From Arenicola marina (lineage: Eukaryota > Annelida > Polychaeta > Arenicolidae), in assembly GCA_964019135.1 (NCBI GenBank), contig OZ025253.1, positions 32,786,548 through 32,850,547 of the forward strand: a stretch of DNA of 64,000 bases. The letters are read 5' to 3'. The position numbers and the translations under genes were made by a program. This document shows, in pieces, positions 1 to 64,000 of the stretch; the first letter of the stretch is position 1; the number at the start of each line of letters is the position of its first letter. Below the pieces are notes generated by a model. It was not told where the DNA came from. It saw nothing but the letters and a program-made list of their open reading frames with translations, and searched no databases.

Positions 1-1077
1 ATTTCCCGATGTTCGGTGTGCGAGAGTGCGGTGGTGGAGCGGAGACCGTACAGGTTCGGGATATGAGCCAGCCGGTCGAGTGGCAATATATTAATGACTT
101 GAGGGCTGCCTGACGGGGAGGCCCACTTCATAAGGGTAATCCTAGTTCTGACTAAAGGCGGGTGGACGGGCAAAAGTCAGACAGCATGGGAGTGTCTAGG
201 GGGGGGGGGGTCACAAGGGGCACGTGCCTTCCCTTTCAGACCCTAAAGTGTTTGTCCCTCCCGCCCCTTTCCCCGGTCGTCAAATGTATGGACGTCTCCC
301 CCCCCCCCTCCCCCACCGGTCGTCAATTTTTTTTATTGTGCCTTCCACGGATTCTGAACACGCCCGATTTTTACCCGTCCTATCTATAGCCGCACAAAAG
401 GCTAGGGGTGTTGGGGTGGGTTGGAGGCGGGATGGGGGGGGGGGGGAGGGGGGGCTGCCTGCAAGACTGATCTAGTCTTGCTGCTGATTTTCATTGCCCG
501 GGCGGCTGTCATAATCTGAGGTGGTTATTTACATATACATTAATTATTGTTAACCTTAAAACCTTAGCTTAACATAATGAATGTCTGACAATAATACACC
601 TGTCTGTGACGTAGTACACGTAGCTTCAAACTTACGATCTGCTATCAAGCAAAACATATTGCTTCTGACATATTTAGCCACACATTTGCAGCACATGTTA
701 CAGTTCTGTTAAATGTGAATGTTAGTATTTCATTACATCCTATAATATGGAGTCTTTTTAATTGGTGACTATAGTATCTGTATAAGTAACTGTGGTTAAC
801 ACAGGATGGAGGCATGAGCCGGCTAACAGTGACCTCATTTTGCATCCTGGCGTCAAATCGTAAAGGCAATGAACTCAAACCTTTGGAGATGGGTTTAGGC
901 ATTTCCTGACAGACAGCCGCAGGTATATTTTCAAGGTGATCAAACTGTGGCAATTGTTAAAGGCTGCGAATGTGTGGGGAAATTCCTTATGAAAGGCTAG
1001 AACAACGCTTTCTACGAAAGAACCTGAAAAAATCTGTTTTTGGGCCCTCCCCCCCCCCCCCCCCCCTCCGCCCCCCA
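1..1077. other. Noncoding stretch, no gene recognised
   Basis: Mixed-composition DNA with several homopolymer runs (G and C near 200, 300, 440 and 1050). Reading frames on both strands are short, lack recognisable motifs and break in these runs. I see no gene here. Confidence 0.6.
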
Positions 1078-1078
1078 G

Positions 1079-1472
1079 GCGTTCGTCTGCGCAAAGAACA
1101 CTGACGCAGATCCACTTTCCGGAATAGCGACCTGACGGCGAGTGGTTTTCAGAACAAGGTCGGGACGTTTCCAGGATATGGCACTGGAGGTATTCTGGTG
1201 TTGTGTAACGTTTATATATAACGTGTTGGCCGCCAGGCAGGATCCCGACATCATTGAGCACTTTTTTTTTGCTCTCCCCCTCCGGGCTCTAGCCTGCGCA
1301 AAGAACGCTGACCCAGATCCACGTTCCGGAATAGCGACCTGACGGCGAGTGGTTTTCAGAACAAGGTCGGGACGTTTCCAGGATATGGCACGGGACGTAT
1401 TCTGGTGTTTTGTAGCGCTGCCTTATATATATAACGTGTTGACCGCCAGGCAGGATCCAGACATCATTGAGC
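1079..1472. repeat. Local direct duplication, ~180-bp unit, two copies
   Basis: A segment at about 1079-1260 recurs at about 1290-1472. Both copies carry the same core, beginning near CTGCGCAAAGAAC and running through GGTCGGGACGTTTCCAGG to the CGCCAGGCAGGATCC end, with scattered substitutions. A shorter echo of the unit's last ~20 bases follows to about 1510. The copies differ enough not to be an assembly stutter. No coding potential or terminal inverted repeats were seen. Confidence 0.75.
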
Positions 1473-1510
1473 AAGATCCAGACATCAGTGAGCAAGATCC
1501 AGACAACCTT

Positions 1511-2020
1511 ACCCACTGATCCGGTTAATCCAGGATCAGTGAGCCGGACACCTAAATTGAACCATCCCAACGGACAAATTAGACATCCTTCTTAGAATTT
1601 CGACAAACGGTGAGCTACTCTTATTGTCATAAACGCGACCAGTGATTGTGATGGCGTTTTTTTGGTACAAGATAAAGAATCGGAAATCTGGCCGATATTG
1701 ACATAATTCAGAGTTGTATTTAGGGAGGTTGTACTGTTGAAAGGAATGCTCTGTGTTTCAAGTTAGAGGCAATTTACTATGGACTAATTGCGTTCAAAGT
1801 ACGGTTGACATTTTGCGTTGTCGTACGAGCACAATGAAAGCGTTAAACGATTATTTTTTTTTCAAAATAGTACGGGGTCAAGGTTGAAAACGCTTGGTGC
1901 CTTGATGAAACATGTCTTCTAATTAATCATATTGATCAATTCATTCTGCACCGTAGCAGTAACACAGTAATGCTAAATAATGTTCTGTATTTGATGCTAA
2001 ACTGGAGACAGAGCACACCA
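1511..2020. other. AT-rich noncoding stretch
   Basis: AT-rich sequence between the local duplication and the 72-bp minisatellite. No gene, TIR or tRNA-like promoter was recognised. It may hold the promoter or a 5' exon of the gene at 2969, but nothing in the sequence marks one. Confidence 0.5.
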
Positions 2021-2928
2021 CCGGTACTTGTAGATCTAGTTATGTAACTGTATTGCACGAGCAGATACCGTCTGGTGCAGACAGGGTAGCCCCCGGTACT
2101 TGTAGATCTAGTTAAGTAACTGTATTGCGCGAGCACATACCGTCTGGCAGACAGGGTAGCCCCCGGTACTTGTAGATCTAGTTATGTAACTGTATTGCAC
2201 GAGCAGATACCGTCTGGTGCAGGCAGGGTAGCCCCCGGTACTTGTAAATCTAGTTATGTAACTGCATTGTGTGAGCAGATACCGTCTGGTGCAGGCAGGG
2301 TAGCCCCCGGTACTTGTAGATCTAGTTATGCAACTGTATTGCACGAGCAGATACCGTCTGGTGCAGACAGGGTAGCCCCCGGTACTTGTATATCTAGTTA
2401 TGTAACTGTATTGCGCGAGCAGATACCGTCTGGTGCAGGCAGGGTAGCCCCCGGTACTTGTAAATCTAGTTATGTAACTGCATTGTGTGAGCAGATACCG
2501 TCTGGTGCAGGCAGGGTAGCCCCCGGTACTTGTAGATCTAGTTATGCAACTGTATTGCACGAGCAGATACCGTCTGGTGCAGGCAGGGTAGCCCCCGGTA
2601 CTTGTAGATCTAGTTACGCAACTGTATTGCACGAGCAGATACCGTCTGGTGCAGGCAGGGTAGCCCCCGGTACTTGTAGATCTAGTTATGTAACTGTATT
2701 GCGCGAACAGATACCGTCTGGTGCAGACAGGGTAGCCCCCGGTACTTGTAGATCTAGTTATATAACTGTATTGCACGAGCAGATACCGTCTGGTGCAGGC
2801 AGGGTAGCTCCCGGTGCTTGTAGATATAGTTATGTAACTGTATTGCACGCCAGATATTGTCTGGTGCAGGCAGGGTAGTGCCCGGTACTTGTAAATCTAG
2901 TTATGTAACTGTATTGCACGCCAGACAG
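2021..2928. repeat. Minisatellite, 72-bp unit, about 12.6 copies
   Basis: Head-to-tail 72-bp units contain the constant blocks CCGGTACTTGTA, CTAGTTATGTAACTG and GAGCAGATACCGTCTGGTGC. Most units differ at only a few positions (GCACGAG/GCGCGAG/GTGTGAG, GCAG/AGAC). Because 72 is a multiple of three and the unit lacks stops in some frames, long repetitive reading frames exist on both strands; these look like by-products. The array stops 40 bases before the likely start codon of the gene at 2969, so it forms that gene's immediate 5' flank. Confidence 0.95.
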
Positions 2929-2968
2929 TTAAGTGGAGATATATCCTCGTACTTTCAGAATTGTCGAC

Positions 2969-4414
2969 ATGGATATCATCCCGGGACTCTCGCAGCTGAA
3001 GTCCGGTTTTCAGCTGGTGTGCGGTGACACAGAGGGTGCTAAGGCCACCTGGGATCACTTCACCCGAGGGTGTCCAGTGGTGTCTCAAGTAGCTTCGGCT
3101 GTGGAGGCGATCGCCGGTGATCCTGAGGCCGCCGAAAGACGACAACTGGCCTTTCTCGGTGATATGAGTGACTTGGCCGACGGCATCCCTGTCGTAGGAC
3201 ATGCCAAAGGAGTTATTCACTTAGCTTGCGGTGACGAAGAAGGGTTTGAAAAGGCGGAGAAGAGCGCGTCGCGCACTGTGGGAGTCATAGGTGGCGGGGT
3301 GGGCGGGTTCCTCGTCGGAGGCCCCCCGGGCGCCTTTGGGGGCGGCGTGGCCGGAGGTCTCGCGGTGGACGGGATGACGACGGGAATAGAGTCAGCGGTG
3401 AAGGATGAGTACAAGCCGGCGGGCACAATTGAGGTGGTGTCCAACCTTGCAACCGGCGACTCTAAGTCGGTCTCCGGCGATATCTTTGACATTGTCGGGG
3501 GAGTGGTATTCGATGGCATAGGCGGAATCGCTGCCGGCGAGAATATCGCCAGGAACAGTAAGATGTCCTTGAGAAATAAGCGTTTGTTGGCCGATAAGGG
3601 GGTCGACCCCAAGGCTATCAAGGCGCTAGATAGCAGCGTAAAAAAGCTGTATGGCAAAAAACTGCGACAAATCAAGAACGATGTCAAAGCTTCCTACGCG
3701 AAAGCCGAGGGGGTGAAAGTGTCCGGCAAGTCTAACAGGGTGAGGCGAGGGATGGCGAGGGCCATCGATAAGAACCACCCCAAGTACACTTATCACAACA
3801 TCCACGGGATGTACCGTGAGCCCGGGAGGCACGGTCAGATCAGCGCCGACCTTCACCCCACCAAGCCCCGCGGTCCCCACAGGGTCATCATAGAGGATCC
3901 GCAACGTAACTACCAGCCTCGTTGTGAGGCCTACACCGCTAGCCACGACTACGGCGTCAAACCGGAGGCGGCCCGACGACCGGCCTGGGCCAAGCCGTTT
4001 GATGCCTGCGCCGACCACAACAAGGTTGCGGCGGCTCTAGGGGTTGTGGGTCTGGCGATAGTACGTGGATCATGTGACAGCGATGATAGTGATGACAGGG
4101 ATGACAGCGATGACAACGATGACAGCGATGATAGCGATGATACCAATGACAATGGTGACAGCGGTGACAGCGATGGCAGCGGTGATAGCGATGATAGCAA
4201 TGACAATGGTGACAGCGGTGACAGCGATGGCAGCGGTGATAGTGATGATAACGATGACAGCGATGATAGCGATGACAGCGATGACAGCGATAACAGCGGT
4301 AATGTCGTTGATACTAGTAATATCAGTAACAGTGATGATAGTGGTGACAGCGATGGTAACGATGACAGCGGTGACAGCGGTGACAGCGGTGACAGCGATG
4401 GTAGCAGTACTTAG
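2969..4414 (+). CDS. Uncharacterised protein: GD-motif repeats, glycine-rich stretch, Asp/Ser tail
   Basis: An uninterrupted 481-codon frame. I chose the ATG at 2969, which has a good context (GAC ATG G), over the in-frame ATG at 2933 just outside the minisatellite. A CAG at 2956-2958 could be a splice acceptor of a 5' UTR intron. Residues ~4-165 hold four diverged ~35-residue repeats of the form hydrophobic-Pro-x-x-(S/G)...GD-x-x-x-A (IPGLSQ..CGD, CPVVSQ..AGD, IPVVGH..CGD, KPAGTI..TGD). A glycine-rich hydrophobic stretch (about 103-133) resembles a glycine zipper. Residues ~196-290 are Lys/Arg rich; a His/Tyr/Arg-rich block ends near 329; a short hydrophobic segment lies at ~353-365. The last ~112 residues are almost only Asp, Ser, Gly and Asn, phosphophoryn-like. 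No signal peptide is evident. I do not recognise the family; I have a vague recollection of similar GIPVVGH repeat proteins in marine invertebrates. Function unknown; regular codon-phase coding and the poly(A) signal after it argue for a real gene. Confidence 0.75.
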   Translation: MDIIPGLSQLKSGFQLVCGDTEGAKATWDHFTRGCPVVSQVASAVEAIAGDPEAAERRQLAFLGDMSDLADGIPVVGHAKGVIHLACGDEEGFEKAEKSASRTVGVIGGGVGGFLVGGPPGAFGGGVAGGLAVDGMTTGIESAVKDEYKPAGTIEVVSNLATGDSKSVSGDIFDIVGGVVFDGIGGIAAGENIARNSKMSLRNKRLLADKGVDPKAIKALDSSVKKLYGKKLRQIKNDVKASYAKAEGVKVSGKSNRVRRGMARAIDKNHPKYTYHNIHGMYREPGRHGQISADLHPTKPRGPHRVIIEDPQRNYQPRCEAYTASHDYGVKPEAARRPAWAKPFDACADHNKVAAALGVVGLAIVRGSCDSDDSDDRDDSDDNDDSDDSDDTNDNGDSGDSDGSGDSDDSNDNGDSGDSDGSGDSDDNDDSDDSDDSDDSDNSGNVVDTSNISNSDDSGDSDGNDDSGDSGDSGDSDGSST

Positions 4415-4760
4415 GCCGTGGTTATAACGATAATAGCCATGAGGAATTGTCAAGGGGGTGGGTCCTTATTATGCGACATAAATTAGACGACGAACTGGCG
4501 AAAAACTTCGGCAGGGAGTCCGAAAACCGACTAACAAATACATTCGATTTTCGAAGACGTAACTTACATGGCATACGGTTACGGTTATATTGTTTTTCTT
4601 TTTTTTTCGCCGATATGCGGCAGTCCTAAGACCATAAATTTCACAGTCACTTGTAAGCCCGGTAGGGCTGGGTGAGGTGTAATATTTTGTGTTTACCCGG
4701 TTGTTAATGTTATCAGTTGTATTCCTCATATGTGATTAAATAAACAAAATTACTTACTAA
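4415..4760 (+). promoter_or_regulatory. 3' UTR with polyadenylation signal AATAAA (4739-4744)
   Basis: After the stop at 4412-4414 comes ~325 bases of noncoding sequence ending in a canonical AATAAA hexamer at 4739-4744. This is a normal 3' UTR length and supports the upstream frame being an expressed, polyadenylated gene. The cleavage site is not directly visible. Confidence 0.55.
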
Positions 4761-6493
4761 AAAATTACTTACTTAGCATTACCCCCCCCCCCCGCCCCCT
4801 CCCCACCAGGCCCGCTGTTGCACACTGGATCCGCCAATGTGCCCATATGTATAATAAATGTATAATAAACATATATAATCAGTCTTCATGATAACGTTCA
4901 GAAATGTACAGGACACACAAGTAGTAACTTTTATAAATCAGCTGTCTGTTGTTTGATCTTCGAAGTATTATCTGCTGATCAGGAGTTGCCTCTTATCAAA
5001 ATACATGTTAATGGTGGCATTTTAGCTTTTTTGTGAAACGAATGAACAACAGATTTACTGTATCTTCGTGAACACGTCTTAAACATTGCTCAGGCGAACT
5101 TTTTCGGGTGGTTCAACTTTATTTCACCGACTGGATGCTACACTGGCCATGTATGTTAAGCTATGGTATAAAGCGCTTCTGCTGGAAGACCTCTTGTATT
5201 GGTGCTAATGCAATGGAGTCAGCGATGCTAGTTATTGCGAAAATTAACGCATTTGATAGAGTATCAGAGATCGTATAAGAACATGCTGGTAGTTCGACAG
5301 TATGGCCGTTTGGGGGAGCCACGGGCACAAATGCACGGCCAAGTACGGCGGAGTCGGTTGTTTCCACCTCACATAATCTCTGGTATAATTGCTAAAAAGG
5401 ACGTCGATATGTTTGATATTCTCATTTAGTTTATTGACTTGATGTAAATAACCGTATCCAATTTCATTCTAGAATTGCATAAAATATATGTATTTGAATA
5501 CAAAATATTTGCAGGTCGTGCTTCGATCCATGTTAGGGGCGAACAATTGTTATAACATAGCTCACGTATAACTCACGTCTAGAATTTACTATATAATCAA
5601 CCATTTCGTGGGTTCTATAATGGAAGATGGACGTATATGTAAGGTTGACTTAATCGGCACTTTGACGATATCCATCCGTGATGGAGGCCAACGTTCCGTG
5701 AATGTGTGTCATTTAGGACATCAAATATCAGGTGTAAAGAAACTGAATCTACAGTTAAGGTAGTATGCCACATTCCAAAACTGACGGTAGAAGATCGTGA
5801 AATTTTCACCAGATACATCTTTTTATATGTTTATTACAACGCAATAATAAAAATCGCTGTTTTAAGGCTACTTTTTCGAAAAAGTGAGGTGGAAGCCCCC
5901 CACCCCCCTATTACACTTGAACATGGCGGCCTAGGACAGTTTCAGTTATTTTCTGATTGTAAAAAAAAACAAGACTGTAAAACATCCTGATTTTTGCACA
6001 GGGAGTACTTTGTTATATACTTACAAGAATAATACAATAATATTGATAGCTTTTCACGCTATTTTTGTTAGCAATGTGAGCTTAAACCGTCCCAGCTGAA
6101 CCCCTTATGGAAACTTAACATTGTCGCTTACAGAATATCGGGGATAAAAAAAAACTTGAAAAAAAACTGGTCAAAAGTACTAATATTTTTAGTTTATATT
6201 ATTTCCTGTTATGTACATCGTTTTAATATTTAGACTTCGTGGAGAAAAAATGCTCGCAAACTCGAAAAACGGTCACATATAAATTGCATTCGCTAGGTGG
6301 CGCCACGGTGATCTCGCGTACTGGGCTATACTTGACTCTTTATTCTTCTAGATTGTTTGTGTGTCAAACGCGTACTATGTGGTGAATAAAAATTACTATA
6401 TTATTGCTATTTGATGGTCGTGTTATAACTTAGTACAACGGCGTTACATCCGAAGGCGGCTAAAATCATGTAACCTGACCCAAACCGCCCTTC
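4761..6493. other. AT-rich intergenic DNA; ends in a MITE-type terminus
   Basis: Mostly AT-rich DNA with no credible coding frame; the longest frames are under 100 codons and featureless. A CTCF-core-like word, CGCTAGGTGGCGC, lies at about 6293. The last ~55 bases (about 6437-6492) match one end of the MITE described at 8049-8520 (GGCTAAAATC ... CTGACCCAAACCGCCCTT), and the 4.65-kb direct repeat begins right after it. Confidence 0.6.
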
Positions 6494-7607
6494 AATAGCT
6501 AACCGTTGCCATAGCAATAAGACGTTATGACGGTTAATTGTTATTTTGGTATCCCCCTCCGTGAATTATGGTAAGGAGAATGCCCATGTACCAGTACATT
6601 CTTGAAAAACAATGTAAGAGGCGCAAGCCGAGTACATATCTTTTCAAGAATGGACTTGTACACGGGTATTCTCTGACTTAAAGTACGGTGAGCCTCACCT
6701 GTTCCCCTTAGCGTGAATAAGAGTTCTTTTAAGATGTACATTGCATCTCTCGCTTCCGAAACCAATAAAATAGCTGACTGAAGGCGGTCCATCTTCTATC
6801 TTAGAATGATAAACTTGAGTCATAGGTGAGCTAAGCTGAAACAATGGTTCGCTCTGACATGGAAGAACGTCGGACCCTGCAGCCACAAGTCAGTTTAGTT
6901 CATCTATAGATTGCAACAAGGAAGTCGTGGGTCGCATCAAGGCGCGTTGGCCACTTTAAATGGCTTATGTTATACAGACTATAGTGGTCATTTGAATGTG
7001 GAATATGATACTCAAAGGATATGATATTCAGCGATGTTGCGATGGTGTTTGAAACAAGTAACACCCAGTGCGTTGTTCATGGATAGGATACGTTTTGCAA
7101 ACTGAGTTTCGTGGGATTCACGAGAAAGGAAAATGATTTCTAGTGTGATTATAGGATATAAGGAAATGTCGGTATGTATTTTGCATATGAATTACATATG
7201 ATCTAAAATTCAGTTTCTAAAAATGGATGTTGTGATCTACGCTTGTTTTGAAGAGAAATTTGTATCTGTTTTTGCTGGGGCTTTTCATCGAGCGTCAAGC
7301 TTCCAGTTCATAATCCATTGTGGTTGTGATCTGTTTCAGAGAAGCTCACTTATTGCTCATGATTGGTATTGACTGCGATTGTCGATTTCGTTAGAGAAGG
7401 ACGATTGTTTAACAGAGAAATAGCTTGGTCTCCTTGAGTCAATCGCAATTTATCAGCTCGCTAACAGTACATTCGTGAAAAATAATGTACAGTTTAGACA
7501 ATAGGATGACGTCATAGCAGTACTTTAAGCCATGTAAACTGACACACATGTAATTAAATTTCTTGTATTTAGCAATGGGCCAACGGCCTTTCAGAATTCA
7601 ATATGAC

Positions 7608-7790
7608 AATAGCGCGAGTTTGCGGGGCGTTAGACAATTCTATTGGCCCGACATCAAGCTGTAGCAGCCCGCCAATTTTTATTATCGGCCCGAGGCCGCA
7701 ACGCCGAGGGCGGATAATGAAAATGAAGGACTGCTACAGCTTGATGAAGGGCCAATAAAATGCCTAACGCCAAGCAAAACTCGCGCTATT
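7608..7790. mobile_element. Foldback MITE in R1
   Basis: Inverted-repeat element: it opens with AATAGCGCGAGTTT and closes with AAACTCGCGCTATT. Inner arms pair too (CATCAAGCTGTAGCAG with CTGCTACAGCTTGATG; ATTGGCCC with GGGCCAAT). The whole could fold into one long hairpin. A diverged relative lies at about 8600-8735. No coding capacity. Confidence 0.8.
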
Positions 7791-8048
7791 ACTATTATTA
7801 CGAGCTTAATTTAAATTTAAGGCGTTGACTTGTCTCTGCTTCTTTGGTTTAATTTCCGCATGCAACGACCAAAGTAAAACATTTTGGGACTGACTGCCCG
7901 CAAAGCCTTTCCACATATAGTTTGCCAGTGGCCTTTTTGATACTATAGATCGTTGTTAAGAAACATGTTAAGAAACATGGCACGTGCAACTAAGCAACTA
8001 GTCATAGAAGCGGGCCATTTAAAGCTATAACTACAATTCTTTGGTGCG

Positions 8049-8520
8049 TGACGTCATGTTTCATTGTTCTACGCAGCGTCGCTATGGCAACGATTGTCGA
8101 TTGCATGGGCAGCAGGGCGGTTTGGGTCAGAATACAGCATTTTAGCGGCCTTCAGATGTAATGCTATTGTACTAGTTAACATGCCCACCAACTCGTACTA
8201 ATAAAGGCATATTTCACGTTGCCATAGTGACATTGCGTATGACAATGATACACGACGTCACACACAAAAAAACAAGAAGCCATCGACAGGACGGGCAGAT
8301 AATGAAAATGATTAAGAGTTGATATGATCGTGTTAACTGATACAATAGCGCGGGATCTCAAAGCGACTAAAATCCTTTATTACGAGTTTATGATCATGTT
8401 AACCAGTAAAATACCATTAAATCTGAAGGCCGCTAAAATCCTGTAATCTGACCCAAACCGCCCTTTGGCCTTTTAAATAGACACTCGTTGTCATGGCGTA
8501 GAACAATTAAATATGACGTC
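8049..8520. mobile_element. TIR MITE (ends TGACGTCAT / ATGACGTC) in R1
   Basis: The left arm carries TTGTTCTACGC, a CTATGGCAACGATTGTC block, GGGCGGTTTGGGTCAG, TTTTAGCGGCCTTCAGAT and AGTTAACATG. The right arm carries the reverse complements in reverse order. This 472-bp structure is an inverted-repeat, non-autonomous DNA element. Partial relatives lie at 6437-6492 and 47180-47335. No transposase frame is present. Confidence 0.75.
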
Positions 8521-9033
8521 TCAGACAAAAACATGTGGTTATTATCATTGTTCTATGCAATGTGATTGTGGGTATCGATTAATTACACGATCATCAACTC
8601 GTTGGCTCTTCATCAAACTGTAGCAGCGCTGCATCTTTCTAAGCATAGGATAATGAAACATGACGCTGAAGGATGTCGAACCAATAAAATTTCCTAACGC
8701 TTCACCACCTCGCGCTCTTGTTATATTTTCGTACGCCGTTAAGTATGAATCTCAAGAGGTACGGCCCAGTTTGTTGAATGTATATCGTATCTATCTGTAG
8801 TGTAGAATAAACTTCTGTTTTTCAAATGAGGTTATATCTAAACGCATCATCGGTTGAAGCGCCACTGATACAATATAATGGTTAGGCACATTGTTTAGAC
8901 AGATTGAGGTCAGTCTGCGAACACTGTGGCAAGTCGGGAAAGTAAGTAACTTAATTGGTTTGGGTAGGACGCCTGACCTCTGCAGGTCATCACATCGCGG
9001 CAATGGACATGGTCAATGACAGTAGAGGAGCCA

Positions 9034-9185
9034 TGTCCCAGGCAGTAGTCCCCTCCTCTTTGCGAAGATAGACCTCGGATCATCCTGCACAGGTGGGACT
9101 CGAACCACGCGGCGGCCGCTTGGGCTGGCTCAGCATAGGATTCTCTACCATGACGGAACTCACTACCTTCAAGGCCTCGAATTAG
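9034..9185 (-). mobile_element. tRNA-derived SINE, type B, in R1
   Basis: On the minus strand there is a tRNA-like internal promoter: GTGGTTCGAGTCCCACC is an excellent B box, and an A-box-like stretch (GGTAGTGAGTTCCG) lies ~60 bases upstream. The same B-box word with a CCTGTGCA flank recurs at about 54935. No tRNA fold is apparent, so a SINE rather than a functional tRNA gene. Confidence 0.6.
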
Positions 9186-9269
9186 ATAAAAGTTACAAAA
9201 TACCAGGATTATGTAGTTGGCGTTGTACCTCTCGTTGCCGGAACGAACAGTTTGATTGGCTGGTTTATA

Positions 9270-9500
9270 GTCAGGACGCTTTACCTGTTTTGGTCATATC
9301 GCGTCAGTGGGAGAAGCAAGGGAGAGTGAAGCCGTGTCCCCGGAGGAAACCCCCTACTCTTTACAAACAATATGGAATCTTTATCCTGCGACCACACAGG
9401 CATGGTCACAACGGGGCGCGAACCACTGATCCACGTGCCGTTAGGTTCTGAGGTGGCCAGAGTACTCCCCAAGGAGCTATCGAGGCGGCCCCCGAAGGTT
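9270..9500 (-). mobile_element. tRNA-derived SINE, type A, head interrupted, in R1
   Basis: Minus-strand copy of a family also seen at 21661-21908, 41207-41464 and 60688-60942. Shared words include GTGGTTCGCGCCCCGTTGTG (B-box region), GTCGCAGGATAAAGAT and a CGCGATATGACCA tail. The A-box part, intact in R2 as TAGCTCAGTGGGTTAGAGCG, is shortened by ~26 bases here. Confidence 0.7.
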
Positions 9501-10344
9501 TTTAAGCGACCACTCCTACAGCTCATGTATTGGACTATATTCGCTCCAGCAGTGACTGTTTTTATAAAATCGAATATTAGGAGTGATCAGTCAAATTCGC
9601 TTAATTCTTAGCGTTAGTCGACCAAGTGGTGAAATAAGCACACGGTAAAGCTTTTTATATATAAAATTTGACATTTTTTATTAGACAAGTTTCATTTATG
9701 AATGAAACACAAACGTGGGTTTCTTGTACAACAGTCATGAGACGAATCGCTCGCAATCAAAAATAACGCACAATACAACATACAGGACGATACATTCACT
9801 AGATGGCAGCACTCGCTGGCCAGCCGACCACTTATATACACTATCGCTAGATGGCAGCACTTGCTGATAGGCCAACCACGTATATACATACACTAAGGAA
9901 CCCCGTTTACCAAAGTCACACCCCTGCTGATCCAACCACCCGGCATTATCTACACAGAAGATTACCCGCTGCACTCATCCTCGTCCCAACAATATCATTT
10001 ATATCGAGAATACTAGTAACTTTCATCAAACCAAATCTCACTTATTTGAACCAGATACGCCCCGATATTTTACGCCAACCCGATAAAGGTTGGTTTACTT
10101 ATTACACGGGAGTTTACAGTGAACCAGTCGATAATGTCTGTTTATATTGCAAATATTCCAAGCACACTGCCGAAGACGTGGATGCCATACACGCTTGGGA
10201 AATGAAACGAGTTCGCGTGACGATTTGGCTTCAGAACAGCAACACCCAACACAACTGAACACCGCGGGATGATTGGCGGTAACGGGAAACACAGTAAGAA
10301 GGTCTCCATTACCGTAGTTGTGTTGAAAAAAAGCCAAAGCTTTA

Positions 10345-10565
10345 CCTCGGTATCGAGCAGCTACGGTAAGCCATCAATAATGGTAGCCGTGGCGCTAAAT
10401 CGAGCAACTACGGTAACCATCAATAATGGTAACTGCGGCGCTTAATCGGGCAGTTACGGTAACCATTGACAATGGTAACTGCGGCCCTTACTCGAGGAAC
10501 TACGGTACCCATTGATAATGGCAACTGCGGCGCTTAATCCAGCAAATACCGTAACCATTATGGTC
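10345..10565. repeat. 45-bp tandem array in R1, about 5 units
   Basis: Units contain AACTACGGTAACCAT, AATAATGGTAACTGCGGCGC and TTAATC-GAGC. Each unit holds the inverted pair CGGTAACCAT / ATGGTAAC, so it could form serial small hairpins. The array also occurs in R2. Confidence 0.8.
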
Positions 10566-11158
10566 ACTTCTCGGATGACAAACTGCCTGTCTGTATATAT
10601 ATTTATATAGTAGACCGTGTTACGAAGCCTCATACTAATACTCAGACAAAAAACACTTAATGATAACTTATGATCACGCAAATAATTATATGGTCGCCAA
10701 TTCCATCGGCGACGGTCCATTTAACTGTGAAGAGGGTCCACTTTGTACAGAACCAATAACTAATATTAATATTAATAATAAAAAATACCTCTGCTGCTCC
10801 TGTGTGATTTTGCTAGATAGATATGTATATATACACAAACACTCATGCCAGGCATTTCCTGGTTCACACTGGTGTCGACACTACCAGTCTTATATACATA
10901 TGTACACGTTGCCATGACAACGAAGGGAGGCTTATTCAGTCTGCATGCATAGTGTGGCAGGCTGCATATGACAATGAGGAAAGCAAGACCAGCGTGAGTG
11001 GGGGGGAGGGGGGCAAGGAGGGGGAGGAGATGGGTCTGGGTGCGGAGAGGGGGTGGATATATAGAGTACGTATAATTCTGAAGTGCCAGAACATCAGCAT
11101 TTCGCAGTCGCGTGGACAATTTCGCAAAGCGTAGTTCAGTTTCCACCCGCGGTGAGGG

Positions 11159-14100
11159 TTCACTGGCAATTGTACACTTCCGACAACCTCAATGGGTTGG
11201 TCAAGTGATTGTAAGGGCAACTGTGACTGGCTTTGTCTAGTCACTCTAGTTGGTGTCTTATACGACAAACTGAACTCAATCTCAGAGTCTGACGTATCAC
11301 TGAGGTCAACGTCCTTGTTACTTGGTCGTTTGCTAGGCGCGACTGACACCTTTGCGACACTGCCAGACGCAGTGTCAAGTGAACCGATAGGTAATAGCAT
11401 ATTTCTATGCAAAGTCCTAATTTTCCCGCCTTCCTTCCGTACCTTGTATACAGGGATTGCGTCATTGGGCTGTTTTAGCACAATATAGGCCTCATCGGAC
11501 CAGCGATTAGCCAGTTTATGGGGTCCTTCCATCCCAGTCACCTTCACCAGCACCCGATCCCCCGCAGATAACGTTACATTGGTAAGTAATCGACGGGCAT
11601 CATAATTACTTTTCTGTCGGTCTTGTTGCGTATCTATCCGACACGCTGCGACCTTGTACGCGTAATCTAATCGCGCTTTTAACTTGTTGACGTAATCGGT
11701 ATGATACTGGTGGTGAATAGCTTCTTCTTCGCGAACGCCTATAGCAATGTCGACGGGTAGCCGAGGCTGCCTGCCAAACATTAAGAAGAAGGGGGAAAAG
11801 CCAGTGGTATCATTCTTGGTACAGTTATAAGCATATACTAGAGGCGATACGAAGTCCTTCCAATTGTACTTTTGCGTTGGCGATAGAGTACCTAGCATGC
11901 CGAGTAATGTGGCGTTAAATCTCTCAACCTGGCCATTACCCATGGCGTGATAGGGAGTGGTTCTGGACTTCCTGATGTTACACAATTTGCACATTTCAGC
12001 AATGACACGGGACTCAAAATTCCGTCCTTGGTCGCTATGCAGTTTCTCGGGTAGGCCATATGTAGTCACAAACGTCTTAAAAAGAGCATTCGCAGTAGTG
12101 CGAGCCGTCTGGTCTTTAGTCGGGATTGCCATCGCGAAACGCGTAAAATGGTCTGTAATTACCAGTACGTCTTTGACTTTGCCTTTAGACTCCTCTAGTG
12201 ATAAGAAATCCATGCATAGCAGTTCTAGCGGTCGTGTTGTCTTAATGGTGACTAATGGCACCGTTTGCGTCTTGGATTTACGCTTTATGCATGTCATGCA
12301 TCTTTTAATATGATCGTCAGCGTCTCGTGACATGCCAGTCCAGTAATACCGTTGTTGTAAGAGATCAATGATCTTGTCTCGGCCCAAATGACCTATATCA
12401 TCATGTACCCCTCGCAAGGCAGTCCTACGAAAATGATTTGGTAAAATCAGTTGGAAAATCTCCTCCTCGTGGTGAAGACGTTTCCGATATAGCACTCCGT
12501 TTCGGAAGACCAGAGAATCAGAATGGCGTAAGAGAGCTCTTACATTGGGATCAACACTTCCAGTCGTATCTCCTCTCAGAGATTTGATGACAGCTGAAAT
12601 AGCTGGATCCGTCGATTGCCATTTTATCCAATCATTTGCTGTCAATGTCGGTAAAGGGGTAGTTGTTAACTGTTCCACAGCTGATGGGGTCGTTAATAAC
12701 GTTTCTACACTAGGAACACACTGAGAATGACAGATTGCAGACGTCACCTCAGCTGTTATCGTAGACGGCATCCTTGAGAGGGCGTCTGCATCTACGTTAG
12801 ACTTCCCACTTCGATATTTTATTTCAAAGTCAAAGTTAGCGAGGGCAGACAACCATCTATGGCCCGTGGCATCAAGGCGAGCGGTCGTTAGTACATAAGT
12901 CAAGGGGTTATTGTCCGTCATAACGACAAATTTTGATCCGTACAAATAGTCCTTGAACTTATCGGTGACTGCCCACTTTAATGCCAAGAATTCTAGCTTA
13001 TGAGCCGCATAATTCTTCTCTGATGGAGACAGACCTCTACTCGCATATGCTATGACACGGTCAATTCCATCTTGCTCTTGATAAAGTACAGCCCCGAGAC
13101 CTTGCATACTGGCATCGGTGTGCACCTTGAAAGGTAGGTCAAAATTGGCATAGCTGAGAATTGGAGCCGACGTAAGGACCTGTTTCAGTTCCTGAAAAGA
13201 GCGTTGCTGCGCTACATCCCAACAGAACAAAGTCTTTGTTTTGCCCTTCGGGGGTCCTTTTAAGAGATCATACAAGGGTCTCGATATCTTGGCGTACCCC
13301 TTCACAAATCTACGGTAAAAACCGGTAAATCCCAAAAACCTTCTGAGATCTTTGACATCAGCCGGGGCGGGCCAGTCTTTGACCACACTTATTTTCTCGG
13401 GATCAGTGTGTATACCTCGCTCCGAGATAACATGTCCAAGGCATTTTACAGAGCTTTGCAGGAATGAACATTTAGATGGCTTGAGTTTAAGGCCATGTTC
13501 CTGCAATCGCTGGAAGATACGCTCTAGTCTCTGTAAATGCTCTTCGAGCGTAGATGAGTAGACTATAATATCGTCTAGGTACAACAAACATTCTGTGAGA
13601 TGCAAATCACCCATACATTTTTCCATTAGACGCTGGAAGGTAGCCGGGGCATTGGTTAGGCCGAACGGCATGCGGTTAAATTCCCAGAAGCCTAACGGAC
13701 CTGCGGTAAAGGCAGTCTTTTCTTTGTCACGTTCCCTCACTTTCACTTGCCAATATCCAGATTTGAGATCTAAGCAAGAGAAGTAACGGGCTCCTGAGAG
13801 TGCATCTAATGTCTCTTCAATTCTGGGGATTGAATGAGCGTCCTTCACTGTACGGGCATTTAGCTTCCGGTAGTCAATACAAAATCGTAGACTTTTATCT
13901 TTCTTTCTCACTAAAACTACAGGTGAAGCAAATGGACTGTTACTACGTCGGATCACGCCACAATCCAGCATATTACAAAGATGTTCCCGGACTTCCTGAT
14001 ACATATTGGGAGGAACTCTTCTGTATCTTTCCTTGAATGGGACATCATCGTGTAAAAGGATAGGATGCTCGACGGCCACAGTACATCCTAAGTCATTATC

Positions 14101-14409
14101 TGTGGTTGAAAACACATCTTTCCACTTCACTAACAACCGGGCTAAATGTTCCTGGGTATCCACCTTCGAGCTGAACAAAGACAGAAACTCCGAGTCTGGA
14201 TCAGAGTGTTCCGTTGAACCGGAAACTTCCTGCATTTGGGCTGATACAGAGGTGATCGGCTTTGGTACCATGGCAACGGGAGTTAGTTCACACAACGATG
14301 ACTTGGCAGGGATGATTACATCATGCCTCGTCATATTGTGTATCTTGATAGGTATACGCGTACACGTATTAGAATAAGATTCTGTGTGTTGTACTGAAGG
14401 AACAAGCAT
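11159..14409 (-). mobile_element. pol part of the Ty3/Gypsy element: RT, RNase H, integrase
   Basis: Minus-strand frame with, in order, a reverse transcriptase of Ty3/Gypsy type (RKLNARTVKD, SCLDLKSGYWQ, FGLTNAPATFQR, YLDDIIVYS), an RNase H domain (HTDASMQGLGAVLYQ), and an integrase with its N-terminal zinc-binding segment, core (HSDQGRNFES) and a GPY/F-like C-terminal module. The same open frame continues left into R1 as far as 10936, but that extension is repeat sequence, also open in R2, and is not recognisable pol. This part looks whole. Confidence 0.95.
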
Positions 14410-14443
14410 TAGACCTTTGGGTAAGGATTGCGATTTGCCTTCT

Positions 14444-15151
14444 TCAGTCAGTCAGTAGCTTCCCTACATCCCCTGCGCGTACTGAGCCATGAACGGTAAC
14501 TTGCATATTCCCAGGAATAAGAACCTGCTTGAGGCATTTAACTTCCCCGATCGTAGAATCTGGAGAGTCTAAACACTTCCGCGATTGTAACACCCGAGCT
14601 GCTGCTTGCCAGGCATCAGCGCCTGGGGCATCACTGTGTAGTGGACCAAAGTTAAAATCAGGATCAAAGACACGACAAAGTACGTTTGTACCAACAACAA
14701 GCGGAACCTGTCTGTTATATCGAGTCTGATCTACAACAAGTACAGGTGTTAGGATATCAACATGTTGGCCAAATACATCGAATCCCAATTCCAATTCTAC
14801 AACTCCTCTAAAAGCAAGCTGGTGTCCTGCTGCACTCTCAACGTTTAGCAGGGTTGAGACCGGCAAAACATCAAGTTCAGGAAACTGTTCGTCTAGGAAC
14901 GAAGATCCAACTGTGGTAACCTGGGAGCCTGTATCTAAGAGGGACATACAATCCTTACTGTAGACTTTGATCTGTACCTCATTGGCTCCACCGACTAACT
15001 GGGCTCGAGATTCAACTTTCACTGTTGTGGGGCCAGCATTTGTACACCCTCGCTTTCGCCCCTTTGAGAGAGTGTCTGGGAGTTTAAAGAATGGCCTTCT
15101 TTGTGAAAGCGAGCTCTGCATCTGTCTTGTGTGTGTCCAAACCGGGCACAA
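14444..15151 (-). mobile_element. Protease part of the Ty3/Gypsy element
   Basis: Minus-strand frame with a retropepsin-like aspartic protease segment (MSLLDTGSQVTTVG, then a hydrophobic LVVGTNVL stretch). It lies between gag and RT, overlapping the end of gag in another frame, as in many Ty3/Gypsy elements. Confidence 0.85.
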
Positions 15152-16479
15152 CGATCACAACGGATTGAGGGAGGCTTTCTCCGAGGAGAGACTCTACGCT
15201 GCTCAGTGTGTCTATTCTTATTCTCTTCTAGATTTGAGATACGTTTCCCCATATCATCAACTTTCTTCAAGAGAAGATCCATCTTTGTCAAAAGTTCATC
15301 CTGAGTCACACTCTGCTGATAAACTTTAGCCCTAGGTTTACCTGAACATGAAAGTTCATGTTCCACCTGTCTGATTTGTTTGAACAACACATCATAACGT
15401 GACTTGACGTCAAAGTGATGTCTAGTTGCCTCTTTCAATAGGTGATCGCTAAGACCCATCCAGAACTTAGTACGAAGCATTTGGTTACTAGCCTCAACCG
15501 TCAGTTGGTCCCGATCTCTAATTTGAACTAAGAGCTCCTCTAATCGGCAACCCCAAGCTGACACAGTTTCAGCTTCACGTTGCTTTGACGAGTAGAAATC
15601 TTCAAACAACTGTTCCGTGGTGAGCACAATACCAAACACAGAATCAAATTTCTGAAAAATTTCATTCTCAGTAGCGTTTTCGCCCAAGTAACGGAGAACC
15701 CTTGCTGCTGTACCACGGAGGGAGCGACGAATAGCCTGGGGGATGACATGAGGAGGATGTTCTTCATTCAAAAGACATCTAACCTCGTACTTCCATTCAA
15801 AGTAAGACAATTCACCTTTCCCTCCATCTCCCGAAAACAGAGGTATTCTAATTTCCCTTGATGCTGACGGTATTTGGATCACTGGGTTAGAGTGGTGTGG
15901 TGATACATGTACTTGTGCAGGGGGAGTAGCCGTGGACACATACGCGTTGTTTGCCAGTCGTGCTGTATCAGAATGTGTGAACACACGGCTACCGGTATTA
16001 TTCCTATCAGGAGTAACATTTCCGTCAGGTTCCTCAACCCGCGAAGTCTCTGCCACGGTGATCATTTTGTCAATCAGGTGTTGCAAAACATCCGGGGGGA
16101 GGGCCTTTAGCTGCTGTTCTAAGTCCACACACCTAGCTTGGACCCCCTCTGTCTCAGACTTTGGCACCAGAGCCTTCAGTGTAGACTCATGGTCTACCCC
16201 ACAAGCAATGAGAGTTAATTGTCTATCTCTCAATGTTTTTCCAGATATTTCACTCACAGCTTGAGTCACAAGTTCTGTACTATAGAATAAGACAAAAGCT
16301 ACCTGTAGGACACCAGGGTCTGGGGAACCTTTAAATAGCACATGTTCTACATCCCCAATGTGGGAGAAAAGGCATTCTACCTCAGCAATGGCGACATCAT
16401 CTGGCAAACCAGTAATACACACTGACCTCTTGTAAAGAGACATGATCTCCACAAGATGGTAATCCACACAGGGATACAC
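15019..16479 (-). mobile_element. gag part with RRM-like N-terminus, capsid and CCHC knuckle
   Basis: A 486-codon minus-strand frame. Residues ~17-85 look like an RRM-type fold (RSVCITGLPDDVAIAEVECL ... VAFVLFYSTELVTQAV). Residues ~210-360 resemble the PNMA/Arc-type capsid region (IRIPLFSGDG, SYFEWKYEVRCLL). A single CCHC zinc knuckle follows (CDRCARFGHTQDRC). RRM-like N-terminus plus capsid plus knuckle is the plan of vertebrate PNMA proteins, which derive from Ty3/Gypsy gag. Looks whole. Confidence 0.85.
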
Positions 16480-18954
16480 AATTCAATTTCTGTTAAGTGC
16501 TAGTCTTGCTGATCGAAATGTGACCAACTATATCAATCACTGTGACACTGTTCAAAGAAATTCAAAGATTTCTTCAAACAAAAAATACAAATTAAATGTT
16601 CACACTGCGGTACATATAACACATTCAATTGTAAGTTCAAACTCAGATGCACAACTGCCACATTATCACAAGACAAGATTGCATCAAGTTTCTGTACACA
16701 TACGAGATAACATACAATTCATCATGCTACTAGATTTGTATGAAGTGTAGATTGGTACCTGAAATCAGAATTGATCAATAAATCAGGAGTAAATCAGATG
16801 AGAATCTGAAGAAAGAAATTAGAAAGTTCATTTCTAATGTTCCAATCTGAAATAAATTGCAGACAAATGGAAAGGAGATAATAATGAACTCAATCACTTG
16901 GAAAAGTGATATTTATGAAAATGTAGAGGTTGATACAAATGAATATATAACCAATTCCCACAAAACAAGAATAGGAATTGATCAAAAGTACGAAGCAAAT
17001 GATAAGCGCAATTGAACAAGTCAGTTGCGACAAAGAAGAAACCTTCTACATATGGGGTATAAGATAAGATAATGATTGAAAATGATAACTGATCAGTCAC
17101 ATATGAATATATGATCTATGAAAGTTGAGGGTGAAAAATGAAAATGATAGAATATATGATAGGTGCTGTCGATTAAACTTATTAGTTTTAGGCTTAATAT
17201 TAACTAGGATTTCTAAAATATTAATGTAAAGGATATAACTACTTAACTGCAACCACGAAACTTACCAAATATTAAATTATTGCACCTAAATATTAATTAA
17301 ATGTACCACTTGACACAAATATAAACCAACACTGATCTGGTTCAATACAATATCAATAGCAGTCAATAGCAGTCAATGTTAATAATAGTATGAATGCATA
17401 GGCCTATGGCGGTATGACTCATCTAACCAAAATCTAAGTCTATTTAAAAAATATAATCACCAGTGATTGTGTCACCTGATGCTAAATAAAGAAAAATAGT
17501 GTAAATTGAGACACTACTTACACCCAATATTCTAACACATGTCTGCTTTGAAAAGCTGAAAACTCAAACACTGCCACTGTTGCTGTTAGGGGGCCAACCC
17601 ACCAGTCAGCTGTTAGACAAGGTCAAGGTCGTGATGTTAACAAATCTATGGGCGCCCATTCAACACTTAATTACGGATTATAATATTTGCCTTATTATTT
17701 CACCACTTCTACAAGTGGAGCTTAAATATGACACCATGCAAGTACTGAAGCTGAGCGTGATAAATTCCCTTAGAAATAGCCGGCATATAAAGGAATGTAT
17801 CCAGCACAGATTCTGTACAGTTAATACTTTAAATAATGTGGCTCATATATATAATAGATAAATCAAATGGCCATACAACGCTAGCGAAAGTAAATAGTGC
17901 ACTTAATTATATACGTATACCAGAAGCGCTTAAAGTCTCACCATGGTTTATGATGACGATCAGCGACGAGCCGATGCGAGTCGACGACAGGCGACGAGAG
18001 CAGAACGATGCCGACGATCGATACAGGCGAGACGAAAGGTTACGAAGACCTTAGCGATGACAGCCGATGTGTGTTCCACGATCGGTGTGACCGACGTGAA
18101 AAGCCGAACGCGATCAACGTTGAGACGAAGTTGCCGTGGAGAGAGAGCTCACTTGTCCAGTGAGTGCTAGGGCAGGGTCCCCCGGTGATGCCATGTGACT
18201 CGTTGTCGGTGATGCATTGACTCCTCGATGCGGATGAAATTGACCATATGCCACTTGTCGATTCTCAGAATAGCTCACCCTGTTCATGACGCCATTTGTG
18301 ACAGTTGGCGGCCGGCTATGAAAGCAGGCCACCGTCACGAGGAAATGAGAACAACTGAGGTGGCGGTCAAGAGGTTTATTTACCTGTATGGTGAATAAAT
18401 ACAGATAGAACATAAAACAAATGAATGATCAGCCGTTGACGGTCTGTCCACGGCTACGAATAGAGAGGAAGTGAAGTTTATTACACGCTGCTTACATGAG
18501 AACTGTATCGTCACTTATGTGCATAAGACTAATACTATTATATAAACAATAAGATACCGTTTAAACTAGTCTCATAATTATGTAATAATGAACGAGAGTA
18601 TGAGTTGAAAGTGAAATGAAAATGAGAGGCACATACCTGTATGGTGAATAAATACAGATAGAACATAAAACAAATGAATGATCAGCCGTTGACGGTCTGT
18701 CCACGGCTACGAATAGAGAGGAAGTGAAGTAAGTTAGGCTTTCAAACCAGCGTCACATGCCACTTCTCTCTGATGACCAATGAGGGATGAATATGATGTG
18801 ACTGACCAATGAGATGTGGTTATAGCGGGTAGTCATGACTACATGATAACAATTATGGAGTCACCTAGTGAGAGAATGAAACTATGGAAAGCCAATGAAC
18901 TAATGTTATATTGTTATAATGCTATGGAAGACCACTCAAATAATAATCCTGCTA
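16480..18954 (-). mobile_element. Leader / untranslated region between gag and the right repeat
   Basis: About 2.5 kb, AT-rich next to gag and more balanced from ~17900. No coding frame of note. It lies where the 5' untranslated leader would be if the right repeat were the 5' LTR. It contains a 97-bp direct repeat pair at 18381-18730. Confidence 0.5.
18381..18730. repeat. Pair of 97-bp direct repeats in the leader
   Basis: 18381-18477 and 18634-18730 are identical or nearly so: both start TACCTGTATGGTGAATAAAT and end GAGAGGAAGTGAAGT. The 156 bases between them are unrelated. One copy is probably a local duplication; no TG...CA ends. Confidence 0.85.
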
Positions 18955-20022
18955 CAATAGCTAACCGTTGCCATAGCAATAAGACGTTATGACGGTTAAT
19001 TGTTATTTTGGTATCCCCTCCGTGCATTATGGTAAGGAGAATGCCCATGTACCAGTACATTCTTGAAAAACAATGTAAGAGGCGCAAGCCGAGTACATAT
19101 CTTTTCAAGAATGGACTGGTACACGGGTATTCTCTGACTTAAAGTACGGTGAGCCTCACCTGTTCCCCTTAGCGTGAATAAGAGTTCTTTTAAGATGTAC
19201 ATTGCATCTCTCGCTTCCGAAACCAATAAAATAGCTGACTGAAGGCGGTCCATCTTCTATCTTAGAATGATAAACTTGAGTCATAGGTGAGCTAAGCTGA
19301 AACAATGGTTCGCTCTGACATGGAAGAACGTCGGACCCTGCAGCCACGAGTCAGTTTAGTTCATCTATAGATTGCAAGAAGGAAGTCTTGTTTCTCATCA
19401 AGGCGCGTTGGCCACTTTAAATGGCTTATGTTATACAGACTATAGTGGTCATTTGAATGTGGAATATGATACTCAAAGGATATGATATTCAGCGATGTTG
19501 CGATGGTGTTTGAAACAAGTAACACCCAGTGCGTTGTTCATGAATAGGATACGTTTTGCAAACTGAGTTTCGTGGGATTCACGAGAAAGGGAAATAATTT
19601 CTAGTGTGATTATAGGATATAAGGAAATGTCGGTATGTATTTTGCATATGAATTACATATGATCTAAAATTCAGTTTCTAAAAATAGCTTGGGCTTTTCA
19701 TCGAGCGTCAAGCTTCCAGTTCATAATCCATTGTGGTTGTGACCTGTTTCAGAGAAGCTCACTTATTGCTCATGATTGGTATTGACTGCGATTGTCGATT
19801 TCTTTAGAGAAGGACGATTGTTTAACAGAGAAATAGCTTTGTCTTCTTGAGTCAATCGCAATCTATCAGCTCGCTAAAACAGTACATTCGTGAAAAATAA
19901 TGTACAGTTTAGACAATAGGATGACGTCATAGCAGTAGTTTAAGCCATGTAAACTGACACACATGTAATTGAATTTCTTGTATTTACCAATGGGCCAACG
20001 GCCTTTCAGTATTCAATATGAC

Positions 20023-20180
20023 AATAGCGCGAGTTTGCGGGGCGTTAGACAATTTTATTGGCCCGACATCAAGCTGTAGCAGCCCGCCAATTTTCATGAT
20101 CGGATAATGAAAATGAAGGGCTGCTACAGCTTGATGAAGGGCCAATAAAATGCCTAACGCCATGCAAAACTCGCGCTATT
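20023..20180. mobile_element. Foldback MITE in R2, shortened at its centre
   Basis: Counterpart of 7608-7790: the same AATAGCGCGAGTTT start and inverted end, but about 25 bases are missing from the loop. Confidence 0.8.
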
Positions 20181-20438
20181 ACTATTATTACGAGCTTAAT
20201 TTAAATTTAAGGCGTTGACTTGTCTCTGCTTCTTTGGTTTAATTTCCGCATGCAACGACCAAAGTAAAACATTTTGGGACTGACTGCCCGCAAAGCCTTT
20301 CCACATATAGTTTGCCAGTGGCCTTTGTGATACTATAGATCGTTGTTAAGAAACATGTTAAGCAACATGGCACGTGCAACTAGGAAACTAGTCATGGAAG
20401 CGGGCCATTTAAAGCTATAACTACAATTTTTTGGTGCG

Positions 20439-20910
20439 TGACGTCATGTTTCATTGTTCTACGCAGCGTCGCTATGACAACGATTGTCGATTGCATGGGC
20501 AGCAGGGCGGTTTGGGTCAGAATACAGCATTTTAGCGGCCTTCAGATGTAATGCTATTGTACTAGTTAACATGCCCACCAACTCGTACTAATAAAGGCAT
20601 ATTTCACGTTGCCATAGTGACTTTGCGTATGACAATGATACACGACGTCACACACAAAAAAACAAGAAGCCATCGACAGGACGGGCAGATAATGAAAATG
20701 ATTAAGAGTTGATATGATCGTGTTAACTGATACAATAGCGCGGGATCTCAAAGCGACTAAAATCCTTTATTACGAGTTTATGATCATGTTAACCAGTAAA
20801 ATACCATTAAATCTGAAGGCCGCTAAAATCCTGTAATCTGACCCAAACCGCCCTTTGGCCTTTTAAATAGACACTCGTTGTCATGGCGTAGAACAATTAA
20901 ATATGACGTC
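20439..20910. mobile_element. TIR MITE in R2
   Basis: Counterpart of 8049-8520, same length and ends, with only scattered substitutions (for example CTATGACAACG for CTATGGCAACG). Confidence 0.75.
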
Positions 20911-21427
20911 TCAGACAAAAACATGTGGTTATTATCATTGTTCTATGCAATGTGATTGTGGGTATCGATTAATTACACGATCATCAACTCGTTGGCTCTT
21001 CATCAAACTGTAGCAGCGCTGCATCTTTCTAAGCATAGGATAATGAAACATGACGCTGAAGGATGTCGAACCAATAAAATTTCCTAACGCTTCACCACCT
21101 CGCGCTCTTGTTATATTTTCGTACGCCGTTAAGTATGAATCTCAAGAGGTACGGCCCAGTTTGTTGAATGTATATCGTATCTATCTGTAGATGTAGAATA
21201 AACTTCAGTTTTTTAAATGAGGTTATATCTAAACGCATCATCGGTTGAAGCGCCACTGATACAATATAATGGTTAGGCACATTGTTTAGACAGATTGAGG
21301 TCAGTCTGCGAACACTGTGGCAAGTCGGGAAAGTAAGTAACTTAATTGGTTTGGGTAGGACGCCTGACCTCTGCAGGTCATCACATCGCGGCAATGGACA
21401 TGGTCAATGACAGTAGAGGAGCCATGT

Positions 21428-21576
21428 CCCAGGCAGTAGTCCCCTCCTCTTTGCGAAGATAGACCTCGGATCATCCTGCACAGGCGGGACTCGAACCACG
21501 CACCGGCCGCTTGGGCTGGCTCAGCATAGGATTCTCTACCATGACGGAACTCACTACCTTCAAGGCCTCGAATTAG
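21428..21576 (-). mobile_element. tRNA-derived SINE, type B, in R2
   Basis: Counterpart of 9034-9185; B box GTGGTTCGAGTCCCGCC on the minus strand. Confidence 0.6.
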
Positions 21577-21660
21577 ATAAAAGTTACAAAATACCAGGAT
21601 TATGTAGTTGGCGTTGTACCTCTCGTTGCCGGAACGAACAGTTTGATTGGCTGGTTTATA

Positions 21661-21908
21661 GTCAGGACGCTTTACCTTTTTAACCAATTTTGGCCATATC
21701 GCGTCAGTGGGAGAAGCAAGGGAGGGTGAAGCCGTGTCCCCGGGGGAAACCCCTTACTCTTTACAAACGATATGGAATCTTTATCCTGCGACCACACAGA
21801 CATGGTCACAACGGGGCGCGAACCACTGATCCACGTGCCGTTAGGTTCTGAGGTGGCCAGAGTACTCGAGGTGAGCGCTCTAACCCACTGAGCTATCGAG
21901 GCGGCCCC
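21661..21908 (-). mobile_element. tRNA-derived SINE, type A, with intact head, in R2
   Basis: Minus-strand copy with both promoter boxes: A box TAGCTCAGTGGGTTAGAGCG and B box GTGGTTCGCGCCCC, followed by the family's conserved GTCGCAGGATAAAGAT block and tail. It is the best reference copy in this window, since R1 lacks the A-box end. Confidence 0.75.
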
Positions 21909-22761
21909 TCGAAGGTTTTTAAGCGACCACTCCTACAGCTCATGTATTGGACTATATTCGCTCCAGCAGTGACTGTTTTTATAAAATCGAATATTAGGAG
22001 TGATCAGTCAAATTCGCTTAATTCTTAGCGTTAGTCGACCAAGTGGTGAAATAAGCACACGGTAAAGCTTTTTATATATAGAATTTGACATTTTTTATTA
22101 GACAAGTTTCATTTAGGAATGAAACACAAACGTGGGTTTCTTGTACAACAGTCATGAGACGAATCGCTCGCAATCAAAAATAACGCACAATACAACATAC
22201 AGGACGATACATTCACTAGATGGCAGCACTCGCTGGCCAGCCGACCACTTATATACACTATCGCTAGATGGCAGCACTTGCTGGTAGGCCAACCACGTAT
22301 ATACATACACTAAGGAACCCCGTTTACCAAAGTCACACCCCTGCTGATCCAACCACCCGGCATTATCTACACAGAAGATTACCCGCTGCACTCATCCTCG
22401 TCCCAACAATATCATTTATATCGAGAATACTAGTAACTTTCATTAAACCAAATCTCACTTATTTGAACCAGATACGCCCCGATATTTTACGCCAACTCGA
22501 TAAAGGTTGGCTTACTTATTACACGGGAGTTTACAGCGAACCTGTCGATAATGTCTGTGTTTATATTGCAAATATTCCAAGCACACTGGCGAAGACGTGG
22601 ATGCCATACACGCTTGGAAAATGAAACGAGTTCGCGTGACGATTTGGCTTCAGAACAGCAACACCCAACACAACTGAACACCGCGGGATGATTGGCGGTA
22701 ACGGGAAACACAGTAAGAAGGTCTCCATTACCGTAGTTGTGTTGAAAAAAAGCCAAAGCTT

Positions 22762-22985
22762 TACCTCGGTATCGAGCAGCTACGGTAAGCCATCAATAAT
22801 GGTAGCCGTGGCGCTAAATCGAGCAACTACGGTAACCATCAATAATGGTAACTGCGGCGCTTAATCGGGCAGTTACGGTAACCATTGACAATGGTAGCTG
22901 CGGCCCTTACTCGAGGAACTACGGTACCCATTGATAATGGCAACTGCGGCGCTTAATCCAGCAAATACCGTAACCATTATGGTCA
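22762..22985. repeat. 45-bp tandem array in R2, about 5 units
   Basis: Counterpart of 10345-10565, same unit and copy number. Confidence 0.8.
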
Positions 22986-23878
22986 CTTCTCGGATGACAA
23001 ACTGCCTGTCTGTATATATATTTATATAGTAGACCGTGTTACGAAGCCTCATACTAATACTCAGACAAAAAAACACTTAATGATAACTTATGATCACGCA
23101 AATAATGATATGGTCGCCAATTCCATCGGCGACGGTCCATTTAACTGTGAAGAGAGTCCACTTTGTACAGAACCAATGACGAATATTAATATTAATAATA
23201 AAAAATACCTCTGCTGCTCCTGTGTGATTTTGCTAGATAGATATGTATATATACACAAACACTCATGCCAGGCATTTCCTGGTTCACACTGGTGTCGACA
23301 CTACCAGTCTTATATACATATGTACACGTTGCCATGACAACGAAGGGAGGCTTATTCAGTCTGCATGCATAGTGTGGCAGGCTGCATATGACAATGAGGA
23401 AAGCAAGACCAGCGTGAGTGGGGGGGAGGGGGGCAAGGAGGGGGAGGAGAGGGGTCTGGGTGCGGAGAGGGGGTGGATATATAGAGTACGTATAATTCTG
23501 AAGTGCCAGAACATCAGCATTTCGCAGTCGCGTGGACAATTTCGCAAAGCGTAGTTCAGTTTCCTCCCGCGGTGAGGCGCCACTGCTTGTGCTTTCTGGG
23601 TATTATGTTAGCCTTTGTTTTGGCCCGACGTCAAGATGACGTCACCGCACGACAACAAACTTTTCAGGAAAAGGAAACTCTATATATATATTGATGAGAA
23701 AATACACAGTTTCTGGCAGTAATTTAGATTGAGGCTCATTCCTAGGATACCATGCTATGCCACTCAACTGAAAAACGAGTAGTTGCCTCTGAACTACAAG
23801 AGCCATCGACTGCATATACGTGTGATTGCAACATCTGTCATCATATAATAATGAAAGCTAATGGTACTGTTAATATCA

Positions 23879-24005
23879 GTGGCCTATTTCACGTACATGG
23901 TTTAGCCGGCTACGGGGCTTAGTCGGCTAAAATCGCCCACCATTTACATGGTAACTTTCGTCGACAAGGGCCCCGTAGTCAGCTGAACTGCGTCCGTGAA
24001 ATCCA
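23879..24005. mobile_element. Short MITE, ends GGCCTATTTCACG / CGTGAAAT
   Basis: Imperfect palindrome of ~127 bp: GGCCTATTTCACGTACATGG, TTAGCCGGCTACGGGGC and ATCGCCCACCATTTACATGG are answered by GCCCCGTAGTC and GTCCGTGAAAT. The same element recurs at 26851-26979, and in parts at 49261-49305 and 63861-63954. Confidence 0.8.
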
Positions 24006-24442
24006 CCACAGAGCTGCCAGAGATACGCAACAATTACGAGGCTACATCTTGCTTGAGGGTTATAACGATTATCATCCACTGTTTCTCGACACTTTGTCGC
24101 TGCGATTGGGGCGACATCTGGCGACTGGCTTGGCTTACCCTTAGATTTTCGGGTTGTGCGTTGACGCCTTCCCCTGCCCCTCCCCCTCCCACACCCTATA
24201 CCTCACAGGGACCACCCGAACACCCCTTTTCCCGCCTCTTATCTTAACGGACACCCACACACTCCTCCCTCCCCCCCCCCCCCTCCCACTCCCTCCCTTA
24301 CCCTGGCCTATTTGGACACGTATTTACCCCCACCCCCTTCACCCTTCGACCCCTGAGGGCCATAAGGAATTAAGGACAGTTCTCCACACCGGTACACCCC
24401 TCCCCCCAACCCCCGCCCAATAGTGAAACCCGGCGGCAAAGG
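24006..24442. other. C-rich low-complexity DNA
   Basis: Runs of C with short CCCTCCC-type words, no gene seen. On the minus strand this is downstream of the atrophin 3' end and could be 3' UTR or flank. I saw no AATAAA on the minus strand close to the stop codon. Confidence 0.5.
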
Positions 24443-24523
24443 TCAATCGATCTCCTTGCTGACGGCGTTCTTGAGTTTGTCTTTGGCAAAGTCACTGAGG
24501 TCGCCTCCCCGTGTAGTAGTCAC
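24443..24523 (-). CDS. Candidate alternative last exon of atrophin (weak)
   Basis: Minus-strand frame preceded by CTGTAG, reading VTTTRGGDLS then DFAKDKLKNAVSKEID and a stop. The lysine-rich amphipathic end is loosely like the charged C-terminus of vertebrate RERE (DYYSRLKKEGDK as I recall it). The atrophin exon at 24784-24873 has a GT in phase 1 at 24815-24814 that could in principle splice to an AG inside this stretch and keep this frame. The pyrimidine tract is poor and the similarity short, so this may be chance. Confidence 0.25.
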   Translation of the reverse strand: MTTTRGGDLSDFAKDKLKNAVSKEID

Positions 24524-24783
24524 CTACAGCGGTCCTTTAGAGGTCATCAGCCAGCTGCTTCAACTGCCAGCAGAGACCTCCACCGTGTATAACCTTGAAT
24601 GTCCTCGGGACGACGACGTCGTGTGACCTTGACCTTGTCGTGGACAGCAGGCGGCAGGAACGCGCTGGCCCGGAAATGACGTATGGATGCGGCCGGGCGG
24701 CGTGGGAGCAGTGGCGGAGGGGGGTGGTGAGTGCGGGGGTTTGAGGGAGGGTGGGGGGGGGGGAGGAGGGCTACCTGGCGAGA

Positions 24784-24873
24784 CTAGTGGGGGAGGTGGC
24801 CGGGGGGAGGCCCACTAAGCCGCTCCCGCTCTAGCGCCAACTGTCGTTGGATGGCCTCGTGCTGTGCCGACAG
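24784..24873 (-). CDS. RERE: Atrophin/RERE exon 12 (last), C-terminus
   Basis: Minus-strand exon after the acceptor TTGTTACAG, phase 0, coding LSAQHEAIQRQLALERERLS, a short Pro/Gly/His end and a TAG stop (24784-24786). It matches the vertebrate RERE segment MHAQSAELQRLA(M/L)EQQ, a conserved helical part of the atrophin C-terminus. The preceding exon ends in phase 0 with AHQ, also as in RERE (SAAHQLQAMHAQ). It lies on the opposite strand from exons 1-10. Vertebrate RERE continues ~25 residues further; either this invertebrate protein is shorter or an alternative last exon is used (see 24443-24523). Confidence 0.85.
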   Translation of the reverse strand: MSAQHEAIQRQLALERERLSGPPPGHLPH

Positions 24874-25213
24874 CTGTAACAACGAAAACAAACAAAGACA
24901 CGTTACCTTGCCGATTATTTACGTGTTGTTGCCGTTGTTGTTGTTTACTCATTCCACTAAAAAAAGCATTGGAAGAAACCTCTTTGACGGAATAGGGCTG
25001 AGGCCATATTGGCCCTGTCCATGTTGATCCACAAGCTAGAAGGTGTTAGTATTACGTGAGCTATACCGATTCAGTGGTTCGCGTTAATATGGAGGAAAGA
25101 CGCGGTCGATTATCTCAGTGTAGGGTCAATGACGTGATACCATCATATCAGACTGCCCAAGTCGCCGCCTTCAGACGACCCCTAAGCCGGTTCCCCGTAT
25201 AGCGGTGACTTTA
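24874..25213 (-). other. Intron 11, non-repetitive part
   Basis: Intronic DNA between exon 12 and the 46-bp array. It includes the pyrimidine-rich acceptor of exon 12 on the minus strand. Nothing else recognised. Confidence 0.6.
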
Positions 25214-26287
25214 CTTGTATTATCAGGTTAACCTGGTTCCCCCACCAACGCGGCGACAGTCTGTATTATCAGGTTGACCTGGTTCCCCCACCAACGCGGC
25301 GACAGTCTGTATTATCAGGTTGACCTGGTTCCCCCACCAACGCGGCGACAGTCTGTATTATCAGGTTGACCTGGTTCCCCCACCAACGCAGCTACAGTCT
25401 GTATTATCAGGTTGACCTGGTTCCCCCACCAACGCAGCTACAGTCTGTATTATCAGGTTGACCTGGTTCCCCCACCAACGCGGCGACAGTCTGTATTATC
25501 AGGTTGACCTGGTTCCCCCACCAACGCAGCTACAGTCTGTATTATCAGGTTGACCTGGTTCCCCCACCAACGCGGCGACAGTCTGTATTATCAGGTTGAC
25601 CTGGTTCCCCCACCAACGCAGCTACAGTCTGTATTATCAGGTTGACCTGGTTCCCCCACCAACGCGGCGACAGTCTGTATTATCAGGTTGACCTGGTTCC
25701 CCCACCAACGCAGCTACAGTCTGTATTATCAGGTTGACCTGGTTCCCCCACCAACGCAGCTACAGTCTGTATTATCAGGTTATCCTGGTTCCCCACCTAC
25801 GCGCCGACAGTCTCTATATTATCCAGTTAAACTGGTTCTCAACATCTACGCGGCGACAGTCTCTATATTACCAAGTTAAACTGGTTCTCACTATCTACGC
25901 GACGACAGTCTCTATATTATCCAGTTAAACTGGTTCTCAACATCTACGCGGCGACAGTCTCTATATTATCAAGTTAAACTGGTTCTCACCATCTACGCGG
26001 CGACAGTCTCTATTATCAAGTTAAACTGGTTCTCACCATCTACGCGGCGACAGTCTCTATATTATCAAGTTAAACTGGTTCTTACCATCTACGCGGCGAC
26101 AGTTTCTATATTATCAAATTTAACTGGTTCCCCCGACTACATGGCGACAGTCTCTATACTGCCCGGTTTAGCTGGTTCTCCCGCATACACGGTGACAGTC
26201 TCTATATTACGAGTTTAGGCTGGTTCCCCCACCTACGCGGCAGCGACAGTCTCCATATTATGACGTTACGCTGGTTCCCCCGCCTAC
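25214..26287. repeat. Minisatellite, 46-bp unit, about 23 copies, filling intron 11
   Basis: Units ACAGTCTGTATTATCAGGTT + GACCTGGTTCCCCCACCAACG + CGGCG. The first ~12 units are almost identical with two alternating variants (GCGGCG, GCAGCT); later units drift to TCTCTATATTATC..AACTGGTTCTCACC. The array runs into the 5' splice site of exon 11: the donor (minus strand CAG|GTAGGCGGGGG) lies inside the last degenerate unit. Confidence 0.95.
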
Positions 26288-26460
26288 CTGATGGGCGAGG
26301 ATGGGGTCTGTGTTGTAGGGCGGCCGGCCCATCAGTTCCCGGTAAATGAGCTCCTGTTCGCGGGCGGCGGCCAGCAGGGGGTGGCCGGGGGGCAGGGCGT
26401 GCCCGGAGGACAAGTGGGGCCCCATCGACGTGCCGCCGCCGCCGGCCAGAGGGTCCGCGC
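26288..26460 (-). CDS. RERE: Atrophin/RERE exon 11
   Basis: Minus-strand exon of 173 nt between the acceptor TTGGCCTGACAG and the donor CAG|GTAGGC. It needs one base from the previous exon, so it enters in phase 1 and leaves in phase 0. It codes ADPLAGGGGTS, a Gly/His/Pro stretch, then REQELIYRELMGRPPYNTDP and ILAHQ. In vertebrate RERE the corresponding parts are SDPLARL and HEHEMLRHPVFGTPY..AAHQ. Exon 10 on the plus strand ends in phase 1 with RDRMERLG, so the joint reads ERLG-ADPLAG, matching AERMASLTSDPLARL across the junction. This is the key evidence that the plus- and minus-strand exons are one gene. Confidence 0.85.
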
Positions 26461-26850
26461 CTGTCAGGCCAAGCAAAGCCATTAATATACACTGAGTCGT
26501 TCTTTCGCGCTTAGCCCTGGTCTAAATGTTTCAATTATATCTAAAGTGCAACCACCATTTACTGAAGTATCTACATTTGTGGAAATAAATGAGCTGGAGT
26601 GGAGAAATCGCTCTTCTCAAAACTCTTCTCAAAGGACGATCATTTCCAAATATATATATATGTGACAGATAATTAATTTCTACTTCGTGGTACTTTGTTG
26701 ACATATTAATTACGGTTTATTAATGAAGTACTTCGACAACATTTTCAATATTTTCAAATGCAAAATTCAGCGGCTTTCCAATACATTTGCTTCGTTAGAT
26801 CGTTAAATCACACACACATACATAGACCTGTCATAACGCATGGTTTCCCA
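26461..26850. other. Intron 10 / flank, AT-rich
   Basis: AT-rich noncoding DNA upstream (in minus sense) of exon 11; a short TATATATATA run near 26650. No coding frame with similarity seen. Confidence 0.6.
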
Positions 26851-26979
26851 GCGGCCTATTTCACGGACATGCTTTAGCCGGCTACGGGGTTTAGTCGACT
26901 AAAATCGCCCATCATTTACATGGTAACTTTGGCCGACTAAGCCCCGTAGTCGGCTAACCTGCGTTCGTGAGGTCCGTCG
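26851..26979. mobile_element. Short MITE, second full copy
   Basis: Near-copy of 23879-24005 in the same orientation: GGCCTATTTCACGGACATGC, TTAGCCGGCTACGGGG, ATCGCCCATCATTTACATGG, then the inverted GCCCCGTAGTCGGCTAA and GTTCGTGAGGTCC. Confidence 0.8.
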
Positions 26980-27213
26980 CTGGTACCGTACACCAGTGGG
27001 GTTTTCAGCGTTATACGCGGGCAATGTACTCGCACCGTGGCGCACTGCCCCTATCTTTAACCTCTCTCTGTATGGTTACATAGGGATGTCCCCTCGACAC
27101 GCAAAGTCCACACGGGGCGGCGGGGTGGAGAAGGGCGGGGGCGCGAGGGGTAAACATATACCTAACTGAGGCAAACAAATAATTTGGCCGGTGACGTCCA
27201 GGCCGGTGACGTC

Positions 27214-27413
27214 NNNNNNNNNNNNNNNNNNNNNNNNNNNNNNNNNNNNNNNNNNNNNNNNNNNNNNNNNNNNNNNNNNNNNNNNNNNNNNNNNNNNNNN
27301 NNNNNNNNNNNNNNNNNNNNNNNNNNNNNNNNNNNNNNNNNNNNNNNNNNNNNNNNNNNNNNNNNNNNNNNNNNNNNNNNNNNNNNNNNNNNNNNNNNNN
27401 NNNNNNNNNNNNN
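27214..27413. other. Assembly gap, 200 N
   Basis: Exactly 200 N, a placeholder size. The left side ends in two copies of a CCAGGCCGGTGACGT-type word, perhaps the edge of an array; the right side starts inside an unrelated tandem array. The gap's two sides show no continuity. Confidence 1.
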
Positions 27414-27800
27414 AAACACTGCTACACCACGAGTAAGTTATTGTAAACACTGCTACACCACGAGTAGGTACAGTAAACACTGCTACACCACGAGTAGGTA
27501 CTGTAAACACTGCTACACCACGAGTAAGTTATTGTAAACACTGCTACACCACGAGTAGGTACTGTAAACACGGCTACACCACGAGTACGTTATTGTAAAC
27601 ACTGCTACACCACGAGTAGGTACTGTAAACACTGCTACACCACGAGTAAGTTATTGTAAACACTGCTACACCACGAGTAGGTACTGTAAACACTTACATC
27701 GCAAGTACTGTATACATTTATACTCTACTAATAAATATTTTGTAAACACTGATACACCACGAGTAAGTGATGTAAACACTGTAAAATCACGAGTAATTAT
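27414..27800. repeat. Minisatellite, ~30-bp unit, about 12 copies, cut by the gap
   Basis: Units of GTAAACACTGCTACACCACG + AGTAGGTACT or AGTAAGTTATT, degrading to the right. The array begins at the N gap, so its real length is unknown. Confidence 0.9.
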
Positions 27801-30800
27801 TGTGAACTACTGTTGCAGCATTGAATAAATACTGCGACCAGCTCGCAGTCCGTGAAGACTGCTAAACGTTACCACTATATCACTAATATAGTAGCCATGA
27901 CGACGAGACTGCTAGCACGTGTGTTGTCTTGTCCTTCTACATGTTCTGACCTTGACCTCCTTCTGTCTGTGTCTGCATCACATATCCGCCTCTATTTACT
28001 ATTCTAACCATCGACTTAATGGAGGATACCCACCGAGAGAGGGAGGCACTGGTAACTGTAGATATATATGTATATATATATATATCAAGTGTTGCAATCG
28101 TCGCGAGCGCTCCAAGCAGTTTCAGATCGATTCCCCGGTCCTGTTGAGGAAATGTCAGCGTTTCTTCATTAGCTGTTTTATAAGGTGTGCGGTGAGACGG
28201 CGTGATACCGTGAGGCAGCGTTGGACCGCAGGGGGTGGGAGGGCGGGGGGTGGCGGAGACTGGAGTGGGTAGGGGATGGGGCCGTATCTGATAGGGACCT
28301 ATCGGGGATGCGCCCGGGCCTGCCGGCGGGCCCCTGCCGGCGGCGCGGGCCGCTGGGTACCCCCACCACCCCCAGCGGGGGGGGCCGGCCCCGGTCGCCC
28401 CGGGGTTGTCTCCCGTACCCCCGCCGGTCTGATGGGCACCCCCTCCGGGTCGGTCTAATTTCAGGGGCCGGGGTCGTGCTGTGTGTGATATTACCAAGCC
28501 CCGGGGTGGGGGGTCCCCGCCCGTCGGGAGGGTGAGATGCCGCTAGCCGACCCCCCCCCCCCCCCCCGGCTCCCCCCACCTACCTTTGCTGTGCCCTGGC
28601 CTGATGCATGATCAGTCAGCTTCTGTGTTTGTGTGAGTAAAGGCGAGGGGTGATGGTGGGGTGTGGGCGGAAAGGATGGGTTGGCCTCCCCCCCCCCCTC
28701 CCCTCCCTGGTAGGCTGGGCTCGGCGGTCGGATGGGGGTAGGAGGGTAAGGTCGCCACCCCCGTCCGGAGCTGGCGCTGGGGGGGGGGGGGTGGAGGGGC
28801 TACGGGGAGGGTAATGGGAGTGCTAGGGGGAGGAGCGGAGGGGGGGGTGCGGACGTTTTGGTGTGTAGGTGATCAGATCAAAGAAGACTTGGACCCGGCG
28901 CAAGCAGGTACCAGGTGCGGCGTCCAGAAAGGCGCATACCAACTACCATGGTCTCCCCGTACCTCCGCCACCCCTCCCTCCCACCTCGCCCGCAGTCCCC
29001 GCTCCTGCCCGTCCATCCCCCGTCGTTCTGGCTTGGTATTTCGCGAACTCCTCCCCCCCCCCCCCCCCCTTGTGACCTGTACCCCCCGCTCGTTCCCTTG
29101 CCCTCCTGCACCCCGCTATCTGGCATCATAGGAACTTTAGAAGCCCGGTCGGCAGTGATCCGGCCGGCCCCTCCCCCCCCCTCCCCCCCAGATACACACG
29201 ACGCCCTGCCGCGCCTCCTCCCCCCCCTCACCCCATACACACACATCACCACCACCACCCCGGAGCCGCCTCGACTTGCGTCCTCTGTTACCTGCCTGGC
29301 GTTGCTTAGCGCGCCACCTCGCGGCAAAGGTCAGCGACGCGCGGCAGACATCAGATAAATTGCGTCATGCGATCTCCGGGGAGAGGGCGCTTTTGCCACA
29401 ATTTGTGGGCCTATTATCGCCGCCGAAACGAGTGCGATATCGGCTGTCTGACGGCTGGCGGCGGGCGGGCGGTGGGTGGGTCTCCCCTCCCTCCCCTTCC
29501 CCCCTCTCCCTCCTCCCCCCCTCTCCGCTCAGCAACCCCATGTCTCCACTGGGAGGAAGGGAGGGAGAAGCGGAGAAGGGGGATGGGAGGTGGCCGGAGG
29601 GTGTGGTGGAGGGGGTCGCTGGTGTTGTATGGAGCCAGCGCCATCATGGCTGTCGATCTTATTACAGTAACCAATCCCGTGCCGACCGTGCACGGAATAC
29701 CTCTCCGTTTCCGCGGCTATTTGTTTGGTATTACCTCTAGAGGGCGCGGTCTCCCCGTCAAGTTGTCTTACTATCAGCGATGTGCGGAGGGGGGACGGAA
29801 GGGTGGGTGGGCATTTGGAAGTCGACCGGACGGAATGGCTGCAACTGAAGAGAGCGAGACAGAAATGAAAGAAGAGTGAAAGAGAGAGAGGGAGGTGGGG
29901 GGGGGGTGACGAGAGCTGGCGGGGGGGGGGGGGTAGGGAGCTTGTTTGGGGGGGGGGATTGATTGGGGGAAGGCAGGTACACATCACTACCTGCCTTCTC
30001 TCAACCATCCTGAAACCTGCGGCACGCCTGGGGGATGCGAACCCCACACCCACCCACCCACTGATTGACATATTATGTATTCTCGGACATGGTTTAACGA
30101 TGTCTTCGTGACGACGCGGGGGTGGGGTGAGGATGGGTGCATGGGTTAGTTCCCCGGTCGGATGTCGCGTCTCCATGACGGAAAAGATAGGGGCGGTATC
30201 TAACGAGAAATGGAAACGGGAGTAAACGCCGCTGATGTAACATATGCGGGGATTGGATGACGTAACATATGTCGGTGCTGCTGGTCGCCTGTGTGTTTAC
30301 ACTGCGGACCGGAGCCATTAGGACGGCCACCGTCCGTATACATGGCGAATTGATGTAAGTAACGATCGTTATCTCGTGTTTTGTCAGAAGTGAAATTGAC
30401 ACCGACGACGGAAGGGACCAGGCGTGCCTAACACAAAAAAGTGGAAACTTTGCCTTCCTTGCCCCCCCCCTTCTCCACCCTCCACCCTCTACCCTCCACC
30501 CTCCATACCCCCCTCCCTCCTCTCCCTCTCCTACCACTCCCTATCCTACCACTTCCTCTCCTACCACCCCCCCATCCCCCATCCCACCTCCACCCCCACG
30601 CAACCAAAGCTACACCGATTGCTATTCATTCTCGTGAGTCATCGCGTTGCGATCACATCGCATCGTAGTCTTTGGTTTCCATGGTAACCGTCGTCGCGCG
30701 CACCCCCCGTTCGGTCGCCCCGGCGCCGACCGGATGTGACGTAGGCAGATCCGGACACGACCGCCGCAATGGACACGGGGTATGGGTGGCGCCCCCAGCG

Positions 30801-31068
30801 GAAGGAAATGGAACTTCCTCGGTCGCGGGACAGGTGGGAAAGTCTTCCCCACATAATCGATTGTTTTCTGGCCCGTGCGTTATGCCAATGTAGCTTAGTG
30901 GCCCTGTTGATAACCACGGCAGCTACATGGAATGCCATCTAGATGTTTCGCGCCGTCTGTGTACACCTGAAAGATACATTGGGTGAAGAAACCTCCCAGG
31001 CCATCGTTTGACATGGGGTTTAGTCTTAACAACTTGTTCCATATGTAGATGTCAAGGGTTCGATCCTA
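27801..31068. other. Noncoding, GC-rich, with CpG-dense patch at 28200-28560
   Basis: Strongly skewed DNA with long C and G runs (near 28550, 28690, 28780, 29050, 29170, 29930) and a (TA)n run at ~28068-28085. The 28200-28560 patch is rich in CpG and could be a promoter-type island, but I found no matching exon. A CTCF-core-like word CTCTAGAGGGCGCGG lies at ~29736. If the contig is in the right internal order, this is upstream of exon 1 and should be intron; no SANT, ELM2 or BAH exon was recognised. Confidence 0.5.
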
Positions 31069-31160
31069 GCTAGGGGGCTATAGCGCTCGCCTTGAGTGTT
31101 CTGGCCACCTCTGGGCCAAACGGCACGTGGATCAATGGTTCGCTGACCCCGTCCCGTAAA
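31069..31160 (+). mobile_element. Fragment of type A SINE
   Basis: Contains GGGGCTATAGCGCTCGCCTT, GTGTTCTGGCCACCT, ACGGCACGTGGATCAATGGT and TCGCTGACCCCGTCCCGT, in the order of the SINE at 41207. The family tail is missing and a tandem array follows directly. Confidence 0.6.
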
Positions 31161-31490
31161 GCGCTCTCTGGGATCTGAAGGTGGGATGGGGGGGGGGGGG
31201 GGGTGGGGGGAGGACAAAGTTCGGTTCTGGTGGTGGACTGACCCCGTCCCGTGCAGGTGTCCGGGGGGGATGGGGGGTGGGGGATGGGGACAAAGTTCGG
31301 TTCTGGTGGTGGACTGACCCCGTCCCGTGCAGGGGTCCGGGGGGGATGGGGGGTGGGGACAAAGTTCGGTTCTGGTGGTGGACTGACCCCGTCCTGTGCA
31401 GGGGTCCGGGGGGGGATGGGGGTGGGGGATGGGGACAAAGTTCGGTTCTGGTGGTGGACTGACCCCGTCCCCTGCAGGGGTCCGGGGGGG
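31161..31490. repeat. Minisatellite, ~60-70-bp unit, about 5 copies
   Basis: Units of GGTCCGGGGGGGATGGGG, GGACAAAGTTCGGTTCTGG and TGGTGGACTGACCCCGTCCC + GTGCAG. The first unit begins in the SINE's own TGACCCCGTCCCGT word, suggesting the array grew from the SINE end. Confidence 0.85.
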
Positions 31491-32780
31491 ATGAAGTGCA
31501 GGTGTATCGTTTTTGTCTTCTCTTTGGCGCGGCCTCATTAGACTCCGTCTCTCTCCGTTCGTTGACCTGTTCTAACCACATCCGCTGTTCTAAAGGCAGA
31601 GTTTAAGGGACTGACCGACCACCCGAGGAACCAATTATCAACATGGTCGTTCACTGCCAAACCGCCAACTTTCCTGTGCCCCTTTACCGCAATTGATGAC
31701 TGTGTATTCGCCTGAAAGGTATCATTATTGATGGTGAAGGAGACCGATATTTCCTTGCCATTTTTTTTTGGTCGGGGGGGGGGGGGAGGGGAGGGTGGGG
31801 GGTGATGTGCTGTGTGGTTCTGAATCAGGATGTGTGTACCCTGGTGCCCCCTTCCTGCGACGCATGTGTGCAGTCTGTCGAGTTTTGTTTATGCTGAGAG
31901 GGGTGACCAGGCAGCCAGCCTGGATACCTTGTATTGCATCTATCTATGCGGACTGTCTAAATTTCGTTTCAAGCTGGCTTGGGAGGGGTGGCTAGGGAGG
32001 GTAGTGGGTAGGGGGAGGAGTGGCAGCCTTGAAATAATGTGTTATGTGTATATAGTATGTCGAGTTTTGTTTCTCTTGAGCTGGCCAGGGAGGGGTTGCG
32101 GGTGTGGATGGGGTGGGTTGGGGGGGAGGGGGGGGGCACTGGCAGCTTTGAGATTCATCCCACATGGACTCGTTGTCCGGACTGCTCCAGTCGGTTCTGG
32201 AGAGTGTTTGATCCTGACACGGCTTTGATCCCGAATCTCGGAACCATTTGTCACGACCGCAATATGACGTTGAAAGTGCCGTAATTTGGCCTGCCACGCC
32301 CGGCGGGAAACGACTGGGTGATGACCGGTCGCGCCCTCTAGCGAATGCGGCCGGAACTAATAGGGCTTCATACAGACTGAGGGCTGGAAAACGGGGCTGG
32401 GTAGGGTGGAGAAGGTAGGGGCGGGGGTGGGGGGGGAGAGAGAAGGCGGGGTGAGTGCTGGGATACGGTTGAGATACAGGGGACGTTAACAAGGGTATTA
32501 GTGCTGTTAAATCTCGTGAAATCCCGTTTGTTATCTCGTGTTGGCTCGTGCCATGTTGTTTGTCAGACAAAGCCGGCGTTTTTCCCAACGATTTTAATCG
32601 GCTCCAAACTATCTGGGGCTACATGATAGCGCGTGGGGAGGGCGGGGGTTCTTGGGGTAGGGGGTGGGGTGGGGTGGGGTAGGGCAGGGGTAGCAATGTA
32701 GTTTGCCTTGTTCTTTCGTGTACAACCAACGTGTACCTTCCAATTGTGAGATCCGATCTTTCCGTCCCTGTATTCACCAC
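31491..32780. other. Noncoding stretch upstream of the 30-bp array
   Basis: G-rich runs and mixed DNA; a CTCF-core-like GCGCCCTCTAGCGAATG at about 32330. No coding similarity seen. Probably intronic to atrophin. Confidence 0.5.
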
Positions 32781-34980
32781 CTATCTCGCCACCGATCTTC
32801 CAATCTGTCTTCCAATTTATCTCCTAATCTATCGCCCCACCGCACATCTCGCCACCTGTCTCACCACCTCCTGTCTCACCACCTCCTGTCTCACCACCTC
32901 CTGTCTCACCACCTCCTGTCTCACCACCTCCTGTCTCACCACCTCCTGTCTCACCACCTCCTATCTTACCACCGCATATCTCGCCACCTGTCTCGCCACC
33001 GCCTATCTCGCAACCTATCTAGCAACCTATCTCGCCACACCCCATCTCGCCACCGCCTATCTCGCCACCTATCTCACCACCGCCTATCTAGCAACCTATC
33101 TCGCCACCTATATCACCACCGCCTGTCTCCCAACCAATCTCACCACCACCGCCTGTCTCCCAACCTATCTCACCACCACCGCCTATCTCCCAACCTATCT
33201 CACACCACCGCCTATCTAGCAACCTATCTCGCCACCTATATCACCACCGCCTGTCTCCCAATCTATCTCACCACCACCGCCTATCTCCCAATCTATCTCA
33301 CCACCACCGCCTATCTCCCAACCTATCTCACCACCACCGCCTATCTCCCAACCTATCTCACCACCACCGCGTGTCTCCCAACCTATCTCACCACCACCGC
33401 CTATCTCCCAACCTATCTCACCACCACCGCCTGTCTCCCAACCTATCTCACCACCACCGCCTATCTCCAATCTATCTCACCACCACCGCCTATCTCCCAA
33501 CCTATCTCACCACCACCGCCTGTCTCCCAATCTATCTCACCACCACCGCCTATCTCCCAACCTATCTCACCACCACCGCCTATCTAGCAACCTATCTCGC
33601 CACCTATATCACCACCGCCTGTCTCCAATCTATCTCACCACCACCGCCTATCTCCCAACCTATCTCACCACCACCGCCTATCTAGCAACCTATCTCGCCA
33701 CCTATATCACCACCGCCTGTCTCCCAACCGATCTCACCACCACCGCCTGTCTCCAACCTATCTCACCACCACCGCCTTTCTCCCAACCTATCTCACCACC
33801 ACCGCCTATCTAGCAACCTATCTCGCCACCTATATCACCACCGCCTGTCTCCCAACCGATCTCGCCACTATATCACCACCGCCTGTCTCCAATCTATCTC
33901 ACCACCACCGCCTATCTCCCAACCTATCTCACCACCACCGCCTATCTAGCAACCTATCTCGCCACCTATATCACCACCGCCTGTCTCCCAACCGATCTCA
34001 CCACCACCGCCTGTCTCCCAACCTATCTCACCACCACCGCCTTTCTCCCAACCTATCTCACAACTACCGCCTATCTAGCAACCTATGTCGCCACCTATAT
34101 CACCACCGCCTGTCTCCCAATCTATCTCACCACCACCGCCTATCTCCCAACCTATCTCAACACCACCGCCTATCTCCCAACCTATCTCACCACCACCGCC
34201 TATCTAGCAACCTATCTCGCCACCTATATCACCACCGCCTGTCTCCCAACCGATCTCACCACCACCGCCTGTCTCCCAACCTATCTCACCACCACCGCCT
34301 ATCTCCCAACCTATCTCACCACCACCGCCTATCTAGCAACCTATCTCGCCACCTATATCACCACCGCCTGTCTCCCAATCTATCTCACCACCACCGCCTA
34401 TCTCCCAATCTATCTCACCACCACCGCCTATCTCCAACCTATCTCACCACCACGCCTATCTCCCAACCTATCTCACCACCACCGCGTGTCTCCCAACCGA
34501 TATCACCACCACCGCCTGTCTCCCAACCTATCTCACCACCACCGCCTATCTCCCAATCTATCTCACCACCACCGCCTATCTCCCAACCTATCTCACCACC
34601 ACCGCCTATCTCCCAACCTATCTCACCACCACCGCCTATCTAGCAACCTATCTCGCCACCTATATCACCACCGCCTGTCTCCCAATCTATCTCACCACCA
34701 CCGCCTATCTCCCAACCTATCTCACCACCACCGCCTATCTAGCAACCTATCTCGCCACCTAATCACCACCGCCTGTCTCCCAACCGATCTCACCACCACC
34801 GCCTGTCTCCCAACCTATCTCACCACCACCGCCTTTCTCCCAACCTATCTCACCACAACCGCCTATCTAGCAAACCTATCTCGCCACCTATATCACCACC
34901 GCCTGTCTCCCAACCGATCTCACTCACCACCACCGCCTATCTCACCACCGCCGCCTGTCTCCCAATCTATCTCACCCACC
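32781..34980. repeat. Minisatellite, ~30-bp pyrimidine-rich unit, about 70 copies, before exon 1
   Basis: Units of CACCACCACCGCCTATCTCC + CAACCTATCT with variants (GCCTGTCTCC, ATCTAGCAAC, CGCCACCTATAT). The long Ser/His/Leu or Thr/Tyr reading frames here are by-products. The array stops about 25 bases before the exon 1 acceptor, and its last units merge into the acceptor's pyrimidine tract (CTACCTCCCCGTCCCACAG). Confidence 0.95.
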
Positions 34981-35004
34981 GCTGTCTACCTCCCCGTCCC
35001 ACAG

Positions 35005-35206
35005 AGTCGAAGGACTGGCACCATGCGGGCCGCGACAACGTGCTGCTGTGCACGGAGTGCCGACTCTTCTACAAGAAGTATGGCGACGACCGGCCGCTGG
35101 ACAGCCCCCGAGACCCGCCCCCGTTCATGTTCAAACCCGTCACCGACGACGACGAGGGCTCGCTGAGCGACAAGCACGCCCCAGCGGCGGACTCAGGAAC
35201 CAGTCG
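35005..35206 (+). CDS. RERE: Atrophin/RERE exon 1 in window: second half of GATA-type zinc finger
   Basis: Acceptor CGTCCCACAG, donor TCG|GTGAGT, 202 nt, entering with 2 nt of a split codon and leaving in phase 2. It codes [20 protein letters not shown], then [14 protein letters not shown] and [11 protein letters not shown], then [13 protein letters not shown]. Vertebrate RERE has SKDWHHGGRENILLCTDCR, KKYGELPPIEKP and PPPFMFKPV in this order. The second CxxC pair of the finger (CTEC) is here; the first should be in the preceding exon, which I did not find. The length and identity leave no doubt about the family. Confidence 0.95.
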
Positions 35207-35317
35207 GTGAGTAGCGTTCCTGATTATTGTGATGCGATGGGGTTGGGTGCGTTCGCGTGCCCTCCCCCATTGGCTCTGTTTATAACTGTCCGTTTAATGG
35301 TATAGACTTGTCGGTGC

Positions 35318-35695
35318 TGTACACATCCCTGTATGAGGCTGTACACAGCCCTGTATGAGGCTGTACACGGCCCTGTATGAGGCTGTCCACGGCCCTGTAT
35401 GAGGCTGTACACAGCCTGTAGGAGGCTGTACACAGCCCTGTATGAGGCTGTACACAGCCCTGTATGAGGCTGTACACAGCCCTGTATGAGGCTGTACACA
35501 GCCCTGTATGAGGCTGTACACAACCCTGTATGAGGCTGTACACGGCCCTGTATGAGGCTGTACACAGCCCTGTATGAGGCTGTACACAGCCCTGTATGAG
35601 GCTGTACACGGCCCTGTATGAGGCTGTACACGGCCCTGTATGAGGCTGTACACGGCCCTGTATGAGGCTGTACACATCCCTGTATGAGGCTGTAC
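35318..35695. repeat. Minisatellite, 22-bp unit, about 17 copies, in intron 1
   Basis: Units GAGGCTGTACACAGCCCTGTAT with ACAGCC/ACGGCC variants. Each unit contains the palindrome-like GGCTGTACAC-AGCC. Diverged echoes (GTACAACCCT..) continue to about 35960. Confidence 0.95.
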
Positions 35696-36630
35696 AACTC
35701 TGTCACTCCTGTACAACCCTCTATCTTGTGTACAACCATGTTGATGTCACTCAGCCCTACATATTGTATACATCCCTGAATGTAGCTTTGTACAAAACTG
35801 TGAACCTTTGTGATCTGGCCAGCCCTAAATTATGTATAACCGTGTAGTGTATGTACAGTTCCTTAATCGGTACCCCCCCGTAGCTTATAAATGTACAAAT
35901 CTATAGTATGTACATCCCTGTAGCTTCTGTAATCTGTACACCCACGGCTGCGTCTGTACGGCTTCGTCATATGCACCCCCCCTCCCCTCCCAGCCGATAC
36001 ACACTCGTACCATGTAATCTTGTACTCGCCAGGCTTTTACAATGCCGACACTCCATCCGGCCGCCAGACGAGGCTGTCGCCGTGTCAGCACGGTGGATAT
36101 GAAGCCCATAAAGCAGTTTACTGGCCCCTACGACCCCGTGGAGGACTAGGGGGACGGCTGCCCCGGCACTCCCGTCCGTCCCTCGTACCCCCAAGCCATT
36201 CCCCCCACCCTCCGCTCTTCCCCCCCCCCCCACCCCCCGGGCCCGGCGGTCGTAACGGCGCCGATCTGGCCTGCCCCGAGTACAAGATATCGGCATTTTA
36301 GTGTGTTTATATGTAGAGATAGGAAGGGCCATTAAAGCTCGGGGCGCGCCGCGCCCTTTATCTGTCGCTCGACCGGCGCGCTTTACTCCCGCTTTATGAC
36401 GTCATATGGGGAGGGGAGAGCGCCGTAACGATGTCGGGAATAAAGTTTGTGGCGCGGTTATGGCGCATGCGTAATAGAAATAACCCGGGGCTCTGTGGAA
36501 TGGCGGCGGCGGCGGCTGGCGGGAGGCTTGCTGCAGGCTGCTGGCGACGGCGACTCACCCTGGCGGTGGCTGGGCTGTGCGCGAGGCCGATGGTGTCGCC
36601 ACGAGGCGGTGGTGATGGTGAGCGTGCCGG
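35696..36630. other. Intron 1, non-repetitive part
   Basis: Decayed continuation of the 22-bp array, then C-rich and CpG-rich DNA. A CAG-preceded reading near 36032 was considered as an exon and rejected for lack of similarity. Confidence 0.5.
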
Positions 36631-37392
36631 GTGTCGCTCGCTGTCTGATGGCCGCGTGGGGTGTCGCTGGCTGTCTGATGGCCGCGTGGGGTGTCGCTGG
36701 CGGTCTGATGGCCGCGTGGGGTTTCGCTCGCTCTCTGATGGCCGCGTAGGGTGTCGCTGGCTGTCTGATGGCCGCGTGGGGTGTCACTCGCTGTCTGTCT
36801 GATGGCCGGGTGGGGTGTCGCTCGCTCTCTGATGGCCGCGTGGGTGTCGCTCGCTGCCTGATGTGGTGTAAGGGTGTCGCTCGCTGCCTGATGTGGGGTA
36901 AGGGTGTCGCTCGCTGCCTGATGTGGTGTAAGGGTGTCGCTCGCTGCCTGATGTGGTGTAAGGGTGTCGCTCGCTGCCTGATGTGGTGTAAGGGTGTCGC
37001 TCGCTGCCTGATATGGGGTAAGGGTGGTCGCTCGCTGCCTGATGTGGTTTAAGGGTGTCGCTCGCTGCCTGATGTGGTGTAAGGTTGTCGCTCGCTGCCT
37101 GATGTGGTGTAAGGGTGTCGCTCGCTGCCTGATGTGGTGTAAGGGTGTCGCTCGCTGCCTGATGTGGTGTAAGGGTGTCGCTCGCTGCCTGATGTGGTGT
37201 AAGGGTGTCGCTCGCTGCCTGATGTGGGGTAAAGGTGTCGCTCGCTGCCTGATGTGGTGTAAGGGTGTCGCTCGCTGCCTGATGTGGTGTAAGGGTGTCG
37301 CTCGCTGTCTGATGTGGGGTAAGGGTGTCGCTCGCTGCCTGATGTGGTGTAAGGGTGTCGCTCGCTGCCTGATGTGGTGTAAGGGTGTCGCT
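36631..37392. repeat. Two adjoining 30-bp minisatellites in intron 1
   Basis: 36631-36840: about 7 units of GGTGTCGCTGGCTGTCTGAT + GGCCGCGTGG. 36841-37392: about 18 units of GGTGTCGCTCGCTGCCTGAT + GTGGTGTAAG. The two share the GGTGTCGCTCGCTG.CTGATG core, so the second array is a later expansion of a variant of the first. Confidence 0.95.
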
Positions 37393-39389
37393 GACCTGCC
37401 GCCTGTGTTGACGGCTGTCGACTGAATCCCGCTAATGGCCGTCACGTCCCGGCCTGGAGTGGCTGTCTCCACCGCTCGCTAACCGCGCGAGACACCTCGC
37501 AAATACGCGGGGGTCGCCATGCCCTAATTGGGCGGCCCCAATCCCGCTGCACGCCGCCGCTAAAGCACTTCCTCACCCCCACCCCCACCCTCTCACCCAG
37601 ACCCGGACCTCTCTCTCCCGCCCCGCCTTCGGACGCATCCGATCTCAGCATAAAAGCCAGGGATGCCACGCCACATCATGGGGGCTTGACACTATTTTAT
37701 TTTTCTTCCTCGGTTGTTTACCCCCGCACCCTCAGTCCCCCCCCCCCCCCACACACACACACTTCCACCCCCCCCCCCTCACACTGACGGGGCGGGGCGG
37801 GGTGGGAACGGGTTCGGGGTTGTGTCCCGCGGTGATAAGGAGACGCGTCATCTGACAGGGCTGGGCGGGTGAGTGGGGCGGGGGCGGGGGGGGGGGGGGG
37901 GGGCAGAGGGGGGCGGTGAACGGGGGGTATGGGGGTGTTATGGCGATGGGCAAAGGCGACACTTGGGGCAGTGACAAGATAGTGGACGACACCCTCTGAT
38001 GCCCACGTCCGTCCGTCCATCCCCCTGGGCATTCCCGGAAACCTCTACCCTTTCCCCTACCCCCCTCCCCTGCCCCTGCCCCTGCCCCTGCCCCTGCCCC
38101 TCCGTCCCCCTCCCCTCTGCCCCCCCCCTCCCCTTCTCCCGCTCTCCCACATGCCCCACACACACGTACATTTGCCCCTTGTCCACCCACTCCCCCTCCC
38201 CCCCCGCTGTCACACCTGCCCCCCCCCCCTACCCCCACACGCACATTTGCCCCTCGCCCCCCCCCACCCCCCACCGCTTCCACTCGCGCCACGCGCTCGC
38301 GCACGGCCACCCTCCTGCCACTCACTCACTCACTCACTCACCCGTCCCGCCTGCCACCCACCCCACCCCCATCGCCCTCCCTCCCTCCCCGTTCGTAAAG
38401 TTATTGCCAGTGTTATAGCGGACAAATTCCCATTAATGGGGTGCCAAGTTTTTGCCGCGGGGCGTCCAAAGGACAGAGACACCTGTTTGTAAAGGGGATC
38501 TTTAATGTGGCATAAAACCCCACCCCCCCCCCCTGGTCCTGTCCATCCCCCCTCGCACCCCCCCCCTCCCCCGCCCCACCACCACCTCCAGGCCGGAGGG
38601 GGTGCCCCGACAAGCCGTCCGCTCTCAAACCGCTGACCTCGAGGTCGGGCGGGTGTGTGTGTTTGGGGGTGGGGGGGGGGGGGCGCTCGAGGGGGTGATT
38701 GGGCGTCATTCATGGGGCCCTTGAGGTCACACCGCGGAGGTCACTTCCGCCGTCTCCGCGCGCCCCGAGGTCACTTCGGTCCCTAATCTCAACTGCTGTC
38801 AACGTCGGCTTGTCCCTCTCTCCCCCTCCTTCTCTCCCCCCACCCTGTCTTTTACTTTCCCTAGCTGTCTCTGCCCCTAGCTGTCTCTGCCCCTAGCTGT
38901 CTCTGCCCCTAGCTGTCTCTGCCCCTAGCTGTCTCTGCCCCTTTCTGCTTAGCTTCCGCTTTTCCTGTCCCTCTTTCTACGGTAGCGTCCACTCGCCCAC
39001 CTAGAGCGGCCGGCGCACCCCCCGGCCCCGCCCCCCCCCCCATCCCCCACCACACCTCTCCGTCCTTTGACGCCATCTGACCTTCACCCCACGCCTGGTC
39101 ATTCCCCCCCCTCCCCCCTGGGGCACTGCTCCCCATTCCCACCCCCACCCCACTTTACCCTCCCCCACGAGCGGACTCCCACCCCCCCCCCCCCACCCCC
39201 GGTCTCATTACAACCCGTCCGTGAGGGGGTCAGAGGTCAGCCAATCTGCTCATCACACGCCAGCCACGGCCACGTGGTCCGGTCAGCTTTGGTAACCAGT
39301 GCAACCGCCGCCGCAGAATGCGCTGGTGTCGCGGACGGTGGGATGGGGTGGGGTGGGGTAGGGAGGGGAGGGGAGGGGAGGGGAGGGTA
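37393..39389. other. Intron 1, C-rich and G-rich low-complexity DNA
   Basis: Long polypyrimidine and polyG tracts, a (CCCCTG)n run near 38055-38100, a (CACT)n run near 38325, and five units of CTGTCTCTGCCCCTAG at about 38865-38942. G runs (37880-37902) could form quadruplexes. No coding similarity seen. Confidence 0.6.
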
Positions 39390-40010
39390 GGGTTGTAGTG
39401 GCGGAAGTTGGCAGGGTCGAATAGGTGGTGGTGGTGGGGACGGGTGGTGTGGCAGAGGTTGGCAGGGTGGTGTAGCAGAGGTTGGCAGGGTGGTGTAGCA
39501 GAGGTTGGCAGAGTGGTGTAACAGAGGTTGGTAGGGTGGTGTAGCAGAGGTTGGCAGAGTGGTGTAACAGAGGTTGGTAGGGTGGTGTAGCAGAGGTTGG
39601 CAGAGTGGTGTAACAGAGGTTGGTAGGGTGGTGTAGCAGAGGTTGGCAGGGGTGGTGGTGGAGGGGAGGGTGGTGTGGCAGAGGTTGGCAGGGTGGTGTA
39701 GCAGAGGCTGGCAGGGTGGTGTAGCAGAGGTTGGCAGGGGTGGTGGTGGAGGGGAGGGTGGTGTGGCAGAGGTTGGCAGGGGTGGTGGTGGAGGGGAGGG
39801 TGGTGTGGCAGAGGTTGGCAGGGGTGGTGCTGGAGGGGAGGGTGGTGTGGCAGGGGTGGTGCTGGAGGGGAGGGTGGTGTGGCAGAGGTTGGCAGGGGCA
39901 GTGGTGGAGGGAAGGGTGGTGTGGCAGAGGTTGGCAGGGGTGTTGGTGGAGGGGAGGGTGGTGTGGCGGAGGTTGGCAGGGTGGTGGTGGTGGCTAGCAG
40001 AAGTTTAAAG
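39390..40010. repeat. Compound ~23-bp G-rich minisatellite in intron 1
   Basis: Units of GTGGTGTAGCAGAGGTTGGC + AGG, changing rightwards to a longer form with GGGGTGGTGGTGGAGGGGAG inserted. No coding role seen. Confidence 0.9.
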
Positions 40011-40436
40011 TGGCTGGCAGAGGTTGGGGGAGGGGTAAGCCTGAACGTCTCGCAGCAACTCACGCCCGAGAGCTCCCCGAATTTCGTTTACCCGGCCTCT
40101 TTCGGCATATCCGGATTGAGTCATTGGTTTCCCTGGCAACCGACCGACCGACCAGTTGCTATGAGCCCTGTAACCCAACGAGGCTGTACAATAATGATGC
40201 GAGTGTGTCACATTGCTGTTCCGAGGGCGTTCAACCATGTCAAAATGATATTTAATATATTAAAGGATCTTTTTCAAAGACATATTTGGTATATTTAAGC
40301 TCGCGTATGTTCGCATACGTACACTTATCTCATCCGCTCATGTCATTTTATCATTGTCGGTCAATAGCACTTGCGCTAATGTTTATTGTTGACTTTTACA
40401 TACCGACGTTAAATAAAACTTTATCTTCTCTAATGT
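40011..40436. other. Intron 1, unique AT-rich stretch
   Basis: Non-repetitive noncoding DNA between two arrays. Nothing recognised. Confidence 0.5.
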
Positions 40437-40652
40437 TAACAGCTGGGTTCATTGGCCTTAATGTATGACCTTGACGGCTGGGTTCATTGGCCTTAATGTC
40501 TGACCTTGACGGCTGGGTTCATTGGCCCTAATGTCTGACCTTGACGGCTGGGTTCATTGGCCTTAATGTCTGACCATGACGGCTGGGTTCATTGGCCTTA
40601 ATGTCTGACCTTGACGGTTGGGTTTATTGGCGTTAATGTCTGACCTTGACCT
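40437..40652. repeat. 35-bp minisatellite just before exon 2, about 6 copies
   Basis: Units GGCTGGGTTCATTGGCCTTA + ATGTCTGACCTTGAC. The last unit ends ~13 bases from the acceptor of exon 2. Confidence 0.9.
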
Positions 40653-40667
40653 GTGTTTTTTACAGAG

Positions 40668-40773
40668 CAAGAAGGCAGTCTCGAGTACGCCAGATTCTCT
40701 GGATAGCGACTCCAAAGACGGACGCAAGTCCCCCAGCGGCGTCAGCACTTCCAGCGTCAGCAGCGCCGACAGG
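40668..40773 (+). CDS. RERE: Atrophin/RERE exon 2
   Basis: Tandem acceptor TTTTTTACAGAG: only the second AG (40666-40667) keeps frame with exon 1, giving CG|C = Arg and the reading SR-KKAVSSTPDSLDSDS, KDGRKSPSGVSTSS, VSSADR, then donor AGG|GTAAGT. Vertebrate RERE has SGRKKQPASPDGR and GRNSPSAASTSS here, so the Arg-Lys-Lys joint supports this choice. Serine-rich, probably disordered. Using the first AG would add two bases and shift the frame. Confidence 0.85.
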
Positions 40774-41206
40774 GTAAGTGACCTTGACCTTGACGTTTGA
40801 TATGGCCGTTTGACCTTCGTCCCTTCGACCCTCTTCTATCATTGTTTTACCCGCGCCGTTTTCGGATGATTTCTCAGATTGGTCGAGGTCCGTAGCCTAG
40901 CACGTGTTCAAGAGATGCATTTATAGGGAACAAATGCAATTTATTTAATCGGTTAATTTCTCTTTGAAATCTAAAATGTATCGTGTACCAATGCCGGGAT
41001 TGCTATCAGAAGTGCCTAATATGATACTGCTTGTGCATCATTCTGAAAAAATCTTGGGGGGGGGGTGGGGGGCAGAAGGGAGCATCCCCCTCGCACATTC
41101 TTCCCTCGGTCAATCTGCGGTTGCCCATCGGAACTTTCGACAGATCGTTTTTTCAAGCCGAGTTATTTTCGGTATTTTGTTTCGCTTCTGTCTTAGCCCC
41201 GATGGT
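40774..41206. other. Intron 2, unique part
   Basis: Noncoding DNA between exon 2 and the SINE. A run GGGGGGGGGTGGGGGG lies near 41058. Nothing else recognised. Confidence 0.5.
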
Positions 41207-41464
41207 GGGGCCGGCCCGATAGTTCAGTGGGTTAGAGCGCTCGCCTTGAGTGCTCAGGGTACCTGAGAGCCTAACGGCACGTGGATCGGTGGTGCGCGCC
41301 CCGATGTGGCCATATCTGTGTGGTCGCAGGATAAAGATCCCATGTCTTTCTTCGCAAAGAGTAGGGGGTTACCCCCGAGCACATGGCTCCACTCTCCCTT
41401 CCTTCTCTCATTAACGCGATATGACCAAAAAGGGTTAACGCGTCCTGAATATACAACCAACCAA
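41207..41464 (+). mobile_element. tRNA-derived SINE, type A, full-length copy in intron 2
   Basis: Head GATAGTTCAGTGGGTTAGAGCG (A box within), then GTGGATCGGTGGTGCGCGCC (B-box region, diverged), GTCGCAGGATAAAGATCCCA, TTCTTCGCAAAGAGTAGGGG, AACGCGATATGACCAAAAAG and an ATATACAACCAACCAA tail. The 28-bp minisatellite starts right at its 3' end. Confidence 0.8.
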
Positions 41465-44400
41465 TCACCCCTGATGATGCCCTGTCTCTGCCTCACCCCT
41501 GATGATGTCCTGTCTCTGCCTCACCCCTGATGATGCCCTGTCTCTGCCTCACCCCTGATGATGCCCTGTCTCTGCCTCACCCCTGATGATGTCCTGTCTG
41601 TGTCTCACCCCTGATGATGTCCTGTCTGTGTCTCACCCCTGATGATGCCCTGTCTGTGTCTCACCCCTGATGATGTCCTGTCTGTGTCTCACCCCTGATG
41701 ATGTCCTGTCTGTGTCTCACCCCTGATGATGTCCTGTCTGTGTCTCACCCCTCATGATGTCCTGTCTCTGCCTCACCCCTGATGATGTCCTGTCTGTGTC
41801 TCACCCCTGATGATGCCCTGTCTGTGTCTCACCCCTGATGATGTCCTGTCTGTGTCTCACCCCTGATGATGCCCTGTCTGTGTCTCACCCCTGATGATGT
41901 CCTGTCTGTGTCTCACCCCTGATGATGTCCTGTCTGTGTCTCACCCCTGATGATGTCCTGTCTCACCCCTGATGATGTCCTGTCTGTGTCTCACCCCTGA
42001 TGATGTCCTGTCTGTGTCTCACCCCTGATGATGTCCTGTCTGTGTCTCACCCCTGATGATGCCCTGTCTGTGTCTCACCCCTGATGATGTCCTGTCTGTG
42101 TCTCACCCCTGATGATGTCCTGTCTGTGTCTCACCCCTGATGATGCCCTGTCTGTGTCTCACCCCTGATGATGTCCTGTCTGTGTCTCACCCCTGATGAT
42201 GTCCTGTCTGTGTCTCACCCCTGATGATGTCCTGTCTGTGTCTCACCCCTCATGATGTCCTGTCTCTGCCTCACCCCTGATGATGTCCTGTCTGTGTCTC
42301 ACCCCTGATGATGTCCTGTCTGTGTCTCACCCCTGATGATGCCCTGTCTGTGTCTCACCCCTGATGATGTCCTGTCTGTGTCTCACCCCTGATGATGTCC
42401 TGTCTGTGTCTCACCCCTGATGATGCCCTGTCTGTGTCTCACCCCTGATGATGTCCTGTCTGTGTCTCACCCCTGATGATGTCCTGTCTGTGTCTCACCC
42501 CTGATGATGTCCTGTCTGTGTCTCACCCCTGATGATGTCCTGTCTGTGTCTCACCCCTGATGATGTCCTGTCTGTGTCTCACCCCTGATGATGTCCTGTC
42601 TGTGTCTCACCCCTGATGATGTCCTGTCTGTGTCTCACCCCTGATGATGTCCTGTCTGTGTCTCACCCCTGATGATGCCCTGTCTGTGTCTCACCCCTGA
42701 TGATGTCCTGTTTGTGTCTCACCCCTGATGATGCCCTGTCTGTGTCTCACCCCTGATGATGTCCTGTCTGTGTCTCACCCCTGATGATGTCCTGTCTGTG
42801 TCTCACCCCTGATGATGTCCTGTCTGTGTCTCACCCCTGATGATGTCCTGTCTGTGTCTCACCCCTGATGATGTCCTGTCTGTGTCTCACCCCTGATGAT
42901 GTCCTGGCTGTGTCTCACCCCTGACGATGCCCTGTCGCTGCCTCACCCCTGATAATGCCCTGTCTCTGCCTCACCCCTGATGATGCCCTGTCTCTGCCTC
43001 ACCCCTCATGATGTCCTGTCTGTGTCTCACCCCTGATGATGCCCTGTCTCTGCCTCACCCCTCATGATGTCCTGTCTGTGTCTCACCCCTGATGATGCCC
43101 GGTCTGTGTCTCACCCCTGATGATGTCCTGTCTGTGTCACCCCTGATGATGTCCTGTCTGTGTCTCACCCCTGATGATGTCCTGTCTGTGTCTCACCCCT
43201 GATGATGTCCTGTCTGTGTCTCACCCCTGATGATGTCCTGTCTGTGGCTCACCCCTGATGATGTCCTGTCTGTGTCTCACCCCTGATGATGTCCTGTCTG
43301 TGTCTCACCCCTGATGATGTCCTGTCTCACCCCTGATGATGTCCTGTTTGTGTCTCACCCCTGATGATGCCCTGTCTGTGTCTCACCCCTGATGATGTCC
43401 TGTCTGTGTCTCACCCCTGATGATGTCCTGTCTGTGTCTCACCCCTGATGATGTCCTGTCTGTGTCTCACCCCTGATGATGTCCTGGCTGTGTCTCACCC
43501 CTGACGATGCCCTGTCGCTGCCTCACCCCTGATAATGCCCTGTCTCTGCCTCACCCCTGATGATGCCCTGTCTCTGCCTCACCCCTGATGATGCCCTGTC
43601 GCTGCCTCACCCCTGATAATGCCCTGTCTCTGCCTCACCCCTGATGATGCCCTGTCTCTGCCTCACCCCTGATGATGCCCTGTCTCTGCCTCACCCCTGA
43701 TGATGTCCAGTCTCTGTCTCACCCCTGATGATGTCCTGTCTGTGTCTCACCCCTGATAATGCCCTGTCTGTGCCTCACCCCTGATGATGCCCTGTCTCTG
43801 CCTCACCCCTGATGATGCCCTGTCTCTGTCTCACCCCTGATGATGCCCTGTCTCTGTCTCACCCCTGATGATGTCCTGTCTGTGTCTCACCCCTGATGAT
43901 GTCCTGTTTGTGTCTCACCCCTCATGTTGTCCTGTCTGTGTCTCACCCCTGATGATGTCCTGTCTCACCCCTGATGATGTCCTGTCTGTGTCTCACCCCT
44001 GATGATGCCCTGTCTCTGTCTCACCCCTGATGATGTCCTGTTTGTGTCTCACCCCTCATGTTGTCCTGTCTGTGTCTCACCCCTGATGATGTCCTGTCTG
44101 TGTCTCACCCCTCATGATGTCCTGTCTCTGCCTCACCCCTGATGATGCCCTGTCTCTGTCTCACCCCTGATGATGCCCTGTCTCTGTCTCACCCCTGATG
44201 ATGCCCTGTCTCTGTCTCACCCCTGATGATGTCCTGTCTGTGTCTCACCCCTGATGATGTCCTGTTTGTGTCTCACCCCTCATGTTGTCCTGTCTGTGTC
44301 TCACCCCTGATGATGTCCTGTCTCACCCCTGATGATGTCCTGCCTCACCCCTGATGATGCCCTGTCTCTGTCTCACCCCTGATGATGTCCTGTTTGTGTC

Positions 44401-45045
44401 TCACCCCTCATGATGTCCTGTCTGTGTCTCACCCCTGACGATGCCCTGTCGCTGCCTCACCCCTGATGATGCCCTGTCTCTGTCTCACCCCTGATGATGT
44501 CCTGTTTGTGTCTCACCCCTCATGATGTCCTGTCTGTGTCTCACCCCTGATGATGTCCTGTCTCACCCCTGATGATGTCCTGTCTGTGTCTCACCCCTGA
44601 TGATGTCCTGTCTCACCCCTGATGATGTCCAGTCTCTGTCTCACCCCTGATGATGCCCTGTCTGTGTCTCACCCCTGATGATGTCCTGTCTCTGTCTCAC
44701 CCCTGATGATGCCCTGTCTGTGTCTCACCCCTCATGTTGTTCTGCCTCACCCCTGATGATGTCCTGCCTCACCCCTGATGATGTCCTGCCTCACCCCTGA
44801 TGATGCCCTGTCTCTGTCTCACCCCTGATGATGCCCTGTCTCTGTCTCACCCCTGATGATGCCCTGTCTCTGTCTCACCCCTGATGATGCCCTGTCTGTG
44901 TCTCACCCCTCATGTTGTCCTGTCTCACCCCTGATGATGTCCTGTCTGTGTCTCACCCCTGATGATGTCCTGTCTGTGTCTCACCCCTGATGATGCCCTG
45001 CCTCACCCCTCATGTTGTCCTGCCTCACCCCTGATGATGTCCTGT
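41465..45045. repeat. Minisatellite, 28-bp unit, about 125 copies, in intron 2
   Basis: Units CACCCCTGATGATGTCCTGT + CTGTGTCT, with variants GCCCTG, CTCTGCCT, CATGATG and 14-bp half units. This ~3.6-kb block fills nearly all of intron 2 and runs to within ~12 bases of the exon 3 acceptor, whose CTGTCTCTGTTGCAG is a modified unit. Higher-order blocks recur (for instance around 42880-43100 and 43470-43700), a sign of segment duplication inside the array. Confidence 0.98.
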
Positions 45046-45056
45046 CTCTGTTGCAG

Positions 45057-45131
45057 GGCGAGCGAGGCTCGAAGCACTCCGTTCAAGGGGACGAATCTGA
45101 GGACGGCGACAGCAAGGCTGCTAAGGACCAG
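45057..45131 (+). CDS. RERE: Atrophin/RERE exon 3
   Basis: 75 nt, phase 0 to 0, between CTGTTGCAG and CAG|GTTAGT. Codes GERGSKHSVQGDESEDGDSK and AAKDQ. Hydrophilic and acidic; low sequence conservation, but the position, phase and splice sites fit. In RERE this region (SDTEEADRTSSKKTK) is likewise charged and disordered. Confidence 0.75.
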
Positions 45132-45524
45132 GTTAGTCGCGTTACCGTATGTTCTCCACTGAAAGCGGCCGTTCGTATTTCTTATGCCAATTAGTCTTTG
45201 TTTTCCTCAAGGGTGCCTTTTTTCTTCTTTCTCACGGCAATCGATGTAGAGACACTTAGCATTTATTTCCTGATGAGTGTAGACTTTGAGCCACAGTCTA
45301 ATCTTAGCTTTACTCTCAAGCATTTACCGGGTAATCATAGACTTACTTTTTCCAAATTCAGCCAAGATGGAAGGACATTTCGTTATTAAAGTCTACTATT
45401 GCAATAAGTGTTCCGAGGCATGTGTTGATGTGTTTTTTTCGATTTAACAATAAATTTATTTTCCTTTTGATATTATTTATATATTTCAATATTATTTATA
45501 TATTTCAATATTTATATATTTCAG
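45132..45524. other. Intron 3
   Basis: Short AT-rich intron with TATATATTTCAATATTATT repeats near its 3' end serving as the pyrimidine-poor but T-rich acceptor tract. Nothing else seen. Confidence 0.7.
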
Positions 45525-45659
45525 GAACGTTCTGAGAGTCCTTCTGGTGAGTCGTTCTCCGACAGTAGCAGTATCTACGGCAACGAGGACGGAGAGGAGG
45601 AAGAGGAGGAGGAGGAGGGTGGGGATGGGGACGACGACGGAGGTGAAGAAACCAACCAG
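45525..45659 (+). CDS. RERE: Atrophin/RERE exon 4, acidic
   Basis: 135 nt, phase 0 to 0, between ATATATTTCAG and CAG|GTCAGT. Codes ERSESPSGESFSDSSSIYGN then an acidic run (EDGEEEEEEEEGGDGDDDGG). Corresponds to the RERE stretch [20 protein letters not shown]. Probably disordered. Confidence 0.85.
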
Positions 45660-45699
45660 GTCAGTAAACACCCGCCCTGCCGCCCCCCCCCCAGTGGCT

Positions 45700-47090
45700 T
45701 GTCACCCCAGTCCCGTCACCCCCTAGTCTCTTGTCGCCCCCCCCCACTCAGTCTCTTGTCACCCCCAGTCCCAAGTCACCTCCAGTCCCTTGTCACCCCC
45801 AGTCCCAAGTCACCCCCAGTCCCTTGTCACCCCCAGTCCCAAGTCACCCCCAGTCCCTTGTCACCCCCAGTCCCAAGTCACCCCCAGTCCCTTGTCACCC
45901 CCAGTCCCAAGTCACCCCCAGTCCTCTGTCACTCCCAGTCCCAAGTCACCCCCAGTCCCTTGTCACCCCCAGTCCCAAGTCACCCCCAGTCCCTTGTCAA
46001 CCCCAGTCCCAAGTCACCCCCAGTCCTCTGTCACTCCCAGTCCCAAGTCACCCCCAGTCCCTTGTCACCCCCAGTCCCAAGTCACCCCCAGTCCCTTGTC
46101 ACCCCCAGTCCCAAGTCACCCCCAGTCCCTTGTCACCCCCAGTCCCAAGTCACCCCCAGTCCCTTGTCACCCCCAGTCCCAAGTCACCCCCAGTCCCTTG
46201 TCACCCCCAGTCCCAAGTCACCCCCAGTCCCTTGTCACTCCCAGTCCCAAGTCACCCCCAGTCCCTTGTCACCCCCAGTCCCTAGTCACCCCCAGTCCCA
46301 AGTCACCCCCAGTCCCTTGTCACCCCCAGTCCCAAGTCACCCCCAGTCCTCTGTCACTCCCAGTCCCAAGTCACCCCCAGTCCCTTGTCACCCCCAGTCC
46401 CTTGTCACCCCCAGTCCCAAGTCACCCCCAGTCCTCTGTCACTCCCAGTCCCAAGTCACCCCCAGTCCCAAGTCACCCCCAGTCCCTTGTCACCCCCAGT
46501 CCTTGTCACCCCCAGTCCCAAGTCACCCCCAGTCCCTTGTCACCCCCAGTCCCAAGTCACCCCCAGTCCCTTGTCACCCCCAGTCCCAAGTCACCCCCAG
46601 TCCTCTGTCACTCCCAGTCCCAAGTCACCCCCAGTCCCTTGTCACCCCCAGTCCCTTGTCACCCCCAGTCCCTTGTCACCCCCAGTCCCAAGTCACCCCC
46701 AGTCCTCTGTCACTCCCAGTCCCAAGTCACCCCCAGTCCCAAGTCACCCCCAGTCCCTTGTCACCCCCAGTCCCTTGTCACCCCCAGTCCCAAGTCACCC
46801 CCAGTCCCTTGTCATCCCCAGTCCCAAGTCACCCCCAGTCCCTTGTCACCCCCAGTCCCAAGTCACCCCCAGTCCTCTGTCACTCCCAGTCCCAAGTCAC
46901 CCCCAGTCCCTTGTCACCCCCAGTCCCAAGTCACCCCCAGTCCCTTGTCACCCCCAGTCCTCTGTCACTCCCAGTCCCAAGTCACCCCCAGTCCCTTGTC
47001 ACCCCCAGTCCCAAGTCACCCCCAGTCCCTTGTCACCCCCAGTCCCAAGTCACCCCCAGTCTCTTGTTATCCACAGTCCTTTATCGCCTA
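45700..47090. repeat. Minisatellite, 17-bp unit, about 80 copies, in intron 4
   Basis: Units CCCCCAGTCCCAAGTCA and CCCCCAGTCCCTTGTCA alternate, with a CCTCTGTCACTC variant. Since 17 is not a multiple of three, the same 17-residue peptide (SPPVPSHPQSLVTPSPK) is read in all three plus frames, giving three overlapping long open frames. It starts ~40 bases after the exon 4 donor. No evidence that it is translated. Confidence 0.97.
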
Positions 47091-47179
47091 ATCATCCTTG
47101 TCACCTTTTTTTTATACGCATTACATTTTTATATTATACATGTATAACTTATATGTGTATCTATTTTTTTTTCGAGGTG

Positions 47180-47335
47180 TGCTGTTTCTTTGTTCTACGC
47201 AATATCACTATGGCAACGATTGTCGCTTAAAGGGGCCGCAGGCCGGTTTGGGTCAGATTATACGCTTTCGACGCGTTCGGATTTAATGCATGTGTTCTAG
47301 TTAATTAACATGGCGGTCAACTCGTAATAGTATAT
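47180..47335. mobile_element. One end of the TIR MITE, in intron 4
   Basis: Matches the left arm of 8049-8520: TTTGTTCTACGCAATATCAC, TATGGCAACGATTGTCG, CCGGTTTGGGTCAG, GTTCGGATTTAATGCATGTG and TAGTTAATTAACATGGC. The matching right arm is absent. Confidence 0.65.
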
Positions 47336-47431
47336 ATAAGAGGTAGAAACAACCCTTAACCCTTGCCTTTTTTATTTCCCTGACGAGTTATGACGTCACT
47401 GACCTTCCGGCATTCGGGGTTTTCTCTCCAG

Positions 47432-47976
47432 GAGGACTTCCAAGACGACGTGAACTCGATCGCGTCCTCCGCAGCGCCTAGCCCCAGCTCGGCTGGGGGT
47501 GAGGCCGTCTACCGCCACGGGGTGATCAAACCCCCGACCCTGCCATCCGGGGTCGAGGTTCAGACGGAGGATTCCACCCTCAAATCCGGAGACGAGGAGG
47601 ATTCGAGTTCGGACTCTGGCGAGTCTGGCTCCGGATCCGACAGCGACGAGGACGGGGACTCGAGCGGGGAGGAGGAGGAGGAGGACGGGGCAGGGGGGGC
47701 AGCGGGAGGGGAGGCGCGACCCCCGCCGCCGCCGCCGCTGCCGTCAGCAGGGCTGTCGTTACTGGCGGCCCGGGAGGATCCAGAACGCGGCGTGATCCGG
47801 AGTATCCAGGAGGCCGTCGCCGGGAACTTCGGCGGCGGCGGAGGCGGGAAGTCCGAGGCTGAGAGCTTCAGCGGAAGCAGCAGCACGTCGACCTCCCAGC
47901 ACAGCTCGCCCACCCCCCCGGGGCCCCTGGGAGGGCCGCCGCTCCCTAGCCTACCCCCACCACCCCCGCAGCAGCC

Positions 47977-48009
<33 letters not shown>

Positions 48010-49239
48010 GCCGCCGCCGCAGCCACAGCAGCCGCTGACGCCGCAGCCGCAGCCGCTACCGCTCGCGGCGAGCCTCGCCCTGCTGTCGCCGGACCTCAGG
48101 GGCCCCACCTTAGGGCCGCTGCCCCCGGCGGGGACCTCGGCGCAGGGCGTTCCGCAGGTGCAGGAGGGTCCCGGTCTGCTGCCACCCTCGCTGGTCGGGG
48201 TGCTGCCGCAGCCGCCCCCGCCCCCGCCCCCGCCCCCGCCGCCATCGTCGTCGTCGTCGTCGTCCGGGGTACCCTTGCCGCCGCACCCGCCGCCGCCTCT
48301 CCAGCAGGGACCCCCGCCCGTCGGGCCCCTGGGGCTGCCGGCCACGGGGCCTCTGGGAGGCGCCCCCCTCTGCGGCAACGTCAGCAGCAGCAGCAGCAGC
48401 TTCTCCCCGCCGCCGCCGCCGCCGCCGCCGCCGCAGCAGCAGCAGCAGCAGCCGCCGCCGCCGCCGCCGCCACCGCCCGCTCGGTCCCTCTCCCCAATGC
48501 AGCAGCAGCAGGAGGAAGTCGACAGCAAGGAGAAGCTCGGGCTGATACCGCCGGCGCTGTCCGCAGGCCTGCCCCCCCACGGGGTGCTCCCGCCGCCCCA
48601 CCACCTGGGCCTCCTCCACCACCACCACCACCACTCCCCACACCACCCCCACCCAGGGGTGCTGCCCCATCACCCCCAGGGCCTGATGCCCCCGCACCAC
48701 TACGTCGGCGGGCCGCCCCCGCTCGTCTCCGCCATGAGCCAAGGCGGGGTCATGATTCCCCCGACGCCCGGCTCGCAGCACGCCCTGCCCCCTGGCGGCG
48801 TGGAGACTATCAAAATCGAACCTCTGGACGCCATGGCCGTCTCGTCGCGCCACCTGGAGGGCGGCGGCGGCGGCAATGGGTCGTCGCAACGTGCGCACTC
48901 TCCGCGGAGGTCGAGGTCACGGTCGCCCGGCGGCCCCCCACAACAGCAACAACCACACCAACAATCTCAACAGCCGAGTCACTACAGTCAAGGTCACCTG
49001 GATCAGCGACCGCGGTCGTCGCCGCCGCTGCCGCTGCCGCCAAGGTCAAGGTCTCCTTACCGATCTCAGTCTCCGCACCAAATGGACTCTCGGCCGCGAC
49101 TCTCGTCGAGGTCTCGTTCTCGGTCGCGTTCTCGTTCTCCCGTCGGTCGGGATTCGGACTCTGAGCCGGATGAGCGGAGAAGTCCCAGTCCGGAACCCAG
49201 GATAGCCGACGAGGAGTGTCACCGCAGCAAATCCGCCAT
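47432..49239 (+). CDS. RERE: Atrophin/RERE exon 5, large Pro/Gln-rich exon
   Basis: 1808 nt, phase 0 to 2, between TTTTCTCTCCAG and CAT|GTAAGT. Starts EDFQDDVNSIASSAAPSPSS (compare vertebrate IPSPQDNESDSDSSAQQQ), then acidic Ser/Asp/Glu (to ~residue 105), then long Pro, Gln, Gly, Ser and His tracts, including a pure (CAG)10 at 47978-48007 and six His near residue ~395. Near its end is ETIKIEPLD, a sumoylation-type IKxE site, as in RERE VQIKEEALDD. An SR-like segment (RSRSRSPGG, SRSRSRSRSRSPVGRDS) and RRSPSPEP (compare RSPSPEP) close it. This single exon replaces the large central exon of vertebrate RERE. The antisense frames open over it are composition effects. Confidence 0.95.
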
Positions 49240-49794
49240 GTAAGTCCTTCACCAACTCCAGTGGCCTATGTCACGTGCATAGCTTAGCCGGCTAAACTAA
49301 ATTAGCTTGAAATCTGCAACACAGTGGAGTATCAACGAGTTTCTATAATGCAGACTCATGAAATAAACTCCGTATGGACGACTTACTATAATACGAACTG
49401 CTGCTTATATATATGTAATTGAATTATCAACGACTTTCTACAATATATTATTAAATACACTCAGTGTCAAGAAGAAAAATCTGATGTATGAAGTAAGTTT
49501 CCACGACTTCCTATAATACAAACTCCTGCTGTATACATTCGATGAATTATAGACTACGTTCTACAAAATCTCATTAAATACAGTCATTGTCAAGACGAGA
49601 ATTCATGTCTTATCAAAGTTGTATTGACGACTCTCTATAATACAAACTCCTGCTGTATGTTTTTAATTATACACTACTTTAAAATCTCATTAAATACAGT
49701 CGGTGTCAGTACGACAATAGATCGTACTGACTAGTATTTTATGTGGTCAGTAGTCTTTGACTTTTTTACTATCTATAAAACTCATTCGATTCAG
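49240..49794. other. Intron 5, AT-rich, with a MITE end and ~115-bp repeats
   Basis: At 49261-49305 GTGGCCTATGTCACGTGCAT and TTAGCCGGCTAAACTAA match one end of the short MITE (23879-24005). After it, three or four diverged ~115-bp units recur, each with ACTCCTGCTGTAT-like, CTATAATACAAACTC and CATTAAATACAGTC words. Confidence 0.7.
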
Positions 49795-50011
49795 ATTCCT
49801 GAAGCACTGGTGGCGAGGTCGTAACTCGTGCGCCCGCTGTGACCTCGAATTCCACCCCAAGTCCGACTCTCGTCTGGCCAAGAAAAGAGAGGACCAACTT
49901 CGGCGTCTTTCACTAGGGGGCGCTTCTAATCACGTGGCCGGCGGCGGCAGGGACGAGAAGAAGGACGAGAAAGGGCGAGAAGACTCAGACAAGGCCGCCT
50001 CGCACAACAAC
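49795..50011 (+). CDS. RERE: Atrophin/RERE exon 6, start of atrophin C-terminal domain
   Basis: 217 nt, taking one base to complete ATA (Ile), leaving in phase 0; acceptor CATTCGATTCAG, donor AAC|GTGAGT. Codes FLKHWWRGRNSCARCDLEFH, PKSDSRLAKKREDQLRRLS and a basic/acidic tail. Vertebrate RERE has [20 protein letters not shown] and [20 protein letters not shown]. Strongly conserved. A perfect CTCF-core word (CACTAGGGGGCGC, ~49912-49924) overlaps the codons for LGGA. Confidence 0.95.
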
Positions 50012-53000
50012 GTGAGTTGCTACGAACGTTTGGGTCGTTGATCTTTGGTGTGGTGTGTGAACGGTGAGATTGTTTGCAATTTGCGACATGGCATTTGTTT
50101 TGTAATAAATGATTATGTCGTAATGTGCCGAAGGTATGGTTAGCCTAGTATTAGCATCTGCCGGGAATTGTCTTTGTGTTGAGGACCCCCCCCCCCCCCC
50201 CTCACACTCACCCAGTCGAGCGGTTAAGGTAAGATTGATGGTCTGTTCGCTCGGGCTGCACCCCTGCTATCAATTCCAATGCTTTCATCGTTATATAACT
50301 GTCGTTGTAACCTGACCCCCCCCCCCCCCCATAAACCCTTCCCCCCGTCCCCTAGCCCCCAACCCCATCCCCTCCGCGTAGTATGCGGTCCCAGATTTCC
50401 CGACGGTGACAGTTGCAGAAGAACCCGTTATGGTCTCGCTGGGAAGACGTGGTTTGCCGAGACCGTGGGTGTTTGTGAGTTTGTGAGACGCGATGGGACG
50501 TGTCTTTGTCTGGACACGGACAGCCGTAATCCGGGTTCAGGCGGGACGGGGCGCCCAGTGTGTCGCTCAGGCAGACAGCCTAGGGGGTGGGGTCGGGGTC
50601 TGTGGTGGGGAGGGGGGGTAGGAGAGGAGAGGGGGGTGGAGGGGTCAGACAAACAATGGGTCATTGCGCCACTGAGCCGGTTACCACAGGGAATGGGCCG
50701 AATTGGTTTAGCATGTATGTTGCCAACCGATAGAGAGCCATGCACAAAATACATGTCGAATACAACCTCACCACACCCCCCCAGCCCCCTACCCTATATC
50801 CCCCGCTCTCCTCCTCACTTTTTGTACACACATCCTCACATCCGCATGTTCCTCTTCTCTCCATCATTCTCTCCTCCTACCCTTGCCCTTTTCCTACCAT
50901 CCGACACCCCCCCCCCCCTCCTCCTCCTCAACCCCTCCTCTTGTCCCCCCCCCCTTCCCTCCTCTTCCCACCTTCCCTTACCACTTCTGCTCGTGCAATC
51001 CTTCCCCTCCTCTTCCTACACTCCCCTCCTCCTCCTCCTCCTCCTCCTCCTCCTCCCCACCCCTCTTCCCACCCTCCCCCACCTCTCTTTCCACCCTCCT
51101 CCCTCTCCTCCGCCACCCCTCCCCCCGTGCCCCTCCTCCCGCTCCCCTCCTTCCGTTCGCCTCCTTCCACCCCCCCCCCCCCACTGCCCCCCGCACGTCT
51201 CTCTCCGTGCCGCCGCTTGATTACATTTACCACCGCTAGGTGGCGCGGGTGAATTGTATCCGCGCCTGATCCGTCGCGACGTATGCGCCACCTCGCGCCG
51301 GTGGGCGATAAAAGGCAATTGAGCGTTGTTAGCCATGCAAACTGCGGGTCGCCCGACTTGTAGCGGCCCGGCGGTGGACAAAAACCTGACCCCTAGCGGC
51401 CGGCGGGCGGACCGCGCGCCGGGGGCGTCCGACCGGCTCTCTCGCTACAATTATTACGCCTGTTCACCTCCGCGGACGCCGTGATTCGTCCGCTGTCGTA
51501 AAGTAGTGCCTGGGTGTGGAGATAATGTTTTCTATCGGGGTTGGTGAGCGAGAACGGAGGCTGGGTGGGTTGGGATGTGGGGGTTGGGGATGCTGTCGAT
51601 GATTGGTGCGGGTAGGGGTGTGGGTGGCTGGGTGGAGAGGAAGGGGGGTAAATGCTGGTAAGGGTCTGTAAGTTGAGCCAAGCTGTGCGTTAAACTTGGC
51701 AGCTAAGATGTTGGAGGGGCTGTGATTACCCGCCTTTACAAACCCCTCCCCTCTCGCCCTCCCCTCTCCTCCCCTCCGCCTCTGACCATCGCTGTTGGTA
51801 ACTAACCTTACCACTATCACCACCCTCACCATACCCACCCTCACCACCACCCGCCCTATCCTTACCACCCTCACCAACCTCACCATCTTCACCACGACCC
51901 TCATCGTGTACACAATGACAACCAACGCTACCCTCGCCACCACCCCCACAACCCTCACCCCCACCATCCTCACCCTCACCCTCACCCCCACCACCTTCAC
52001 CCTCACAACCACCACCTTCACCCTCACAACCACCACCCGCGCCAACCTCACAACCACCACCCGCGCCACCCTCGCCCCTCACCCCTCGCCCTATCTCTCC
52101 GGTGGCACTGGCCGTCTGGTGTGACGCGATTGCTCTCTTGTGACTACTCCCCGCCACGCCCCATTGAGGGCTGTCTAATAGGCGGAAACCTTATTAGGCG
52201 GTGTCGCATTGATCTGAGCAGGCCCTCTGAAGTTTATGGGAGGAGGGTGGGGGGAGAGGAGGGCGGAGGGAGGGGGCCGCTGGGCCGGGCCGGGCCGAGC
52301 CGGGCCGGGCCGGGCCTGGCCTGGAATCGAGGTAGGTCAGCGCAGTTGGAGGAGGAGGGGAAAGGGGCGGCCTCTTACGGTGAAGGTGTTCGGGTAGTTT
52401 GTGTTAAGGTGTGGGTGGGATGAACAGGTGGGGGGGGGATGTTCGTGGAGGGGTAGGGAGACCCTCTTCCTCCCAGAGAAAAGGGACTCTTTAGCGAGCG
52501 GAAGGCTAAGACGCCGTCGCGACTACGTAACCTGCTGGGTTCCTGTCACTAATCTCGCTGGTTCCCTGCCACTACACTGGCGGGAGCCCCTGCCTAGTAG
52601 CTCAGCGGGTAAACAGCCGGAATTACAGATCATAACGGGTCCGGGCTTCGCACTGTGACACCTGCATCTGCGGCATGTGTCATCCAATCCACACACATTT
52701 CATTCAAACCGGGATGTATCTAGGTCTAAGTTAGCCTTGCCCTGCACAAAAATCTCCTAAAATATCCTACGTTTGATTTCATCTTGGAAGAGAAACGTCC
52801 CTGCAAAAATATCGACGTTTTGAAGACGTTATGATGTTGCTAAGAATTTACCATCGCTACCGAGGGCCGGTCGCTATGCATAGATGGTTGCTATGCACCA
52901 ATCGTTGCTATGCACGGGTGGTTGCTATGCGCGACCATAGCCGGACTGCAGTTTGTAGCTGCCCCTCGATGTGTTATTTATTAACTTGTAATATGTATAA

Positions 53001-53209
53001 ATATTTCAAATTTGTAAATAATGCATTTTTATAATTTCAACTAATTTTTTTGGTTTCGATTGTCAGGATCTATAGAGCAGCATTCAGATTGAGATCGGTA
53101 AAGGAGCATTGGGATTTTTAGACAAATATAGGGGCGTTCAGTTTGACATTGGGAGAGGAGCATTGATGTCAAGAAATGTCAGGGAGCATGAACATTGAGC
53201 TTCTTTATG
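50012..53209. other. Intron 6, mixed low-complexity and unique DNA
   Basis: C-rich runs (50300-51190), a CpG-rich patch with two CTCF-core-like words facing each other (51231-51244 and ~51287-51300), CACC-type triplet runs (51795-52080), a GCCGGGCC run (52284-52318), four units of GGTTGCTATGCAC at about 52868-52933, and a SINE at 52588. No exon recognised. Confidence 0.5.
52588..52700 (+). mobile_element. tRNA-derived SINE head in intron 6
   Basis: CCTAGTAGCTCAGCGGGTAA is an A-box match, followed ~40 bases later by GGTCCGGGCTTCGCAC, a diverged B box, then CACCTGCATCTGCGGCATGT. The word CACCTGCATCTG..G also follows the B box at 54970. Confidence 0.55.
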
Positions 53210-53750
53210 GAGCATTGATAAAGGAGCACTCAGACTAATAAAGGAGCTCTCAGATTGATAAAGGAGCTCTCAGATTGATAAAGGAGCTCTCAGATTGATA
53301 ATGGAGCACTCAGATTGATAATGGAGCACTCAGATTGATAGTGGAGCTCTCAGATTGATAAAGGAGCTCTCAGATTGATAAAGGAGCTCTCAGATTGATA
53401 AAGGAGCTCTCAGATTGATAATGGAGCACTCAGATTGATAGTGGAGCACTCAGATTGATAGTGGAACACTCAGATTGATAATGGAGCCCTCAGATTGATA
53501 GTGGAGCCCTCAGATTGATAATGGAGCACTCAGATTGATAAAGGAGCTCTCAGATTGATAATGGAGCACTCAGATTGATAGTGGAGCACTCAGATTGATA
53601 GTGGAACACTCAGATTGATAGTGGAACACTCAGATAATGGAGCACTCAGATTGATAATGGAGCACTCAGATTGATAAAGGAGCACCCAGACTGACAAATG
53701 ATCACCCAGATTGATCATGGAGCACTGATATTGTTAATGGAGCACTCGGA
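53210..53750. repeat. Minisatellite, 20-bp unit, about 26 copies, before exon 7
   Basis: Units GATTGATAAAGGAGCTCTCA with AATGGAGCACTCA and AGTGGAACACTCA variants. The array reaches to about 25 bases from the acceptor of exon 7. Confidence 0.95.
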
Positions 53751-53776
53751 TTGACCTGGATTCCTTGTCCCCGCAG

Positions 53777-53972
53777 AAGAAGCCCGAGACGCCGCCTGAC
53801 AACCGGACGGCGGACGCGCAGATCACGAGCTCCCTGATGAACGCCCAGCACGTGCCGCCCTACGCCGTGGACCGCCACACCCCCCGGGGGCCCGGCCCCT
53901 ACGCCCTGGGACCCCACGACCCCACGCCCGCCCTCCGCACGCTGTCCGAGTACGCCCGACCGCACACTCTGG
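53777..53972 (+). CDS. RERE: Atrophin/RERE exon 7
   Basis: 196 nt, phase 0 to 1; acceptor CTTGTCCCCGCAG, donor CTGG|GTAAGT. Codes KKPETPPDNRTADAQITSSL, MNAQHVPPYAVDRHTPRG and ends PALRTLSEYARPHTL. The last part is identical to vertebrate RERE over PALRTLSEYARPH, one of the best-conserved atrophin motifs. Confidence 0.95.
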
Positions 53973-54381
53973 GTAAGTGTAGCCCGCGGAAGGGTGACGT
54001 GTCACGTGACATTACATGGGTGACGTCAGCGTGGCCTCGTGGCGTGACGTCATCGGGGACTCTTTTCATTTGTTTTGTTTTTACGTCATCAGGACATTAA
54101 ATTGTTGAGACGTCATCGCGGCAAAATATTGGCAATTGTTGTTTATTATTATTTATTATTATTTTATTATAATATTATTTATTATTATTAGTTTATTATA
54201 ATATTATATATTATTAGTATTAAACTGATCAATATTGACTTTTTATTATTATTATAAGTATTATTACGTATGCCCCCATATTATGTTTCCTAAATATTAT
54301 TATTGTTTTAATAATAATAATAATAATAATGAATACTTAGGCCTTCCTCCATAACGCCATTGCGTCCTTTCGTTTCCGCAG
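53973..54381. other. Intron 7, TTA-rich
   Basis: Contains ~200 bases of (TTATTA)-like simple repeat (54130-54335). Nothing else seen. Confidence 0.75.
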
Positions 54382-54493
54382 GAGGTCAAGAGGGGGCGCC
54401 GCGATCGCTGCCCTACAGTCTTGCGTCACTTCCTCCGCACGCCATGGATTACTACCGCATGCCGGGAATGTTTCCACCCGGCTCGCGAGAACG
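54382..54493 (+). CDS. RERE: Atrophin/RERE exon 8
   Basis: 112 nt, taking 2 nt to finish Gly and leaving in phase 2; acceptor TCGTTTCCGCAG, donor AACG|GTGAGC. Codes GQEGAPRSLPYSLASLPPHA and MDYYRMPGMFPPGSRE. RERE has AYHMPGLYNVDP at this place. The last bases of the exon and its donor are repeated ~127 bases downstream. Confidence 0.8.
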
Positions 54494-54727
54494 GTGAGCC
54501 ACTGACAGTCATTCCCCGTAGTCATGGTTACAGTGTCCATCGAGCGCGTTAGGGTTCGGCGGGTGGGTGGGGGGGGGGGGCGGTGCGCTGCTAGGCCGGC
54601 CCAAGCGGCTCGCGAGAACGGTGACTCACTGACAGTCATTCCCCGTAGTCATGGTTACAGTGTCCATCGAGCGCGTTAGGCTTCGGGGAGTGGGGAGGGG
54701 GGGGGGGGGTGCGCTGCTAGGCCGGCC
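54478..54727. repeat. Tandem duplication of the exon 8 donor region, two copies of ~125 bp
   Basis: The end of exon 8 (CGGCTCGCGAGAACGGTGA) and the following ~105 bases, including GTCATGGTTACAGTGTCCAT, a G run and GCTAGGCCGGCCCAAG, are repeated in tandem starting at ~54605. The second copy has GTGACT in place of the GTGAGC donor. Confidence 0.9.
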
Positions 54728-55020
54728 CAAGCGGCGGTCGGTGCGTGGTTTGATCCCCACCTGTGCATATGTATGTTTGTTTAGGTTACAGATCCCATGT
54801 GTTTCTTCCTCACGGAAGGGAAAAGGGGGGGGGGGGGGGCTCCCTGGTGCCTGTAGCCCTGATATAAAGTTGGCGCTGGTACCCGGCGCGCGATAGGCTG
54901 GTACCAGCGCCTACTGAGAGCCGGTGCGTGGTTCGATTCCCGCCTGTGCAAATGGCAGGGCGACCTGCCACCTGCATCTGGGGTAAGTTACGTCCGTCCC
55001 ACCCATTGCTTTGTCCCGGG
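54728..55020 (+). mobile_element. Two tRNA-derived SINE fragments, type B, in intron 8
   Basis: GTGCGTGGTTTGATCCCCAC (about 54738) and GTGCGTGGTTCGATTCCCGC (about 54925) are B-box matches, the second near perfect, with the flank CTGTGCA also seen at 9100 (minus). The first is followed by ACAGATCCCATGTGTTTCTT, the second by CACCTGCATCTGGGG. The A-box ends are missing or weak. Confidence 0.55.
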
Positions 55021-55507
55021 GGACTTCATGGCTTAATTTTAACCCTCCTGTCCAAGCTGTAACCGCCCCACCTTTATATATCAGTACACAAAAAAATGTT
55101 TCGGTGGTGGAACACATAAGTAAAACATAAAACAAGCAAAACGTGTCATACGAAGGGTAAAGGTTTAGACTAAATTTTAATGAAACTACCCCCCTCCCCC
55201 AAATACCAAATACTTACCCCTTCCTTTAATAAATGTTAATATTAGCATGCGTATCAGTTTTCAATGGTACAGTCGTCGGAGTGATTATCTAGAGTGGTGA
55301 TTTTGTTGCAGTTTGCGAATCCATGTATGCCGTGTGTGTCTTATTTTAGAGCGAACATTGGTCGGCTCATTAATAATTAAATCAACAAGACTTATGTATG
55401 ATATATACTTAAGGGCGAAGGAATGTCTGGCTGCAAAAATCTACGAAATTGGCCTGAACAAAACCAGGCGTTGTTTGTTTTGTGACGACCCCCCCGATGT
55501 GCCGCAG

Positions 55508-55635
55508 GTTGGAGCTGGAGCTGGAGCGAGACAAGCGGGAACGGGATGACCGGGAACGCGCTCTGCGCGAGAGGGAAATCCGAGAGATGGAAATGAGGGA
55601 GAAAATGAAGCAGGAAATGGATCTCAAGCCCCCTG
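55508..55635 (+). CDS. RERE: Atrophin/RERE exon 9, Arg/Glu-rich helix
   Basis: 128 nt, taking 1 nt to finish Arg and leaving in phase 1; acceptor ATGTGCCGCAG, donor CCTG|GTGAGT. Codes [40 protein letters not shown] and PP. Matches the arginine-glutamate repeat of RERE ([26 protein letters not shown]), a long charged alpha-helix that gives the family its name. Confidence 0.92.
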
Positions 55636-56069
55636 GTGAGTGATCGCGGAATCTTATCGGTGAATGTTCGTGTATTTATCACGTTGCGAATCAAGATGGG
55701 AGCGGTTCCGGGGGCCCATTTAGATCACAGGTGTTTTTGCGTGATATTTTGCGTGGCAATATGAACGTTGTTGTATTATATGATTTAAACCGCCCTTGCG
55801 TTGAAATGCGTAGCGGTTTGCGGGCCACGGGAGGCCGGCCGGCTGGCCGCCTGGGTGCCCTAGAACCGCCAGCGCCGGCTAAGGCGTTTCTATAAATGGC
55901 CAAAAGGCAGGATTATCGTACACCGCTTAATGGTGCAACATATACCGTATCATATATTCTAGGAAAAGGGAATTTGCATAGCAAAGGCCTGCTTTCCAAT
56001 AACGTAATAAACATATGTTTAAGCTGATCTAGCACGAAGGACGTTCTATATAATTAATGCGACTTTTGT
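55636..56069. other. Intron 9, unique part
   Basis: Noncoding DNA, CpG-rich near 55800-55880. Nothing recognised. Confidence 0.5.
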
Positions 56070-56200
56070 CTCCTTGTGACACTATTTTGTCTACTTGTGA
56101 CAAAATTGTGTCTCCTTGTGACAAAATTGTGTCTCCTTGTGACAAAATTGTGTCTCATTGTGACATTATTTCGTCTCCCCGTGACACTATTTTGTCTCCT
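56070..56200. repeat. 21-bp minisatellite just before exon 10, about 6 copies
   Basis: Units TGTCTCCTTGTGACAAAAT + TG; the last unit, TTTTGTCTCCTCGCGACAG, forms the pyrimidine tract and the acceptor AG of exon 10. Confidence 0.9.
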
Positions 56201-56208
56201 CGCGACAG

Positions 56209-56409
56209 GCTTCGACCGCCTACCCCCCGGGGCCAACCCGCTGGACCCCCACTGGGTGGAGATGCAGCGACGCTACAGCGTCCAAATGGCCCAGGGCGGG
56301 GGCCCCAACCCTCCCCCCGGGGCGCCGGGGCACCTGCCCGGCGTCTACCCCCCGGCCAGCCTGGCCAGCGACTTGATGCAGCGGGAACGCGACAGAATGG
56401 AACGCCTCG
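56209..56409 (+). CDS. RERE: Atrophin/RERE exon 10, last plus-strand exon
   Basis: 201 nt, taking 2 nt (GC) to finish Gly and leaving in phase 1; acceptor CTCGCGACAG, donor CTCG|GTGGGT. Codes FDRLPPGANPLDPHWVEMQR, RYSVQMAQGGGPNPPPGAPG and SLASDLMQRERDRMERLG. RERE has [20 protein letters not shown] at the start and AAERIHAERMASL at the end. A second possible donor (GTAATC) three bases further would change the phase. The next homologous sequence (SDPLARL in RERE) is not downstream on this strand; it is at 26460 on the minus strand. Confidence 0.9.
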
Positions 56410-57374
56410 GTGGGTAATCCGTCCTTCCGTCTGTCCATCCGTCAGGCCAATTCGTCCTATCTATCTGTCTGTCTGTCTGTCTGTCTGTGTGTCTGTCGGG
56501 GGCATCGGTCATTGTGAAACGCATCTCAAGTCTGAACCCTTTCCCCGGTATCTGGTTGGCGTTGTTTTGGGGGCGTAACGTGCCTTTTTTTCGCCAACGT
56601 GGGTGGGGTGGGGTGGGAGGGAGGGGAGGACCCTTCCCAGTCTTTGTGGGGTCATAATTGCTGACCACTAATTCACTTTGGTATGAAGGAAGGTGTAAAG
56701 AGGGGGGAGGGGGACTAGGGACTATGTAATTTTACGAATGACCGGTTACCCTAAAGTTCACCCCCACTCCGCCCCTGTCCTTTCACCCCCACTTCCCCCC
56801 CATTTCGTCACCGCCCGCCCCTCCCCATCGCCCAATTATATGTTTCTCTGTACTCTCTTACTGGTGCTCCTGACTAGTATGCATATTAAGCTCTATATAT
56901 ATGTTGATGGCTTCGCATTGGTGATAACTTATTCTCTGTCAATTCACTCAATAATGACCTTTGACCTATTACGCCTCTGAGGTCGTGAGGCGTCTCATTT
57001 TGACTGATTATTATGGAGTTGAACTTTGGTTACTGTGCTTTGGTGAGTCTGAATCAGAAACTGCGCAATAGACAACGACGTATCTCATCTGGACATGTAT
57101 CCACTGTGGCTGAGGTCCCTGGTTGGAGAATGCAGTCGTTTAGGGCTTAAATGCTCCCTCTAGCGGAGGAGAATGTACGGTACCCATGGTTACGAGTATG
57201 GCCACGTGGACCTCGTGCATGTTATATCTTTCTTGTTTCAGCTGCGCTATCCTTCACTGGATTGGTTCTGTTTTAATGCGCTCTTGTCACATGTTGTTGA
57301 AATAATGTGATATTTGTTGGTGCTTGCCTTGTGTGAATTAAGTGAAAACTATGATAGTGCCCTGGATCGAACTC
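56410..57374. other. Intron 10, plus-strand side, unique DNA
   Basis: Noncoding, with a (TGTC)n run at ~56465-56490 and C-rich stretches. No further atrophin exon was found up to the gap. Confidence 0.6.
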
Positions 57375-58270
57375 TTCGGGTACAGCGCCCTCTATGGAAT
57401 GATACAGGCTATGTAATACAGCACCCTCTATGGGAAGGTACAAGAACTACTGCAGCGCCCTCTATGGGAAAGTACAGGAACTACAACGCCCTCTATGGAG
57501 AGATACAGAAACTGCTGCAGCGGCCTCTATGGAGTGACACAGTTACGATATCGGCGCTCTCTATGGAAAGACAAAAACTACTACAGCGCCCTCCAAGACA
57601 CGATACAGGAACTACTACAGCGCCCTGTAAGGAACGATACAGGAAGTTCTACAATGCCCCCTATGGAGTAATACAGGTACCATTACGGGCCCTCTCTAAG
57701 ACTGGAACGCCCTCTAGCGCATGATACCTGATCCACTGGAGCGCCTTCTAGCGCCAGGTGTGATATACTGGAGCGCTCTCTAGCGCCAGGTGTGATATAC
57801 GGGAGCGCCCTCTAGCGCCAGATGTGATCCACAGTGGCGTCATCTAGCGCCATGTGTGATATACTAGAGCGCCCTCTAGCGCCAGTTGTGATATACTGCA
57901 ACGCCCTCCAGCGCCAGGTGTGATATACTGGAGCGCCCTCCAGGGCCAGGTGTGATATACTGGAGCGCCCTCCAGGGCCAGGTGTGATATACTGCAACGC
58001 CCTCCAGGGCCAGGTGTGATATACTGCAACGCCCTCCAGGGCCAGGTGTGATATACTGGAGCGCCCTCCAGGGCCAGGTGTGATATACTGGAGCGCCCTC
58101 CAGGGCCAGGTGTGATATACTGGAGCGCCCTCCAGGGCCAGGTGTGATATACTGGAGCGCTCTCTAGCGCACTCTGATCCAGTGGAGCGCGCCCTAACGC
58201 CTGATACCTGCTTTACTGAAGCGCCCTATAGCGCCAAATATGTGATCCACTGGGGCGCCCTCTAGCGTAT
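57375..58270. repeat. ~32-bp repeat array built on GCGCCCTCTAGCGCC
   Basis: About 25 units. In the left half they read GCGCCCTCTATGG + A + gatacagg/actac words; in the right half GCGCCCTCCAGGGCC or GCGCCCTCTAGCGCC + AGGTGTGATATACTGGA. The invariant GCGCCCTC(T/C)A is, on the minus strand, T(G/A)GAGGGCGC, the core of a CTCF-type motif, in the same orientation in every unit. Confidence 0.9.
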
Positions 58271-58362
58271 TAAGCCTAAATACGCAACCACGAAGTGTCA
58301 CGTGGGCACTCCTATAATAAGACCCCAATCAAGCACACTTTATCGCACTGAACTAATCAAGA

Positions 58363-58562
58363 NNNNNNNNNNNNNNNNNNNNNNNNNNNNNNNNNNNNNN
58401 NNNNNNNNNNNNNNNNNNNNNNNNNNNNNNNNNNNNNNNNNNNNNNNNNNNNNNNNNNNNNNNNNNNNNNNNNNNNNNNNNNNNNNNNNNNNNNNNNNNN
58501 NNNNNNNNNNNNNNNNNNNNNNNNNNNNNNNNNNNNNNNNNNNNNNNNNNNNNNNNNNNNNN
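58363..58562. other. Assembly gap, 200 N
   Basis: Exactly 200 N, same placeholder size as the gap at 27214. The two gaps bound a 30.9-kb contig whose gene content is on the opposite strand from its matching exons. Confidence 1.
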
Positions 58563-60163
58563 TGCTTCATCACTTCATTTACCGCTTTTTCTCCTCACAG
58601 CAACAAAAACTTTCAGATCTCGAAAACTCGGTGCTTGGCCTTTGAGGTTAATATGTGAAGAAATGCGGGCTTAGATCGAGGATATCGCTTCCGTTGATCG
58701 CAGTAGACACACTCGTGCAGCAGTACAGGAGCAAAGAACACACGCCTTAGAACCAAACTTCAATGAAATAGACTGTGCAGATACGAGATGCGACAGCGTC
58801 GTAGATCTGAAAAGGGGGGGGGGAGAGGGGACGGGGCGTTGGAGAGGTCACACCTGACGGATGTCAGGAACTCAGAGGCGGCCGGCAAACAATTCCACCG
58901 CTGATGACGAGAATAATCCGAAGGGGGTGGAGCTTTTTTTTTTCTTCGCTTTTTAGTTCTTCTGTTTTCTTTCTTACTCTGTTCGTCTGCTTCGCAACCG
59001 CCTCGACACCGCATAGGGCTTTGAAAGGAGTTTATCGCTTCAGATCGAAGTCGATCCGTCTGCCTTCACCCACAAGCACCGCTCGTGTAGCCCGGGCGGC
59101 AGGGGCACTCGTTTACACAGCCAGACTACAGATGTACCAGCTCAGCGCTATCCACACACACATACATACACCATTGCGGCACCCATGATGCCTGCTAACC
59201 GGCATCTGTGGTGGATGTGTCGAGCGCAGTGAGGAGGGAAAGCGGGGGAAGCGGGCAGAGGGGGAGTATCAAGGGGGAGGGGGGAAGAGAAGGGTGCAGA
59301 GCGGACGAGAAGGGGAGGAGACGGGAAGGGGGGGGGGGGGCAATAGAGAAGGTGGGGAAGGAGGGGGGGGGGTGAGAGGATGAGGAATGGGAAGGAAGGG
59401 GGAGCAGCCCGGTGGGGGGATGGGGGGGGGGGTATCTCACTGAGTGCTGGGGACGTACCGCTGGAAAGGATCTTTTTCGCCTTTGTGGTACGCCAATGGG
59501 TCCTAAATTACGCACACTTGGTACCTGCGTGGGTCTACTTGGGGGAGCAGTTGGTACGCCAATGGGACCGCTTAATTTGCAGGCTGGAGAGGGGTCAATC
59601 CTGAGGATTTTCGTCAAAGTAGATTTTGTCAAATTCCTGCAACTTTCTCAGTTGCTACGTGGATGGGCCCTCATTTTGCACAGTGTTTGGTACTTGGATG
59701 TGAGTTTTTAGGCACCTTCTTACAGGGGAGCAGGGGATGAGAATGTGAGAGGGGGACAGGGCAGGAGGCGGAGGGTGAAGGAGGAGGAGGAGTGTTGGGG
59801 GGGGGGGGGGGGAGGGGGGCGTTGTTATGGCCATTAAAACCCTAACTTTCACTTTCTCAATGCGGGCCTTCAAACGGAAACTTTCTTTCCGGCGTTCAAC
59901 AGACTGGCGTCTGCTTCATCACTTCATTTACCGCTTTTTCTCCTCACAGCAACAAAAACTTTCAGATCTCGAAAACTCGGTGCTTGGCCTTTGAGGTTAA
60001 TATGTGAAGAAATGCGGGCTTAGGTCGAGGATATCGCTTCCGTTGATCGCAGTAGACAACACACTCGTGCAGCAGTACAGGAGCAAAGAACACACGCCTT
60101 AGAACCAAACTTCAATGAAATAGACTGTGCAGATACGAGATGCGAGAGCGTCGTAGATCTGAA
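58563..60163. repeat. ~250-bp direct duplication at the contig start
   Basis: 58563-58812 and 59912-60163 are nearly identical (both start TGCTTCATCACTTCATTTAC and contain CAGTAGACA..ACTCGTGCAGC and GTCGTAGATCTGAAA), differing by a few bases. The first copy begins exactly at the N gap. The ~1.1 kb between them is G-rich low-complexity DNA plus a unique part. Either a local duplication or an overlap not resolved in assembly. Confidence 0.85.
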
Positions 60164-60687
60164 ACTCCACAAAGTTATGAGTGCGAAAATGTTTTGGGTA
60201 ATCGTCCATGTTAGAACCGATCATACTGCATTACGTGCAAGGTGTAAGTAATATGTGAGCTACATTCTGAACAAAACGGTTCGCCGATGAATAATAACCC
60301 ACTGGAAAGGGTCTGAAAGTGGGGGGGTGGGGGGGCAGCGTCCTGTGTCGATTTCAAAATTCTCAGTGTCGAATGTCGATTTTTCACGACGTTTCCTGTC
60401 GCTTTAAGGCTACGTTCAGTGTCATGTTATCCAAAATCTGTGTCGATGTCGCCTTTTCAGATGTTCAGTGTCGGAATTTGGGGGTCAATGTCAAATTTTC
60501 CAATATGCCTGTGTCGCTTGTCGCCATTTACTTCCAGACCCGTATTGGAATCAAATCGACGCCAAAGGGTAACTCATCGCGAGACAATATGCGTGAGGAA
60601 GGGACCGGCGTTGTGCTGAGGCCATCTTTCACGGTGGCAGCATTGTGCGCACTCTTTACCGGACAGAAGCCACACAAATCCTCATTA
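60164..60687. other. Noncoding, with GTGTCGA-rich stretch
   Basis: From 60340 to 60530 short words of the type CAGTGTCGAATGTCGATTTT recur irregularly, an old decayed tandem repeat. No gene seen. Confidence 0.5.
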
Positions 60688-60942
60688 GGGCCGCCCCGAT
60701 AGCTCAATGCTCGCCTCGAGTGCTCTGGCCACCTGAGAGCCTAACGGCACTCGGATCGGTGGTTCGCGCCCCGCTGTGGCCATGTCTGTGCGGTCGCAGG
60801 ATAAAGATCCCATGTCCTTCTTCGCAAAGAGCAGGGGGTTACCCCCGGATACATGGCCCCACGCTCCCTCCCTTCTCCCATTGACGCGATATAACCAAAA
60901 GTGGTTAAAGTGTCCTGAATATATACAACCAACCAACCACAA
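60688..60942 (+). mobile_element. tRNA-derived SINE, type A, near-full copy
   Basis: Head CCCGATAGCTCAATGCTCGCC (a few bases lost after the A box), then GTGGTTCGCGCCCCGCTGTG (B box), GTCGCAGGATAAAGATCCCA, CTTCGCAAAGAGCAGGGGGT and ATATACAACCAACCAACC tail. Close to 41207-41464. Confidence 0.8.
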
Positions 60943-63860
60943 ATCCTCATTACCTGGGTCAAAGGACTCTGGTCCATCTCGGACCTAGCGTCATTCCAGA
61001 CACGAACACGAAACGAGCTTTAGGACGTTAGAGGAGACAACATCACTGCTTTCTGCCTCAACAAAAAGAGGTCTGAAACCGAATCATTTCATTACATTTC
61101 TACACCGCGTCTCTTTCTATAATGTGACCCTTCAAAAGCCTGAATCGTCCTACTCGAAACCCTCCCAGTCGGCCATAGACCAGTTCCCGCAAATAAGGTC
61201 GGCTAACAGGTGACGCCTGAAGCAGTTCAACACCATGTGATTCGGAAGCACGTGGACCATGGAATGGGTGGGGGGGGGGGCTCCTAACGCCATGTTTAAA
61301 CGAGAAAATTCACTTCCAACTGACTTACTGTAGGCAGGATTGACAGCTCCAATGCATATTTTAACACCATACAATATATATTTTAGGGGTTTTCACACCT
61401 CGCCACCCCCATGGGCCTGCAACCACGAACCGTACCTTTAAGCCTGCAGTCCCCTCCCCCTACCTCCACCTCCCCAACAAGCCCCCGACGCTGACAACCT
61501 CATATAGACGACAGGGGACGTGGGGTGAGGGATGGGGAGGGTGGCGGGTGGGGGATGAAGTATGGGCTGGCGGGGTGGGGGAAGGGGTGGGGGATGGCGG
61601 ATGGGGAAAGAGGTGGAGGAAGAGGTGGGGGAGGGCGGTGGCGGGGGTAGGGCCACAAAAAACCCTGTCGGCTTTGACTTGTCAGTATAGGCTGTTCAAA
61701 GGGGGTGGGGGGAGGAGGAGGAGTCCAGTTAACCCCAACCGTAACCCCCAACCGTCCGGAATTACAGGACCACAACAAGGCGTCAAACCCCCCAACTCCA
61801 CAAGGATATTATAATATACACATTATATATATATATATATAAGTTAAATCAATTTTAAACAATTTATTGAGGAAGTTTATGGCAATAAAGCGGATGGCGA
61901 GCAGGATGTAACATGGCGTAGAAAAGGTATAGCAGGGAGGGGGTGGTTCGGGAGGGTGGGTAGCGAGGTGGGGTGGGGGGCAGTGGGTGGTGGGTTGGAT
62001 GGGAAGGCGCTGGTTGGGTGCGGGGTTGGGGGGGGGGCGAGGGGTTGGTTGGGGGGGGGGGGGCGAGAGTATCGCACGGCAATATCCCGTGAGCTTATTG
62101 AGAGGGATCCGCCGTAATTCCTGGCGGCTCCTGTAATCTAATCGCCAGCAGAATGGACGCCGCAGACTATCTTATCACCGCGGCTCCAAGCTTCCGTCTC
62201 GGGCTGCCGGCCGATTTTCCCTCTTCAAGGCAGGCCAACAGCACAAAACCCGATTACGTCGGGCCGTCGGTGGTTGGCTGGCGGCGGCGGTGGTGGGGAA
62301 AAGCGTATGCAATCCTCCTCCCGACCCCGCCCCACTCCTCCCTCCCGCCTTCCCGAATACCCCGTTCCCCGCAAACCCTTCTTCGCTGTCACTGTACACA
62401 GACCGCGAAATAATTGGGAGAATAATGCAGTCGATGTTTCTCCTGTCTCTCTTGATACACCGACCTCGTAACCCCGCACATCACCCCTCCCCCCCTTCCC
62501 CACCTACCCCCGGGATGAGGGGAACGTCCCCCGCGGCCCTGACCCCATCGCCAACCCTCACCCCTGGGAGATGCGGGAGAAACACGCAATCTCCTATTTG
62601 AGAGGTCGCTGCGTAATGCGTGACACCGACAAACTCGATTTGGTGCAGTTAGGGGGATAAAATTAAAAAGCATGGGCACGGGGAGAGACGAAGAGGGACA
62701 AAGCGCGAAAGACGGGGAGAGATAGAAGGAGAGAGACACAGGCAGACACAAAGAGACGGAGACGGAGAGAAATGAATGGAGAAAGAGGCGGACAGACACA
62801 GAGAGACGCAGGGAGTAAGAGAAACGGGCAGAGACAGAGAGAGGCAGCGAAACAGAGATAAAGAAAGACCTGGAGAGACAGAGGGGGAGAGACAAGAGAC
62901 GGAAGGGTAGAAGAAGACTTCCTTGCCGCAGATCCCCCTAACGGGACTCCCTCTCTAATACAATCACCCCTCGCATAATGGCGTACACAACGCCTCAGTT
63001 ACGGCACCTTCCCTTTGTCACCTCCTCGCCGTGCAGAACTGATGGCCGCCCGGCCGGCAACCACACCTCCATATGAGGGGAGACACTAAACAGGCGCGAA
63101 GGTCTTCAGTTACCGCCATAGATTTTTGGCCGGCATCCTGTCTGTCCGACCTAAAATGCAAGCTTTGCGACTGACGTTTAGTTCCTTCATTGGAAATCTA
63201 CGACACGCCATTGTTATCTATCTATATACGTACGACTGGCGTTATGACTGATTACGCCAATTCCTCACTGGTATTTTATGTCGTGTAGCTTGCCACAGTT
63301 GTGAACCTCATTGACCTGGAGGTTGGATGGGATTTCTTGTCCAAAGCCTACGTCCGTGAAGCAGTTTCTCGACCCCCAGAGATAACCGTGATGAACCATT
63401 CCGCCTGGTGCCAATATTGCCAACGTCTGGCAAAGGGTCAAATCGATGGGGACCCCCATGTGGAAAAATCACCACATATCGGGTTCGCAAATATCGATGA
63501 ACATGGGATTTGGTCGACCCATTGATATTGTACCAGCAGCACGTGTCCCAGCCAGGGCAGGGCACCCCTGGCTGTGCCCCAACCAGCTGAGACCTACTTG
63601 CTTGGTAAACGCCAACCTGATGGCGACCAAGCTTTCCAAGATGGCCGCCAAATGGGGCTAACACTGTTTACAATGGTCTGTGCGAGTGGCGCAATGCTCG
63701 AGCCGCTCATTGCGAGACCAAGGACAATGATACGATATAGCATTCAAGCTGAAAGTGCAGCCACATCCCCCCCCCCCCCTTCCCTTCTTGCATGCACTGG
63801 GCTGCGGCCCATGGCGACACCAGCGGCGGATGTCACGAACGGAGTATAGCCCACAATGGG
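60943..63860. other. Noncoding: G-rich, TA-rich and unique DNA
   Basis: G-rich low-complexity runs at 61505-61660 and 61930-62065, (TA)n at ~61820-61842, C-rich runs at 62320-62560, a GA-rich tract at 62660-62915. 63280-63660 is unique sequence with medium open frames on both strands, but none shows a known motif. No exon of atrophin was recognised on either strand. Confidence 0.5.
62660..62915. repeat. Polypurine (GA-rich) tract
   Basis: About 250 bases almost only of A and G on the plus strand, with loose GAGACAGAGAGAGAC words. Such tracts can form triplex DNA. Not a defined tandem repeat. Confidence 0.8.
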
Positions 63861-63954
63861 GTCGACCAAAGTTACAATGTAAATGATGGGCGAATTTAGC
63901 CGACTAAAGAAATTCCCGTAGCCGGCTAAGTTATGTACGTGAAATAGGTCACAT
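63861..63954. mobile_element. Short MITE, one side, inverted orientation
   Basis: AATGTAAATGATGGGCGA, TTTAGCCGACTAAAG, CCGTAGCCGGCTAAGTTATG and TACGTGAAATAGGTCAC are the reverse complement of the 5' half of the 23879 element. Confidence 0.7.
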
Positions 63955-64000
63955 ATCTGGAATAATCCCATCTCGACTGGGTACTTTCGAAAATGTACGA

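Follow-up and report, generated by a model that had tools for sequence, protein, structure and literature searches.

An atrophin gene that changes strand at two scaffold gaps in Arenicola marina: a probable misoriented contig

Introduction

The 64,000-nt stretch of Arenicola marina DNA analysed here (the window) carries exons of an atrophin gene on both strands, and the question is whether the animal or the assembly has put them there. An earlier note, made from the letters of the window, had read these exons as one gene and proposed that the contig between two N gaps is inverted. The names and domain order used for comparison are those of the RERE/atrophin family (human RERE and ATN1, Drosophila Grunge). 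The best explanation, to which we give a probability of about 0.94, is a scaffolding error in which the middle contig (27414-58362) was placed back to front.

Scaffold layout and exon structure

The window holds exactly two runs of N, and a count of both confirmed the note's statement that 200-N gaps bound 27414-58362:

27214-27413, no strand: scaffold gap of 200 N, left join of the middle contig
58363-58562, no strand: scaffold gap of 200 N, right join of the middle contig
27414-58362, true orientation putatively minus, placed reversed: middle contig of 30,949 bp (from gene anatomy)

One further gap besides these two was present in the 262 kb examined. The tandem-repeat share of the middle contig is 41.2%, against 13.5, 14.0 and 10.0% in three neighbouring contigs. 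Since the left contig and its outer neighbour visibly overlap end to end on the same strand over about 6.4 kb (6,366 aligned positions, 99.59% identity), the orientation of the left contig is tied to that neighbour, while the right contig is gap-free for more than 104 kb and has no overlap anchoring its orientation. The joins themselves favour neither orientation of the middle contig, because the 5-kb contig ends share no match longer than 59 bp, whether ordered as at present or flipped. When the four join flanks were searched for on an alternate haplotype, no second full-length copy was returned (two of the searches scored 40 of 2,197 and 40 of 3,424 candidates from the first look); what else matched was repetitive, either dispersed or tandem.

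Ten plus-strand exons between 35005 and 56409 and two minus-strand exons were recovered, in the number and span that the note had given:

35005-35206, plus: internal exon with the second part of a GATA finger (splice sites, Pfam, tblastn)
40668-40773, plus: exon 2 (splice sites, frame)
45057-45131, plus: exon 3 (splice sites, frame)
45525-45659, plus: exon 4 (splice sites, frame)
47432-49239, plus: exon 5, Pro/Gln/Ser-rich (splice sites, frame)
49795-50011, plus: exon 6, conserved Atrophin-1 region (tblastn, Pfam, frame)
53777-53972, plus: exon 7, TPALRTLSEYARPH (tblastn, Pfam, frame)
54382-54493, plus: exon 8 (Pfam, frame)
55508-55635, plus: exon 9, Arg-Glu repeats (tblastn, Pfam, frame)
56209-56409, plus: exon 10 (Pfam, frame)
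26460-26288, minus: exon 11, left contig (exon scan, splice sites, single copy)
24873-24784, minus: exon 12 with TAG stop, left contig (splice sites, frame)

The strand, order, splice sites and phases of these exons were read directly from the DNA. AG acceptors were found at 12 of 12 exons and GT donors at 11 of 11, and the joined exons give a frame of 1,146 amino acids and one stop. The junction of exons 10 and 11 is in phase 1 on both sides and that of exons 11 and 12 in phase 0, as had been claimed. All eleven junctions can likewise be read in frame, but this is weaker evidence than it had appeared, because splice sites were partly chosen for frame: the list of exon ends in the note was incomplete, the ends were set in the present analysis, and several were adjusted to keep the frame. 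With the middle contig flipped, intron 10 would span 753 + 1953 = 2706 bp plus the gap, in agreement with the predicted 2.7 kb or so. When exon 10 is read without splicing, a stop follows directly after ERLGG. The first AATAAA lies 2,684 nt beyond the stop codon and is uninformative on the poly-A signal.

Similarity to RERE on both sides of the right-hand gap

The middle-contig exons matched the Pfam family Atrophin-1 (PF03154) with an E-value of 1.9e-39 (136.1 bits, where 29.9 is the cut-off). A tblastn search of the 262 kb with human RERE gave 22 matches at E up to 10, seven of them with E < 0.01:

81515-81414, 79099-78995 and 64648-64550, minus: BAH matches
35001-35180, plus: GATA match
49793, 53924 and 55536, plus: atrophin matches

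Once the middle contig is flipped, all seven fall in RERE order on a single strand, and together with the exons and the frame they bear out the claim of one atrophin gene split over both strands. The BAH matches correspond to three exons on the right contig, just outside the window, each found by tblastn with human RERE:

81496-81426, minus: BAH-domain exon
79099-78994, minus: BAH-domain exon
64647-64551, minus: BAH-domain exon

These exons can be joined in phase and their alignment with human RERE, which contains a 42-residue gap, scores 90.5 bits; Pfam BAH (PF01426) gives a partial match of 23.8 bits, short of its cut-off of 30.8. Genome-wide, the best matches of a BAH query that omitted the third of the exons were two of the three (E 1.4e-4 and 0.015, minus strand), and another search again had the GATA exon as its best match (E 1.8e-20, plus strand). 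A Pfam BAH search of the genome found 6 places, none of them on C6; the split BAH exons of the atrophin gene are probably too short for that search. One atrophin place was found in the 867 Mb genome.

What the note had called exon 1 is thus not the first exon: it starts inside the GATA finger, and N-terminal exons lie outside the window. Pfam GATA (PF00320) matches it over model positions 9-34 of 36 at 25.8 bits, just below the cut-off of 26.8, and the first part of the finger would sit in a further exon, not found in the assembly. Exons for ELM2 and SANT were found neither in the 262 kb nor in the whole assembly, and are probably hidden in the right-hand gap (58363-58562). A genome search with Pfam ELM2 gave no match, and was set aside since the tool's own controls were equally silent. 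The atrophin gene as assembled is incomplete. It shares with the RERE/atrophin family the Atrophin-1 region, the Arg-Glu repeats and a single place in the genome, and probably the BAH-like exons and part of the GATA finger; it differs in that ELM2 and SANT were not found in this assembly and in its short, weakly similar C-terminus.

Because the BAH exons are on the minus strand (right contig), the GATA exon on the plus strand (middle contig) and exons 11 and 12 on the minus strand (left contig), the middle contig runs opposite to both of its neighbours; turned round, it would therefore yield a single colinear minus-strand gene. Both strand changes coincide with N gaps, with exons present on either side of each. 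The note had argued for an inverted contig from the side of exons 10 and 11 only, and the BAH exons now support it from the other side.

Exons 11 and 12

The strongest competitor, though a small minority of the probability, accepts that the middle contig runs backwards with respect to the right one and holds that exons 11 and 12 are not atrophin, the true C-terminal exons lying in a gap or elsewhere. A gap does separate them from exon 10, and their homology to vertebrate C-termini is weak. Alone they had no Pfam match, and joining them brought no gain; in the 262 kb they gave no tblastn match with human RERE at E 10. A profile of human RERE and ATN1 C-termini scored them at 7.6 bits, which 34 and 31 of 5,000 shuffles reached (about 0.65%, not significant), and they were outscored by no fewer than ten of the region's open frames. 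The top three of these frames (33588-34640, 51806-52420 and 33814-35163; 14.6-26.0 bits) are mostly tandem repeat and were set aside. The similarity to RERE that the note saw continuing across the strand change is therefore weak. The E-value of 3e-7 that blastp gave for exons 11 and 12 is not relied on, because the target had 1,213 letters and composition correction was off.

Against this competitor stands the coding evidence. An exon scan of the left contig minus strand (16.5 to 27.2 kb), blind to the phase of exon 10, placed 26288-26460 on top, its ends and frame identical to those of exon 11 (score 25.9, runner-up 4.7), and past exon 10 in the present direction the best score in the rest of the contig was 2.8. 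The scan is crude: some stretches that are probably not exons scored 10-14 (14.1 for that part of the left contig read on the plus strand, 12.0 for the right contig), and it ranked a real BAH exon fourth on its strand (6.1). Exon 11 is also single copy in the genome and has the strand expected of it, with 753 bp between it and the gap. In one blastp alignment, run with composition correction off, residues 746-1145 of the joined protein extend over positions 15-461 of a 478-residue target, to near the C-terminus of RERE. Whether or not exons 11 and 12 belong to the atrophin gene, the flip of the contig would hold on the right-hand evidence.

Inversion in the animal or in the assembly

Less probable again is an inversion in the animal itself, about 31 kb long and fixed or heterozygous, that broke the atrophin gene at both ends, with the contigs happening to break at both breakpoints. 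The sequence as given displays such an arrangement, and tandem repeats, in which the middle contig is rich, can promote both rearrangement and contig breaks. If it were real, perhaps in one haplotype, the protein would be split or truncated after ERLGG, with breakpoints in repeat-rich introns, a state of affairs we hold to be quite improbable. The breakpoints would have to fall in 26461-35004 and 56410-64550, each of which holds an N gap, a double coincidence near 0.1% by rough arithmetic (more if gaps cluster in repeats), which upholds the note's view that breaks at exactly two gaps are unlikely; the inversion would also disrupt the one locus at which the genome searches placed an atrophin. 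It is hardly credible that the exons belong to two distinct genes or gene fragments, or that transcripts from the two strands are trans-spliced: exons do occur on both strands and DNA alone forbids nothing, but the three contigs carry complementary, non-overlapping parts (BAH on one, GATA and Atrophin-1 on the next, the end on the last), and the strand changes solely at gaps.

Discussion

We thus favour a misoriented contig: from gene anatomy rather than from primary data, we infer that the assembly, not the animal, is the source of the reversal. One RERE-type atrophin gene would run on the minus strand across three contigs of a gapped scaffold, the right contig holding the BAH exons, the middle one the part from the GATA exon through exon 10, and the left one exons 11 and 12. 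The scaffolder would have set the 31-kb middle contig at the right place in the wrong orientation, which its small size and 41% tandem repeats may have made difficult to call.

Misoriented short contigs in Hi-C scaffolds are described in the papers on HiC-Hiker (PMC7672694) and YaHS (PMC9848053), and the present case resembles them in that a short contig would point the wrong way between two others. Unlike the cases referred to there, the error here is deduced from gene anatomy, and not from contacts or a reference. At least one published assembly (PMC12134992) contains gaps of 200 N, a length that identifies no tool.

The finding would be an assembly error and not new biology, and knowledge of atrophins is unchanged by it. 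Should the flip be correct, the gene of a conserved developmental co-regulator has probably been split or truncated in automatic annotation of the assembly, and comparative studies could count a spurious inversion. A gene whose exons switch strand exactly at scaffold gaps may serve as a cheap detector of such errors.

Gene identity and exon structure

The end of exon 5 through exon 10 of the plus-strand series matched Pfam Atrophin-1 at 136.1 bits (cut-off 29.9), and this was the only Atrophin-1 place found genome-wide. The ten plus-strand exons (35005-56409) and two minus-strand exons (exon 11, 26288-26460; exon 12, 24784-24873) proposed in the earlier note do exist: once boundaries were set, acceptors were AG in 12 of 12 and donors GT in 11 of 11 cases, and the joined reading frame of 1,146 aa contained one stop, the terminal one. 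Since initial boundary choices for some exons broke the frame, the claimed in-phase joining is obtainable but its agreement was partly selected for. When exon 10 was read unspliced, a stop followed ERLGG. Exon 1 had been taken as the first exon; it matches positions 9-34 of the Pfam GATA finger, so it is internal and the gene necessarily extends upstream.

Scaffold layout

The region examined covers 262 kb, namely the window (C6:32786548-32850547; genome of 867 Mb in 762 contigs) with 100 kb of flank on either side; positions to the left of the window are negative. Two 200-N gaps lie in the window (27214-27413 and 58363-58562) and a third, the only other one, at -8906 to -8707, which leaves four gap-free stretches:

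Outer left stretch: ends before the gap at -8906 to -8707
Left contig: -8706 to 27213
Middle contig: 27414-58362, 30,949 bp
Right contig: 58563 to beyond 162,999

The left contig opens with a 99.59% identical repeat of the 6.4 kb that close the outer contig:

-15263 to -8907 and -8706 to -2351: same-strand duplication of about 6.4 kb (C6, outside the window, across the gap)

Most simply, these are probably contig ends that overlap yet were left unmerged, so that a false duplication is probably present in the assembly at -15263 to -2351. The same-strand overlap ties the orientation of the left contig to that of the outer contig. The right contig, gap-free for more than 104 kb, has no overlap anchor of this kind. 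Between the 5-kb contig ends at the joins there was no match longer than 59 bp in either order, and no second full-length copy of the join flanks, possibly spanning a join, was found among the matches listed. The right contig begins within a duplication: its initial 250 bp (58563-58812) recur about 1.35 kb inward at 59912-60164 (98% identity).

Orientation of the middle contig

A tblastn search of the 262 kb with human RERE, an atrophin-family protein, returned 22 rows with E up to 10, and in seven rows E was below 0.01. Of these seven, four (one for GATA, three for atrophin exons) lie on the plus strand of the middle contig, and the other three on the right contig:

81515-81414, minus strand: BAH piece
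79099-78995, minus strand: BAH piece
64648-64550, minus strand: BAH piece

An in-phase join of the three BAH exons is possible, and when aligned to RERE the joined exons scored 90.5 bits. Genome-wide, the best hit of the GATA query was the middle-contig GATA place (E 1.8e-20), and the best hits included two of the right-contig BAH places (E 1.4e-4 and 0.015; the third piece was outside the query). ELM2 and SANT were found neither in the 262-kb region nor in the genome, with queries of which parts did find the GATA and BAH exons. The ELM2 and SANT exons probably sit in the 58363-58562 gap, whose true length would in that case far exceed 200 bases. Elsewhere, C5:14218646-14220512 holds a BAH match (E 1.8e-5) and, close by on the same strand, weak similarity to ELM2 and SANT (E 0.18-0.26); we take this locus to be possibly an MTA gene.

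In the present layout BAH is on the minus strand (right), GATA to exon 10 on the plus strand and exons 11-12 on the minus strand, and both strand changes coincide with the two gaps. Reversing the middle contig alone brings the seven matches, together with exons 11 and 12, into RERE order on the minus strand. Such a flip had been proposed earlier, and the BAH exons on the minus strand of the right contig strengthen it: the right-hand change (BAH versus GATA), outside the view of the earlier note, is the strongest evidence for it. We put the probability that the strand change is an assembly error, with the middle contig reversed, at about 0.94.

The C-terminal exons

Exons 11-12 alone had no Pfam match at E 10, their joining did not raise the Atrophin-1 score (133.3 versus 136.1 without them), and they were absent from the RERE tblastn rows (262 kb, E up to 10). 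Against a profile of the human RERE and ATN1 C-termini they scored 7.6 bits, a value attained by 34 and 31 of 5,000 shuffles; ten or more open frames in the region scored higher, the top three being mostly tandem repeat. These results lend only weak support to the RERE similarity that was reported to continue across the strand change. For the left-hand case, from exon 10 to exons 11-12, the evidence consists of splice sites, coding score, phase and location.

Coding score came from a simple exon scan, with codon usage trained on 12 exons excluding exons 5, 11 and 12 (own scores 2.1 to 36.0). The interval 26288-26460 was the best minus-strand candidate in the left contig from 16.5 to 27.2 kb (25.9 versus 4.7 for the runner-up), and the ends and frame of exon 11 were recovered identically, free of the boundary choice. 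Beyond exon 10 in its present orientation, the middle contig reached at most 2.8. The scan is crude, with sizeable plus-strand scores in the left stretch (15.9 for the opposite strand of exon 11, then 14.1 and 11.8) and in the right contig to 75 kb (maximum 12.0, a low-complexity stretch), and on the minus strand of the right contig, where it gave 10.4, a BAH exon ranked just fourth (6.1).

Neighbouring elements

Direct repeats at 7274-11157 and 19687-23577 are 97.2% identical and flank open frames on the minus strand that resemble gag and pol (10936-16482, with RVT, RNase H and integrase). The whole (7274-23577) looks like an LTR retroelement with unusually long terminal repeats (3.9 kb), presumably of Ty3/Gypsy type. 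In its gag-like frame an RNA-recognition motif precedes a PNMA-like capsid:

15019-16482, minus strand: gag-like frame, Pfam RRM_1 at residues 22-89 and PNMA at 222-339

A CCHC zinc finger at residues 440-467 of this frame is weak, below the Pfam cut-off. The 493-aa open frame at 2933-4414 (plus strand), with a Ser/Asp-rich end, had no Pfam match at E 0.001.

Origin of the strand change

A genuine inversion in the animal, breaking the gene, is very improbable: one breakpoint would have to lie within an 8.5-kb interval and the other within an 8.1-kb interval, each containing a gap, and the 262 kb hold just one other gap. Rough arithmetic on these very few gaps gives about 0.1% for the double coincidence, an estimate that would rise if gaps cluster in repeats.

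As to how a contig could have been reversed, the middle one stands out for its tandem repeats: 41.2% of its length, compared with 13.5% in the outer left stretch, 14.0% in the left contig and 10.0% in the right. This content, together with the shortness of the contig, may have led to the reversal. Short contigs are known to be difficult to orient from Hi-C: the HiC-Hiker authors give an orientation error rate of 4.3% for 3D-DNA on human and worm short-read contigs (PMC7672694), and in the YaHS paper inversions, meaning misorientated contigs, are reported for all three tools compared (PMC9848053). This assembly may have been made with other tools, or without Hi-C. The atrophin introns in the middle contig are crowded with minisatellites, for example:

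33114-34888: minisatellite, 60-mer
41465-45000: minisatellite, 28-mer x 129
45749-47061: minisatellite, 34-mer

With the middle contig reversed, the atrophin gene of A. marina would be an ordinary one, with nothing new biologically.
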